In this document: positions 1 to 42,366 of the stretch, piece after piece
Layout: each line of letters opens with the position of its first letter
Position numbering within the stretch: position 1 is the first letter of the stretch
NCBI GenBank assembly: GCA_024275975.1
Contig: JAJRYC010000068.1
Location: 1 to 42,366, forward strand
DNA: 42,366 bases
Reading direction: 5' to 3'
From: Nitrospirota bacterium
GTDB lineage: Bacteria > Nitrospirota > Thermodesulfovibrionia > Thermodesulfovibrionales > UBA6898
Position numbers and translations under genes: made by a program
The notes under the pieces: generated by a model
The model's database searches: none
What the model saw: the letters and a program-made list of their open reading frames with translations, nothing else
Told to the model about the DNA's origin: nothing

Positions 1-239
1 ATCTCTGAAAACAGGTTCCCCTGCGTTGCCTCTTGAGGTTACGTGATATACTGCCCCTTCATATTCTATTCTTAAGGGTCTTGCCATGTAGTGACTTTAT
101 CAGTTTTGTCTCAAAAATGCAAGAAACAAGACTTGACCCCAAGTCGAAAATTCTCCTCGCCACATTGATTATAACAAGGAGAAATATATCGGATTATATG
201 TATCATGTCAAGACCTGACACCCTTTCACACAGGATTAA
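1..239. other. intergenic, left edge of window
   Basis: I see no gene I can support here. The short open frames lack ribosome-binding sites and recognisable protein character. The stretch lies downstream of the leftward marC gene, and its left part may belong to a feature cut by the window edge. Confidence 0.5.
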
Positions 240-830
240 TCATCTCGTAATTATATTTTCCAGTCCGATCCTGATCATCATTATTGCTATTGCCGCAAGC
301 AGCAGGGCCATTACTTTGGATATGGCGATTATACCCCCTTCGCCTAGTATCTTTATGATGGACTGCCCTTTTTTAAATACGCTCCATACTATTAACAGAT
401 TCAGCAAAAGAGATATAACCGTCGCGACAAAACCGTAATGGTCAACAAGGACCAGCAGGGTCGTCAGCACTGCCGGCCCCACAATAAGCGGCACTCCTAT
501 CGGTACTACACCGAATTTTCCGGCGAGCTTTTTGCGTCCTTCATCACGTCTTGTCAGGTCAAGCACCGCAAATACCAGAAGCACAAGGCCGCCAGCAATC
601 TTGAAATCATCCGTGGTAATCCCGATCATCCTGAAGATCGTCTCTCCCATTACTGTAAAGATGATGCTTGCTATCAGTGCGGTTAAGATCGATTCTCTTA
701 TTATCTTTTCACGTTTGGGTTCGGTCAGACTGTGTGTCATCGAGATAAAGATCGGGAGGACAGCGAAGATATCAATAGCTACGAATAGAGGGATAAAGGT
801 ATGGGGCAGATGTTTTAGCGTTTCAACCAT
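240..830 (-). CDS. marC: MarC family integral membrane protein
   Basis: This is a 196-residue, strongly hydrophobic protein with about six predicted membrane segments, the usual length and layout of the MarC (UPF0056) family in the inner membrane. Visible family-like stretches are the N-terminal FIPLFVAIDIFAVLPIFIS, the middle VVPIGVPLIVGPAVLTTLLVL with its conserved PxGxPxIxGPxxLTT pattern, and a C-terminal helix ending near GLEN. Transport or antibiotic roles proposed for MarC are not settled, so I name only the family. It is transcribed leftward, divergently from lgt, with about 130 bp between the two starts, which must hold both promoters. Confidence 0.85.
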   Translation of the reverse strand: MVETLKHLPHTFIPLFVAIDIFAVLPIFISMTHSLTEPKREKIIRESILTALIASIIFTVMGETIFRMIGITTDDFKIAGGLVLLVFAVLDLTRRDEGRKKLAGKFGVVPIGVPLIVGPAVLTTLLVLVDHYGFVATVISLLLNLLIVWSVFKKGQSIIKILGEGGIIAISKVMALLLAAIAIMMIRIGLENIITR

Positions 831-964
831 ACAGAATTATAATAGCTCTATCCCTCATTATTCACAAACTATTTATTCGGACATGCCATGCCCTGGAATA
901 CATTTTTCAGTTCAATAAATATTATGTCATACAACAATTCCGAAAAGTTGTAAAATAGACTTGC

Positions 965-1750
965 ATGTTGCGGTTCCCGGATATAAACCCCGATCTCATC
1001 AGGATAGGTCCTGTCCATATAAGGTGGTACGGACTTATGTACCTGGCAGGATTTGCAGCTTCGTACTATCTGGTTAAGAGGCAGATAACAAAGAAAAAGC
1101 TGGATATAACCGCGGAAGTCCTTGAGAGTCTCTACTTTTATCTTGTTATCAGCCTGATTGCCGGAGCAAGACTGGGATATGGGGTCTTTTATAACCTGAC
1201 TTACTATCTGCATAACCCACTGGATATTTTTGCCATATGGCATGGCGGCATGTCCTTTCACGGAGGCCTTATAGGCGTTATAATCGGGGGCTATATCTTT
1301 TCACGGAGAAAGGGGATAAACTTCCTGCTGATCTCCGATCTTGTTACTGCAACTGCTCCTATCGGTCTCTTTCTGGGAAGACTCGGCAATTTTATAAATG
1401 GAGAACTCTATGGCCGGCCATCCGATCTCCCATGGGCGATGATATTCCCTTCAGGTGGCGATATCCCGCGGCATCCATCCCAACTGTATGAAGCATTCTT
1501 TGAAGGGATTGTAATTTTTACTGTGTTATGGATAGTGAAAGACAGATTCAGAAGAGAAGGCTTTGTAACAGCACTATTTCTGATATTGTATGGTATCGCC
1601 CGGTTTTTTATCGAATTCTTCAGGGAACCCGATCCTCAGCTCGGCTTTGTTATCGGTTCTTTCTCGATGGGGCAGGTATTATGCGGCGCTATGGTCCTGG
1701 CAGGGAGTATTCTGCTGATTATTAACAGGAGATATAGAATAAAGGAATAA
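965..1750 (+). CDS. lgt: Prolipoprotein diacylglyceryl transferase
   Basis: Lgt moves a diacylglyceryl group from phosphatidylglycerol onto the lipobox cysteine of prolipoproteins in the inner membrane. The 261-residue product has seven or so membrane segments and the family signature: an early IRWYGLMYLAGF segment, the HGGMSFHGGLIG block around residues 93-104, the GRLGNFINGELYGR signature around residue 140 with the essential Arg and Asn, and HPSQLYEAFFEG after it. Length and motif order are normal. The ATG at 965 gives the usual N-terminus (a short periplasmic stretch, then IRWYG). No strong Shine-Dalgarno is visible. The gene stands alone and is followed by a leftward tRNA gene. Confidence 0.95.
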   Translation: MLRFPDINPDLIRIGPVHIRWYGLMYLAGFAASYYLVKRQITKKKLDITAEVLESLYFYLVISLIAGARLGYGVFYNLTYYLHNPLDIFAIWHGGMSFHGGLIGVIIGGYIFSRRKGINFLLISDLVTATAPIGLFLGRLGNFINGELYGRPSDLPWAMIFPSGGDIPRHPSQLYEAFFEGIVIFTVLWIVKDRFRREGFVTALFLILYGIARFFIEFFREPDPQLGFVIGSFSMGQVLCGAMVLAGSILLIINRRYRIKE

Positions 1751-1797
1751 GCTGACGTAACGGCTTTGTGTCACAGGGCAGGGCAACATACATGGAT

Positions 1798-1873
1798 TGG
1801 CGGTCCCAACGGGAGTCGAACCCGTGTTTTAGCCTTGAGAGGGCCACGTCCTAGGCCTCTAGACGATGGGACC
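1798..1873 (-). tRNA. tRNA-Glu (anticodon CTC)
   Basis: Read on the minus strand, the sequence forms a full cloverleaf: acceptor GGTCCCA paired with TGGGACC, a D arm containing the TCTAGAGGCCTAGGA loop, an anticodon stem TGGCC/GGCTA enclosing loop CTCTCAA (anticodon CTC), and a T arm with GGTTCGACTCC. The 3' CCA is encoded (1798-1800). CTC reads GAG codons, so the gene is tRNA-Glu. I see no integrase or duplicated 3' end next to it, hence no sign that it serves as an attachment site. Confidence 0.93.
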
Positions 1874-2066
1874 GAAATGGCTGTGATTTACAAACTAACT
1901 CAAACTATACCACTGTAATCTTACCAAATACAGCCCGGAAATGTAAAAGACTATTGGCTCTTCAGGATGTAACTGTAAATTTTACCTGCCATCTTTTTAA
2001 TGCGGGGGTATAATACAATGCTGAACGCACCCGGATGCACCGGCGGATATTCAGCGGTTTATTAAT

Positions 2067-2819
2067 ATGAAAGAGAATATTCTTTTAGGAAAATGGACAC
2101 AGGATGGACTTGAACGCCTGATAAGCAGCGCCGCCCGGATCAAATCCGCCGGCGAACGGATAGATTTCCTCTCAAAACATTTTCTCGGTACGGATTATAA
2201 GGAATCAACCCTCACCGGAGATATAAACAGACCCGAAGTTTTCGTCGTAAATCTGGAGGGCGTTGATTGTTTCACCTTCATCGATTATATTGAGGCGATG
2301 CGCCTCTCCTCTTCTTTTTCCGCCTTTACCGGGAATCTGAAAATGGTAAGATACCGGATGGGAGAGGTTGCGTTTGACACGAGAAATCATTTCTTTCGCG
2401 ACTGGCGGGAATTTAATACGGATTTTGTGAGTGACGTCACAGAACGGATTGGCGCTCACAAGGCCAGGAAGATTGTAAAAATGCTGAATGAGAAAAAAGA
2501 CGGCACGTATTATATACAGGGAATAAGCCCTGTGAGTAGAGAGATCACATATATACCAACAGACGTGATTGACGATTCAGTTCTTGATCAGATGAGAACA
2601 GGTGATTATGTCGGTGTATATTCCGCAATGCCCGGGCTTGATGTCTCGCATGTCGGTATTTATATTAATGACGGAGATTCGATATATTGGCGGAATGCCT
2701 CGTCGGATAAGAGAAACAGAATGGTCGTTGATCAGGATTTCAGGGATTATATCTCCGGCAGACCCGGCCTGGTTGTATTAAGGCCGAAAGATTTCCCTGT
2801 CCATCTTTTAACAGAGTGA
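2067..2819 (+). CDS. DUF1460 (N-acetylmuramoyl-L-alanine amidase-like) protein
   Basis: The 250-residue protein has the pattern of the DUF1460 family, papain-like (NlpC/P60-related) enzymes linked to peptidoglycan amide hydrolysis. The block VVNLEGVDCFTFIDYIEAMR holds the likely nucleophile Cys68, and DVSHVGIYI holds the likely catalytic His195. RYRMGEVAFDTRNHFFRDW between them is also typical. Unlike many relatives it shows no signal peptide, so it may be cytoplasmic or the start may be misplaced. A possible promoter -10 (TATAAT, 2009-2014) lies upstream. The gene ends 7 bp before an AmpG-like permease gene, suggesting that the pair imports and processes muropeptides. Function is inferred from family. 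Confidence 0.8.
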   Translation: MKENILLGKWTQDGLERLISSAARIKSAGERIDFLSKHFLGTDYKESTLTGDINRPEVFVVNLEGVDCFTFIDYIEAMRLSSSFSAFTGNLKMVRYRMGEVAFDTRNHFFRDWREFNTDFVSDVTERIGAHKARKIVKMLNEKKDGTYYIQGISPVSREITYIPTDVIDDSVLDQMRTGDYVGVYSAMPGLDVSHVGIYINDGDSIYWRNASSDKRNRMVVDQDFRDYISGRPGLVVLRPKDFPVHLLTE

Positions 2820-2826
2820 GGAATAA

Positions 2827-4071
2827 TTGAAAACAGTTAAGAGTACCACGATTAAAGTAATCTTCAGCCGGCGTATGCTGGTGGCCCTGATCATGGGCTT
2901 TGCCTGCGGTCTGCCCCTGCTTTTGACCTTATCCCTGTTACAGGCATGGATGACGGAAGAAGGGGTTGACCTGACTGTAATCGGCCTGTTTGCCCTGGTC
3001 GGGCTGCCTTATACACTGAAGTTTCTCTGGGCCCCGGTTATAGACCGTTTTACCCTGCCTTTTCTGGGCCGAAGAAGGGGTTGGCTGCTGATCGCCCAGA
3101 TAGTCCTGGCCTTTTCAATCGCAGGCCTCGGCATGACTGATACGGGAAAGAGTCCTCTGGTGGTTGCCCTTGCCGCATTTCTGGTGACATTTTTCAGCGC
3201 CTCACAGGATATAGTGGTGGATGCTTACCGCAGGGAAGATCTTGCCGACAGGGAGCTGGGATTGGGTTCTTCTCTCTATGTAAACGGTTACCGGGTGGGG
3301 ATGCTTCTGGCTTCAGGGGGCGGTCTGATTATGGCTGACCTTATGTCTTTTTCAGCAGTATATATGATAATGGCTGCCTGTATGCTGCCCGGTATCATAA
3401 CTACCTTGTTCACACCTGAGCCGACTGCCGCCATGGGTACGCCAAAAACTATGAAGGAGGCTGTGTTTGAGCCTCTTATTGAATACTTCTCCCGGCAGGG
3501 CGCCCTCTGGATACTCGCGTTTGTCCTCCTTTACAAGATCGGCGACATCATGGCAAGCGCAATGACCATGCCTTTTTACCTTGACATAGGATTTTCAAAG
3601 ACAGAGGTCGGGGCTGTAGTCAAGTTGTTCGGCTTCTGGGCTACTATTATCGGAGGTCTGACAGGCGGATTCATCATGCTGAATTTCGGGATCAACCGTT
3701 CTCTCTGGGTCTTCGGATTTCTTCAGGCGATTTCTACCGCGGGCTTCGCCCTGCTGGCCTGGATCGGACATAATGTTGCGGCCCTGGCCGGGGTCATCGC
3801 TTTCGAAAATCTGAGCGGCGGCATGGGAACAGCCGCCTACGTGGCATTTATGGCGAGCATCACAAACAAGAAATTCACGGCAACACAATACGCTCTGCTG
3901 ACCAGCCTCATGGGAGTTCCGCGCGTATTTGCGTCCGCGCCGACCGGTTTTCTTGCCAAACACATGGGATGGACAAACTTCTTTGTCGCATGCGCTTTAA
4001 TCGCCATTCCAGGCATGCTGCTCCTGCTCAAATTCGCGCCATGGAATCCAAAGGATAAACCCGGATATTGA
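2827..4071 (+). CDS. ampG: AmpG-like muropeptide permease (MFS)
   Basis: A 414-residue, twelve-helix major facilitator protein. The N-terminal GFACGLPLLLTLSLLQAWMT and the following GLPYTLKFLWAPVIDRF are hallmarks of the AmpG (PAT) group, which imports GlcNAc-anhydroMurNAc peptides for cell-wall recycling. The conserved acidic SASQDIVVDAYRRE in helix 4 also fits. The start is TTG at 2827, preceded by GAGGAA in the TGAGGAATAATTG context, which decides the start and lies just after the amidase-like stop codon. Its pairing with a putative peptidoglycan amidase supports the recycling role. Exact substrate is inferred. Confidence 0.85.
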   Translation: MKTVKSTTIKVIFSRRMLVALIMGFACGLPLLLTLSLLQAWMTEEGVDLTVIGLFALVGLPYTLKFLWAPVIDRFTLPFLGRRRGWLLIAQIVLAFSIAGLGMTDTGKSPLVVALAAFLVTFFSASQDIVVDAYRREDLADRELGLGSSLYVNGYRVGMLLASGGGLIMADLMSFSAVYMIMAACMLPGIITTLFTPEPTAAMGTPKTMKEAVFEPLIEYFSRQGALWILAFVLLYKIGDIMASAMTMPFYLDIGFSKTEVGAVVKLFGFWATIIGGLTGGFIMLNFGINRSLWVFGFLQAISTAGFALLAWIGHNVAALAGVIAFENLSGGMGTAAYVAFMASITNKKFTATQYALLTSLMGVPRVFASAPTGFLAKHMGWTNFFVACALIAIPGMLLLLKFAPWNPKDKPGY

Positions 4072-4172
4072 TAAACAGCGGGCAGAAGCGCTGAAGATAC
4101 CTTACGCAGTAGATATAAAACTCTATGATTTACAGGCCTCTTACCCCCTGACCGGAAAACAGTTTGCGTCTT

Positions 4173-4928
4173 CTATTTTATTATCTTCCTGCGCATGAGC
4201 CTGAACGGCAGAGGGGCGAGCAGCAGGGTCACGGCAAAAATCCAGACGATATCCCATAGGACATTCTGTATCTGCCCGTACGCAAACGACCTGAGGATAT
4301 TCACCATATGGTAGAGAGGAGTAAAAAAAGCCAGATCGGCAACGATCGGCGGCAGGGCGTCCAGCGGAAAAAATATCCCGGAAAAAAGGAAAAGCGGAGT
4401 CAGAAAGAGGGTAAAGAAATAATTGAAAGAATCGATGCCCGGCACGATAGCGGTAAAAATAACGGATATCCCGGCAAAGATCAGGCCGATAAAAAAAAGA
4501 ACAGGGATTGCGAGGATTATATATGCGGAGTCCACAAGTCCGAAGAGAGATATAACAATTATAATAATCGTACCGTAAAGAGCGCTTTTCGAAGCGCCCC
4601 ACAGCAACTCCCCTGCAACAAGATCATCGATATTGACAGGGGTTGCGAGTATGGCATCAAAGGTCTTCTGATAGGTCATCCTGACATACGTGCCGTATGT
4701 GCATTCGTAAGCCGCCGCAAACATGGCAGAGGAGGCAACGATGCCGGGGGCGATAAATTTCATGTACGGAACTCCGTTTATCTCCCCGACGAAAGCCCCC
4801 AGCCCAAGGCCCAGGGCAACGAGATAGAGAACCGGCTCGGCAAAATTCAGCGCCAGGCTCGATTTGTAGAGCTTCGTATAGACCGTGAATTGTCTCTGCC
4901 AGATCCTGAATGCCTTCTTAAGCTTCAA
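4173..4928 (-). CDS. ABC-2 type exporter permease (NodJ-like)
   Basis: A 251-residue inner-membrane permease with six hydrophobic segments and the ABC-2 transporter layout: an N-terminal amphipathic region, KFIAPGIVASSAMFAAAYECTYG before helix 2, the conserved MTYQKTFDAILATPVNIDDLVAGELLWG coupling region, and a C-terminal PLYHMVNILRSFAYG close to that of NodJ and daunorubicin-type permeases. Its start overlaps the end of the ATPase gene by 11 bp, so the two are translated together and surely form one transporter. The exported substrate (lipo-oligosaccharide, drug or lipid) cannot be told from sequence. Transcription is leftward. Confidence 0.88.
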   Translation of the reverse strand: MKLKKAFRIWQRQFTVYTKLYKSSLALNFAEPVLYLVALGLGLGAFVGEINGVPYMKFIAPGIVASSAMFAAAYECTYGTYVRMTYQKTFDAILATPVNIDDLVAGELLWGASKSALYGTIIIIVISLFGLVDSAYIILAIPVLFFIGLIFAGISVIFTAIVPGIDSFNYFFTLFLTPLFLFSGIFFPLDALPPIVADLAFFTPLYHMVNILRSFAYGQIQNVLWDIVWIFAVTLLLAPLPFRLMRRKIIK

Positions 4929-5649
4929 GAGACCTCCCTGTAAGTTTTAAATATACCTCCTCAAGGTTGCCGCCGTGTTTATCGGTAAGCCCCGAGGGAG
5001 AATCAATAGTAACGATCTTCCCGGCATCCATTATCGCCACTCTGTCACATAGTTTTTCTGCTTCCTCCATATAATGTGTCGTAAGTATAAGGGTCGTATT
5101 TTTCGACTTGAGGTGGTTCAGTTTTTCCCAGACGGAATGCCTGCTATGTGGATCGAGACCGGTAGTCGGCTCGTCGAGGATTAATAATTCCGGATTGTTT
5201 ATCAACGCCCTGGCGAGGAGCAGCCTGTGCTTCATCCCTCCGGAAAGGTCTCTTATGTTAACATCCGCCTTCCGGCTTAACTCAACAAACTCAAGGAGTT
5301 CACGCGCAAGGGATGAAGATTCGTTTTTCATGATGTCGAAATATCTCGCATAGACGACCAGGTTTTCGAAGACCGTCAGGTCGGGATCAAGATTGTCGTC
5401 CTGCGGCATTACGCCTATTCTTGATTTTATCCGGCCCCGATACCTTTTCACATCCATACCGAAGACCATAACTTCTCCGGAAGTCGGAGGCATAAAACAG
5501 TAGATTATGCCCATTGCAGTCGTTTTTCCGGCGCCGTTAGGGCCGAGGAAGCCGAAGCATTCACCCATGGCAATCTCAAAGTCTATGTTATCAACAGCCC
5601 TGAGATCACCGTAATCTTTTGTCAGCCCTTTTGCGGTAACAATATTCAT
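4918..5649 (-). CDS. ABC transporter ATP-binding protein (NodI/DrrA-like)
   Basis: A 243-residue cytoplasmic ATPase with Walker A GPNGAGKTT near residue 36, Q-loop GVMPQDDNLD, signature LSGGMKHRL near residue 139, Walker B LLILDEPTTGLDPHSR and the H-loop ILTTHYMEEAEKLCD. This set and length match the NodI/DrrA/CcmA class that pairs with ABC-2 permeases. It is the first gene of the leftward pair. It begins 57 bp from the oppositely oriented promoter at 5707-5736, so control of the two units is back to back. Transport direction is export by family knowledge; the cargo is unknown. Confidence 0.92.
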   Translation of the reverse strand: MNIVTAKGLTKDYGDLRAVDNIDFEIAMGECFGFLGPNGAGKTTAMGIIYCFMPPTSGEVMVFGMDVKRYRGRIKSRIGVMPQDDNLDPDLTVFENLVVYARYFDIMKNESSSLARELLEFVELSRKADVNIRDLSGGMKHRLLLARALINNPELLILDEPTTGLDPHSRHSVWEKLNHLKSKNTTLILTTHYMEEAEKLCDRVAIMDAGKIVTIDSPSGLTDKHGGNLEEVYLKLTGRSLEA

Positions 5650-5706
5650 AAATAAATTATAACACTATGGGACTAACCCAAAATGCGGCCGGAATGCGGA
5701 TATGTC

Positions 5707-5736
5707 TTGACACTGAAAATTATACTGCATTATACT
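5707..5736 (+). promoter_or_regulatory. Sigma70-type promoter for leader and methyltransferase
   Basis: A perfect -35 TTGACA (5707-5712) and -10 TATACT (5731-5736) are separated by 18 bp. Predicted transcription starts near 5743, giving a leader of about 185 nt before the methyltransferase start codon. Confidence 0.7.
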
Positions 5737-5742
5737 TCTCTT

Positions 5743-5891
5743 ATGTTAAAGAATTGTCTGTTTATATCTGAAAAACTACTCATAGAGGCATGGCTCTTTG
5801 CGCCGTGGCCGGAGGGGGATTCTATCAGCTCTTAGCAGGCAACCCTATAGAAGAACTTAAAGGCCGCGGAATAAACACCGCGGCCTTTTTT
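5743..5891 (+). promoter_or_regulatory. Candidate attenuator/riboswitch leader, class unknown
   Basis: The leader shows alternative pairings. CATGGC (5789-5794) can pair with GCCGTG (5802-5807). TTCTAT (5820-5825) can pair with ATAGAA (5847-5852), enclosing a 21-nt loop. CCGTGGCC (5803-5810) can pair over 8 bp, with one G-U, with GGCCGCGG (5862-5869), which is the 5' arm of the downstream terminator. The first hairpin therefore hides an antiterminator strand. I compared it by eye with SAM, cobalamin, TPP, FMN, glycine, lysine, GEMM, preQ1, fluoride, guanidine and M-box consensuses and found no match. The ligand is unknown; a protein-bound or translation-coupled attenuator is equally possible. 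Confidence 0.55.
5861..5890 (+). terminator. Intrinsic terminator in methyltransferase leader
   Basis: The 9-bp GC-rich stem AGGCCGCGG (5861-5869) and CCGCGGCCT (5878-5886) has an 8-nt loop and is followed by a T run to 5891. It lies between a good promoter and the methyltransferase ribosome-binding site, so it can attenuate that gene. Confidence 0.85.
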
Positions 5892-5929
5892 ATGTGCGCC
5901 CGGCAGGGCGCGGACTTAAGGAGGAATAT

Positions 5930-6655
5930 ATGACGGAATTCGATCAGACGAACTGGGCAAAAGCCGGGTTCGCGCGGCAGTACAGGGAAAAGGCGGACAT
6001 TTATATTGTCGAAAGAAGAAGAATGCTCGAAATAATGAAATCTTACTATAGACATTTCCCCGGCTGTACCGGGCAGAACCATATACTCGACCTCGGCTGC
6101 GGGGACGGTATTATTACAGACAATCTTCTGGAGATTGATGATTCAATATCAGCCACTCTGATTGACGGGTCCGGCGATATGCTGAATAACGCCAAAGAGC
6201 GTTTAAAGGGATATAGAGATATCCGCTATATCCAGGCAAGCTTCCAGGATATCCTGGAAAAAGATATCCTCCGGGAGAAATTTAATTTTATAGTTTCGTC
6301 CCTGGCCATACACCACCTGGCAATGGATGAAAAAAGAAAGCTATTCGAAAAGATTTATTCATATTTAGATCCTGAAGGGTATTTTATGAATATCGATGTG
6401 ATACTCGCCCCTGCGGAAACACTTGAACAGTGGTATCTGACGTTGTGGAGGGAATGGATGGATGAGAAGAGAACAGCCGCCGGAATTGAAATGGATGATG
6501 ACGACATTGTCAGGAGGTTTCAGGACAATAAGGATAATAAACCTGATACGCTCAACGACCAATTAAACGCCCTGAGGAATGCCGGATTTAAAGATGTAGA
6601 CTGTTTTTACAAATACGGCGTCTTTACTGTTTATGGCGGAAAGAGACAGGGGTGA
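5930..6655 (+). CDS. SAM-dependent class I methyltransferase
   Basis: The 241-residue product has a Rossmann methyltransferase fold: motif I ILDLGCGDGIITD near residue 45, an acidic end of strand 2 in ATLIDGSGDML, then the FNFIVSSLAIHHLAMDEKRKLFEKIYSYLDPEGYFMNIDV block typical of UbiE/SmtA-like enzymes. The ATG at 5930 is chosen over an upstream GTG because AAGGAGG (5918-5924) sits 5 bp before it. The substrate is unknown; small molecules or lipids are typical. The gene appears monocistronic and is controlled by the attenuator-like leader described above, which is unusual for a lone methyltransferase. Confidence 0.88.
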   Translation: MTEFDQTNWAKAGFARQYREKADIYIVERRRMLEIMKSYYRHFPGCTGQNHILDLGCGDGIITDNLLEIDDSISATLIDGSGDMLNNAKERLKGYRDIRYIQASFQDILEKDILREKFNFIVSSLAIHHLAMDEKRKLFEKIYSYLDPEGYFMNIDVILAPAETLEQWYLTLWREWMDEKRTAAGIEMDDDDIVRRFQDNKDNKPDTLNDQLNALRNAGFKDVDCFYKYGVFTVYGGKRQG

Positions 6656-6680
6656 AGGCGGGAAGCACAGGAGGCGAGGC

Positions 6681-6710
6681 TTGACAGAAAATCCTGTCTT
6701 AGGATACATT
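6681..6710 (+). promoter_or_regulatory. Promoter for riboswitch-htpX unit
   Basis: TTGACA (6681-6686) is followed after 18 bp by TACATT (6705-6710). A TATAAT at 6710-6715 overlaps but would give a 23-bp spacer. The first choice starts RNA near 6717, just ahead of the riboswitch P1 strand. Confidence 0.6.
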
Positions 6711-6717
6711 ATAATTG

Positions 6718-6825
6718 TAAAGGGGAGTAGCTTTTATCAGCGGATGTCGTCAATACGTCTATCGGAATAAAAACAGATAGGCCGGCGCCGCTGGTTAGGT
6801 AAACCTAACAAGCAAGACCTTTGCC
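6718..6825 (+). promoter_or_regulatory. yybP-ykoY manganese riboswitch
   Basis: The conserved 5' segment AAAGGGGAGTAGC (6719-6731) and 3' segment GCAAGACCTTTG (6812-6823) match the yybP-ykoY consensus. Between them CAGCGG pairs with CCGCTG to form the inner helix, GTCAATACG resembles the conserved internal strand, and GTTAGGT/ACCTAAC (6794-6809) forms an extra hairpin. This class binds Mn2+ and usually controls Mn exporters such as MntP or Alx. Here the P1 3' strand overlaps the 5' arm of the following terminator, so metal binding should favour read-through into the htpX-like gene. Confidence 0.85.
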
Positions 6826-6858
6826 ACGATCAGATTATGTCGGGGCAAAGGTCTTTTT
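6815..6858 (+). terminator. Riboswitch expression-platform terminator
   Basis: AGACCTTTGCC (6815-6825) pairs perfectly over 11 bp with GGCAAAGGTCT (6844-6854) and is followed by T residues to 6858. The 5' arm is shared with riboswitch P1, making the two structures mutually exclusive. Confidence 0.85.
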
Positions 6859-6886
6859 AATTTTAGATACATACTGGAGGTGCAGC

Positions 6887-7732
6887 ATGAACGGTTTAAA
6901 GACAACGGTCCTGATGGTTACATTGACCCTGATGCTGATAGCGATCGGGGGTATCCTGGGAGGTAAAACAGGGATGACCCTTGCCTTCATCATAGCTTTT
7001 GGCATGAATTTTATCTCATACTGGTTCAGTGACAAGATTGTGCTCAAGATGTACAAGGCGCAGCCGGTCTCGCAATCAGACGCCCCGGAACTGTATGCGA
7101 TGGTAAGAAGACTTGCGCAAAAGGCGGGACTCCCAATGCCAAAGGTTTATATCATTAAAAAGGCCCAGCCGAATGCCTTTGCAACAGGACGGAATCCTGC
7201 AAACGGCGCGGTTGCCGTCACTTCAGGCATAATGCAGATCCTTACCAGGGAAGAGCTGGAGGGGGTCATCGCTCATGAACTCGCCCATATTAAACACAGG
7301 GACATTCTCGTAGGCACAATCGCGGCCACACTGGCCGGAGCAATAAGCTATCTTGCGCAGATGGCGCAGTGGGCGATGATCTTCGGAGGAAGGCAGGATG
7401 ATGACGATGGAGGAAGCCCGATTGCAGCCATTGTCATGATGATCGTCGGCCCTATAGCCGCAATGCTGGTGCAGATGGCGATATCACGCTCAAGGGAATA
7501 TGGGGCTGATGCCGCCGGCGCCAGGATTTCAGGCAACCCGGCGTATCTTTCCAGCGCACTTAAAAAACTGCATATGGCATCCCAGAAGATACCGATGGAT
7601 GCGAATCCCGCGACATCCCATATGTTTATCGTGAATCCGCTTAAAGGCGGTTGGCTTTTAAAGCTCTTCAGCACGCATCCGCCGATGGAGGAGAGGATTG
7701 CAAGACTGAATTCGATGAGATTAATGGCATGA
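6887..7732 (+). CDS. htpX: HtpX-like M48 membrane zinc metalloprotease
   Basis: The 281-residue protein matches HtpX, an inner-membrane zinc endopeptidase that clears damaged membrane proteins. Two N-terminal membrane segments (about residues 8-25 and 30-48) precede the catalytic motif [13 protein letters not shown], with His130, Glu131 and His134. Two further segments flank an acidic loop (RQDDDDGG), and SREYGADA supplies the third zinc ligand, Glu204. The C-terminal [14 protein letters not shown] is a family signature. The ATG at 6887 is chosen for ACTGGAGG 7-8 bp upstream. It follows a manganese riboswitch with terminator. That makes metal-dependent expression likely, an unusual target for this class. 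Gene identity is secure; regulation is inferred. Confidence 0.92.
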
Positions 7733-8014
7733 TTAGTCGAAATCGGCTGATCTGATAAGTCCTTGCTTTTCCTTTAACATTCCGTAATTAAGCAATTCCA
7801 GGCCATTCGGATGTTTATTATGTATGGTGACGGCCCTTAATACGCTCCAGATGAAATCCACAAATTATCGGGGCAGATCCGATATTCCAGGTGTTTTTCT
7901 TTTTCGGCCTGCCGTTCCCGGAAATATGGCGGGCGATCATTGAGTCATGACCGCCCGCCGGCTGGTGGTTCCCGGCCACATTCCAGAAAACGACCCTATT
8001 GTCATATAAAAAGC
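7733..8014. other. Intergenic with GC-rich inverted repeat
   Basis: No convincing gene is visible; a 67-codon leftward frame has no ribosome-binding site. GGCGGGCG (7928-7935) and CGCCCGCC (7952-7959) form a strong hairpin whose loop contains another short inverted pair (GATCAT...GTCATGAC). It lacks a T run, so it may be a repeat or a processing structure rather than a classical terminator. The stretch marks the left border of the magnetosome cluster. Confidence 0.45.
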
Positions 8015-8041
8015 TTGACAAGAGTGTAAAAGATTTATAAT
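8015..8041 (+). promoter_or_regulatory. Putative main promoter of magnetosome cluster
   Basis: Perfect consensus hexamers TTGACA (8015-8020) and TATAAT (8036-8041) with a 15-bp spacer, slightly shorter than ideal. An AT-rich 5' region follows, and the first gene of the cluster starts at 8165. No other promoter this good was noticed inside the 15-kb block. Confidence 0.65.
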
Positions 8042-8164
8042 ATCAACATTATTGTGATTATAAGTTAATTATTATTTTTTATATATTTGAAGAACACCTG
8101 TTTTATGGGGCAAAAATCTGCCCGAAAGTAAAAAACACGACGCAGTACTAAAGAAGGTCAGGCT

Positions 8165-8653
8165 ATGAAATCAGCAGCACAAAAAGGTATTTCATACAGT
8201 AAGAGCCTTGTTACGGAAACCGGTAAGTATGTCTGGGCCACTGCCGAGTATACAGGTCTCCTCACCGCAAGCTATGTAATGAGGAGCGGCGATCTATTAA
8301 CGAGTGCCGTGAGCAGGCTAGCCGAGCCGATAAAAAAGATACCTTTAAACTCACCCCTGAAATACTGCAAGGAGACAGCCTCCAGGGTCGCCTCATTAAC
8401 AAGCGCGGGGGTCAAGGGCCTTGGCAAGGTAATCCCCCGTTCCGGGGCAGAGCCGCTTGTTTTTGACACTGAAAGGATAGCGAGGATAGAAGAGATGCTT
8501 ATGCAGATAGACAGGCGTCTCGATGCGATGGAGAGCGGTGGTGCGGTTTACAGGTCCAGGGCTGTTGTTCAGGAAAAGGCGAAGCTGGGCGAGGCAAGGG
8601 ACATGCTGTTGCGTCAACTCGTTGAGGCCAACAAGCAATTGAAAGAGGCGTGA
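8165..8653 (+). CDS. Magnetosome-cluster protein of unknown function, helical
   Basis: I do not recognise a named family. The 162-residue product is predicted mostly helical, with a moderately hydrophobic segment around residues 28-48 (TAEYTGLLTASYVM) and a charged C-terminal coiled-coil-like half (ERIARIEEMLMQIDRRLDAME, then KLGEARDMLLRQLVEANKQLKEA). It is the first gene after the cluster promoter, with GAAGG before the ATG, and lies 46 bp upstream of mamK. Nitrospirota magnetosome clusters carry lineage-specific genes called man and mad, and this may be one of them, perhaps linking MamK to the membrane. That is inference from position. Confidence 0.7.
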   Translation: MKSAAQKGISYSKSLVTETGKYVWATAEYTGLLTASYVMRSGDLLTSAVSRLAEPIKKIPLNSPLKYCKETASRVASLTSAGVKGLGKVIPRSGAEPLVFDTERIARIEEMLMQIDRRLDAMESGGAVYRSRAVVQEKAKLGEARDMLLRQLVEANKQLKEA

Positions 8654-8699
8654 CCAACGCTGGGGCGCATACAGAAATTATAGAGAGAGGAGTTTACAT

Positions 8700-9755
8700 A
8701 TGACCAAGCCGAAGCTTTTAAACGTGGGGATTGACCTTGGGACGTCAAGGAGTGTTATTGCCTGTGACAATGGGATGAGGATGTTTCTTCCGAGCTATGT
8801 GGGATTTCCAAAGGACAGGGTGTCGCAAAAGATGCTCGGGAAGGAAGTCGTCTTCGGGGAAGAGACTCTCAAGCACAGGATGTCCCTCGAGTTCTACAGG
8901 CCGATTGAGGCCGGTGTGCTGAAACACTCCGATGACCCTGATAAGGACCCCGAGGGCTACAGGAAGACCGTGGAAGTAGCAAGGACGCTCCTTGCACACC
9001 TTGTTGAGCAGGCGACTGCCGAGGAGGAAGGGGATGTTGTGATCCGTGGGGTTATCGGGGCGCCGGCCTTGGCCAGCAGGAAGAACAAAAAGGCACTCCT
9101 GGACATATCAAAGGGCATATTCGAGACGGTCATGATAGCCTCCGAACCCTTTTGTGTTGCCTATGGGCTGGGGCATCTGAGTAACGCCCTTGTTATAGAT
9201 ATAGGCGCTGGAACTGTTGACCTCTGCCGGATGCACGGCACAGTGCCTGACGAGGCGGACCAGATAACCACTTTTAAGGCAGGGGACACGATAGACCAGG
9301 TCTTTTACGAACTTATAACCAAAAAGTATCCGGAAGCAGGCCTTACGGTGAATATGGTGAAGCGTTTCAAGGAAGAAAACGCCACTGTTTCCGATCATGG
9401 AGACGCGATTTTCATCAACCTCCCCGTGAACGGAAAGCCCGAGATGCTCAACGTGACAGAGGAGCTAAGGGAGGCCTGCAGGGAAATCGTTCCGCACATA
9501 GTGGCCGGCATAAAGAAACTCGTTGCAACTTATGACCCCGAGTTCCAGAACGAACTGAAGAATAAAGTGATATTGGCCGGGGGCGGGAGCCAGATAATAG
9601 GATTGGCGAAGGAGATAGAGGACTTCATGAACGCGGCCCTCGGCTCCGGCAGGGTAACCAGGATCGAAGAGCCCCTCTATGCCGGGGCTAACGGGGCTTT
9701 GATGCTTGCTAAAGACATGCCCGAAGAGTACTGGTATGAACTGAGCGAGGCGTAA
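8700..9755 (+). CDS. mamK: MamK, magnetosome actin-like filament protein
   Basis: MamK polymerises into cytoplasmic filaments that align and segregate magnetosome chains. The 351-residue protein has the actin/MreB fold motifs in order: phosphate-1 GIDLGTSRSVIACDNG (residues 9-24), phosphate-2 VIDIGAGTVDLCRMHG near residue 165, and the adenosine-binding LAGGGSQIIG near residue 299. The RSVIACDNGMRMFLPSYVGFPKD stretch is typical of MamK rather than MreB, and the length (MamK about 347-360) fits. An AGAGAGGAG ribosome-binding site precedes the ATG. The neighbours (mamP, mamM, mamB, mamA, mamI, mamE, mamQ) confirm the assignment. It could be the Mad28-type actin branch; phylogeny is needed to separate these. 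Confidence 0.93.
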   Translation: MTKPKLLNVGIDLGTSRSVIACDNGMRMFLPSYVGFPKDRVSQKMLGKEVVFGEETLKHRMSLEFYRPIEAGVLKHSDDPDKDPEGYRKTVEVARTLLAHLVEQATAEEEGDVVIRGVIGAPALASRKNKKALLDISKGIFETVMIASEPFCVAYGLGHLSNALVIDIGAGTVDLCRMHGTVPDEADQITTFKAGDTIDQVFYELITKKYPEAGLTVNMVKRFKEENATVSDHGDAIFINLPVNGKPEMLNVTEELREACREIVPHIVAGIKKLVATYDPEFQNELKNKVILAGGGSQIIGLAKEIEDFMNAALGSGRVTRIEEPLYAGANGALMLAKDMPEEYWYELSEA

Positions 9756-9758
9756 AAT

Positions 9759-9971
9759 ATGAAGGCCAAGTGGCTGCTTGCGCTGATTTTCCTTTTTCTT
9801 GCTGTTGTATTTCTGGACCAGAACAATGTGCCCGTGCCTGTAAAGGTGATCTTTGGTAAACCCTTTTATTTCCGCCTGAGCCTTATAATCCTTGTAAGCG
9901 TCGGCGTCGGCGCATTGCTGACCCTGGCGGGGATCAGGCTGCGGAAGCAGATCAAGGCAAAAAGACCTTAA
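9759..9971 (+). CDS. LapA-domain small membrane protein, MamL-like
   Basis: A 70-residue protein with two membrane helices (about 4-22 and 38-58), separated by a short segment VPVPVKVIFGKPFYFRLSL, ending in a basic tail RLRKQIKAKRP. This is the LapA/DUF1049 layout. MamL of Magnetospirillum has the same size, topology and basic C-terminus and is needed for magnetosome membrane invagination, so a MamL-like role is attractive here. Sequence similarity to MamL is only general, and I leave the symbol empty. The ATG follows the mamK stop by 3 bp, so translation is probably coupled. Confidence 0.7.
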   Translation: MKAKWLLALIFLFLAVVFLDQNNVPVPVKVIFGKPFYFRLSLIILVSVGVGALLTLAGIRLRKQIKAKRP

Positions 9972-9984
9972 GGAGGTTAAAGAG

Positions 9985-10335
9985 ATGGGGAAGGGACTGC
10001 GTTATAATATCGAGCATATTGGAGACACCTTTATTGATGTGATAATCAAGGCGTCAGACGCTGCAAGAACCTCTGCAAAAGGGATTGTTCTGACTTATGA
10101 TCTGAACGACCTGAAAAGGAAGAGAAGAGAGATTGTTCGCGGCATAGGGGAGAGGCTTGTACAGTTAAGGAAAGATGATCCCGGCCTCAACATAGCAGCG
10201 GATGAAGAGATGACCCGTCTCCTGTCTGAATTCGACAGGATCGAAAAAGAGATCGAGGCTGCCGAAAGGGAGCTTAAAGAGAGGCTCTACCCACGCAAGA
10301 GGGAAACGGACCAGATAAAAAATACCGGTTATTGA
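9985..10335 (+). CDS. Coiled-coil protein of magnetosome cluster, unknown
   Basis: Not recognised as a known family. The 116-residue protein is highly charged and predicted helical: an N-terminal part (FIDVIIKASDAARTSAKGI), then LNDLKRKRREIVRGIGERLVQLRKDDPG and, after a break, LSEFDRIEKEIEAAERELKERL, suggesting a helical hairpin. The helix-turn-helix arrangement with a basic start and an IGxR/L core also occurs in the HEAT-SAP protein at 19153 (IKELYYEIGRMEAG), so the two may interact with a shared partner. AAGGAGG precedes the ATG. It sits between the LapA-like and YtxH-like genes in the mamK-mamP operon. Confidence 0.7.
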   Translation: MGKGLRYNIEHIGDTFIDVIIKASDAARTSAKGIVLTYDLNDLKRKRREIVRGIGERLVQLRKDDPGLNIAADEEMTRLLSEFDRIEKEIEAAERELKERLYPRKRETDQIKNTGY

Positions 10336-10352
10336 GAAAGGAGGCAGGCTTT

Positions 10353-10529
10353 ATGTCAAAGATTTTCGCTGGTGTCTTTTTTGGGGTTTTTATTGGGGCA
10401 CTGGCTTACGAGACGCTTAACAGAAGTAATCCCGAGCTGGTTCAAAGAATCAGGAATAAAGTATCGAAAAAGCTGGACGACTATCTCGGTCCGATAGAGA
10501 CCATCGAAGAAGGGGCGCAGCCTGAATGA
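10353..10529 (+). CDS. YtxH-like small membrane protein
   Basis: A 58-residue protein starting at ATG 10353, chosen because AAAGGAGG (10337-10344) lies 8 bp before it; an upstream in-frame TTG is less likely. It has one glycine-rich N-terminal membrane helix (IFAGVFFGVFIGALAYETL) followed by an amphipathic helix LVQRIRNKVSKKLDDYLG, the pattern of YtxH/gas-vesicle-like small proteins. The function is unknown; it may coat or curve the magnetosome membrane, but this is speculation. Its stop overlaps the mamP start as ATGA, so the two are translationally coupled. Confidence 0.65.
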   Translation: MSKIFAGVFFGVFIGALAYETLNRSNPELVQRIRNKVSKKLDDYLGPIETIEEGAQPE

Positions 10530-11485
10530 GCTTTCCCCGCAAGATTGAAAGTCCTGTTTTTGTGGTTCTGATCGTATTGCTTGGAATATATTTCTATTTC
10601 ATTTACCCGAGCAGTATCTCCATCCCGATCCCGGACCTGAGTTTGCGGAACTGGGATGAGAGGGTTTCTTCTCTCAGAAACGGCGATTTTTACGGCGCCC
10701 TTGTCGGTGAGCAGGACCCATCATATCACTATCAGGATGATGACCAGCAGGTCGTTGTGTTTAACAACAATACAGGGGATCCCGGGGTCCCGCGGGGGGA
10801 TCTCCTTCAGCAGGGCGGCCAGACCCAGTCCGAGTGGTTTGTCAATCCCCTGAAGCGATCGCCACAGCTTAATGACCAGGTCAACGGACTGGTTCCTGTC
10901 GGGAACGTGCCTCAGCCACCAGCCGTACAGCAAGTGGCGCCGGACAAGGTGCTGCAGGAGGGACACTGGATCGGCCTTGAAGTGATCAGCCTTTCGTCTG
11001 CTATCGCAAGAGCCAACAATATCCCTGATAATGTCAGGGGTGTGCTCATAGACGAGGTGACGCTGCTTGCCGCGGAATCAGGCCTTCTTGCGGGAGACGT
11101 AATTACAGGGGTGGCCGGATCCCGGTTGCAGGACCTCCGTTCATTCAAAGATGCGACCCGGCAGGTGGCCGGTCTTCGTCAGGCGGTGGTCTCTGTTTTC
11201 AGGAAAGGTAGGAATTTCGATATAGAGGTTGTCGGAACCGAAGAACTCGGGATTGCCCAGATGGAGGCCGCGCCGATGATAACTGCCGCCGCTACCCGGC
11301 CCCACGGCTATTATGGCCCCTGCGACAGGTGCCATGCTATATCGAAGACCACAGCCAATCCCGGTCACCTCGCAAAGGACCAGGGAGATGTACTGGCCGG
11401 GACCGCACCCCCGATCGGGACAGGCGCTGCGCGACCGCACAGGGAAAGGGGAGATTGTACCAGTTGTCACACGATATTGCCCTGA
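10526..11485 (+). CDS. mamP: MamP, PDZ and double magnetochrome protein
   Basis: MamP is a membrane-anchored c-type cytochrome of the magnetosome lumen that oxidises Fe(II) and tunes the ferrous/ferric ratio for magnetite. In this 319-residue protein one membrane helix lies at about residues 10-27, followed by a long linker rich in Q and D, a PDZ domain at about 148-235 (IGLEVISLS, GLLAGDVITGV), and two magnetochrome motifs: CDRCH at 266-270 and CTSCH at 311-315. Each is preceded by the expected PH (RPHGYYG, RPHRERG). The PDZ-MCR1-MCR2 order and length match MamP. The start overlaps the preceding gene by 4 bp, and the end overlaps mamM by 22 bp. Confidence 0.93.
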   Translation: MSFPRKIESPVFVVLIVLLGIYFYFIYPSSISIPIPDLSLRNWDERVSSLRNGDFYGALVGEQDPSYHYQDDDQQVVVFNNNTGDPGVPRGDLLQQGGQTQSEWFVNPLKRSPQLNDQVNGLVPVGNVPQPPAVQQVAPDKVLQEGHWIGLEVISLSSAIARANNIPDNVRGVLIDEVTLLAAESGLLAGDVITGVAGSRLQDLRSFKDATRQVAGLRQAVVSVFRKGRNFDIEVVGTEELGIAQMEAAPMITAAATRPHGYYGPCDRCHAISKTTANPGHLAKDQGDVLAGTAPPIGTGAARPHRERGDCTSCHTILP

Positions 11486-12387
11486 CAAAAGAGACGTCCG
11501 GCGAGTTTTCCGACTGCACCTCGTGTGAAAAGAGGGCCATCTGGGTCTCTGTTCTGCTGAACCTGGCCCTCACGATCTTCAAGGCCGTTATAGGTGTCTT
11601 CAGCGGAAGCAAGGCCGTACTCGGTGACGCCCTCTATTCATTAAAGGACTTCGTGGCCTCCCTTGCAGTGCTGATAGGTGTGAGGGTCTCCAATAAACCG
11701 GCTGACGAGAACCATCCTTATGGACACGGCAAGATAGAATACGTGGTGGTGTTTCTTATCAGCATTCTTATAATCGGGGCGTCCGTATTCCTCTTTGTTC
11801 ACTCTGTAAAGAATCTCTGGCTTGCCTTTGACGGTCATCACATGTCTCCGCCGAAGTTCATCGCCTTTTTTGCCGCCGTTATATCAGTAATAGCGAATTA
11901 CAAGCTCTCCGGCTATCTCCGATGTGTCGGCACGAGGCTCAAGAGCCCTGCCATACTGGCCAGCGCTGAACATAACCATTCCGACGCCACGTCCTCTATC
12001 CTTGTTGCAGGGTCGATTCTCGGGGCAAGGTTCGGTTTTTATTTCCTTGACCCCCTTGCCGCTGCGATCGAGACCGTGGACCTGCTGAGGCTGAGTGTCA
12101 ACATGTTGAACCATTCCCTGACGGGTATGCTCGACTCGAGTGAGAGCGCCGATGTGAAGGAGGAGATAAGGTCGGTTGTCGGCCTTGTACCGGGTGTCAG
12201 GGGGATACCGATGCTCAAGTCAAGGCGGGTCGGCCAGAATAAGTGGATAGACATCATCATCAAAGTTGATCAGGACCGCTCCGTTGAAGAGGGGCACAGG
12301 ATCGGTCTGCATGTTGAGCAGACGCTGAAAAAGGCCATCGGTAATATTGCCGGTATAACTTTATCCGTGGAACCGGAGGTCAAGTGA
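11464..12387 (+). CDS. mamM: MamM, magnetosome cation diffusion facilitator
   Basis: MamM is a CDF-family iron transporter of the magnetosome membrane that partners with and stabilises MamB. The likely start is TTG at 11464, with AAGGGGAG ending 10 bp upstream, giving 307 residues and a 22-bp overlap with mamP; the longer frame would run far into mamP. Signs of MamM rather than MamB: helix 2 has Tyr58-x3-Asp62 (ALYSLKD) instead of His-x3-Asp, and helix 5 has EHNHSD. The HPYGHGKIEYVV loop and the C-terminal VPGVRGIPMLKSRRVGQNKWIDI domain fit. An N-terminal CxxC (Cys18, Cys21) parallels that of MamB. Confidence 0.92.
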   Translation: MSHDIALTKETSGEFSDCTSCEKRAIWVSVLLNLALTIFKAVIGVFSGSKAVLGDALYSLKDFVASLAVLIGVRVSNKPADENHPYGHGKIEYVVVFLISILIIGASVFLFVHSVKNLWLAFDGHHMSPPKFIAFFAAVISVIANYKLSGYLRCVGTRLKSPAILASAEHNHSDATSSILVAGSILGARFGFYFLDPLAAAIETVDLLRLSVNMLNHSLTGMLDSSESADVKEEIRSVVGLVPGVRGIPMLKSRRVGQNKWIDIIIKVDQDRSVEEGHRIGLHVEQTLKKAIGNIAGITLSVEPEVK

Positions 12388-12501
12388 CTCTTGCGTGTTT
12401 TCGAGGTTGTTCGCGGAGAGACAGAGAATGTCCGGCCCGGTTGCATGCTGAGAGAGGGAATGCATTCCGGTGCCGGAATTCGGAATGGTGAATGAGAATA
12501 G

Positions 12502-13158
12502 ATGAAAAAAGACTGGCTCATTAAGGCGCTCGACCTGACGGGAGCTTCCCTGCCATCAATACATAGGAAGGTGGCGGAGCGGAGGCTTGAGTTCGAGTTG
12601 CGCCATGAAGGGAGGTCAAAGGAATTTATCTCACATGTCCTCGGCAGCCGCCTTATAAGGGAGAAGGCATTGAGGACAGGTGGCATGGGCGGGATTCTTG
12701 CCGCGCCTGCAACGCTCCCGCTGATCGGCGCCATAGGAACAATAGCCATGGGTGTGACTGTGGATCTCTTCTATCTCATGCGTGCTCAGGTGGATCTCTG
12801 CTATGAGATGTCCGCTACTTACGGGACAGAGTTGGACGAAGAGGAGTTAAAGGCAGTTGTGCTCGCCCTGCTAGGCCTCTCGGGCAGCGCAGGAGCCCTT
12901 AAGGGGATAGCTGCAACGACGTTGAAGAATGTGGTTGACCATATGTCTTCGAGCTACCTCAGGAAGGGGTTGAGCAAGTCGGCGGTGGAAGTGGCTGAAA
13001 AGATGGGCCCCCGGATACTGGGCAAGGCCTACAGGCTGATCCCCCTGCTGGGTATACCTCTGAGCGCCTCCATTAACATGGCATCAACCATGATGGTCGG
13101 CAACCAGGCGAGAAAGTATTTCAGGACGACGGGAGAGGGCTTGATTAATGAAATATAA
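12502..13158 (+). CDS. EcsC-like protein in magnetosome cluster
   Basis: The 218-residue protein contains a glycine/alanine-rich central region, GGILAAPATLPLIGAIGTIAMGVTVDLFYLMRAQVDLCYEMSATYG at about 53-99, whose order (APxTLPLIG, then xDLxYLMRxQxxLxxxxAxxYG) resembles the EcsC family of membrane-associated proteins. The C-terminal half repeats a similar hydrophobic-glycine pattern (RILGKAYRLIPLLGIPLSASINMASTMMVG). Biochemical function of EcsC proteins is unknown. It lies 114 bp after mamM with only a weak ribosome-binding site, and overlaps the next mamQ-like gene by 11 bp, so it is probably co-translated with it. It may be one of the lineage-specific man genes. Confidence 0.7.
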   Translation: MKKDWLIKALDLTGASLPSIHRKVAERRLEFELRHEGRSKEFISHVLGSRLIREKALRTGGMGGILAAPATLPLIGAIGTIAMGVTVDLFYLMRAQVDLCYEMSATYGTELDEEELKAVVLALLGLSGSAGALKGIAATTLKNVVDHMSSSYLRKGLSKSAVEVAEKMGPRILGKAYRLIPLLGIPLSASINMASTMMVGNQARKYFRTTGEGLINEI

Positions 13159-13708
13159 GGCGAAAATCCTGCTTATCACATTGTCGGTCTTCCTGGTCTC
13201 TTTTGCGGTATTCGGCTACAACAGGTTTATTGACAAATTGCACCTTCTCCATATAGCCGATGGCAGGGTTGAGGCCGAGCTGCAGCGCAGGTATATCGTC
13301 AACTCCCGGAGCAGGGCGGCGGCGGAGCAGTACCTTGAGACAGAGGGCAAGATACAGGAGCGCCTGATTGAGCTTAATCGAATCATAAGGTCCGGCAGAC
13401 AGGCCGGCAGGCAGGCGGAGACCGAAAAGGAATTGGTCGGACTGGTCGAAAGGCTCGATGTGTTGAAGGAGGAATATCCAGGGCTCAGGACAAAAGGCCC
13501 CTATCTCTTTCTGATGGAGACTATCCAGGATTCGGGCTGGCGGGTGACCATGGAGAAATTCCGGTATAATGAAACTGTTTATGATTACAACCTTATGAGG
13601 CATATATTCCCCTTTAAACCCGTTGCCTTCCTGTTCGGTTTTCACGAGGAGTCTTTCATGAGGGCGGAGAAGGGAGCAGAACGGGTTCCCGGCGTCGGTC
13701 GGTCTTAA
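13148..13708 (+). CDS. mamQ: Divergent MamQ-like (LemA fold) protein
   Basis: A 186-residue protein with one N-terminal membrane helix (about 7-24, ITLSVFLVSFAVFGYNRF) followed by a helical domain. The YNRF...RVEAELQRR arrangement matches the start of the LemA domain in MamQ (YNxF...VxAxLQRR), but the usual PNLV segment is replaced by YIVNSRSRAAAEQYLETEG, so it is a diverged copy. MamQ is needed for magnetosome membrane formation in Magnetospirillum. A second, canonical mamQ lies at 17381. Two mamQ paralogues occur in several Nitrospirota clusters according to my recollection of the literature. The start overlaps the EcsC-like gene. Confidence 0.75.
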   Translation: MKYKAKILLITLSVFLVSFAVFGYNRFIDKLHLLHIADGRVEAELQRRYIVNSRSRAAAEQYLETEGKIQERLIELNRIIRSGRQAGRQAETEKELVGLVERLDVLKEEYPGLRTKGPYLFLMETIQDSGWRVTMEKFRYNETVYDYNLMRHIFPFKPVAFLFGFHEESFMRAEKGAERVPGVGRS

Positions 13709-13717
13709 GCAGAGCGA

Positions 13718-14641
13718 ATGCAATACGAAGAATGTATAAAATGTGCAAAGTGGTCCCCGCGCCTGAGTGTGCTGGGCAATCTCCTTGCGGCTGTCTTCAA
13801 GTTCGTTGTGGGAGTGCTCGCCGGAAGCAAGGGGCTGGTGGCCGACTCTCTCCATTCAGCGGCTGACGCCATCTCTTCGCTCTTCATACTCATATCCCTG
13901 AAGATATCGGGCAAGCCCAGGGACGAGGACCATCCGTACGGTCACGGCAAGGTGGAGTACATCAGCTCCCTTGTGGCGAGCGTCTTTCTCTTTTTCGGCG
14001 CCACGGCAATATTCCTTGATGCCCTGCACACATTCAGCGCCGGCGGAGTTAGGGGTGTCCCTAACAATGCCGCGATAGTGGCGACCATCATCTCTCTCGT
14101 CTATAGCTATCTGATGTACTCGTCGAACAAGTGTACCGGCACGCAGATGGAAAGCCCCGCCCTGCTGGCTGACGCGGCTGAAAGCAAGGCTGACAGTGCG
14201 GCCTCTCTTGCGGTGCTGGCCGGGCTTATAGGCACGAAGATGGGGTTTGTTCATGCCGATACCATAGCCGCCGTGGTGGTATCACTTCTGGTCTTTCACA
14301 TGAGCGTGGAGATCTTCTTTACCGGCGTGCACGGCCTGGTGGATGTGGCCGTGGACAAGGAACTGCTTGATGAAATCCTGGGAGTAAGCCGGGCAGTGGA
14401 AGGGGTCAGGGAAGTGAGTGATATAAAGACCCGCCGGATGGGACAGAAAAACGCTGTCGACATCAGTGTGGAAGTGCCGAGCAATACCAGCGTCCTCGAT
14501 GCACACAGGATAGCCGGGAACGTCAAGGCCGCGATACAGGGCCGGATAGGCAGCGTGGAAGCAATATTTGTGAGGACTGTCCCTGAAGGGACTCCCTGGG
14601 CGAGGCGGCTCGTGAGGAACATCCTGGATTTCAGATTGTAG
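13718..14641 (+). CDS. mamB: MamB, magnetosome cation diffusion facilitator
   Basis: MamB is a CDF iron transporter and a key factor for magnetosome membrane invagination. The 307-residue product begins MQYEECIKCAKW with a Cys6-x2-Cys9 pair as in Magnetospirillum MamB (CRDC). Helix 2 has the canonical site His46-x3-Asp50 (SLHSAADA), and HPYGHGKVEYISSLVASVFLF follows. Helix 5 has ESKADSAAS, where Asp is kept but the other ligand position is Glu. The C-terminal cytoplasmic domain contains GVREVSDIKTRRMGQKNAVDISVEV. It is separated from mamM by the EcsC-like and mamQ-like genes. No strong ribosome-binding site is visible before the ATG. Confidence 0.93.
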   Translation: MQYEECIKCAKWSPRLSVLGNLLAAVFKFVVGVLAGSKGLVADSLHSAADAISSLFILISLKISGKPRDEDHPYGHGKVEYISSLVASVFLFFGATAIFLDALHTFSAGGVRGVPNNAAIVATIISLVYSYLMYSSNKCTGTQMESPALLADAAESKADSAASLAVLAGLIGTKMGFVHADTIAAVVVSLLVFHMSVEIFFTGVHGLVDVAVDKELLDEILGVSRAVEGVREVSDIKTRRMGQKNAVDISVEVPSNTSVLDAHRIAGNVKAAIQGRIGSVEAIFVRTVPEGTPWARRLVRNILDFRL

Positions 14642-14706
14642 GTTGTTACTCCGGAAGTTTATAACCTGTAATCTGAAATGCAAGACGATAAAAGGAGGTA
14701 TTATCG

Positions 14707-15360
14707 ATGTCATTAATTGATTTGAGCGAACTCAGGTTTTTTCTCAAGGCGGTTTCCATCAATGCCGGAAAAGTTGTTGACACACTGGTCGACAGGTATA
14801 ACCAGTTGCTTCAGCTGAAACCGGAGCAGGCACGGGATGTATATTTCGAGATCGGCCGGGACCTCGAAAAAAAGGGTGACCGTCCGGGCGCCATAAAGGC
14901 CTACAAAAAGGTGCTGGCGGAACTGAAACCCGATGATACGGAGGTCCTCTTCAGGCTCGGAAGGACTTACCTCGAATCCGGCATGGCCAGGGAGGCCTCG
15001 GAGGTGTTCGAGAGGTTCACGGTGATCGAGAGTAGTTCTCCCATCGCCTGGTACCTGCTCGGGGTGGCCTGCTTCTCGATTGAAGAACCCGCAAAGGCGG
15101 AGGGGGCCTTCAAGGAGGCGATAAGCCTTGACAGCGGCTATGCCGAGGCCTATTACAAGCTCGGGCTTATATACGACGGCCGGGCTGATTTTGACAAGGC
15201 CATCGAGATGTATCAGAAGACAATCGCCCTGAAACCAGATTTTGTAAAGGCCTACCAGAGCATAGGGCTGACGTACGAGGGGAAGGGCATGCGTGAAGAG
15301 GCGGTGAAATATTTCAAGAAATCGATTGAACTGGATGAGAAGAAACTACAGTACAAATAA
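14707..15360 (+). CDS. mamA: MamA, TPR scaffold protein
   Basis: MamA coats the cytoplasmic face of magnetosomes as an oligomeric scaffold. The 217-residue length equals that of Magnetospirillum MamA. After an N-terminal region (about 1-38) come tetratricopeptide repeats: DVYFEIGRDLEKKGDRPGAIKAYKKVL, TEVLFRLGRTYLESGMAREASEVFERF, PIAWYLLGVACFSIEEPAKAEGAFKEA, AEAYYKLGLIYDGRADFDKAIEMYQKT and VKAYQSIGLTYEGKGMREEAVKYFKKS, five in all, before a short charged tail. AAAGGAGG precedes the ATG. TPR proteins are common, so the name rests on length, the N-terminal region and position between mamB and mamI. Confidence 0.88.
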   Translation: MSLIDLSELRFFLKAVSINAGKVVDTLVDRYNQLLQLKPEQARDVYFEIGRDLEKKGDRPGAIKAYKKVLAELKPDDTEVLFRLGRTYLESGMAREASEVFERFTVIESSSPIAWYLLGVACFSIEEPAKAEGAFKEAISLDSGYAEAYYKLGLIYDGRADFDKAIEMYQKTIALKPDFVKAYQSIGLTYEGKGMREEAVKYFKKSIELDEKKLQYK

Positions 15361-15396
15361 AAAATTAAACTTTGATGGTATGAAAAGGAGGAGATC

Positions 15397-15621
15397 ATGT
15401 TAAATATTGTATTCGGCCTTATTGCGATATGCCTTGGGATCTGGGGGTTATTCAACTACTGGTGGTATGTGCTTGATGTCTTTATCGCCATACTACCCAT
15501 CGTGCTTATTATAGGTGGAGTGGTGGCCCTTCTCGCGGGCATAAAGAACACAGGGCTGAGGACCAAGATCAGGGAAGGCAAAGCTCAGAATGCCGAGAGC
15601 GTTTCTGACATATATAGATAA
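15397..15621 (+). CDS. mamI: MamI, small magnetosome membrane protein
   Basis: MamI is a two-helix membrane protein required for magnetosome vesicle formation. The 74-residue product shows the family pattern: helix 1 NIVFGLIAICLGIWGLFNYWWYV, helix 2 IAILPIVLIIGGVVALLAGI, then a short polar cytoplasmic tail. The WGLxxxWWxV motif between the helices is characteristic of MamI. AAAGGAGGAG precedes the ATG. It lies between mamA and mamE, a position seen in other magnetosome clusters. Confidence 0.9.
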   Translation: MLNIVFGLIAICLGIWGLFNYWWYVLDVFIAILPIVLIIGGVVALLAGIKNTGLRTKIREGKAQNAESVSDIYR

Positions 15622-15632
15622 GGAGACGAGTT

Positions 15633-17384
15633 ATGGAAAGCGGAAAGAATACAAACCAGCCAGGCACGGAAGGAAGGGCCCCGGCCGGGACCTGTCCCCG
15701 GAACTATAAGCCCTGGGTCTGGACACTCGTTGTTATGGCCATCCTGACGCTCGCCTGGGCCGTATACGAGAACGTCAGGGAGGAAGGCATCGTCGGCGCC
15801 CTGTTAGAAGCCGGAGACTTTACGGCCGTGAAGAACGGGGACCGAGGTCCAGTTACGCGGACGGCTGCCGTGAAGGGGACTGTTGGTGGCCTGCAGTTAT
15901 CCTATCACGACATCATCGAGAAGGTGAGACCGGCGGTTATCAGTGTGAACGCCGCTGTCGCCCCGGCACAGATGGGCAGTGCGCCGGCAGGCGCCACCCC
16001 CAGCCTGGTGGCCGGGCCTCCCACGGTGAATTATACGAGGGTGGGCTCCGGAGTGATAATAGACTCGAATGGTTATGTGCTCAGCAGCCTCCATGTTATA
16101 AAGGGGGCCTCTGTACTCAAGGCAACGGTTTACGGCAAGGGTGGCTCCAGGGAATATCCGCTGAAGGTGGTGAATGCCGACAACAAGACCGACCTGGTGC
16201 TCCTGAGGATCCAGGGCGAAGAACGGTTTCCCTACGCTACACTCGGAGATTCGGACATGATGAGGACCGGCGATGTGGTGCTCGCGATGGGGAGCCCCTT
16301 TGGCTTTGACCAGACCATAACCGCCGGCATAATAAGCAGCAGGCACAGGACCCTGCACATAGGCAATGAGATCTATGAGGACGTTATCCAGACGGACACC
16401 CCTATTAACAAGGGCAACAGCGGAGGCCCACTGGTGAACGTGAGGGGTGAAGTGATAGGGCTAAACACTGCAATTTATTCTCCGACAGGCTCTTTCAGCG
16501 GGATAGGTTTTTCCATTCCCGTCAACAGCGCCTCCACCCTGGTGTCCGGTGTCGTGGACTTCAGGGACGCCCCTGTACAGGTGGCTGGAGGACAGATCGT
16601 GGCCTGGACGAGGCAGGGCAGGCAGAGGGGTAACTCCTACAAGCTGCCGGGAGGACAGATTATCAACCCACCCCACCAATATCGCGGCAAGTGCAGGGAC
16701 TGCCACCCGCAACTGAAAAAGGGGATTATCGGTTTCAACAGACAACAGGCGACCCCAGCCCCCGGCATGCAACAAAATAGCGAGCCCTTTCTCGGAATGA
16801 ACCTCATAGAGGTGAACGACGTGGTGGCGAGGAGTTTCGGCCTCCTTAACCCCCGGGGCCTTTTAGTTGACAGGGTTTATGCCGGGACTCCGGCTGCCGA
16901 AGCAGGACTGTCAAGGGGGGACATCATCATGAGGGTCGATGGCCGGAAGATAAGGGGTCTCAAGCTCTTCAAAGAGGTCCTCGCCTCCAAGAGACTAGGG
17001 GAGAGTTTTGACCTGGCGCTGTGGCAAAACGGCGGCAGGGAGACGGTTACGGTAAAGAGCATTCCATACCCGGCCTTTATGCCGAGGCAGCAACCCGGAG
17101 GCACTCCGGGGCCCGCGGAGTTTGAGTGGCTCGGCGCTGAATTCATGCCCCTGGACGCCGCCCTTTCAGCCTATGTGAAGCATGGCGTCTATGTGGCGGA
17201 GGTCGAGGGATTCCTGGCCGGGTCAGGCCTGCGGAAAGGCGACATAATTCAGGCCTTTGACGGTAAAAATGTGACGGACATGAACGCATTTATCGGTCTT
17301 GCGAAGAAGGCCAGGCCGAGGAAAGGCTTTCTGCTCGAAATCCTCCGCTCCGGAAGCCCCATGTATATAACGGTGAAGGGATGA
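15633..17384 (+). CDS. mamE: MamE, magnetosome HtrA-like protease with magnetochrome
   Basis: MamE sorts magnetosome proteins and controls crystal maturation through proteolysis. In this 583-residue protein a membrane helix at about 28-46 is followed by a trypsin-like domain (about 88-310) with an intact triad: His154 (SSLHVIKG), Asp187 (NKTDLVLL) and Ser263 (KGNSGGPL). One magnetochrome motif CRDCH lies at 354-358 after PPHQYRGK. Two PDZ domains follow, at about 385-475 and 495-580. Magnetospirillum MamE has two CxxCH motifs; only one is present here, so heme content differs. The stop overlaps the mamQ start (ATGA). AAGGAGA precedes the start. Confidence 0.94.
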   Translation: MESGKNTNQPGTEGRAPAGTCPRNYKPWVWTLVVMAILTLAWAVYENVREEGIVGALLEAGDFTAVKNGDRGPVTRTAAVKGTVGGLQLSYHDIIEKVRPAVISVNAAVAPAQMGSAPAGATPSLVAGPPTVNYTRVGSGVIIDSNGYVLSSLHVIKGASVLKATVYGKGGSREYPLKVVNADNKTDLVLLRIQGEERFPYATLGDSDMMRTGDVVLAMGSPFGFDQTITAGIISSRHRTLHIGNEIYEDVIQTDTPINKGNSGGPLVNVRGEVIGLNTAIYSPTGSFSGIGFSIPVNSASTLVSGVVDFRDAPVQVAGGQIVAWTRQGRQRGNSYKLPGGQIINPPHQYRGKCRDCHPQLKKGIIGFNRQQATPAPGMQQNSEPFLGMNLIEVNDVVARSFGLLNPRGLLVDRVYAGTPAAEAGLSRGDIIMRVDGRKIRGLKLFKEVLASKRLGESFDLALWQNGGRETVTVKSIPYPAFMPRQQPGGTPGPAEFEWLGAEFMPLDAALSAYVKHGVYVAEVEGFLAGSGLRKGDIIQAFDGKNVTDMNAFIGLAKKARPRKGFLLEILRSGSPMYITVKG

Positions 17385-18124
17385 AAGAGATAATAAAGAA
17401 ACTATATGCCGAGGAACTGGAACTCATAGCTCCGGCTCCTCCCGCTGTGGACACCGGGAAGAGAAGCCTCCTGGTCCGCCTGAGGGCCTTCCTGTGGGAA
17501 CGGCATACGGGTCCGATCAAGGTGGCCCTTGCGGCGTTTGTTCTGGCCTGTATCTCCGCCACCATCTACTACTACAATATATTCACGATCAACAACTTCA
17601 AGGTGAGGCTTGAGATGGCGCAGATCGAGGCCCACCTCCAGAGACGCAACGATCTTATCCCGAACCTGGTGGCTGCTGTAACGGATTACATGGATTATGA
17701 AAAGGACATATTCAGGCATGCAGCCGATGTGAGGGCCGCTATCAAGGGGATAGCGAGTTCCGCAAGGGATGTCTCCAGGCCTGAAGACTTCATGTCGGCG
17801 CTCACCAAGTTCCAGGCCGTGGCAGAGAATTATCCCCTGCTTAAGGCCTCTGACGCTTACCAGACGCTGATGAAGGAGCTTGCCAATACCGAGACGCTTA
17901 TTGCGGAGGCGAGGATGAATTATAACAGGGCGGCCAATTATTATAACTCCCGACTCCGGATGTTTCCTGCTAATCTTTTCAATCTGCTTCTCAGTTTCTA
18001 TCCCGTGGATACCTTTGAGTCCGAGGTAGTGGCAAAGACCGCTCCCGGTATGAGAGGGGCCGATGAGGTGAAAGGCGTGGTCCAGGATCCAGGGACCGAA
18101 GGCCCGGTGGATCAGACGCCCTGA
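17381..18124 (+). CDS. mamQ: MamQ, LemA-domain magnetosome membrane protein
   Basis: A 247-residue protein with a cytoplasmic N-terminus of about 45 residues, a membrane helix at about 47-65 (KVALAAFVLACISATIYYY), and a LemA-type helical domain. The NIFT after the helix, AHLQRRNDLIPNLVAAVTDY and EKDIFRHAADVRAAI match MamQ closely (YYYNxFT, ALQRRxxLxPNL). MamQ is required for magnetosome membrane formation. This is the canonical copy, as opposed to the diverged one at 13148. It is coupled to mamE by a 4-bp overlap. The last 25 residues are polar and probably disordered. Confidence 0.93.
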   Translation: MKEIIKKLYAEELELIAPAPPAVDTGKRSLLVRLRAFLWERHTGPIKVALAAFVLACISATIYYYNIFTINNFKVRLEMAQIEAHLQRRNDLIPNLVAAVTDYMDYEKDIFRHAADVRAAIKGIASSARDVSRPEDFMSALTKFQAVAENYPLLKASDAYQTLMKELANTETLIAEARMNYNRAANYYNSRLRMFPANLFNLLLSFYPVDTFESEVVAKTAPGMRGADEVKGVVQDPGTEGPVDQTP

Positions 18125-18201
18125 GTGCCCGGCAGGTATCATAGATGTGAGCGAAAAAACGGTCCACGGAATTGCCGCCAAGGCGAATAAAGGGAGTTTT
18201 A

Positions 18202-19095
18202 ATGAGAAAAGTCTTTCTGCTTTTGACGTCTATAGTAGTAATATTAGCGATCTGTTTGCCTGCCGGTGTTGCTGAAGCGGCTACGCACACTACAGGGGTG
18301 GCGAACACCTTTCTCCTTGTTATTATAGGGATTTTTGTCGGGGCCGTGGGTACCCTGATAGGCGCCGGCGGCGGATTCCTGGTTGTGCCTATCCTTATAA
18401 TCTTCTACGGCTTCTCCCCACAGCTTGCTGTCGGCACATCCATGGCCGTTGTATTTTTTAATGCCGTTTCAGGGACCTTTTCATACATGGCCCAGAGCAA
18501 GGTGGATTACGAATTGGGTGTCAAGTTTGCCGTGGCGGCAGTGCCGGGTATATTTATCGGGGCCTTTGCCACCCAGGCCGCTAATGTCACCTTTTTTTCA
18601 GGCCTCTTCGCCTGCCTGATGCTGACGATGGCCTATCTGCTCATCTTTGTCAGGGACCTCCAACTCGTTACATCGGCGGCAGGCAGCTCCAGTGCGAGGA
18701 TAATCCGGGACTCTTCCGGCGCTGAGCACGTTTATACCACGGACCTCTCCATAGGGACGGGAGGTAGTTTTCTGGTCGGGATCATATCGGGTCTCTTCGG
18801 CATCGGCGGTGGGATAATTCACGTTCCTTTAATGAGTTTTATAGGTATGCCCATGCATATTGCCACAGCCACTTCGCATTTTATTATAACCATCACAAGT
18901 CTTATCGGCATGCTCATCTTTCTCGGACTGAATACCGTTGAGATCGATTTCGCCATACCCCTCGGGATAGGGGCGATAATAGGCGCTTACGCAGGGGCGA
19001 ATCTGGCCCTGATCACAGGGGCGGAGGCCATAAAGAAGATTATCGCGGTCCTGCTTTTATTGGGCGCGGCCAGATTGCTTGCCGGAGTCTTGTGA
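18202..19095 (+). CDS. TauE/SafE permease, MamO C-terminal-like
   Basis: The 297-residue product starts at ATG 18202 (AGGGAG just upstream; an earlier in-frame TTG is less likely). It has a signal-like helix ending at AEAA, then about eight membrane segments with the TauE/SafE duplicated motif: GTLIGAGGGFLVVPILII near residue 53 and GLFGIGGGIIHVPLM near 200. In Magnetospirillum, MamO combines a degenerate protease domain with a C-terminal TauE domain; here only the TauE part exists, as an independent gene directly after mamE and mamQ. It may do the job of that part of MamO, or transport an anion. The symbol is left empty because the protease part is absent. Confidence 0.8.
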   Translation: MRKVFLLLTSIVVILAICLPAGVAEAATHTTGVANTFLLVIIGIFVGAVGTLIGAGGGFLVVPILIIFYGFSPQLAVGTSMAVVFFNAVSGTFSYMAQSKVDYELGVKFAVAAVPGIFIGAFATQAANVTFFSGLFACLMLTMAYLLIFVRDLQLVTSAAGSSSARIIRDSSGAEHVYTTDLSIGTGGSFLVGIISGLFGIGGGIIHVPLMSFIGMPMHIATATSHFIITITSLIGMLIFLGLNTVEIDFAIPLGIGAIIGAYAGANLALITGAEAIKKIIAVLLLLGAARLLAGVL

Positions 19096-19152
19096 TTCCA
19101 GTTCCTGGACAGGGTACAGTCTAAAACAAAATTTATGAGTGAGGAGGTAATA

Positions 19153-20832
19153 ATGACTAACAATTCATCAAGCAGACCGGCCCTGCTGGCCAGTGTGGCC
19201 AAGGCCCTGAACGCCGGCGGCAAAGCCGTTGTTTCCGTGTATGACACAGGCTCGGGCCTGGTGGAGAAGATCTTCTCCACCGTAAGTCAAGCGACTGTCC
19301 TGCCTGAAAAGGCGATGGACCTCGCTGAACGACTCGGATCGGTAGAAAAGTGGAATATAGAAAAGGAGATCAAGGCATCCCGGGCCAGGATAAAGGAACT
19401 GTATTACGAGATAGGCCGCATGGAGGCCGGGCTTCCTGAATCTGCCGGACCTTCCGAGAGGGAGCCATTGAAGAGGTTGATTGCGGAAGTCAGGGAATAC
19501 GAGCAGGAGATCGGGAGGCTGAAGACCAGGCTTGCGGAGATTGGAGCCGCGCAGGCCGGGAGGATGCCGGCTGAAGCCGATGTGGTCAAATCCGTGCAGA
19601 GCGCTATTGAAGAGGGGTTGAAGTCCGGGGTCTTTGACGACCCAGGGGGAAAGGCCCTCTTTGAGCGGGTGGCGAAGGACCTCCTCGACAACAATCTCGG
19701 TGTCAAGCTGCTGGCAGTGGCAGAGCTCGGGAAGTTCGGCAACGAGGCCTGTGTCCCTGTGCTGATCAGTGCCGCAGGGTTCAGGACTCCTGAACTCCAG
19801 TCTGAAATAATAAGCATGCTTGTGAGTATAGGTGACAAGCGGGCCGTTCCCTTATTGAAGGAGCAGTTGTCCTCCCCAAGCTACAGGGTGAGAACGGGTT
19901 GCCTGAGGGGGCTTTACAGGCTGGCGGATGAAGAGGAACTACTCCCCCTTCTGACCGGGGCCCTTGGTGACAGCCATCCGGATGTGAGGGTGACGGCAGC
20001 CACTTTGCTCGGTTGGAAGGGAAACCCTGCTGCTGTCACAGCCCTTTCTCTCTGCCTGAAGGACAGGGACGAAGCCGTGAGAAGGGCGGCCATATCCGCC
20101 CTTGCCAATATAGGGGACAGTGCTGCCGTGCTTCCCTTGATCGGCGTGTTGGGAGACAGGAGTGCGGAGATACGACAGAAGGCGCTTGAGGCCATAACGT
20201 CTCTCACCGGCAAGGAGATAGCATTTGATGTCCAGGTGGAAGGAAAGGCCCTCTCCGGGGATATTGACCGGCTGAAAGAGTGGTGGAAGAGTGAATCAGG
20301 GGAGGACCGGTCTGAAGTCGGTATTGAGGTGGAAGCCGAGGCCGGTGTTGCGGATGAAGTTGAGTCCGATGCGGATGAAGGGCGTGAGCAGGAGACGGTC
20401 CAGGCACGCGAAGAGGACATGGAGAAGACAGACGTGGAAGCTCCCGGTGCGGAAGAAGAACCCGGGATCGGTATCCCCGGGGTGGAGGAGGCACTGGCGA
20501 GTATTTCATCCGAGGCCCTCGCTGAGATAGAAGAGGCGGAATCCGCGGAAGGAGAGGAAGTGGTTGTCTCTGAAGGGCAGGATGATATGGATATTGAGGT
20601 GACCATCGCCGAGGAGACTGAAGGTGACTCTGGAAAAGAGATGAATCTTGAAGCGGTATTCGCCGAAGAGGTGAAGGAAGAACCCGGTGGTGAGGTGGAA
20701 AGCCCCAGTGAGAGCAAGCTGAAGAAGATGCAGCGGGCCGACCTCATAACCCTCTGCAAGGAGTGGGGAATTGAGTGTGATGAGACATTTACAAAGGCGG
20801 AGATGATAAAGCGCCTGACCGGACGGAAGTGA
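19153..20832 (+). CDS. HEAT-repeat protein with coiled coil and C-terminal SAP-like motif
   Basis: Unnamed 559-residue protein, start at ATG 19153 because AGGAGG lies 5 bp upstream. Regions in order: an N-terminal hydrophobic/glycine stretch (about 8-45), a coiled-coil hairpin (about 60-135), HEAT/PBS-lyase-like repeats (about 175-365, such as RAVPLLKEQLSSPSYRVRTGCLRGLYRL and PAAVTALSLCLKDRDEAVRRAAISALANIGD), a long very acidic low-complexity segment (about 380-515), and a C-terminal SAP-like helix pair (LKKMQRADLITLCKEWGIECDETFTKAEMIKRL). SAP motifs usually bind DNA, and acidic stretches could bind iron or basic partners. Location between the TauE gene and feoB places it in the magnetosome operon. 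The function is unknown. Confidence 0.78.
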   Translation: MTNNSSSRPALLASVAKALNAGGKAVVSVYDTGSGLVEKIFSTVSQATVLPEKAMDLAERLGSVEKWNIEKEIKASRARIKELYYEIGRMEAGLPESAGPSEREPLKRLIAEVREYEQEIGRLKTRLAEIGAAQAGRMPAEADVVKSVQSAIEEGLKSGVFDDPGGKALFERVAKDLLDNNLGVKLLAVAELGKFGNEACVPVLISAAGFRTPELQSEIISMLVSIGDKRAVPLLKEQLSSPSYRVRTGCLRGLYRLADEEELLPLLTGALGDSHPDVRVTAATLLGWKGNPAAVTALSLCLKDRDEAVRRAAISALANIGDSAAVLPLIGVLGDRSAEIRQKALEAITSLTGKEIAFDVQVEGKALSGDIDRLKEWWKSESGEDRSEVGIEVEAEAGVADEVESDADEGREQETVQAREEDMEKTDVEAPGAEEEPGIGIPGVEEALASISSEALAEIEEAESAEGEEVVVSEGQDDMDIEVTIAEETEGDSGKEMNLEAVFAEEVKEEPGGEVESPSESKLKKMQRADLITLCKEWGIECDETFTKAEMIKRLTGRK

Positions 20833-20880
20833 TATGACACAGACAGTTATATCCCGGTTATGAACGGGAGGCGTCAGTAA

Positions 20881-22872
20881 ATGAAAAAGTGTTCCGAGTG
20901 TGACGGGAATGACCCTTTAGGGGACCACAAAAGCCGTACTCTGGCTATCGTTGGAAATCTTAATGTTGGAAAGTCCGTGCTTTTTGAGCGTATGTGCGGG
21001 ACCAGGACTACAAGTTTCAATGTCCCTGGCACAACGGTGTCGGTCAGGAAAGGACATATAAAGGGAACGGACTATGACGTATACGATACCCCCGGGGCGT
21101 ATTCGATTTTTTCGATGAACGAGGATGAAAGGGCCTCAAGGGACCTCCTGCTGGTGGGAGGGGACTCTCTCTGTGGTGTTGATGGGATAATCCTTGTGGC
21201 GGATGCAAAAAACCTGAAGCGTTCAATAGCCATTGCACTCCAGTATGCCGGTTACGGACTGCCCATGCTCCTGGTTGTTAATATGGTGGATGAGGCCGCC
21301 TCCAGGGGTATTGAGATCGACAGTGATAGTCTCTCGGAAGTTTTCGGAATAGACGTCTGCACGACGGTTGCCAGCGACGGGATCGGTGTCAGCAGTGTCA
21401 TATCCCGGCTTAATGGTATGCGGGTTCCACGAAGACTGGTCGAATATCCGGCGGCGGCCAAGGGATTCCTCGAAATCATGGACAAGCTCTTAACGTCGAC
21501 TGTGGTTTCACCGGAGGCGCTCGGGCTGCTTCTGCTCAATGGCGACAGGAGGGCGGAGGAATACGTGGAGAGAAACTTTGGTCCAGGGATGTTGAAGCAG
21601 GTCAAGGACCTCGTTGATGAGTTCCAGCGGGAGGCCCCGGGGGAGTGCAGGGTCCAGATGGGGACACTCTATAACATGAAGGCGGTGCAGATCGCCTCCA
21701 TGGTCCAGGAGGTTGAGCCCCCATCCAGAAACGAGTACCTTATAACCTTTGGAGACTGGTGTACGCAGTTGCGTACGGGGATCCCGATCGCCTTCGCGGT
21801 CCTGGTGCTGATGTATCTGTTCGTGGGTGTTTTCGGGGCCACCTTCCTTGTGAATACCATAAACGGTACGATCTTTGAAGGCTTCCTGATTCCCTGGGTG
21901 AGCAAGGTTGTTGAGCCCATACCGAGTCAGTTACTGCGGGACATGATAGTTGACCCTGATTTCGGTGTATTGCCCACTGGTGTCTTCCTTGCCCTCGGGC
22001 TGGTATTGCCGGTTATCTTCTGTTTTTACATAGCATTCAGGATACTGGAGGACTCGGGATATCTCTCTCGGATCTCGATCCTTCTTGACAAAATCTTCAA
22101 AAAGATGGGACTCAACGGCAAGGGTGTCATACCTCTTGTGATGGGGTTTTCCTGTGTAACGATGGCCATACTGACGACGCGAATGCTCGACACAAAGAAG
22201 GAGCGGTACATTGCAACCTTCCTCCTTCTCCTCGGCATGCCCTGCGCCCCTTTGCTCGCGGTCATGCTCGTTATACTGAACAGGTTGCCCATATCGGCGA
22301 CCATTACCGTATTCGGGATAATCTTTTCACAGATGCTTATTGCAGGTCTCCTGGCAAACAGGATTTTGCCCGGGGAGAGGGCCTCTCTCCTGATGGAGAT
22401 TCCTCCCATGCGGGTGCCGAACCTCTTCCAGGTGCTGAAGATATCGGCGTCAAAGACCTGTTTTTTCATGAAAGAGGCGGTGCCCATATTTATCATGGCC
22501 TCCCTTGTTGTTTTTCTTTTTGAAAGGGCGGGGGGACTGGCGGCCCTTGAGAGGTTTTTCAGGCCTGTGATCAGCGGATTCATGGGGCTACCCGAAAAGA
22601 GCGTGCAGGTTTTTATCAAGACCGTGATCCGCAGGGAGAGTGGGGCTGTTGAGCTTGAGCACATCAACGGTATTTATACCAACCTGCAGCTTGTAGTGAA
22701 CCTGCTGGTGATGACATTTCTGACACCGTGCATCAACGCGACCATCGTTCTTTACAAGGAACGCGGAGGAATGGCGGCCTCCGCGATCATCGGGGCCGTG
22801 ACCGTGTATGCCGTTGCAATCGGGAGCATAGTAAGTCAGACCTGCCGTTTTTTCGGAATTACATTCACATAA
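20881..22872 (+). CDS. feoB: FeoB-type ferrous iron transporter
   Basis: FeoB imports Fe2+ using a cytoplasmic G domain and a membrane channel. The 663-residue product has G1 GNLNVGKS at 25-32, G2 region FNVPGTTVSVRKG, G3 DTPGAYS, G4 NMVD, then about nine membrane helices with the gate-like FSCVTMAILTTRM and GMPCAPLLAVMLV segments. An N-terminal CSECDG pair of cysteines is unusual. It is shorter than E. coli FeoB (773) but within the range of compact family members. Magnetosome clusters of Nitrospirota and Desulfobacterota often hold a feoB (mad17-type) gene, and the DtxR-FeoA fusion downstream supports an iron role. GGGAGG precedes the ATG. Confidence 0.93.
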   Translation: MKKCSECDGNDPLGDHKSRTLAIVGNLNVGKSVLFERMCGTRTTSFNVPGTTVSVRKGHIKGTDYDVYDTPGAYSIFSMNEDERASRDLLLVGGDSLCGVDGIILVADAKNLKRSIAIALQYAGYGLPMLLVVNMVDEAASRGIEIDSDSLSEVFGIDVCTTVASDGIGVSSVISRLNGMRVPRRLVEYPAAAKGFLEIMDKLLTSTVVSPEALGLLLLNGDRRAEEYVERNFGPGMLKQVKDLVDEFQREAPGECRVQMGTLYNMKAVQIASMVQEVEPPSRNEYLITFGDWCTQLRTGIPIAFAVLVLMYLFVGVFGATFLVNTINGTIFEGFLIPWVSKVVEPIPSQLLRDMIVDPDFGVLPTGVFLALGLVLPVIFCFYIAFRILEDSGYLSRISILLDKIFKKMGLNGKGVIPLVMGFSCVTMAILTTRMLDTKKERYIATFLLLLGMPCAPLLAVMLVILNRLPISATITVFGIIFSQMLIAGLLANRILPGERASLLMEIPPMRVPNLFQVLKISASKTCFFMKEAVPIFIMASLVVFLFERAGGLAALERFFRPVISGFMGLPEKSVQVFIKTVIRRESGAVELEHINGIYTNLQLVVNLLVMTFLTPCINATIVLYKERGGMAASAIIGAVTVYAVAIGSIVSQTCRFFGITFT

Positions 22873-22888
22873 TGAAGGAGGCCGGCCC

Positions 22889-23551
22889 ATGCTGAACGAA
22901 GAACAGGAAGAGATACTGGAGGCGATCTGGATTGCCGGGGAGTATAAGAATTGTTCGATAGATTCCGTCAGAAATCTCTGCGTCATAGACTTTTCTGAGG
23001 CTGACGTTGCAGAGCTTGCGCGGAAGGGCCTTGTCGTAATGAATGCCGGCAAGGTGCTTTTTTCGGGCGAGGGCAAGAAAATATCCGAGGGCATCATAAG
23101 GAGACACCGTCTGGCCGAAGTGCTGGTGTCGAGTATCCTGAAACTGAAGGAGTCCGACATGGAAAAGGTGGCCTGCAAGGTCGAACACGCCCTGCTGCCG
23201 GAGGTGGAGGAATCGATCTGCACACTCCTTGGACATCCGGAACTCTGCCCCGACGGAAAGCCGATTCCAAAGGGCAGGTGCTGCGAAGACAGGCGCAGGG
23301 AGGTGAACAATACCGTGGTCAGCCTGGTTGAACTCAATCCCGGTGAGAGTGGCAAGATTACTTATATCAAGCCGGGGAGTCATTCAAACCTGCATCAGCT
23401 GATATCCCTTGGCCTGCACCCCGGGATTATAGTTACACTGCACCGGTCACACCCGGTCTTCTGTGTGAAGTTTGAAAATACCGAGGTTGCACTGGACAGG
23501 GACATAGCCGCCAATATATTTGTGTGGAGGGTTAATCCTGACGGATGTTAG
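22889..23551 (+). CDS. DtxR-family metalloregulator fused to FeoA domain
   Basis: The 220-residue protein has a DtxR/MntR-like N-terminal winged helix (about 1-65), a dimerisation/metal domain (about 68-125: IIRRHRLAEVLVSSIL, KVACKVEHALLPEVEESICTLLGHPELCPDGKPIPKG, with candidate ligands His, Cys and Glu), a short CCEDRRREV linker, and a C-terminal FeoA/SH3-like domain (about 143-215: LVELNPGESGKITYI, LGLHPGIIVTLHRS). It probably senses Fe2+ and represses iron uptake or the cluster itself. The HTH helix sequence is diverged. It follows feoB by 16 bp with GGAGG before the ATG and is the last gene of the rightward magnetosome block. Confidence 0.88.
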   Translation: MLNEEQEEILEAIWIAGEYKNCSIDSVRNLCVIDFSEADVAELARKGLVVMNAGKVLFSGEGKKISEGIIRRHRLAEVLVSSILKLKESDMEKVACKVEHALLPEVEESICTLLGHPELCPDGKPIPKGRCCEDRRREVNNTVVSLVELNPGESGKITYIKPGSHSNLHQLISLGLHPGIIVTLHRSHPVFCVKFENTEVALDRDIAANIFVWRVNPDGC

Positions 23552-23606
23552 CATGATGTTAGCTGTAAGTTAAGCCCATGGAAGAGCTTTATATAGAAGA
23601 GCGGTT

Positions 23607-23818
23607 TTAGGAGCTGCTTGATAAAGCAGTCCCTTTTTGAATAAGTGCTGTCGTAAGCATATCTCTAAGACCTGTCATAGCACCTGCATATTCGTGAGTT
23701 ATGACTACATATCTACGCCCCATACCGCTTATTGTTCCATACAGCCAAGGAGAGATATTGAGATAGCTAACATAAAAACGAGTAACAAACTTTTCTGAAG
23801 AGCCTATATTTCTTCCGG
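23607..23818 (-). pseudogene. Possible gene fragment downstream of toxin
   Basis: On the minus strand an open frame ending in TAA at 23607-23609 reads RFYVSYLNISPWLYGTISG followed by MGRRYVVITHEYAGAMTGL and a short tail. The composition looks protein-like, but no start codon with a ribosome-binding site is visible and the frame runs into the toxin gene. I do not recognise the family. It may be the tail of an older gene cut by arrival of the toxin-antitoxin pair. Low confidence. Confidence 0.25.
23611..23638 (+). terminator. Possible terminator after magnetosome operon
   Basis: CTGCTT (23614-23619) and AAGCAG (23624-23629) form a 6-bp stem with a 4-nt loop, followed by TCCCTTTTT. This is a modest hairpin but lies about 60 bp after the last cluster gene, in the right orientation. 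Confidence 0.45.
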
Positions 23819-24088
23819 TCGCAGCATTGCCCCGTGGAGGACTCGTAAGATTTCAATAGTATTATTCTTTACACGGTAAGGAATGATGAATGGAAAACCT
23901 GAAATTACGAGCTCGCGGGTGCCGTCAACCCTTCCCGGTCTTCCCATGCCCGGATACTCCCGAAGACGGTCAACTTCGCTCTTAATGCGCCTTGCCACAT
24001 TCCTGGCAGCGTCAGGTTTATCGCGCGCAATGTAACTCCGTATCTCAACAAGATCTGCTACAGCATCACTGAACCACTTTATTTGCAT
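23804..24088 (-). CDS. RelE/ParE family toxin
   Basis: A 94-residue protein of the RelE/ParE superfamily. QIKWFSDAVADLVEIRSYIARDKPDAARNVARRI followed by LREYPGMGRPGRVDGTRELVISGFPFIIPYRV and a C-terminal ILRVLHGAMLRP is the usual order, close to ParE-type toxins that poison gyrase, although RelE-type mRNA cleavage cannot be excluded. The start overlaps the antitoxin gene end by 10 bp, so the two are translationally coupled. The pair sits at the right border of the magnetosome cluster. Confidence 0.87.
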   Translation of the reverse strand: MQIKWFSDAVADLVEIRSYIARDKPDAARNVARRIKSEVDRLREYPGMGRPGRVDGTRELVISGFPFIIPYRVKNNTIEILRVLHGAMLRPEEI

Positions 24089-24348
24089 TTCCGCGGCGCT
24101 TTCTCTTTCTTTGATCCCCAGGTATCAAGCCATGCCGCAACCTCTTCATGGTCAATAAATTCCGCGCCTTTTTGGTCAGCTTTTTTGACAGTTCTTTTTA
24201 TCTCCTGCACCTGCCATTCATTAGCCTCAATAAAATTTTTGATTGCATTGTTCACAAGATAGGATTTAGATCTCGCAGTAGCCTCGGCAAGATGTTCAAG
24301 CTTTTCCTTAGTCTGTTTATCTATTCTGATTGTCAAAGTAATGCTCAT
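24079..24348 (-). CDS. RHH/CopG-type antitoxin
   Basis: An 89-residue antitoxin with an N-terminal ribbon-helix-helix: the strand SITLTIRIDKQTKEKLEHLAEATARSKSYLVNNAI gives DNA binding and dimerisation, and the C-terminal half (EFIDHEEVAAWLDTWG) probably wraps the toxin. The ATG at 24348 is chosen because AAGGAGG lies about 8 bp before it; an upstream in-frame ATG lacks this. It precedes and overlaps the toxin gene. Autorepression through the inverted repeats at 24366-24390 is likely. Confidence 0.85.
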   Translation of the reverse strand: MSITLTIRIDKQTKEKLEHLAEATARSKSYLVNNAIKNFIEANEWQVQEIKRTVKKADQKGAEFIDHEEVAAWLDTWGSKKEKAPRKCK

Positions 24349-24517
24349 TGATATCCACCTCCTTATAACACATGTTAACACTTTGTGTTACATCATGCAA
24401 CTTCATTAACTGGGTATTCCCCATTCCTTCAACTAACCGCAAAATATGGTTCAAATCATCCAGCACCGTTTTCAACTCAGTGATAGCTTCGGAAGCCAAT
24501 CCGTGCGGTTTCGACAA
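24317..24517 (-). other. Open frame upstream of antitoxin, possible remnant
   Basis: A 66-codon frame from a TTG start reads SKPHGLASEAITELKTVLDD and continues with a helical, protein-like segment, then runs over the operator and antitoxin start. The first two thirds look coding and the end looks random, suggesting a truncated gene joined to the toxin-antitoxin unit. No ribosome-binding site is evident. Confidence 0.25.
24366..24390. promoter_or_regulatory. Putative operator of toxin-antitoxin pair
   Basis: TAACAC occurs at 24366-24371 and again at 24376-24381, the second forming a perfect inverted repeat with GTGTTA (24385-24390) around TTT. Such short direct and inverted repeats just upstream of the antitoxin start are typical RHH operators. 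Confidence 0.5.
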
Positions 24518-24540
24518 ATCTTCTACATCTTCAACTTATA

Positions 24541-24588
24541 AGGGCACAGCGTATATCGGATAGAGTACCATGTAGTCTGGATACCAAA
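24541..24588. repeat. 48-nt dispersed repeat, copy 1
   Basis: This 48-nt segment matches 42319-42366 at 45 of 48 positions in the same orientation. It is followed by GGATAC...GTATCC forming an inverted pair (24579-24605) and contains ATATCGGA twice within the local context. It may be an end of a mobile element or a small repeat unit; no transposase is visible nearby. Confidence 0.7.
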
Positions 24589-24730
24589 ATATCGGAGGCG
24601 TATCCTTAATGCCTTTTTGCTTTTGGTTGCGGGCTTCACGGTAGTTTAGCCAATGATTATGCCTCAGGTGAGACAGTTACAGAGAAAGGGGAAAGAGGCG
24701 AAAAAATAAAATTAGAATTATAATCATAGT

Positions 24731-26512
24731 ATGCAGGAAAAACTGTCAAACGTACCTGAAAAACCGGGGGTTTACCTTTTTAAGGACAAAAACAGCCGCA
24801 TTCTGTACGTCGGCAAGGCAAAGGGGCTGAGAAGCCGCGTCAGGAGCTATTTCAGGAAGTCTGCTTCACTTGACAGGAGAAAGGCCGCAATGATCAGGTC
24901 TGTCCGTGATTTCGAGTATACGGTAACTGAAAACGAACTCGAGGCCCTTGTCCTTGAAGCGAATCTTATTAAACAGTACAGGCCGCGTTACAATATTCTC
25001 CTGAGGGACGACAAAAGTTATCCGTACCTGAAGCTTACGGTGAATGAAACATGGCCCTGCCTGAAAGTAGTAAGAAGGGTAGAGAAGGATGGAGCGGAAT
25101 ATTTCGGCCCTTATGTGCCGGCAGGGGCGATGTGGAACACACTATCTTTTATCAGGAGCAATTTCCGTATAAGGACCTGCAAATATTCACTCGAAAAGCG
25201 TATGAGGCCGTGCATGCAGTTTCAGATAAAAAGATGTTCCGCCCCGTGCGCCGGACTGATCGGACATGCTGAATACTTAAGCGTAGTGAATGATATAAAG
25301 CTCCTGCTTGAAGGTAAAAACAGGAAGCTCATGGAGACGCTGAAAAAAAAGATGGAAAAACTTTCAGGGAAGATGAATTACGAAGAGGCCGCTGTTGTTA
25401 GGGACCAGATAAAGGCCATAGAAAAAATATCCGAATCTCAGAAGGCGGCGGCTCCGGGACTTGGTGATGTTGATGTGATAGGTTCTTTCAGAAAAGAAGA
25501 TCATGCCGTCTTCAAGATGCTTTTTTCAAGAAACGGCCTTATGATAGGTTCCAGGGACTTTCACCTTAAAAACATATCCGGAGAGGCTGATGGATATCTG
25601 ATGCAGAATTTCATAGAGCGGTTTTATGAAAAAGAGATTATTCCTCCCCCGGAGATAATATGTTCGCATATGCCCCTGGATCCGGCTATTTTATCGTTAT
25701 GGCTCTCGGACAAAAGGGGGGCGAAAGTGAGGATATCCGTCCCGCAGAGGGGAATCAAGCGGAAGCTTGTAATGATGGCGGACGACAATGCAGGGATCAT
25801 CTGTAAAAGCAGGATAGATTCAGGCGGAAAGAACGTGATGCTTGATATTGCCGCTACATTGAAACTGCATAAAGTTCCGGAGGATATAGGGGCGTTTGAT
25901 GTGTCGAATATTTCCGGAAAAGAGTCTGCTGGGGCCTTTGTATACTGGTCGGACGGGGACTTCAGAAAGGAGAGATACCGCCATATCAGGATGGACTATG
26001 TTAAGGGGCCGGATGATTACTCGATGATGAGAGAGCTGGTCAGAAGAACAATCCGAAGCCTCGGGAACGATATTCCCGACCTTATGATCATCGACGGAGG
26101 CCGGGGGCATCTGGATGCGGCATTAGAGGTCTTCAGAGAAAACAATATCGAAGACAGAGACGTCATCGGGGTTGCCAAGAATCCGGACAGGGCCTTTCCG
26201 GCGGACGGGAAAGTTCCTGTCGATCTTGAGGACGGAAGACCGTCATCATTGCTTCTGAAGAGGATAAGGGATGAGGCCCACCGTTTCGCGATTAGCTATC
26301 ACAAAAAACTGCGGGCTAAAAAGGTATTTGAATCTCCTCTATCGAAGATTAACGGAATAGGAAGAAAAAGGAGGTTTGAATTATTGAGGCATTTTGGTAG
26401 TATAGATGCAATAAAAAAGGCCGCGGTCGAAGATATCGCGGCAATAAAGGGCTTTAATGGAAAGATTGCCGAAAGGGTCCTGGAAGCACTGACAAGGAGG
26501 AAGAATGGGTAA
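24731..26512 (+). CDS. uvrC: UvrABC nuclease subunit C
   Basis: UvrC makes both incisions in nucleotide excision repair. The 593-residue protein begins with a GIY-YIG domain (GVYLFKDKNSRILYVGKAKGLRSRV, residues 12-36), has the cysteine cluster CMQFQIKRCSAPCAG, a UVR motif near residue 210 (KMNYEEAAVVRDQIKAIE), an RNase H-like nuclease domain with DVSNISG and MIIDGGRGHLDAAL, and C-terminal helix-hairpin-helix repeats. Length is normal. TATAAT (24719-24724) lies only 7 bp before the ATG and no ribosome-binding site is evident, so a leaderless transcript is possible. It overlaps the next gene by 8 bp. Confidence 0.96.
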   Translation: MQEKLSNVPEKPGVYLFKDKNSRILYVGKAKGLRSRVRSYFRKSASLDRRKAAMIRSVRDFEYTVTENELEALVLEANLIKQYRPRYNILLRDDKSYPYLKLTVNETWPCLKVVRRVEKDGAEYFGPYVPAGAMWNTLSFIRSNFRIRTCKYSLEKRMRPCMQFQIKRCSAPCAGLIGHAEYLSVVNDIKLLLEGKNRKLMETLKKKMEKLSGKMNYEEAAVVRDQIKAIEKISESQKAAAPGLGDVDVIGSFRKEDHAVFKMLFSRNGLMIGSRDFHLKNISGEADGYLMQNFIERFYEKEIIPPPEIICSHMPLDPAILSLWLSDKRGAKVRISVPQRGIKRKLVMMADDNAGIICKSRIDSGGKNVMLDIAATLKLHKVPEDIGAFDVSNISGKESAGAFVYWSDGDFRKERYRHIRMDYVKGPDDYSMMRELVRRTIRSLGNDIPDLMIIDGGRGHLDAALEVFRENNIEDRDVIGVAKNPDRAFPADGKVPVDLEDGRPSSLLLKRIRDEAHRFAISYHKKLRAKKVFESPLSKINGIGRKRRFELLRHFGSIDAIKKAAVEDIAAIKGFNGKIAERVLEALTRRKNG

Positions 26513-27446
26513 CAGGCATATATTTATATCGGGTTCATTGGCGTATGACAGGATTATGGACTTCCCGGGGAAGTTTTCGGACCATATCCTGCCGGATAAA
26601 ATTCATATCCTTAACGTATGTTTTACGGTCAACGGGATGGTGGAAAAATTCGGGGGCACTGCCGGCAACGTGGCATTCACGCTGAGCCTGCTGAACGAGA
26701 GACCAGAAATACTCTCTACTATTGGCAAGGACTATGGACGTTACTTCGAGTGGCTGAAGAAGAACAATATCCCGGCGGAAGGCATAAAAATAATAGAAGA
26801 GGAATTTACCGCCGGCGCATATATAACGACCGACAAGTCCGACAACCAGATCACCGGATTCAATCCAGGGGCCATGAAATATCCGTCTGAATACAAATTC
26901 GGTAATCTCCGGGCGGAGGATTCCATAGCCCTGATAGCGCCCGGGAACCTGCAGGATATGTTCGAGTATTCGAAGGTATATAAAGACAAAGGCATTGATT
27001 ATATCTGTGACCCCGGTCAGTCGCTAACAGCATGGGAAGGGAATATGCTGAGGGAGTGGATCGATGGTTCCGCGATACTCATCTCCAATGATTATGAGTT
27101 CGAGCTGATAACGAAATTGACGGGCAGGGATAAAAAAGAGCTCTTAAGACTTACAAAGACTATAATTACGACCCTTGGAGAAAAAGGCTCGGTTATCAGC
27201 AGTTCCGACGGGGACATCAATGTCCCTCCGGCAAAGGTCTCCGATGTTGTCGACCCGACCGGCGCAGGCGACGCCTTCAGGGCGGGAATGATGAAAGGTC
27301 TTGTGCTGGGCAAGGAACTGGAGACCGCTGCCAGGATGGGAAGTATCTCGGCTGCATACGCGGTCGAGAAGTACGGCACCCAGGAGCATTGGTATACATA
27401 CGAGGAATTCCTTGAAAGATACAGGAGCAACTTTGGAGAAGTCTAA
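26505..27446 (+). CDS. PfkB family carbohydrate/nucleoside kinase
   Basis: A 313-residue ribokinase-superfamily enzyme. The N-terminal signature FGGTAGNVAFTLSLL lies near residue 49, and the C-terminal ATP/anion-hole motif DPTGAGDAFRAGMMKG near residue 250 contains the catalytic Asp. The N-terminal FISGSLAYDRIMDFPGKF and DKIHILNVCF resemble adenosine-kinase-like members, but the substrate cannot be fixed. AGGAGG precedes the ATG inside the end of uvrC, so the gene is co-transcribed with it. Confidence 0.88.
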   Translation: MGNRHIFISGSLAYDRIMDFPGKFSDHILPDKIHILNVCFTVNGMVEKFGGTAGNVAFTLSLLNERPEILSTIGKDYGRYFEWLKKNNIPAEGIKIIEEEFTAGAYITTDKSDNQITGFNPGAMKYPSEYKFGNLRAEDSIALIAPGNLQDMFEYSKVYKDKGIDYICDPGQSLTAWEGNMLREWIDGSAILISNDYEFELITKLTGRDKKELLRLTKTIITTLGEKGSVISSSDGDINVPPAKVSDVVDPTGAGDAFRAGMMKGLVLGKELETAARMGSISAAYAVEKYGTQEHWYTYEEFLERYRSNFGEV

Positions 27447-27454
27447 GGTTTATT

Positions 27455-28507
27455 TTGTTGAATGAAGAAGCCTTAAAAGCTTACCTGAAAAATGAATTCA
27501 GGGATGTGAGTCACCTTGAGATAAGGAAACTCGGATCCGGAGTTCAGGGCTCTGGCTACGCTGTAGAAATAAAGACGGAAGAAGGCATTAAATCATACGT
27601 CATAAAGACCCTGGTCCCGGAAGGATTAGGGCACGACTATCCATCAGACAGGGCATCCGTCTTTCTCCTTGACCTGGATGAATATAAAAATCTGCCGGGG
27701 CACGTAAAGGCCCTCGATGTGCTGGCGGAGATGGAGGACGGCTCAATAAAGTCTATCGGCGGCGGCATGGAATATTATCTGTTGATGGAGCAAGTGGAAG
27801 GAAGGGACTATTTCAACGACCTCTCGGAATTTGCCGGCAAGGATAAACTCGAAACACAGGATATCGGGAAGATAAAGGCGATGGCATCGTATCTGGCGGA
27901 GATTCACTCGGTCAGGCGCGACTCCAGAACACTCTACTGGCGAAAATTAAGGGATACCGTAGGGCACGGCGAATGTCTTATGGGTGTCTTTGATACATAT
28001 CCGGACGGCACGGTCCCTTATGAAGAGATAACGGATGTCATCAAAAAGTCTGTTGACTGGATATACAGGTTAAAGCCGGGATATGGAAGGCTGGCGCAGA
28101 TACACGGTGATTTCCATCCCGGTAATATATGGTTTAAGGACAATGCCGATTTTATACTTCTGGACAGGAGCAGGGGACCGTGGGGCGAACCAGCCGATGA
28201 CGTGACGGCCCTCGCAATAAACTACATATTTTTTTCTGTAAAGAAATTCGGTGATGTAAGGGGTGCTTATCTTGAGGGATTAAACCTCTTTTTTGAGGAA
28301 TATAAAAAGACCTCGGGAGATACAGAGATAACGGAAGTTGTCGCCCCGTTCTTTGCCTTCAGGGCGGCCGTTGTCGCAAATCCGGTCTTTTATCCCGACC
28401 TGAGCGCAGAGGCCCGGAAAAAAATCTTCAGGTTTACGAACAGTATCCTGTCGGTGGATAATTTTGAGGCCCTTCGGGTGAATGAATATATAGCCGGCGA
28501 CGCCTGA
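27455..28507 (+). CDS. APH-like phosphotransferase family protein
   Basis: A 350-residue protein-kinase-like fold of the aminoglycoside/choline phosphotransferase type. A Gly-rich ATP loop KLGSGVQGSGYAVEI lies near residue 25, the catalytic Brenner motif IHGDFHPGNIWF near residue 215, and the metal-binding LLDRSRGPWGEPADDV after it. The true substrate is unknown; RxxG-type loops in such proteins rarely mean drug resistance. The start is unclear: tandem TTG codons at 27455 and 27458 with no good ribosome-binding site. It follows the PfkB kinase by 8 bp, suggesting a shared sugar or nucleoside pathway. Confidence 0.8.
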   Translation: MLNEEALKAYLKNEFRDVSHLEIRKLGSGVQGSGYAVEIKTEEGIKSYVIKTLVPEGLGHDYPSDRASVFLLDLDEYKNLPGHVKALDVLAEMEDGSIKSIGGGMEYYLLMEQVEGRDYFNDLSEFAGKDKLETQDIGKIKAMASYLAEIHSVRRDSRTLYWRKLRDTVGHGECLMGVFDTYPDGTVPYEEITDVIKKSVDWIYRLKPGYGRLAQIHGDFHPGNIWFKDNADFILLDRSRGPWGEPADDVTALAINYIFFSVKKFGDVRGAYLEGLNLFFEEYKKTSGDTEITEVVAPFFAFRAAVVANPVFYPDLSAEARKKIFRFTNSILSVDNFEALRVNEYIAGDA

Positions 28508-28562
28508 AATCCTGCCGGCATATTACCCGGGCAATAAAACAGTTTGGCATGCCGGGTTTGTC

Positions 28563-28612
28563 GGAATCCAGAACACTCTGGATTCCCGCTCAAAGCACCG
28601 CGGGAATGACTC
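28563..28612. repeat. Dispersed hairpin repeat (degenerate)
   Basis: GGAATCCAG (28563-28571) and CTGGATTCC (28578-28586) are inverted, followed by CCCGC and GCGGG arms and GGGAATGAC. This is the common intergenic repeat of GGAATCCAG/GCGGGAATGAC type; a second, diverged copy lies near 37.45 kb. It may also end transcription of the kinase genes. Confidence 0.6.
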
Positions 28613-28672
28613 CCAGTCTATGAAATCGCCTGATTGCTCCCTGTTAGAATGCTGGTATTTAAATATATCCGG

Positions 28673-29227
28673 TCAGGATTCTTTGTTTTTGGATGTTACA
28701 CCTCCGGATACGATGAACGCCATAATGTCCCCACTGTCTGCTTTAAGTGGGGTGACCTGATCTTTCCGGACGATCAGAAGGTTGCCGGCAAAGTTATAAG
28801 ACTGTGGAAGATATACGGCAACCCTGTCCGATAATCCGAAGTTGTTCAGGCTCTCTCCAGTTACAAAGCCCATCACCTCGATATCGGCGCCCGGGATCAA
28901 TCTGACCAATACCGGTTTGTCAAAGCTCTTCTTGTCGCCTACAAAGGCCCCTATCAGGTCTTTTATCGATGTGTAAATCATCTTTACAAGAGGCAGACGT
29001 GTGAATATTTTGTCAATGATATGCACTAATCCGCGTGTTAAAAAATTCGAGGCGATGAAACCTACTGCTGTAATTGTCATGATCGTAACGATAAACCCTA
29101 CACCCGGTGTCTTGAATCTGAAAATACTGTCGATCTTGATGAATACCAGATACAACATATATATCGTCGCAGCCACGGGCACTAAAAATAAAAGGCCCTC
29201 AAAGAAATATCTTGTAAGTTTTTTCAT
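28673..29227 (-). CDS. DUF502 family inner-membrane protein
   Basis: A 184-residue protein with two membrane helices (about 9-30 and 43-65) and a C-terminal beta-rich domain. The order YFFEGLLFLVPVAATIYMLYLVF, then FLTRGLVHIIDKIFTRLPLVKMIYTSIKDLIGA, and VMGFVTGE near residue 118 with DRVAVYLPQSYNFAGNLLIVRKDQV is characteristic of DUF502 proteins, conserved in many Gram-negatives but of unknown role. It is oriented opposite to the kinase genes. GGAGGATT before the ATG supports the start. Confidence 0.85.
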   Translation of the reverse strand: MKKLTRYFFEGLLFLVPVAATIYMLYLVFIKIDSIFRFKTPGVGFIVTIMTITAVGFIASNFLTRGLVHIIDKIFTRLPLVKMIYTSIKDLIGAFVGDKKSFDKPVLVRLIPGADIEVMGFVTGESLNNFGLSDRVAVYLPQSYNFAGNLLIVRKDQVTPLKADSGDIMAFIVSGGVTSKNKES

Positions 29228-29650
29228 AATAATCCTCCTGATATAATTCCCGCCGCGGCCTGGAACCCGGAAGGTTGATTTTCTTATTCCCGTTATTGTT
29301 AGATAGGTTAAATTACATTGACATTAATTTTCAATTGAATATACATCCGGGCTTCAGTATAATGGAGACAATTGAAATTGTACTGTATGGCTGTTAATAA
29401 ATAAAACCGCGTTTCGGTCAGGCCTGCAGATAAATTCCAGAATGTGTGGTGCCGGGTTTTTGATATAAGGTCGGAAGAATGGTCCCGATTATTTAAATCC
29501 ATGGCAATCAGGACCGTTTGAAGTCGCCACAATAAGGTTTTTAAATCAAAATCAGGGGGATACGTTACGAAAATAGAATGTCTCAGGCATACATTTGAGC
29601 CGGCTGGTGGAAAAACGGGCCCGCTTTGATGGATATAAGAGGCTTTTGTT
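29228..29650. other. Intergenic stretch of about 420 bp
   Basis: No gene is supportable; the leftward 117-codon frame has an unconvincing composition. The stretch must hold the promoter of the DUF502 gene (leftward) and of the MshEN protein (rightward). I saw no strong hairpin plus T run. Confidence 0.4.
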
Positions 29651-30742
29651 CTGAGTAACATTTATTCAGACGACTTCTGCCTGGCATGCAGGCTTACGAA
29701 GCGTCCGCTTGGCCGGGTGCTGGTTGACGGCGGTTTCATTACTCCGGCTAACCTCGATCGCGCACTGGACGAGCAGAAGGACGGCAACGAATTTCTCGGC
29801 GTAATACTTGACCGCATGGGCCTGCTGAGCCGCGAAGATATAAAAGCCGCTATTTTGGTGCAGAGGTGCCTTGTTTCACCGGAATTGGCTGTCAGGTCCG
29901 CCTCCGGTGAACGCCAGCTTCTGGGCAGGCTCCTTCTTCAGGCAAAGCGTATTACTCCGAAAAAGCTATACCTGGCCTTACAGGAACAGGCCAGGTCCGA
30001 AAGAAAGCTTGGAGAGGCGCTGCTGCGTCTCGGATACATTACCCAGAGTGAACTTGATTCAGTGTTGGCGTTTCAACAGTATCAAAGCTCCCGGCAGATC
30101 GCGGGCCCCATCAGACTGGGTGAAATACTGGTGGCAACCGGCCAGGTTACCCGCGAACAGCTCGAAGACACACTGGGGCGGCAGAAACTTTGCAATGCGA
30201 AAATCGGGAAAGTGCTGGTCGAAGCAGGCTATGCGCAGCCCCGGCAGATTGCGAACGGCCTGAAACTGCAGAATAAACTGATAACCGCTGCTTTAGTGGC
30301 CGTATTGTCTCTGGCGCCATGGGCAAAAGCTTATGCCGTGACACCCATGAGCACCGGCAGTTCAAATCTGTCCGTAACGGCCAGTGTCGAGGCTGATTCC
30401 GCCATGGAGGTGATCTATCAGTTGCCGGAAATGGTGGTCACCAATGCGGATGTGCGTCGTGGACATGTAGATGTTCCCTCTGCTTCTCATCTGCGGATCA
30501 GAAACCATAGCGATACCGGCTATATGCTGGTCTTTGATGGTCTTGGCGGGCCTTTCAGGGAGGTTATGCTGACTGGGATAGGCAGAGACGTTCATATCAG
30601 CTCTAATAGGGGGTGGGTCGTTCAGCCTTATGCCGGCCGGGGCGTTTATGCCTTTGATCTGGGCTACAGGTTTATTCTGTCGGAAAACGCGCGGCCGGGC
30701 ACATACGCATGGCCGCTGACCATATCTGTCAGTCCGATATAA
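29651..30742 (+). CDS. MshEN-repeat protein with membrane helix and beta domain
   Basis: The protein carries three or four repeats of the MshEN/GspE N-terminal type (LGRVLVDGGFITPANLDRALDEQ; LGEALLRLGYITQSELDSVL; LGEILVATGQVTREQLEDTLGRQ; IGKVLVEAGYAQPRQI), followed by a membrane helix (ITAALVAVLSLAPWAKAYA) and an extracytoplasmic, probably beta-sandwich domain. The first repeat begins before the GTG at 29717, so the real start must be upstream; CTG at 29651, with AGAGG 8 bp before it, is the best candidate, giving 363 residues. MshEN domains bind c-di-GMP in secretion ATPases, but there is no ATPase here. The function is unknown; a pilus or surface role is plausible. Confidence 0.7.
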   Translation: MSNIYSDDFCLACRLTKRPLGRVLVDGGFITPANLDRALDEQKDGNEFLGVILDRMGLLSREDIKAAILVQRCLVSPELAVRSASGERQLLGRLLLQAKRITPKKLYLALQEQARSERKLGEALLRLGYITQSELDSVLAFQQYQSSRQIAGPIRLGEILVATGQVTREQLEDTLGRQKLCNAKIGKVLVEAGYAQPRQIANGLKLQNKLITAALVAVLSLAPWAKAYAVTPMSTGSSNLSVTASVEADSAMEVIYQLPEMVVTNADVRRGHVDVPSASHLRIRNHSDTGYMLVFDGLGGPFREVMLTGIGRDVHISSNRGWVVQPYAGRGVYAFDLGYRFILSENARPGTYAWPLTISVSPI

Positions 30743-30855
30743 CACGCGGTGTTCGGTCATATTTGTGAAACATGGTAATGGGGCCTGTGAAGGGGCGCGC
30801 CTATGGAGGGCGAGCTTGGCGGAGACGAGAAGCCTGTGGCTGTCACTGTGTTACA

Positions 30856-31542
30856 TCAGCCTCTGGAGTCGCCGGAAAATTTTATATAATTTTCCCAGAC
30901 TGACAATAATCCGGCGGTTGCATGGAGATCACCCGCGCAGTACCTGGCTATATCAATATACCGTCCGGATTTAAAGAGTTCTTTCACCTCGTACCCCGTA
31001 ATGCCATCTTCCTTTGGGCTTTTTATGCCGAATGTGCGGCACCACATATCAAGGCTGAATTTCCTGCGTGAAGCGCCGTGGAATGTGAGTTGTTCCAGCA
31101 GGTCGATATGAACGTCTCCATATCTGTAAGGCATGAGTTCCTTCAGCGGCTTTATTTTATGGACGGCTGAACGTACCAGTATGAAAGGGCAGTCAAAGCC
31201 CCTGCCGTTAAATGTGATGAACTGATGGTAGCTTTTTATTACATCCCAGAATTTCCGGATTATCTCCTCTTCCGTTCCGGTTTCGTATTTAATCCCTTCT
31301 TCTTCAAAAGGAGGAATAGGATCGCTGTTGTTCTGAAAGAAGACGACGCCCCTGGCTGTATCCGGATTGAGCATTCCTATCGTGATGATTTCACCTGTCA
31401 AGGGGTAGAAGGAAAGACTTTCTTTCACTTCCGCCTTCTCGGCTTCAGATTCAGCCCACCTGAGCAGATATTCCTGTGCCGGGGCTTCGAGAGTCTCGAA
31501 GTCCCGGCCGGTGGTTTCTATGTCGAATACTATTCTCGCCAT
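30856..31542 (-). CDS. DEDD-type 3'-5' exonuclease domain protein
   Basis: A 228-residue RNase H-like exonuclease of the DnaQ/PolB-exo type. Motif I FDIETTG is at residues 5-11, motif II HQFITFNGRGFDCPFI near 107, and motif III RYCAGDLHATAGL near 208 with the last Asp. This fits the predicted PolB-like 3'-5' exonuclease family in the genome-repair class. No polymerase domain is attached. The gene stands alone leftward, about 40 bp after the small orphan frame following the ctp gene, and may be in the same operon. Confidence 0.82.
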   Translation of the reverse strand: MARIVFDIETTGRDFETLEAPAQEYLLRWAESEAEKAEVKESLSFYPLTGEIITIGMLNPDTARGVVFFQNNSDPIPPFEEEGIKYETGTEEEIIRKFWDVIKSYHQFITFNGRGFDCPFILVRSAVHKIKPLKELMPYRYGDVHIDLLEQLTFHGASRRKFSLDMWCRTFGIKSPKEDGITGYEVKELFKSGRYIDIARYCAGDLHATAGLLSVWENYIKFSGDSRG

Positions 31543-31584
31543 TTTCTGACTGTAGTGGTAACCGGCAATAAAGCGCGGGCCTTT

Positions 31585-31749
31585 TTACTCGTCATTTGTT
31601 CCGGTTTTTTTTATGCTTTCACCGGACTGTTGCCCGAAGACCTTTAATGTCTTAGGGAGTGCCTTGAGGATATCCAGCGCGCGCTGTAGCTGTGTATCAT
31701 CTTCTTCGGCGATTCCGAATGAAACAGGCGCTGTCTCGGGTTCCTTCAT
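31585..31749 (-). CDS. Small protein coupled to ctp
   Basis: A 54-codon frame starts with the ATG that directly follows the TAG stop of the S41 protease gene. The product MKEPETAPVSFGIAEEDDT continues into a predicted helix (QLQRALDILKALPKTLKVFG) and a polar tail. The TAGATG junction and the protein-like helix favour a real gene by translational coupling. No known family is recognised. Confidence 0.5.
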   Translation of the reverse strand: MKEPETAPVSFGIAEEDDTQLQRALDILKALPKTLKVFGQQSGESIKKTGTNDE

Positions 31750-32919
31750 CTACGGTTCTTCCTGCTCATTTTTCAGGTGTCGTTTAAGGTCTTTCTCCCT
31801 TATTACGGGGTGCTCCCGGTCGCCATTTTTGGCTTGCAGCTTAACGACTATATCCGGCGTTATCCCTTTATTCTGGATGGATTTGCCCGCTGGAGTATAA
31901 TATTTCGCGGTGGTGAGTCTGAGTCCGGAATGGTCACTCAGGGGGATCACTGTCTGGACGGATCCTTTCCCGAATGTCTGCGTACCTAGAATAACAGCCC
32001 TGTCCCAGTCCTGAAGAGCCCCTGAAACGATCTCGGATGCGCTTGCGCTGCCCTGATTTACCAGGACTATCATCGGCCCGGTAAAACTGCCGTTTTTCCG
32101 TGTGAAGTATTCTGTCTTTTCTCCCGACCTCTCTTTTGTGTAAACCACCAGTTTGTCTTTCGGCAGGAATTGACTTGAGACATCAATCGCGCTCTTTAAG
32201 AGCCCGCCCGGATTATTTCTTAGGTCGAGTATCAGTGCGGTCACCTTCTTCGGGCTGAATTTCTCCAGGGCACCGGACAGATCGGATGCCGTCTTCTCCT
32301 GAAACTGGCTTATCTTGATATAGCCGATGTTGTCGTTCAGTATCTTAGACTTAACGCTTTTTATTTTTATTATGGCCCTGGTTATGGTGAAGTCCCTGGT
32401 CTTCTTCCAGCCCTCCCTGAGAATGGTAATGGTGACGGAAGTCGCCGGAGCTCCTCTCAACCGGGTGACGGAATCGTGAAGAGTCATGTCCTTTGTGGAC
32501 TCGCCGTTTATCCCGACTATTCTGTCGCCGGCCTTCACTCCGGCCTCGTATGCCGGAGTGTCCTCAATAGGCGCTATAATTGTAAGCATGCCGTCTTTTA
32601 TTCCTATCTGGATGCCGAGACCGCCGAATTCCCCTTTTGTCTCTACCTGCATCTCTTTGAAATCCTCTGGGGTCAAAAAGCTTGAATGCGGGTCAAGAGA
32701 GTTCAGCATCCCCTTGATGGCCCCGTATACGAGGTCTTTAGTCTTCACCTCTTCGACGTAGTGTTTTTTGACCATGGACAAGACCTCAGTGAAAGTCTTT
32801 AAGTCCGCATAGCTTTCTACCTCCGCGCCGACACTGCTGACCGGGAATTTGCCGATGAGGATGCCTGACGCCACAACCAGGAATAAAAGCATCCATAAAA
32901 CTGTTGTTCTTTTTCTCAT
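31750..32919 (-). CDS. ctp: S41 carboxyl-terminal processing protease
   Basis: The 389-residue periplasmic protease has an N-terminal signal/anchor helix, a PDZ domain at about 105-175 (GGLGIQIGIKDGMLTIIAPIEDTPAYEAG, GDRIVGING), and an S41 peptidase core with the Ser/Lys dyad: VNQGSASASEIVSGAL and GKGSVQTVIPL. It cleaves C-termini of cell-envelope proteins. It is the last large gene of the leftward ftsE-ftsX-envC-ctp unit, an arrangement common in bacteria, and probably acts on peptidoglycan hydrolases. An AGGAGG precedes the ATG. Confidence 0.92.
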   Translation of the reverse strand: MRKRTTVLWMLLFLVVASGILIGKFPVSSVGAEVESYADLKTFTEVLSMVKKHYVEEVKTKDLVYGAIKGMLNSLDPHSSFLTPEDFKEMQVETKGEFGGLGIQIGIKDGMLTIIAPIEDTPAYEAGVKAGDRIVGINGESTKDMTLHDSVTRLRGAPATSVTITILREGWKKTRDFTITRAIIKIKSVKSKILNDNIGYIKISQFQEKTASDLSGALEKFSPKKVTALILDLRNNPGGLLKSAIDVSSQFLPKDKLVVYTKERSGEKTEYFTRKNGSFTGPMIVLVNQGSASASEIVSGALQDWDRAVILGTQTFGKGSVQTVIPLSDHSGLRLTTAKYYTPAGKSIQNKGITPDIVVKLQAKNGDREHPVIREKDLKRHLKNEQEEP

Positions 32920-32941
32920 AGTTTTTATCTGACCTCCTGCA

Positions 32942-34114
32942 TTATCTGCGATTTCTCTTCAGCCACTGCGCCGGATCGAGGGGCTTGCCTTTGTAACGGA
33001 TTTCAAAATAGAGACCTGGTGCGTTCAGTATGCCGGATGTCCCGACTTTTCCTATTACCTGATTTTCTTTTATTATATCACCTGCATGTGAGAAAATTTT
33101 CGAGAGATTCCCATATAGTGTGTGATACCCCCCGCCATGGTTAATAATCACGAGCTGACCGAAGCCCCTGAACCAGTCCGCAAAGATCACCTTCCCCCTG
33201 TAAACCGATCTTGTATCCGCATTGGATCTTGTTCTGATATGCACACCGTTTCTGAATACAGGGGTATCGAACTGGGGGTCCTTCTGGGAGCCGTAAGGTA
33301 TTGCTATTTTGCCAGCAACAGGCCATAGGAGCTTTCTTTTAAGCCTGGAAAACCCGGCTGCGGAATAAGTGTCGGTTTTTTCCGATTCCCTGATGATTTC
33401 GAGAAGTCTTTTGGAGGCTCTTTTCAGCTCTGAAAGCATTTTCTGGTGAGAAGCTTTTTTATGTCTGACCGAAGCCAGAAGCATCTCCTTGGCCTTCTTC
33501 TTCTCCTTCAGTTCTTTTTCCTTGTTTTTTATCTTTTTCTCGGTATCCTTAAGCTCTTCATGGAGTCCCTGCAGTTTACTGTTTGTTTCAGCAAGGATGA
33601 CCAGGTTGTTTTTATAGGTACTCAGGACCCGCTGTTCGTAATTAGTGATGTTTTCGAGGTACTTCCATATCCTCATCATCTGGGATATATCCTCGACATT
33701 CAGGAGGACCGCCAGGAGGTTTCCTTTATGCCCGACTTTATGGATCAACCGGAGCTTCCTCTTTATCCATTCCTTCTGCTGTTTCATGTTTCCCTGTGTC
33801 TGTGTCATCTCGGAGTCGATGGTTTTAATCCTGGTTTTGGTCTGCCGCAGTTTTCTTTTGTACATCCTGAGTTCCGCTTCAATTTTTCCGAACTTCCGGT
33901 TGATGCCTGCGATCTCGTTCTGCACGGAAGATTCACGCTTCTGCGCCTCCTTGATCTTCTTCTTCTGTTTAATCATCTTCATCTGTATCTCTTTGTATTT
34001 ATTGTATTTGTCCTTGGCAGGCACACTATGTGAGACACCAGGGAAGAAGATTAAGAGAGAAAGAACAATGAAAAAGGCTTTTAGTTTCATGTGGTGGGTG
34101 GAGAAGGAAGACAT
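32942..34114 (-). CDS. envC: EnvC-like murein hydrolase activator
   Basis: A 390-residue periplasmic protein: signal peptide (about 12-30, ending SHS), a long coiled coil (about 35-250, rich in K/E/Q), and a C-terminal LytM/M23 domain (about 270-385). The metal-binding set appears degenerate: the first HxxxD-like motif is replaced by GVHIRTRSNADT, and the second HxH by HTLYGN. As in E. coli EnvC, this suggests a non-catalytic activator of amidases. The ATG overlaps the ftsX stop. Order FtsE-FtsX-EnvC-Ctp supports a role in septal peptidoglycan splitting driven by the FtsEX ATPase. Confidence 0.88.
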   Translation of the reverse strand: MSSFSTHHMKLKAFFIVLSLLIFFPGVSHSVPAKDKYNKYKEIQMKMIKQKKKIKEAQKRESSVQNEIAGINRKFGKIEAELRMYKRKLRQTKTRIKTIDSEMTQTQGNMKQQKEWIKRKLRLIHKVGHKGNLLAVLLNVEDISQMMRIWKYLENITNYEQRVLSTYKNNLVILAETNSKLQGLHEELKDTEKKIKNKEKELKEKKKAKEMLLASVRHKKASHQKMLSELKRASKRLLEIIRESEKTDTYSAAGFSRLKRKLLWPVAGKIAIPYGSQKDPQFDTPVFRNGVHIRTRSNADTRSVYRGKVIFADWFRGFGQLVIINHGGGYHTLYGNLSKIFSHAGDIIKENQVIGKVGTSGILNAPGLYFEIRYKGKPLDPAQWLKRNRR

Positions 34115-34989
34115 CAGTACTTTAACCGTCCCAATGCTATTACGGCACCCGTTATTCCAAGGAGGATTCCGACCAGGGGAAGTGAAAGAAAAAGATTTTC
34201 GGGTATGGCTACGGATTTGAATATGGGGACCTTGTCGGCCAACCTGAAAAATACAATATAGCTGAACAGGTAGATTCCGATAAGGCTGAGGGTGCCGCCG
34301 CTGCCGCCGATAAAGGCGCCCTCAATAAGAAACGGCGTCCTGATGAAGCCTTTGCTTGCACCGAGAAGTTTGAAGGTTTCGATCTCCTCTTTTCGCCTGT
34401 AAAAGAGTATCTTGACCGTGCTGTAACAGACGAATATGATGCCCGCCGACATGATGATTATGAATATCGTCCCAAGTGTCTGCAGCCCGACTTTCAGGTA
34501 GTAAATGGTCGACAGGAATTTTTCACCATAGTTGATTTCAGTGATACCGTCTATTCTGGCGGCCTTCTCTGAAAATTCTCTTACGGCGTTGGGATCCACT
34601 GCATCTCTTCTGAGTTTTATTTCGAGAGAATCGGGCAGAGGATTTTCATCCAGCCCCTCAAATATGAAAGTCGAGTCCCTTAGCGTGGACTTCAGCTCTT
34701 TAAGCGCCTCATCCTTGGAGATGTATCGTATTGAATTAACCTCTTTGTTCTTTTTGAGAGAATTAACAACCTGGTTGATATCGTTCCGGTTCAGACTGTT
34801 ATCGAGGTATACAATCATGGAAAACTTGTCCGGCAGTTTCTTTGCGACAACGTCAAGGTTGTATACCGGAATAAAAGAGAGACTGACAATAAAAAGTCCG
34901 GCGGCAATAGTGAGGATCGACAGCAGGTTAATCCATATCTCGCCGAAAAGTCTCTGCAATGAGAGTCTGAGGGAATAAGGCACTGTCAT
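34114..34989 (-). CDS. ftsX: Cell-division membrane protein FtsX
   Basis: A 291-residue FtsX: an N-terminal membrane helix (about 21-40), a periplasmic domain (about 42-165, ANDVVAKKLPDKFSMIVYLDN-like with LKSTLRDSTFIFEGLDENPLPDSLEIKL), and three C-terminal helices with the MacB/FtsX core (VKILFYRRKEEIETFKLLGAS). FtsX signals ATP hydrolysis by FtsE to EnvC. It overlaps FtsE by about 1-3 bp and EnvC by 1 bp, so all are translated together. Confidence 0.93.
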   Translation of the reverse strand: MTVPYSLRLSLQRLFGEIWINLLSILTIAAGLFIVSLSFIPVYNLDVVAKKLPDKFSMIVYLDNSLNRNDINQVVNSLKKNKEVNSIRYISKDEALKELKSTLRDSTFIFEGLDENPLPDSLEIKLRRDAVDPNAVREFSEKAARIDGITEINYGEKFLSTIYYLKVGLQTLGTIFIIIMSAGIIFVCYSTVKILFYRRKEEIETFKLLGASKGFIRTPFLIEGAFIGGSGGTLSLIGIYLFSYIVFFRLADKVPIFKSVAIPENLFLSLPLVGILLGITGAVIALGRLKY

Positions 34990-35651
34990 TATTCGGCTTC
35001 CTCTCCAACAAGGTTGCCGGAGTCAAGTCTGAGGACCCTTCTGCCGGTATTTTTAAAGAGTTCCCTGTTATGCGTTGCGATGAGGACTGTCGTCCCTTTC
35101 GCGTTTATTTCGTTGAAAATTCTCATTATTCCCGCAGCGGTGTCCACGTCGAGATTACCGGTTGGCTCGTCTGCAAGCAGGAGGGTGGGCTCGGCGACAA
35201 TGGCCCTCGCAATGACAACCCTCTGCTGCTCTCCTCCGGAAAGGGCTTCAGGCACGGAGTCTGATTTATGCCTGAGATTGACCGTCTTAAGGGAATGATA
35301 GACCTTTGTCCTTATGTCCTTTTCGTTCATGTTTCTTATCCTGAGTACCAGAGCAACGTTTTCAAAGACATTTCTGTTATTAAGAAGCCTGAAATCCTGG
35401 AAAACAATCCCGACATTGCGCCTGAGCAAAGGGATGCTTGATTCTTTTAACTTCTCTGTTTCCCATCCCGCCACGGAGATCTCTCCCTTGTCGGGTTTTT
35501 CCGCAAGGTATATTAATTTCAGCAGAGTGGTCTTGCCGGACCCGCTGGTGCCCGTAACAAAGACCATTTCACCCTTCTCTATCGAAAAAGTGATGTTCCG
35601 CAACGCGGTTTGATTGTTGTACTCTTTTGTAACATCAAAAAATTCTATCAT
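34989..35651 (-). CDS. ftsE: Cell-division ATPase FtsE
   Basis: A 220-residue ABC ATPase with Walker A GTSGSGKTT near residue 35, Q-loop VFQDFRLLNNRNV, signature LSGGEQQRVVIARAI near residue 140, and Walker B LLLADEPTGNLD. These match FtsE. It is the upstream partner of FtsX in the divisome-associated transporter-like complex. The 35668 orphan gene lies 16 bp upstream, so it may begin the operon. Confidence 0.95.
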   Translation of the reverse strand: MIEFFDVTKEYNNQTALRNITFSIEKGEMVFVTGTSGSGKTTLLKLIYLAEKPDKGEISVAGWETEKLKESSIPLLRRNVGIVFQDFRLLNNRNVFENVALVLRIRNMNEKDIRTKVYHSLKTVNLRHKSDSVPEALSGGEQQRVVIARAIVAEPTLLLADEPTGNLDVDTAAGIMRIFNEINAKGTTVLIATHNRELFKNTGRRVLRLDSGNLVGEEAE

Positions 35652-35667
35652 TTCGATAATGTCCAGG

Positions 35668-36060
35668 TTAACCGTCCTGCTTTATTATATAGTCGATAAG
35701 TATGTCGTCAAGACTTTTGGTATGCTGGCTTTCAGCCTGGGATTCCTCTCCGGATGCCGTTTGTTCCCGCCCTGAATCCTCATCCCGGTCAGCCGCTGCA
35801 GGCTCCGCCCCCGGTGTATGTTTACCGGAAATAAGCTCCTTTATCATGTCCCTGTGCTGCCCTTTCATTATCTCACGCACAGTATCTTTAAAATCAGGGC
35901 GGGAGGCGTAATGTTCATAGCTTATTTTTTTTGAGGACAGAATAGTGCCTTTTAAAAAAAGCAGCGTAACTATAACGGGTTTTTTTAATCCTTTATCCTC
36001 TGTCTGGATATGATATACATCCCCTTTATAGGTCACATTTGTATTATAGCCAACAAGCAT
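35668..36060 (-). CDS. Conserved hypothetical protein upstream of ftsE
   Basis: A 130-residue protein. The first 80 residues look folded and beta-rich (YNTNVTYKGDVYHIQTEDKGLKKPVIVTLLFLKGTILSSKKISYEHY, then DTVREIMKGQHRDMIKELISGKH); the middle is acidic and low-complexity (EDSGREQTASGEESQAESQ), and the last 15 form a short helix DDILIDYIIKQDG. I do not recognise a named family. It is the first gene of the leftward ftsEX unit. A role linked to division is possible by position only. Confidence 0.72.
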   Translation of the reverse strand: MLVGYNTNVTYKGDVYHIQTEDKGLKKPVIVTLLFLKGTILSSKKISYEHYASRPDFKDTVREIMKGQHRDMIKELISGKHTPGAEPAAADRDEDSGREQTASGEESQAESQHTKSLDDILIDYIIKQDG

Positions 36061-36163
36061 CGGTATTTATGTATCAAAAACTCTTACGGTCTATTATAGA
36101 TAGTGTCTTTTATAAATGCAATGCATGGTCAGGTGCGAATCCAGGCGGGTTGGCAATGGTCTT

Positions 36164-36445
36164 TCAGAATACCCCCGCCACCTTTTCTTCATTTATCATC
36201 AGGTCCACAAGGCCGTCATAATCCAGTTCCCTGATCCCCTTATCTGTAATATCCGAACTTATTCCCCTGAGTTTCATATCTTCATTTAGCACATACGCGG
36301 TTCCGCAAAAGCCGTCAAGCCTCTCGGTCAGTGCAAAATAGACCGCGTTCTGTATCAGGCAGATATCCGCGGCCATATCTCTGGCAAGTTTGACAGCCCT
36401 TTTTCCTTCAGGTGTGTCAGGGGCGCTCTTTACAATCACCAGCAT
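36164..36445 (-). CDS. tusB: DsrH/TusB-like sulfur relay protein
   Basis: A 93-residue cytoplasmic protein with the DsrH/TusB fold pattern: LVIVKSAPDTPEGKRAVKLARDMAADICLIQNAVYFAL, then AYVLNEDMKLRGI and the C-terminal DYDGLVDLMINEEKVAGVF. It is the smallest of the DsrEFH/TusBCD heterohexamer that passes persulfide sulfur between carriers. It is the third gene of the leftward operon after tusD and tusC. Whether it serves tRNA thiolation or dissimilatory sulfur metabolism is not decidable here, though the Dsr-like set suits a sulfur-metabolising Nitrospirota. Confidence 0.82.
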   Translation of the reverse strand: MLVIVKSAPDTPEGKRAVKLARDMAADICLIQNAVYFALTERLDGFCGTAYVLNEDMKLRGISSDITDKGIRELDYDGLVDLMINEEKVAGVF

Positions 36446-36559
36446 ATCGGTTTAACCTCCACCTTAAATATAGAACTGAATTTTATCGACCTAAAAACAC
36501 AACGAATAATTTAAATGCGCCTTTATTGTGTTAATATTTTGCCATCCGGAAACCGGACT

Positions 36560-36913
36560 TCAGAAAATCATGACCGGCCCTGGTTCCTTGATTATTTCAG
36601 CGATCCCGGCGCCGCCTGTAACAATGACACCTTCTATAATGTCATCGGGTTCTAAATGTTCTTCCTTCAGGGATATCCTGTCTGCATACACCTCAACACC
36701 CATATCAATACAGTCTATGATCCCTTCTTCCGCACTCAGATATTCGGTGCCGGATATATCCTGACTTTTGCGTGCCGCATTCACGCCTCCATCCAGAAGG
36801 ACAAGTTTTACCGACATATCATCAGTGATGCCGCCGAGCGCATGGCGAATAGCCTCGGGTGCGTCCACCGTACCGTAAGGCGGTCTTCTTAAGATTATAG
36901 TCACACTTTCCAT
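36560..36913 (-). CDS. tusC: DsrF/TusC-like sulfur relay protein
   Basis: A 117-residue protein starting at ATG 36913, with GGAGGGACT directly before it; a longer frame is less likely because it overlaps the tusD end. SVTIILRRPPYGTVDAPEAIRHALGG and VKLVLLDGGVNAA are typical of DsrF/TusC, followed by GIIDCIDMGVEVYAD. The operon order is DsrE-DsrF-DsrH on the minus strand. It assembles with TusB and TusD. Confidence 0.85.
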   Translation of the reverse strand: MESVTIILRRPPYGTVDAPEAIRHALGGITDDMSVKLVLLDGGVNAARKSQDISGTEYLSAEEGIIDCIDMGVEVYADRISLKEEHLEPDDIIEGVIVTGGAGIAEIIKEPGPVMIF

Positions 36914-36923
36914 AGTCCCTCCG

Positions 36924-37268
36924 CTAAATACCAAAATTAAGGAAGACTGGGTCTGTCCTGATTACATTGAACAGACCTTTCAGAGAACTCATGTCGCCGC
37001 CTTCAATGGAATCTTCAGCCGCAAGACCGCGGGTCTGTATGCAGCCGGTTCATATGTCCACCTTAAGCCCTCTGCCGACAAGGTCGCTCAACGCGGAAAG
37101 CGCCTGGGGGAGTTGTCCCTTAACAATAGAGAAGACACCGTCTCCCGACGCGATAAGTCTGACCTTGTGCCCTTTCTTCAGCGCTGCGTCAGCAAGTCTT
37201 ATAATCGTATGGGTATTTTCGAAACTATAGGGTGTGGTGGAGAGAAACATCACTATCTCTTTTTGCAT
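36924..37268 (-). CDS. tusD: DsrE/TusD-like protein, probable selenoprotein (in-frame TGA)
   Basis: The start is ATG 37268 (AGGAGGGTGAAA before it). Reading to a TAG at 36924-36926 gives 114 codons if the TGA at 37050-37052 is read as selenocysteine. The order is MQKEIVMFLSTTPYSFENTHTIIRLADAALKKGHK, then LIASGDGV and GRGLKVDI-U-TGCIQTRGL, and finally a tail ending VFLNFGI. DsrE/TusD normally has a redox-active Cys in this region; here it would be U73 in a UxxC motif. The post-TGA frame continues 41 codons with family-like sequence, and the TAG lies 10 bp before the tusC ATG, as expected for a full gene. Alternatives are a truncated gene or a sequencing error; the selA, selB and selC genes are outside this window. 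Confidence 0.75.
37000..37052 (-). promoter_or_regulatory. Putative bacterial SECIS after in-frame TGA
   Basis: In the RNA, 21 nt after UGA, CCGC (37029-37032) and GCGG (37019-37022) can pair around loop GGUCUU (37023-37028). This resembles the apical loop of E. coli fdhF SECIS (AGGUCU). A competing fold pairs AGACC with GGUCU, so the evidence is suggestive, not firm. Confidence 0.45.
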
Positions 37269-37362
37269 TTTCACCCTCCTGAAATTTAAAATAATATGGT
37301 TATATTCTATCATAATTACTTTTACAGGGATACAGTATACGGGACTTTTCCAGCAAATCCCC

Positions 37363-37389
37363 CCTTCCCGCAATCCTTAAGCGGGAAGG
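37363..37389. repeat. GC-rich inverted repeat upstream of tusD operon
   Basis: CCTTCCCGC (37363-37371) and GCGGGAAGG (37381-37389) form a 9-bp stem with a 9-nt loop. It lies upstream of the leftward tus operon; it may be a repeat or a terminator for a rightward transcript. Confidence 0.55.
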
Positions 37390-37415
37390 AGGGAACTTAT
37401 TGAAAAGACTTTATG

Positions 37416-37530
37416 CTGTCATGCCGGACTTGATCCGGCATCCAGGAAGCACTGAAAACACTGGATTCTCGATGTAAGTCCTCGCGAGAGTCGCGTCGGC
37501 CCGTTCAAAAGACAAAGGGAATGACAGAGA
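37416..37530. repeat. Diverged dispersed repeat, second copy
   Basis: ATGCCGGA...TCCGGCAT (37421-37441) is an inverted repeat followed by CCAGGAAGCACTGAAAACACTGG and GGGAATGACAGA. It belongs to the same class as the 28563 element but is more degenerate. Confidence 0.5.
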
Positions 37531-38001
37531 GATGGACCACGAAATTTACGGAGGTGTGGACCGCGGAGAATGATTGTTTGGCAGGTTCCGGGCATGACAA
37601 AAGATCATATGCTCAGGAGTCAATTTGCAGTGAATTTTAAAAGTCATGCTATTTTTTGTTCATATGTGCTGCTATCCTGCATTTGCAGGTCTCTTTCAGC
37701 AATATTTATGCAACTGCAGGGTAAATACTAAAATCCTGAACCCATTTGAGTTCTTCCTGACTGGAACGGTCGGATAGCGTTTAGCCTTAACCCTGAGCCC
37801 ATTTATCTGTTCTTCTCATTGAAAGCAATTCTTTTTTCGCTATTTATCATATGATCTATTATTTTAGTTAATTTTTTTGCACCGATTTCGTTTCTCCTCA
37901 GAGGCTTCCATCAAGAGTTTCATCGGGCTGGTTGGCATAACAAAATATTAACTGCTATCATGAATATTGCGGCTGCCGCAATAAATGTGCGAAAATTTTA
38001 A
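37531..38001. other. Gene-free AT-rich stretch
   Basis: About 470 bp without a supportable gene. AT-rich, with short runs of T and A, and no strong hairpin or ribosome-binding site. It separates the leftward tus operon from the tRNA-Pro gene. Confidence 0.4.
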
Positions 38002-38078
38002 TGGTCGGGGCGAAAGGATTCGAACCTTCGACCTTACGGTCCCGAACCGTACGCGCTACCAAGCTGCGCTACGCCCCG
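38002..38078 (-). tRNA. tRNA-Pro (anticodon CGG)
   Basis: On the minus strand the acceptor CGGGGCG pairs with CGCCCCG, the anticodon loop is TTCGGGA (anticodon CGG), the T arm holds GGTTCGAATCC, and CCA is encoded (38002-38004). CGG reads CCG proline codons. The first base C1 is characteristic of bacterial proline tRNAs. Confidence 0.93.
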
Positions 38079-38155
38079 ACTATAAAATAATAAAAATCAT
38101 GGGCGTTTAAAGTCAAGCGGACGCGCGGATTAAGGGGCGAAACGGCTGAAAAAAT

Positions 38156-38917
38156 ATGGAAGCATATAAGAATATACATATACGGCGGATCAGCGCCGGT
38201 TCATCGGAAGAGGCCGAGGATTTTATCGCGGTAGAAAAAAGGCTGAAGATTTCGATAAACGGCAAAAACGCGATCAATCTTTACTGCACTCCTTTGATGG
38301 TGAAGGAACTGACCGTCGGAATAATATACAGTGAAGGATTGATAACGGGCGAATGGTGCGCGGAGAAAATGAGTATTGAGTATGGTGATGAGATACATGT
38401 TGATATACCGTCGTCAGGGAGTATCAGGAAAGGCGAAGCGACTATAACCTCCGGATGCGCGGGCGGGATGACTTTTGTGAGGGGTGTTCCGGATACGGTC
38501 ATATCCGACGGCATATCATTTAAGGCTGAGACTGTCGGAAAGATATTCAGTGAGTTTCAGAAGATGTCCGAAATCTTCAGGCTGACCGGTGGAGTCCACA
38601 GCGCCGAGCTGACGGACGGCGAAAAGATTATCGTGTCCGCCGAGGACATAGGAAGACATAATGCAGTGGATAAGGTGATCGGGGCGTCTGTCCTTGAGGG
38701 CATATCTTTCCGCGGCAGGATGATGCTGGTGAGCGGGAGACTATCTTCGGAGATAGTACTGAAATGTGCCGGATGCGGGATACCCGTTCTGGTCAGCAGT
38801 GCCGCGCCGATGAGTCTTGCTGTTGAAATCGCGGAAAAAGCAGGGGTTACGCTTGTCGGCTTTCTGCGCCGCGACAGAATGAATGTCTATACCGCTGAGC
38901 ACAGGATTGTGCTTTAA
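38156..38917 (+). CDS. fdhD: FdhD, formate dehydrogenase sulfurtransferase
   Basis: FdhD transfers sulfur from IscS to the bis-MGD cofactor, activating formate dehydrogenases. The 253-residue protein has [17 protein letters not shown], the Cys101 site in [11 protein letters not shown], where the second cysteine of a CxxC pair is missing, and the family blocks [27 protein letters not shown] and [55 protein letters not shown]. Length and order are normal. Formate dehydrogenases often contain selenocysteine, which agrees with the Sec reading of tusD. Followed by yjbQ with a short gap. Confidence 0.93.
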
Positions 38918-38933
38918 GGAGGTTTTCAATTTC

Positions 38934-39350
38934 ATGAAAAGTTATCGTAAGGTTTTATGGTTTGAGGTGCCGCGCCGCCGCGCTTTTATCAATATCACCC
39001 CAAGGGTTGAGGAATGTCTCGGTGAGAGCGGCATAAAGGAAGGCATTCTGCTTGTCAATGCGATGCATATAACCGCCTCGGTCTTTATAAACGATGATGA
39101 ATCAGGCCTTCATCACGATTTTGATGTCTGGCTTGAGAAGCTCGCGCCTCATGAACCTGTCTCCGGGTACCGCCATAACAATGGTGAAGATAATGCGGAC
39201 GCCCACCTGAAACGTCAGATTATGGGGAGGGAGGTTGTGGTTGCCGTCACGGATGGGACGCTTGATTTCGGTACATGGGAGCAGATATTTTACGGCGAAT
39301 TCGACGGCAGGAGAAGAAAAAGGATCCTGGTCAAGATCATCGGGGAATAA
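38934..39350 (+). CDS. YjbQ (UPF0047) family protein
   Basis: A 138-residue protein starting at ATG 38934, preceded by AAGGAGG (about 10 bp upstream). YjbQ-like blocks: [45 protein letters not shown] and [46 protein letters not shown]. The conserved His and Asp/Glu residues of the family are present. Weak thiamin-phosphate synthase activity has been reported for members; the true role is unknown. It is 17 bp after fdhD, hence the same transcript. Confidence 0.85.
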
Positions 39351-39404
39351 TATGCCCCGATTAAGCCTGTATGGTATAGATTGGTGACGAAGATTCGACA
39401 TCCA

Positions 39405-40322
39405 ATGTCTATGAGAATCCTGTTTTTTTTATTAATCATAGCCGCATTCCCGACACCTTCATTGGCCCGGGACTTTAGGGAATACAGAAGCCCTGAAGTA
39501 GTTGTCCGGTATGACCCCCAGCTCGAAAATACAGCCGGGAAGATTGTGGCCGCTTACCCGGAAATCAGGGCCGACCTCGAAGAGAAACTTGGATGGAAGG
39601 TGGATTTTGTCCCCACTGTGGTGCTGATCCACAGTAACGCCGAATTTCAGAAGCGCATCGGAAATGACCTTGTTACTGCTTTTGCTGTATCACGGGGAAA
39701 GCTTATTGTGATGGACCATTCAAAAATGTACAGAACACCTGTCAAGCTTCAGGCCACTTTTGTGCATGAGTTGTGCCATCTGCTGCTTGCTCGGAATATT
39801 CAGGCCCCTTACCTGCCAAAATGGTTGAATGAGGGTGTCGCCCAATGGGCGAGCGGAGGGATTTCAGAGATCATCAGCCCCGAGAATACGGATATGTTAA
39901 AACAGGCGGCGCTCACGGACAGACTTATCCCTCTGAAGGACCTCTCCCATACCTTCCCCCGGCAGCCGGAGCGCTTTATCCTTGCATACCAGGAAAGTAA
40001 GAGTTTTGTCGAATTTATCGTTCATGAATATGGCGAGGATGGCCTGATTTCAGTACTGGAAAGCCTCCGGAAAAAACATACGATCGAGCAGGCTGTATAT
40101 GAAAACCTGTCGGTTTCCCTTAATACGCTTGAAGCCGACTGGAGGAAAAGCCTTGCCGGGGGATATCCATTATGCATTTATATCCTGGGCCACTTCTCAT
40201 GGCTTCTGTTCTTTGTGGCGGCATTGCTGACGATTCTGGGTTATCTGAAATTCAGAATCCGGATGAGAAACTATCGTGATGAAGAGGACGAGGAGATCTA
40301 TCACGAAGATAATGAGGACTGA
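39405..40322 (+). CDS. Peptidase MA-like zinc metalloprotein
   Basis: The product begins with a signal peptide (MSMRILFFLLIIAAFPTPSLA) and contains the zinc motif HELCHLLLA (HExxH) with the downstream WLNEGVAQWASGG, giving the third ligand Glu. This is the peptidase MA layout. A C-terminal membrane helix (about 265-290, YILGHFSWLLFFVAALLTILGYL) and an acidic tail (DEEDEEIYHEDNED) follow. The start at 39405 is chosen for the signal peptide; the earlier TTG/GTG at 39381 is not supported by a ribosome-binding site. The substrate is unknown. Probably anchored in the inner membrane facing the periplasm. Confidence 0.78.
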   Translation: MSMRILFFLLIIAAFPTPSLARDFREYRSPEVVVRYDPQLENTAGKIVAAYPEIRADLEEKLGWKVDFVPTVVLIHSNAEFQKRIGNDLVTAFAVSRGKLIVMDHSKMYRTPVKLQATFVHELCHLLLARNIQAPYLPKWLNEGVAQWASGGISEIISPENTDMLKQAALTDRLIPLKDLSHTFPRQPERFILAYQESKSFVEFIVHEYGEDGLISVLESLRKKHTIEQAVYENLSVSLNTLEADWRKSLAGGYPLCIYILGHFSWLLFFVAALLTILGYLKFRIRMRNYRDEEDEEIYHEDNED

Positions 40323-40490
40323 ATGCATTGCTCTTCCACCCTTACTTCATGCCTGTTTAATCACGGTCTTATGGTAAGATAATAGTCACATAAATACTTT
40401 GTGGAAAATATTAGGATCTGATGCGTTTTCGAATAAATCCGGTTTATACATTCATAAATACTTTTTGAAAAATAAGGATATTGTGGCAGC

Positions 40491-41465
40491 ATGAAAAAAC
40501 TGGCTATAACAATGGGAGATCCAGGCGGAGTCGGGCCCGAAATTATTGTAAGGGCCCTCTCTTTTGCTGAAGTAAACGAGTACTGTACTCCTGTAGTCAT
40601 CGGAGACCGTGTCGTTATGGAAGAGGCGATAAAGCTCCTTGGCCTGCCGGTAAGACTCCATGTAATTAATGGTCCAGGGGAAGCTGATCCAACCCCGGGA
40701 TTTATTGAGCTTATCGAGACGGAAGGGGGAACGGATTTTGCCAGGGGAAAAGCTACGGCGGAAGGCGGCAGTGCCTGTGTAAGCTTCATAAAGAAAGCTG
40801 TTGAGCTTGCCGCCGGAAACAGTGTTGATGCCGTTGTCACCGCGCCGATTTCGAAGAAGGCGCTGAAAATGGCCGGATTTCACTGGCCGGGACATACAGA
40901 GATGCTGGCCGGGCTTACAGGAACCAGGGACTATGCAATGATGCTAGTCGGAGGGGTTTTAAGGGTCATACTCGTCACAATACATACTTCTCTCAGGAAC
41001 GTGCCTGATCTGATCACAAGAGATAACGTCCTGAAGACCATACGCCTCGCAAAAAAGGCATGCAATATGATCGGGATAGCTGATCCGGTCATCGCCGTGG
41101 CGGGATTAAATCCCCATGCGGGTGAGTCGGGCATTTTCGGTGATGAAGAAGAAAAAGTGATAAGACCGGCCATTGAAGAGGCCATGAAAGATGGGATCCC
41201 GGCTGAAGGCCCGTATCCTCCCGATACGGTCTTTTACAGGGCGTACAAAGTAGAAATAGATATTATCGTCTGCATGTACCACGACCAGGGACTGATTCCT
41301 CTTAAGATGACGGCCTTTGACGAAGGAGTGAACGTGACCGTCGGATTGCCTTTCATCAGGACATCTCCCGACCACGGCACGGCATACGATATCGCATGGA
41401 AAGGCAAGGCAAACCCATCCAGCATGCTTGAAGCGATGAAGCTGGCATTGAGGCTGAAAATCTGA
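40491..41465 (+). CDS. pdxA: 4-hydroxythreonine-4-phosphate dehydrogenase
   Basis: PdxA oxidises 4-phosphohydroxy-L-threonine in pyridoxal phosphate synthesis. The 324-residue product begins LAITMGDPGGVGPEIIVRAL, has HWPGHTEMLA, TIHTSLRNVPDLIT, AGLNPHAGESGIFGDEE and MYHDQGLIPLKM, with the three metal-binding His in GHTE, NPHAGE and YHDQG. Length is normal. It directly precedes rsmA, and their spacing (TGA then ATG with no gap) makes a pdxA-rsmA operon, a classic order in Gram-negative bacteria. Confidence 0.95.
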   Translation: MKKLAITMGDPGGVGPEIIVRALSFAEVNEYCTPVVIGDRVVMEEAIKLLGLPVRLHVINGPGEADPTPGFIELIETEGGTDFARGKATAEGGSACVSFIKKAVELAAGNSVDAVVTAPISKKALKMAGFHWPGHTEMLAGLTGTRDYAMMLVGGVLRVILVTIHTSLRNVPDLITRDNVLKTIRLAKKACNMIGIADPVIAVAGLNPHAGESGIFGDEEEKVIRPAIEEAMKDGIPAEGPYPPDTVFYRAYKVEIDIIVCMYHDQGLIPLKMTAFDEGVNVTVGLPFIRTSPDHGTAYDIAWKGKANPSSMLEAMKLALRLKI

Positions 41466-42221
41466 ATGCCAGGCAGATATCTCGGCCAGAATTTCCTTTA
41501 CAATACTTCAATCCTCGCCAGGATTATCGAGGCCGCCGGGACCACCAAAGAAGATACTGTTGTCGAGATCGGCCCGGGCCCGGGCCGGCTCACAAGGATG
41601 CTTGCGGAAAAGGCGAAAAAGGTGGTGGCGATCGAACTTGATGACAAGCTGTTTCAAAAGTTGAAAATCTGCTTCGCTGGGTATAATAACGTTGAGTTAA
41701 TACACGCCGACGCCCTGAAATTCCCGTTCGAAAGCATCGGCGATTTTAAGGTCGTTTCAAATATACCTTACTATATCACGACCCCGATAATATTCAGGCT
41801 TCTGGAGGCCGGAAAGAGTCTGAAAACAATGACGCTGACAGTACAGAAGGAGGTTGCCGAAAGGATTGTCGCGGCGCCAGGGGGGAAAGATTACGGCGTC
41901 CTCTCAATAATGGTCCAATATAATACAAGGCCTGAACTGAAATTCATTATCCCCAAAGAGGCCTTCAGGCCTGTTCCGCGTGTCGACTCGGCCGTGCTTC
42001 ACATTGAAGTCCTTGAAAATCCTTCTATATACGTAAGAGATGAGAAACTCTTCAACAGGCTGGTAAGGACCGCATTTTCACAGAGAAGAAAGACCCTTAC
42101 GAATTCCCTGAAAAGCTTTAGCGATATCAGGGAGAGGCTGGTCAGCGTCGGAATAGACCCTCGGAGGAGGCCTGAGACATTAACTCTTGAGGAATTTGCA
42201 GAAATCGCCAATTCTTTTTGA
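41466..42221 (+). CDS. rsmA: 16S rRNA A1518/A1519 dimethyltransferase
   Basis: RsmA (KsgA) dimethylates two adjacent adenosines at the 3' end of 16S rRNA. The 251-residue protein has LGQNFLYNTSILARII, motif I VVEIGPGPGRLTRML, the catalytic NIPYYITTPIIFRLLE (NxPY), and a C-terminal helical domain with FRPVPRVDSAVLHI and FSQRRKTLTNSL. It starts immediately after the pdxA stop, so translation is coupled. Complete in the window. Confidence 0.95.
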   Translation: MPGRYLGQNFLYNTSILARIIEAAGTTKEDTVVEIGPGPGRLTRMLAEKAKKVVAIELDDKLFQKLKICFAGYNNVELIHADALKFPFESIGDFKVVSNIPYYITTPIIFRLLEAGKSLKTMTLTVQKEVAERIVAAPGGKDYGVLSIMVQYNTRPELKFIIPKEAFRPVPRVDSAVLHIEVLENPSIYVRDEKLFNRLVRTAFSQRRKTLTNSLKSFSDIRERLVSVGIDPRRRPETLTLEEFAEIANSF

Positions 42222-42318
42222 ATTTCCACTCATTTAGCAGGGTTCCATGGGCTTGCCCGTGGGTGAATGCCGCCGGAGATATTTTGGTATACTTATGAAT
42301 TGTGGAAAACAGATTATC

Positions 42319-42366
42319 AGGACACAGCGTATATCGGACAGAGTACCATGTAGTGTGGATACCAAA
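42319..42366. repeat. 48-nt dispersed repeat, copy 2 (cut by window edge)
   Basis: This matches 24541-24588 at 45 of 48 positions in the same orientation and reaches the last base of the window, so it likely continues beyond. It lies about 100 bp after rsmA. Confidence 0.7.

Follow-up and report, generated by a model that had tools for sequence, protein, structure and literature searches.

A compact man-type magnetosome gene cluster, probably acquired as a block, in a Nitrospirota lineage that probably lacks flagella

Introduction

Does a shortened set of magnetosome genes found in a Nitrospirota bacterium constitute a genuine magnetosome gene cluster (MGC), how did it reach its host, and what could it be used for? 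From man1 to mad26, Nitrospirota MGCs are reported to vary remarkably little (PMC8353452), and the part played by vertical inheritance or by transfer in their distribution is debated (PMC9376291). The stretch of DNA analysed here (42,366 nucleotides, hereafter the window) belongs to a MAG, the only genome known to carry this cluster. The reading we prefer, to which we give a probability of about two in three, is that of a compact man-type MGC, brought in as one block through horizontal transfer, in a Nitrospirota lineage probably without flagella.

Gene content of the cluster

The MGC is of the man/mad type and occupies positions 8165-23551 of the window, its closely spaced genes all lying on the plus strand. 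The products recognized in an earlier note on this DNA (MamK, MamP, MamM, two MamQ, MamB, MamA, MamI and MamE, together with FeoB and a DtxR-FeoA regulator) were all found, on one strand and with short spacing. The features are the following:

8015-8043 (+): candidate sigma-70-like promoter, TTGACA-17-TAATAT, upstream of man1; motif scan
8165-8653 (+): man1, unknown function; position, 26-40% identity to the genes at this place in other MGCs
8700-9755 (+): mamK, magnetosome actin; NF040964, 463 bits (cut-off 400), MamK clade
9759-9971 (+): man2, small membrane protein with LapA domain; 41-70% identity to other MGCs, LapA_dom just under cut-off
9985-10335 (+): mad10; 28-50% identity, position as in other MGCs
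10332-10529 (+): man3; 41-64% identity, position as in other MGCs
10526-11485 (+): mamP, PDZ and two magnetochrome CXXCH motifs; domain/profile matches, motifs
11455-12387 (+): mamM, CDF iron transporter, TTG start, overlaps mamP; NF033615, 369 bits (cut-off 350), MamM clade
12502-13158 (+): mad31, EcsC-domain protein; domain match, comparison with other MGCs
13148-13708 (+): mamQ-II, LemA family; profile matches, comparison with other MGCs
13718-14641 (+): mamB, CDF transporter; profile match, Mam clade in tree
14707-15360 (+): mamA, TPR protein; profile matches, comparison with other MGCs
15397-15621 (+): mamI; NF040963, 73 bits (cut-off 80)
15633-17384 (+): mamE, HtrA-like protease with PDZ domains and one CXXCH; profile matches, motif
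17381-18124 (+): mamQ-I, LemA family; profile matches, comparison with other MGCs
18172-19095 (+): mamO-Cter, TauE-like transporter; profile matches, 48-67% identity to other MGCs
19135-20832 (+): mad23, coiled coil and HEAT repeats; profile matches, comparison with other MGCs
20881-22872 (+): feoB, Fe(II) importer; profile matches, foreign composition as in the mam genes
22889-23551 (+): DtxR-type metal regulator with C-terminal FeoA domain; profile matches
23804-24381 (-): parDE-like toxin-antitoxin pair at the 3' edge, outside the MGC
24731-26512 (+): uvrC, native flank; 57-72% identity to family members, shared downstream order

The eight core genes (mamA, B, E, I, K, M, P and Q) are all present and clustered, far beyond what chance would produce. 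In the profile search of the products, MamK and MamM exceeded their cut-offs, while MamB, P, A, I, E and Q matched their own Mam models below the NCBI cut-offs. Seven further genes that the earlier note had not named (man1, man2, mad10, man3, mad31, mamO-Cter and mad23) were assigned by sequence and position; man1 had no Pfam or NCBIfam match, and man2 is considered MamL-like (PMC9840458). No DNA-binding-domain match was obtained in the N-terminal part of the DtxR-FeoA regulator. The order man1-mamK-man2-mad10-man3-mamP-mamM-mad31-mamQ-mamB ... mamO-Cter-mad23 is that of the reference clusters (PMC8353452, PMC9376291), and the same gene order was found in more than 20 other MGCs. None of the 18 MGC genes is a pseudogene, and only 21 of 527 columns (4.0%) that are invariant in other MGCs are changed here, compared with 2.6-6.3% in six other divergent MGCs. 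The window cluster is a true MGC, in a family where no other MGC was found. Position 8015, given as its start in the earlier note, is the candidate promoter site upstream of man1; the promoter scan as a whole gave results close to chance (15 sites versus 12.9 in shuffles), and the site is a candidate only.

The missing genes

The cluster had been considered reduced for want of mamN, mamT, mms6, mmsF and a full mamO. That argument does not hold, since the published Nitrospirota MGCs run from man1 to mad26 without any of these genes (PMC8353452) and mamF and mamT are listed as restricted to Pseudomonadota (PMC9840458); on the basis of this literature, we rejected the lack of mms6, mmsF or mamT as a sign of reduction. 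The actual reduction is the absence of mad2, man4-6 and mad24-26 from the cluster. There is no room for mad2, as mamB is followed by mamA after 65 bp, and on the cluster contig man4-6 were not found directly after mamQ-I, nor mad24-26 after mad23. Genome-wide searches for mad24, mad25, man6 and mad28 gave no match, positive-control MTB genomes matching each time, the mad25 profile being one built from Nitrospirota that may miss distant relatives. For the mad28 actin, five control MTB genomes match and the window genome (G000) does not. For Man4-6, Mad24-26 and Mad28, a role in chain organisation has been either suggested or demonstrated (in Desulfovibrio magneticus RS-1, PMC12748827). Of the functional unit for building and aligning magnetosomes that the earlier note had envisaged, the true MGC stands, and the aligning is doubtful, the greater part of the network known to organise chains being absent.

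Phylogenetic placement

In trees, MamK, MamM and MamB are placed within the Mam clades (support of 100, 99 and 100, respectively), separate from MreB, from other actins and from ordinary CDFs, and the outcome that would have spoken against the cluster according to the earlier note, namely Mam proteins outside these clades, does not arise for these three proteins. MamE, assigned from profile scores, a CXXCH motif and synteny, scores higher with the general HtrA model (314 bits) than with the MamE model (254 bits); magnetochrome CXXCH motifs are present in both MamP and MamE. In the concatenated, unrooted MGC tree, the window MGC forms a deep separate branch, grouping with Geobacteraceae/Desulfuromonadales, FK1.bin72 and 4_1_Jan_SF_Bin16 on one side (support of 99). 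For mad24-26, whether lost or never present, this unrooted tree requires one change. Matches to the MamK family were tried and rejected as an MGC marker; the model passes its cut-off for a second actin type, found above that value in 41 genomes of the order having no MamM match at the threshold used.

Origin of the cluster and motility of the host

The GC content of the MGC is 54%, versus 47% in its flanks and in the genome, and its tetranucleotide distance is larger than that of all 22 background chunks, which cover about 10% of the genome. The composition shifts sharply at both edges of the MGC, and that of feoB is as foreign as that of the mam genes. The cluster thus has the deviating GC and tetranucleotide composition of a genomic island. 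Mobile elements, an adjacent tRNA and direct repeats are not associated with it: tRNAs of the window lie only at 1798 and 38002, no end repeats or att-like repeats were found at the edges (the longest end match is 11 bp) and the window proteins examined include no recognizable integrase or transposase.

Both flanks share the composition of the window genome. On the uvrC side, identity of UvrC reaches 57-72% with family members versus 46-55% with Magnetobacteriaceae and Dissulfurispiraceae; the window and family members also have in common the order uvrC-pfkB-APH-RNaseH-ctp-envC-ftsX-ftsE. Judged from sequence and gene order, this flank is native. No clean empty insertion site was found: in family members a TPR gene precedes uvrC, and the 16-17 kb compared there contain none of the genes that lie upstream in the window, so that the MGC occupies a rearranged place. 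Altogether, it is likely that horizontal transfer brought in the MGC as one block. In some family members GC is about 50-51%, and three regions from their genomes come nearer to the island than the window genome does; the donor may thus have belonged to the family or to its close relatives, or the MGC may have descended vertically with many losses. Regarding the age of the island, intact genes could mean merely that the transfer is recent.

The host shares its order with genomes matching named Magnetobacteriaceae contigs, and its family differs from the Magnetobacteriaceae and Dissulfurispiraceae genomes compared. In its genome (a 97% complete bin), neither FlhA nor rod/hook proteins (PF00460) gave a match; all eight other MTB genomes tested have 6-7 rod/hook proteins. 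The earlier note had proposed a magnetotactic or formerly magnetotactic Nitrospirota: the phylum is confirmed, and a magnetotactic host is doubtful given that no flagellar genes were found and that the cluster seems to stem from horizontal transfer. Swimming magnetotaxis is therefore improbable for this host.

Four other explanations were weighed. The cluster may be a dormant island, recently acquired, intact and yet silent or useless in its host, as in Rhodovastum atsumiense (PMC9938234). The foreign composition, the presence of an MGC in one family member only and the failure to find flagella that could exploit it favour this explanation; we consider it unlikely, though deserving of attention, because no pseudogene occurs among the 18 genes, conserved residues are kept, a candidate promoter lies upstream of man1 and feoB and the regulator travel with the MGC. 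Less probable still is vertical inheritance of an MGC that the ancestor of the family had and that every other member has lost: the deep branch in the MGC tree and the similar GC of some relatives would fit, but MamM is absent from 26/26 other family genomes, the host genome differs in composition from the MGC and, when non-MTB Nitrospirota were searched for remnants of MGCs in a published study, none were detected (PMC9376291). It is very improbable that the host is an ordinary swimming magnetotactic Nitrospirota whose flagellar and missing mad/man genes were dropped from the bin. The MAG is indeed in 111 contigs and about 97% complete, but FlhA, all rod/hook proteins, mad24, mad25, man6 and mad28 would have to be missing together, two relatives (G148 and G150) likewise lack both flagellar markers and the gaps of man4-6 and mad24-26 are visible inside one contig. 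Finally, a chimeric or misbinned contig, suggested by the sharp composition change at both edges, is the least probable of all, as it needs two false joins, one per side, whereas both flanks have the host composition, the uvrC side has the sequences and gene order of the family and the reported contamination is 0.3%.

Possible function and significance

By analogy with studied homologues, the acquired compact cluster could work as follows. Fe(II) would enter the cell via FeoB under the DtxR/FeoA regulator, the vesicle would be made by MamI, Man2, MamQ and MamB, and MamB/MamM would load it with Fe(II). MamE and MamP (protease, PDZ, magnetochrome c-type hemes) may control redox state and nucleation together with MamO-Cter, while MamA would provide the coat and Mad10 would bind the crystal. 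The known organisers remaining would be MamK, Mad10 and Mad23. Because the genes are intact and conserved, formation of magnetite by the host is plausible, somewhat better than an even chance. We infer that the crystals would occur singly, as one chain or in clusters, and not as bundles of several chains. Such crystals, if formed, would have a use other than flagellar swimming, such as the orientation of cells that are attached or move on surfaces, the storage of iron or redox capacity, or a life with a motile host, on it or inside it. The full scenario, in which a flagella-less Nitrospirota makes magnetosomes from an acquired compact MGC, with MamK, Mad10 and Mad23 arranging them without the network of Mad24-26/28 and Man4-6, for a non-swimming use, is a tentative one.

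The locus represents a natural deletion series, in which the genes for vesicle, iron and redox functions were kept and man4-6, mad24-26 and mad28 dropped, and could test the purpose of magnetosomes and which genes they really need. An island-like MGC in a native flank directly supports transfer within the order or into it. If the host truly has no flagellum and yet makes crystals, magnetosomes do more than steer swimming cells; the compact cluster would then mark a lower bound on the genes that this MGC type needs, and the making of magnetosomes would be separable from magnetotaxis. If no crystals are made, it would be the second natural case of an organelle cluster carried but idle.

Comparison with known systems

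The man1-mad26 MGCs of Magnetobacterium, Magnetominusculus, Magnetomonas and Magnetomicrobium (PMC8353452, PMC9376291) have magnetochrome motifs and a separate mamO-Cter, as in the window. The window cluster differs from them by the lack of mad2, man4-6 and mad24-26 and by a directly attached feoB-dtxR/feoA pair, and its genome by the lack of detected mad28 or flagellar genes and by a different host family. Also exceptional is nDJH14bin9 (L131, L181), reported without man4-6 (PMC8353452); unlike the window, it presents two coiled-coil genes just before mamO-Cter, with weak man5/man6 profile matches, and contains mad24 and mad25. The man-type MGCs of Geobacteraceae/Desulfuromonadales and of the Nitrospirota FK1.bin72 and 4_1_Jan_SF_Bin16 resemble the window in having no convincing mad25 (FK1.bin72 gives weak partial matches only), the FK1.bin72 and 4_1_Jan contigs ending inside the cluster. 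However, in L114, the Desulfuromonadales cluster examined, the space from mamQ-I to mamO-Cter is filled by other genes, and the FK1.bin72 and 4_1_Jan genomes possess flagellar rod/hook genes.

The magnetosome-forming ciliate endosymbiont Desulfovibrionales DsD-1 (PMC13103400) resembles the window genome in having magnetosome genes although it is predicted to form no flagellum, but belongs to another phylum and has a reduced genome with a partial mad/mam cluster; symbiotic reduction is not implied for our host, because FlhA is missing from further members of its family as well. Rhodovastum atsumiense (PMC9938234) differs by its alphaproteobacterial magnetosome genes, which are not the man/mad set, and by its retained flagellar operons, and is like the window in that an island of foreign composition, gained by horizontal transfer, lies in a lineage from which no MTB are known.

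Identity of the cluster

The window, an entire contig of 42,366 bp, comes from a 2.51 Mb metagenome-assembled genome of 111 contigs (96.9% complete, 0.3% contaminated), and two of its features concern us here:

8165-23551, + strand: 18 tightly packed genes, the magnetosome gene cluster (MGC); mamM starts with TTG at 11455 and overlaps mamP
23804-24381, - strand: toxin-antitoxin pair (ParE-like toxin, ribbon-helix-helix antitoxin) bordering the MGC on its 3' side, with dtxR and uvrC as neighbours

Profile searches of the window's proteins identified MamK (463 bits, cut-off 400), MamM (369 bits, cut-off 350), MamB (249), MamP (221, with two magnetochrome domains), MamA (141), MamI (73), MamE (254, the general HtrA model scoring higher, 314, on the same protein) and two MamQ/LemA proteins. 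Among these Mam matches only MamK and MamM exceeded the NCBI cut-offs; those below were decided by synteny and, for MamB, additionally by a tree. The same gene order is found in other MGCs of Nitrospirota and Desulfuromonadales/Geobacteraceae, most proteins being 40-66% identical to the window's, and comparison with the published reference order (PMC8353452, PMC9376291) added man1, man2, mad10, man3, mad31, mamO-Cter and mad23 to the genes listed in the earlier note. In the trees which that note had proposed as a check, MamK groups with MGC MamKs (support 100), and MamB (100) is distinct from MamM (99), as both are from 16 ordinary CDF transporters. This shared order and placement within the Mam clades bear out its call: the cluster is a true MGC.

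The NCBIfam MamK model also scores above cut-off (402-441 bits) for a second actin type of about 331 amino acids, which forms a group separate from MGC MamK. It occurs in 41 genomes of the order in which MamM was not matched at the threshold applied (e.g., stretches L028-L035 and L073-L075), and annotation pipelines may call such proteins MamK.

Intactness and proposed working

The cluster is not decaying. The catalytic GNSGGP of MamE and the CXXCH motifs of MamP and MamE are unbroken, and 21 of the 527 columns invariant across other MGCs (4.0%) are changed, compared with 2.6-6.3% in six other divergent clusters. By homology, shaping of the vesicle would fall to MamI, Man2, MamQ and MamB, iron transport to MamB/MamM, the supply and sensing of Fe(II) to FeoB with the DtxR/FeoA regulator, and control over nucleation and redox state to MamE, MamP and MamO-Cter. 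MamA, Mad10, MamK and Mad23 would have an organizing role. We consider it probable, at roughly six in ten, that the host makes magnetite.

Missing genes

The cluster had been described as reduced for want of mms6, mmsF, mamT and others. Genes are indeed absent, but not those, which are unexpected in Nitrospirota. In typical Nitrospirota clusters mad2 separates mamB from mamA, man4-6 separate mamQ-I from mamO-Cter, and mad23 is followed by mad24-26. The genes were observed at these positions in relatives; the positions are empty in the window, with only tens of bases in the mamB-mamA, mamQ-I-mamO-Cter and mad23-feoB gaps. Genome-wide, profiles of mad28, mad25, man6 and mad24, each matched in the five magnetotactic control genomes of its search, found no match. 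Convincing mad25 matches are also lacking in FK1.bin72, 4_1_Jan_SF_Bin16 and six Desulfuromonadales/Geobacteraceae genomes; since these and the window share one side of a 99-supported split in the concatenated MGC tree, presence or absence of mad25 amounts to one change on this unrooted tree.

A role in chain bundling was proposed for man5 (PMC9840458). In Desulfovibrio magneticus RS-1, mad23 connects crystals, and deletion of mad25 or mad26 leaves subchains clustered or in rings (PMC12748827). For the window's host, a magnetosome arrangement without multi-chain bundles is predicted.

The mamQ-I/mamO-Cter slot holds man4-6 in Nitrospirota, whereas a Desulfuromonadales man-type MGC has one beta-propeller-like and one J-domain-like gene there (L114:17128-19140). 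In nDJH14bin9, a cluster reported without man4-6, two coiled-coil genes precede mamO-Cter (L181:4602-6943); because they match the man5/man6 profiles weakly (31 and 82 bits), they may be divergent homologues. In FK1.bin72, mamQ-II directly follows mamM, without mad31 (L092:9114-9134).

Origin of the cluster

Horizontal acquisition is the simplest reading. GC content is 53-54% in the MGC and feoB-dtxR, 47-48% in the flanks and 46.8% in a genome sample; measured as tetranucleotide distance, MGC segments lie 0.39-0.48 from the genome and the flanks 0.04-0.08, while none of 22 background chunks exceeds 0.14. The flanking uvrC shares 57-72% identity with same-family genomes, 46-55% with those of Magnetobacteriaceae and Dissulfurispiraceae and roughly 54-58% with certain other families, and gene order 3' of it agrees with family members. 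MamM is absent from all 26 other family genomes, and the magnetochrome domain from those drawn in the phylum search. The order's other MGCs are confined to two related families, Magnetobacteriaceae and Dissulfurispiraceae (by contigs shared with named records, the latter as assigned in PMC9376291). Against acquisition count the GC of some family members, closer to the island's, and the failure to find a mobility gene or end repeat. The MGC has no close relative and sits on a long, deep branch of the concatenated tree. Beyond the host's order, Nitrospirota MGCs occur in FCS_M_Nitrospinota_09 (L134, G397; same class, other order) and 4_1_Jan_SF_Bin16 (L100, G181; other class).

Host motility and known systems

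The earlier suggestion of a magnetotactic host is weakened by the window's genome, which has neither match nor candidate for FlhA, present in 7 of 26 other family genomes, and no match to the rod/hook domain PF00460, found six or seven times in each of eight other magnetotactic genomes of the phylum. As both markers are also absent from two related genera (G148, G150), their absence seems a lineage trait and not a binning gap, and flagellar magnetotaxis is an unlikely use of any magnetosomes. Precedents for an MGC without ordinary magnetotaxis are a magnetosome-making ciliate endosymbiont predicted to lack a flagellum (PMC13103400) and Rhodovastum atsumiense, whose MGC island was demonstrated to be silent (PMC9938234). 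The MGC described here is of a known type, and its novelty lies in being compact and island-like, with a host lineage that apparently lacks flagellar swimming.

Follow-up and report, generated by a model that had tools for sequence, protein, structure and literature searches.

The window, by which we mean the whole analysed stretch of 42,366 nucleotides, contains three adjacent genes of the DsrE, DsrF and DsrH type, all on the minus strand. The leading gene is tusD/dsrE-like (36924..37268); its frame opens with an ATG at 37268, runs for 72 codons to a TGA (37050..37052), and continues for another 41 codons to a TAG at 36926-36924. This TGA is codon 73 and the only one in the frame, and the read-through translation has 114 amino acids with a putative selenocysteine (Sec) at residue 73. 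A profile search places the TGA-bearing frame in the DsrE family (PF02635, 42.8 bits, cut-off 22.7), and its product combines this domain with a UxxC motif, U73-T-G-C76. The second residue of the motif, Cys76 (TGC at 37041..37043, minus strand), is invariant in both of our alignments, A1 (20/20 rows) and A2 (19/19 rows). Next follows a tusC/dsrF-like gene (36560..36913), whose ATG at 36913 begins 10 nt past the TAG and which matches PF02635 with 42.9 bits. The third gene is tusB/dsrH-like (36164..36445; PF04077, 41.5 bits). A preliminary description of this DNA had already given the DsrE/TusD identity, the 41 codons past the TGA with a stop 10 nt before tusC, and the U-T-G-C motif, and all of these are borne out by the minus-strand coordinates and the read-through translation.

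None of the three genes reaches the cut-off of the corresponding NCBIfam model. The E. coli-type TusD model TIGR03012 gives 17.1 bits against a cut-off of 89.25 for the TGA-bearing frame, the best NCBIfam match of the tusC/dsrF-like gene is TIGR03010 at 23.5 bits (cut-off 94.15), and the tusB/dsrH-like gene lies just under the cut-off of TIGR03011 (45.1 bits, cut-off 49.2). At an E value of 0.001, the 19 members of alignment A2 matched five NCBIfam families, which comprise TusD, TusC, YedF and DsrE2 models and include no selenoprotein-type DsrE model. Upstream of the three genes stand a tRNA-Pro gene and fdhD (38156-38917, plus strand; 200.3 bits to TIGR00129, cut-off 140.9), and downstream a small ORF, ftsE and ftsX. 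The closeness of fdhD had been offered as an argument for Sec and carries no weight here, as this gene is on the opposite strand and outside the operon.

An open frame after the TGA says little by itself, since stop-to-stop runs of at least 41 codons are common in the window (512 of 3230). Chance is excluded by the conservation of the TGA in relatives. Within a near-relative set of 101 genomes, consisting of the window's own genome and 100 relatives, a protein match is present in 84, and in 57 of the 101, the own genome included, the match runs through exactly the codon-73 TGA (59 matches, counted by hand from the listing; one of them also reads on into a TAA). The same search did not show the intact TGA form in 44 of the 101 genomes. 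A wider phylum sample of 395 genomes gave 103 strong matches, that is, matches above 110 bits, of which by hand count 99 have one TGA and four have no stop and carry Cys instead. Both searches combined, the in-frame TGA form is carried by 97 genomes, and 90 distinct TGA-bearing loci are left once duplicates are removed. A search of named genomes yielded 32 loci, mostly from metagenome assemblies of Nitrospirae/Thermodesulfovibrionales; they also include one Desulfobacteraceae contig with the TGA and Coprothermobacter relatives with Cys. The proteins fall into two clear subfamilies: group 1, which includes the window, has KVDI-U-TGC and at least 71% identity to the window's protein, and group 2 has KVYL-U-GGC and about 39-51% identity to it. 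Seven genomes (G052, G081, G113, G163, G295, G314 and G350) carry two TGA-bearing dsrE copies each.

Sequence change past the TGA follows the pattern of a coding region. Past the TGA, 33 distinct group 1 sequences give pN/pS values of 0.147/0.656, and 46 distinct group 2 sequences give 0.134/0.693. Both are close to the values of the upstream part, and because purifying selection is thus alike on the two sides, we take the region past the TGA to be translated. Synonymous change is suppressed at codons +5 to +10, where group 1 has 0.29, 0.06, 0.12, 0.06, 0.17 and 0.00, compared with 0.35-0.78 at codons +11 to +39, and group 2 has 0.24, 0.33, 0.00, 0.13, 0.56 and 0.00. This drop covers 13-30 nt past the TGA, which is the expected place of the loop of a bacterial SECIS element.

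A SECIS-like hairpin with the core CCGC-GGUCUU-GCGG (37017..37034, minus strand) lies in this interval. Counting the T of the TGA as 1, the stem is formed by nucleotides 19-24 and 31-36 around the loop GGUCUU, and the GGTCTT starts 21 nt after the TGA (37028-37023). Among 36 distinct group 1 sequences 89.8% of cells are paired and 17 cells are changed on both sides; the covariation score is 0.200 vs 0.083 and was reached by 0 of 500 shuffles, while slid versions of the stem are only 29-45% paired. For group 2, where 33 of the 53 distinct sequences were used, the hairpin is 91.3% paired and covaries weakly, its score being reached in 3 of 500 shuffles. Such a hairpin had been named in the preliminary description, and its position and its conservation in relatives hold, whereas the window's own RNA speaks against the SECIS reading in that it prefers another fold: the lowest-energy structure (-17.8 kcal/mol, z -3.08) puts GGUCU into a stem. 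The conserved 4-bp core alone gives -5.9 kcal/mol in the window, and at one of the flanking pairs this genome has a C.C mismatch. A search of the locus with Rfam detected neither a SECIS nor any other family close to the TGA; apart from the tRNA-Pro, its matches are to eukaryotic microRNA, XIST and snoRNA models, lie below the gathering scores and were dismissed.

The window's own genome (2.51 Mb, 97% complete) holds the complete Sec machinery that was to be looked for, namely selA (596 bits), selB (371 bits), selD (348 bits), which has an in-frame TGA of its own, and selC on contig C3, a tRNA-Sec with the anticodon UCA. Co-occurrence with selA is a weak test and was set aside as support, because the gene is near universal in the near-relative set (over cut-off in 95 of 101 genomes). 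Among the 97 TGA-carrying genomes selA is over the cut-off in 88 and present as fragments in two (G130, G299), and no match was obtained in seven (G082, G084, G131, G137, G171, G333 and G340). These nine carriers without a full selA are draft genomes, 74-96% complete, so that assembly gaps could account for them; we nevertheless counted them against the Sec reading. A further tRNA in the own genome (C91:10675-10768, minus strand; L002:1501-1594) scores 57 bits, over the Rfam cut-off for tRNA-Sec, but has the Cys anticodon GCA. It is a selC*-type tRNA-Cys standing beside the true selC on C3, and tRNAs of this type have been reported in Nitrospirae in the portion of the source available (PMC7609411).

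That second tRNA with a tRNA-Sec body raises the question whether the UGA stands for a different amino acid, either Trp or, by way of a selC*-type tRNA, Cys, all the more as opal-decoding selC* tRNA-Cys are described for Desulfobacterales in the same source. Its anticodon GCA reads UGC and UGU, the canonical selC being the one with UCA, and we hold such a reading to be highly improbable. More improbable still, to the point of being negligible, is that the frame is a pseudogene, contains a sequencing error, or encodes a functional 72-residue protein with a true stop. A bare TGA would agree with this, as would one relative (G077, locus L118, among the 99) whose frame is shifted by a deletion directly behind the TGA, either because the copy is broken or through a fault of assembly; the purifying selection past the TGA, the existence of full-length Cys forms and the TGA itself in 90 distinct sequences argue against it. 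The last of these excludes a sequencing error at the TGA, which the preliminary description had named as a possible refutation. Judged from the sequences compared, the TGA-bearing dsrE/tusD-like frame almost certainly encodes a selenoprotein in which the TGA is decoded as Sec.

The Cys forms help to place residue 73. In four genomes from a single family (G111, G119, G128 and G141; loci L146-L149) the codon is TGC or TGT; these forms are full-length, about 58-60% identical to the group 2 query, and keep the order dsrE-tusC-tusB-SQR. In the hairpin region (nt 15-40) their mean minimum free energy is -2.93 kcal/mol, vs -9.86 and -8.7 in the two Sec groups. As selA is still present in three of the four genomes, the Cys forms do not reflect a simple loss of the Sec trait. 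A tree joins groups 1 and 2 with the four Cys forms at 0.95 support, and since the placement of the Cys forms inside is weak (0.55-0.58), we claim no direction from Sec to Cys. The Coprothermobacter relative reads ICGLC at the TGA position.

A predicted model of the protein (pLDDT 91.9) has residue 73 where a strand ends and a helix follows. In the PDB the closest folds are YchN and chains of DsrEFH and TusBCD (Z about 15-16), along with other DsrE-fold proteins; the top rows of a PDB sequence search, designed PPR repeat proteins and haemoglobins, were dismissed as repetitive or low-level matches. The first Cys of the Cys form L149 aligns with Cys78 of DsrE (2hy5_A) and with the Cys of TusD (2d1p_A), which has index 90 in that chain and is Cys78 if the construct has a 12-residue tag, by our own counting. 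By alignment through L149, the predicted Sec73 thus occupies the position at which DsrE and TusD carry the persulfide, Cys78. In the available portion of the source, DsrEFH binds sulfur at DsrE-Cys78, which is essential in vivo, and TusD-Cys78 is given as the only essential Cys of TusBCD (PMC3397948). The presence of Cys in homologues at the TGA site, which the preliminary description had put forward as support, is accordingly seen in the four TGC/TGT relatives, in Coprothermobacter, and in DsrE and TusD.

The neighbourhood of the gene is strongly conserved in part. Counted over distinct loci with enough flank (tblastn, E 1e-6), tusC comes next after the TGA gene in all 89, and tusB is present in 85 of 87. 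An SQR-like flavoprotein is encoded in 64 of 84 loci, an ArsR-type regulator in 67 of 81, an MMPL transporter in 41 of 75 and a DrsE_2 protein in 23 of 75; a TauE/SafE protein occurs in 5 of 58, and within the 58 distinct loci that have 3 kb on both sides there are four with selD and three with a NifS-like gene. The usual operon in relatives is arsR-tusD(Sec)-tusC-tusB-SQR-like-MMPL, and of this only tusDCB is left in the window. In the SQR-like protein three Cys are nearly invariant (63/65, 64/64 and 61/62). Among 87 TusB-like partners no Cys is invariant (29/87 and 46/82), which counts against the explanation preferred below. For the SQR-like protein and its homologues (L053:4023-5207) the best NCBIfam match is a selenoprotein-type III SQR model, at 92.5 bits against a cut-off of 525; a TGA in the SQR gene was considered and rejected, the reading frames being open without TGA and Cys codons being present. 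The ArsR-type regulators of the operon, which for the most part are encoded some 0.6-0.9 kb ahead of the TGA, have four near-invariant Cys including a C-terminal CC pair, and they may sense sulfide, persulfide or a metal.

The best explanation as a whole is probably that of a Sec-decoded DsrE/TusD subunit of a TusBCD/DsrEFH-type complex which acts as acceptor of sulfane sulfur. According to this model the UGA would be read as Sec by the cell's SelA, SelB, SelC and SelD, aided by the SECIS hairpin about 16-33 nt downstream, and the product would form a complex with the products of the next two genes, having Sec73 in the place of Cys78 and Cys76 three residues on. Sulfane sulfur would be accepted on Sec as a selenenyl-sulfide (Se-S-), Cys76 could resolve or release the bound sulfur, and the sulfur would then go on to a carrier or an oxidising enzyme downstream. 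The source of sulfur in most relatives would probably be the SQR-like enzyme encoded next in the operon; a point against this in the window's genome is that the operon SQR is missing, the best match having 29% identity. The parts of the model are not equally firm. That the protein is a subunit of a DsrEFH/TusBCD-type complex is very likely, whereas a sulfane-sulfur relay through Se-S as the main role, with a putative intermediate and route, is only somewhat favoured.

Among the mechanisms, this relay ranks best, ahead of a UxxC reductase and of a selenium relay. The UxxC could be a thiol/disulfide or persulfide reductase centre and not a carrier: the second Cys is invariant at +3, UxxC is given as a redox motif in the accessible part of a selenoprotein paper (PMC1088965), and CxxC occurs in the PDB relative YchN as well. 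The constant tusC and tusB partners together with the Cys78 position favour a carrier, and DsrE and TusD themselves are without a second Cys there, so we regard a reductase as rather unlikely. The neighbouring selD, which is itself a Sec form (CAGU), and the NifS-like gene would fit a traffic in selenium, with the DsrE-type complex carrying Se(0) or selenide to SelD or guarding against its excess; YedF, a DsrE-domain protein, is linked to selenium metabolism in the part of the source available (PMC5322559). Most loci have no nearby selD, selenoprotein genes may cluster for other reasons, and the SQR-like protein and the ArsR regulator, with its weak BigR match, point to sulfide, which leaves this role a little less likely than the reductase. 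Far less likely is a selenium form of the tRNA-thiolation relay TusBCD (2-thiouridine at U34), although the three-gene order and the folds are as in TusBCD and DsrC/TusE-family proteins are found in 99 of the 101 near-relative genomes, a frequency at which DsrC is uninformative as a discriminating partner. Against it stand the TusD and TusC scores, which are far off their equivalog cut-offs, the 44 genomes in which the search gave no intact TGA form, and an SQR/ArsR/MMPL neighbourhood that does not resemble a locus for tRNA modification. As to the selD genes, they stand upstream of the Sec-tusD operon in L109, L113 and L105 and downstream in L057, two selenoprotein genes being side by side in these clusters.

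The Sec-type set has close counterparts among known systems. It shares with DsrEFH type I of Allochromatium vinosum (PDB 2HY5) the three-gene set, the fold and the position of the active Cys78, and differs in having Sec for Cys, an extra Cys at +3 and another gene neighbourhood; DsrH-Cys20 is essential in A. vinosum, while no conserved Cys was seen in the DsrH-like partner of the Sec-type set. With TusBCD of Escherichia coli (PDB 2D1P) it shares the order tusD-tusC-tusB, the fold and the Cys78 position, differing in the Sec and in scores far below the equivalog cut-offs. A recent survey of DsrEFH type II in cable bacteria and sulfate reducers describes this type, in the part available, for 985 genomes and gives the functional Cys as 99.3% conserved (PMC13293266, ISME J 2026). 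Like the Sec-type set, type II is a DsrE/F/H set occurring in Nitrospirota with one functional residue at the Cys78 position; type II differs in having Cys, and it is described as lying beside tusA and yeeE (PMC13293266). Clustering of the ORFs that flank Sec-tusD gave SQR, ArsR, MMPL, DrsE_2 and TauE clusters and no TusA/YeeE cluster. The window's own genome has, on C14 (L122:2257-3611), a separate Cys-type cluster DsrH-DsrE(CEAC)-DsrF-TusA that resembles the published type II, and the Sec set is thus an additional DsrEFH-type set in this organism.

The statement in the preliminary description that DsrE-like selenoproteins had been proposed before is right. Those with UxxC are found, in the portions of the sources available, in the Sargasso Sea data (PMC1088965, 2005), in Desulfovibrio vulgaris (PMC1794560, 2006), as GOS DsrE 1 and 2 (PMC2398784, 2008) and in later papers (PMC9312934, PMC13188914). 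They share with Sec-tusD the PF02635 domain, Sec as the first residue of UxxC and a SECIS past the TGA; compared here by description, in the accessible text they are treated as a single redox family without operon, partner or catalytic assignment. The Desulfobacteraceae contig (L078), with a TGA and a TusC neighbour, suggests an overlap with them. The functions of such families are called largely unknown in the available part of a 2026 review, and in the two decades since they were first listed no role has been assigned to DsrE-like selenoproteins. The class is thus already in print; our literature searches met with no account of its position at the persulfide residue, its partners or its breadth in Nitrospirota, and open-licence PMC articles yielded no report of Sec at the Cys78 position inside a DsrEFH/TusBCD-type operon.

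Whether this amounts to a distinct and widespread selenium-based DsrEFH/TusBCD-type relay in Nitrospirota, with Sec for the persulfide Cys, an SQR-like partner, a four-Cys ArsR-type regulator and a selenenyl-sulfide, we consider evenly balanced. Sec at a sulfur-carrying residue, in a three-gene complex usually near a sulfide-oxidising-type enzyme, would lead to testable sulfur transfer and Se-S chemistry. Surveys that seek a functional Cys in predicted proteins would miss the Sec forms, because the predicted protein ends just before the residue. The type II survey, according to the available part of its text, required a three-gene cluster of annotated proteins, and no word beginning with "selen" occurs there (PMC13293266); we infer that Sec forms cut at residue 72 would be missed by it. 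By implication, automated annotation would truncate the Sec-type subunit in many Nitrospirota, and published DsrEFH counts in the phylum may be too low. One Cys-type operon additionally carries a tandem pair of TusB-like copies (L149:3819-4489).
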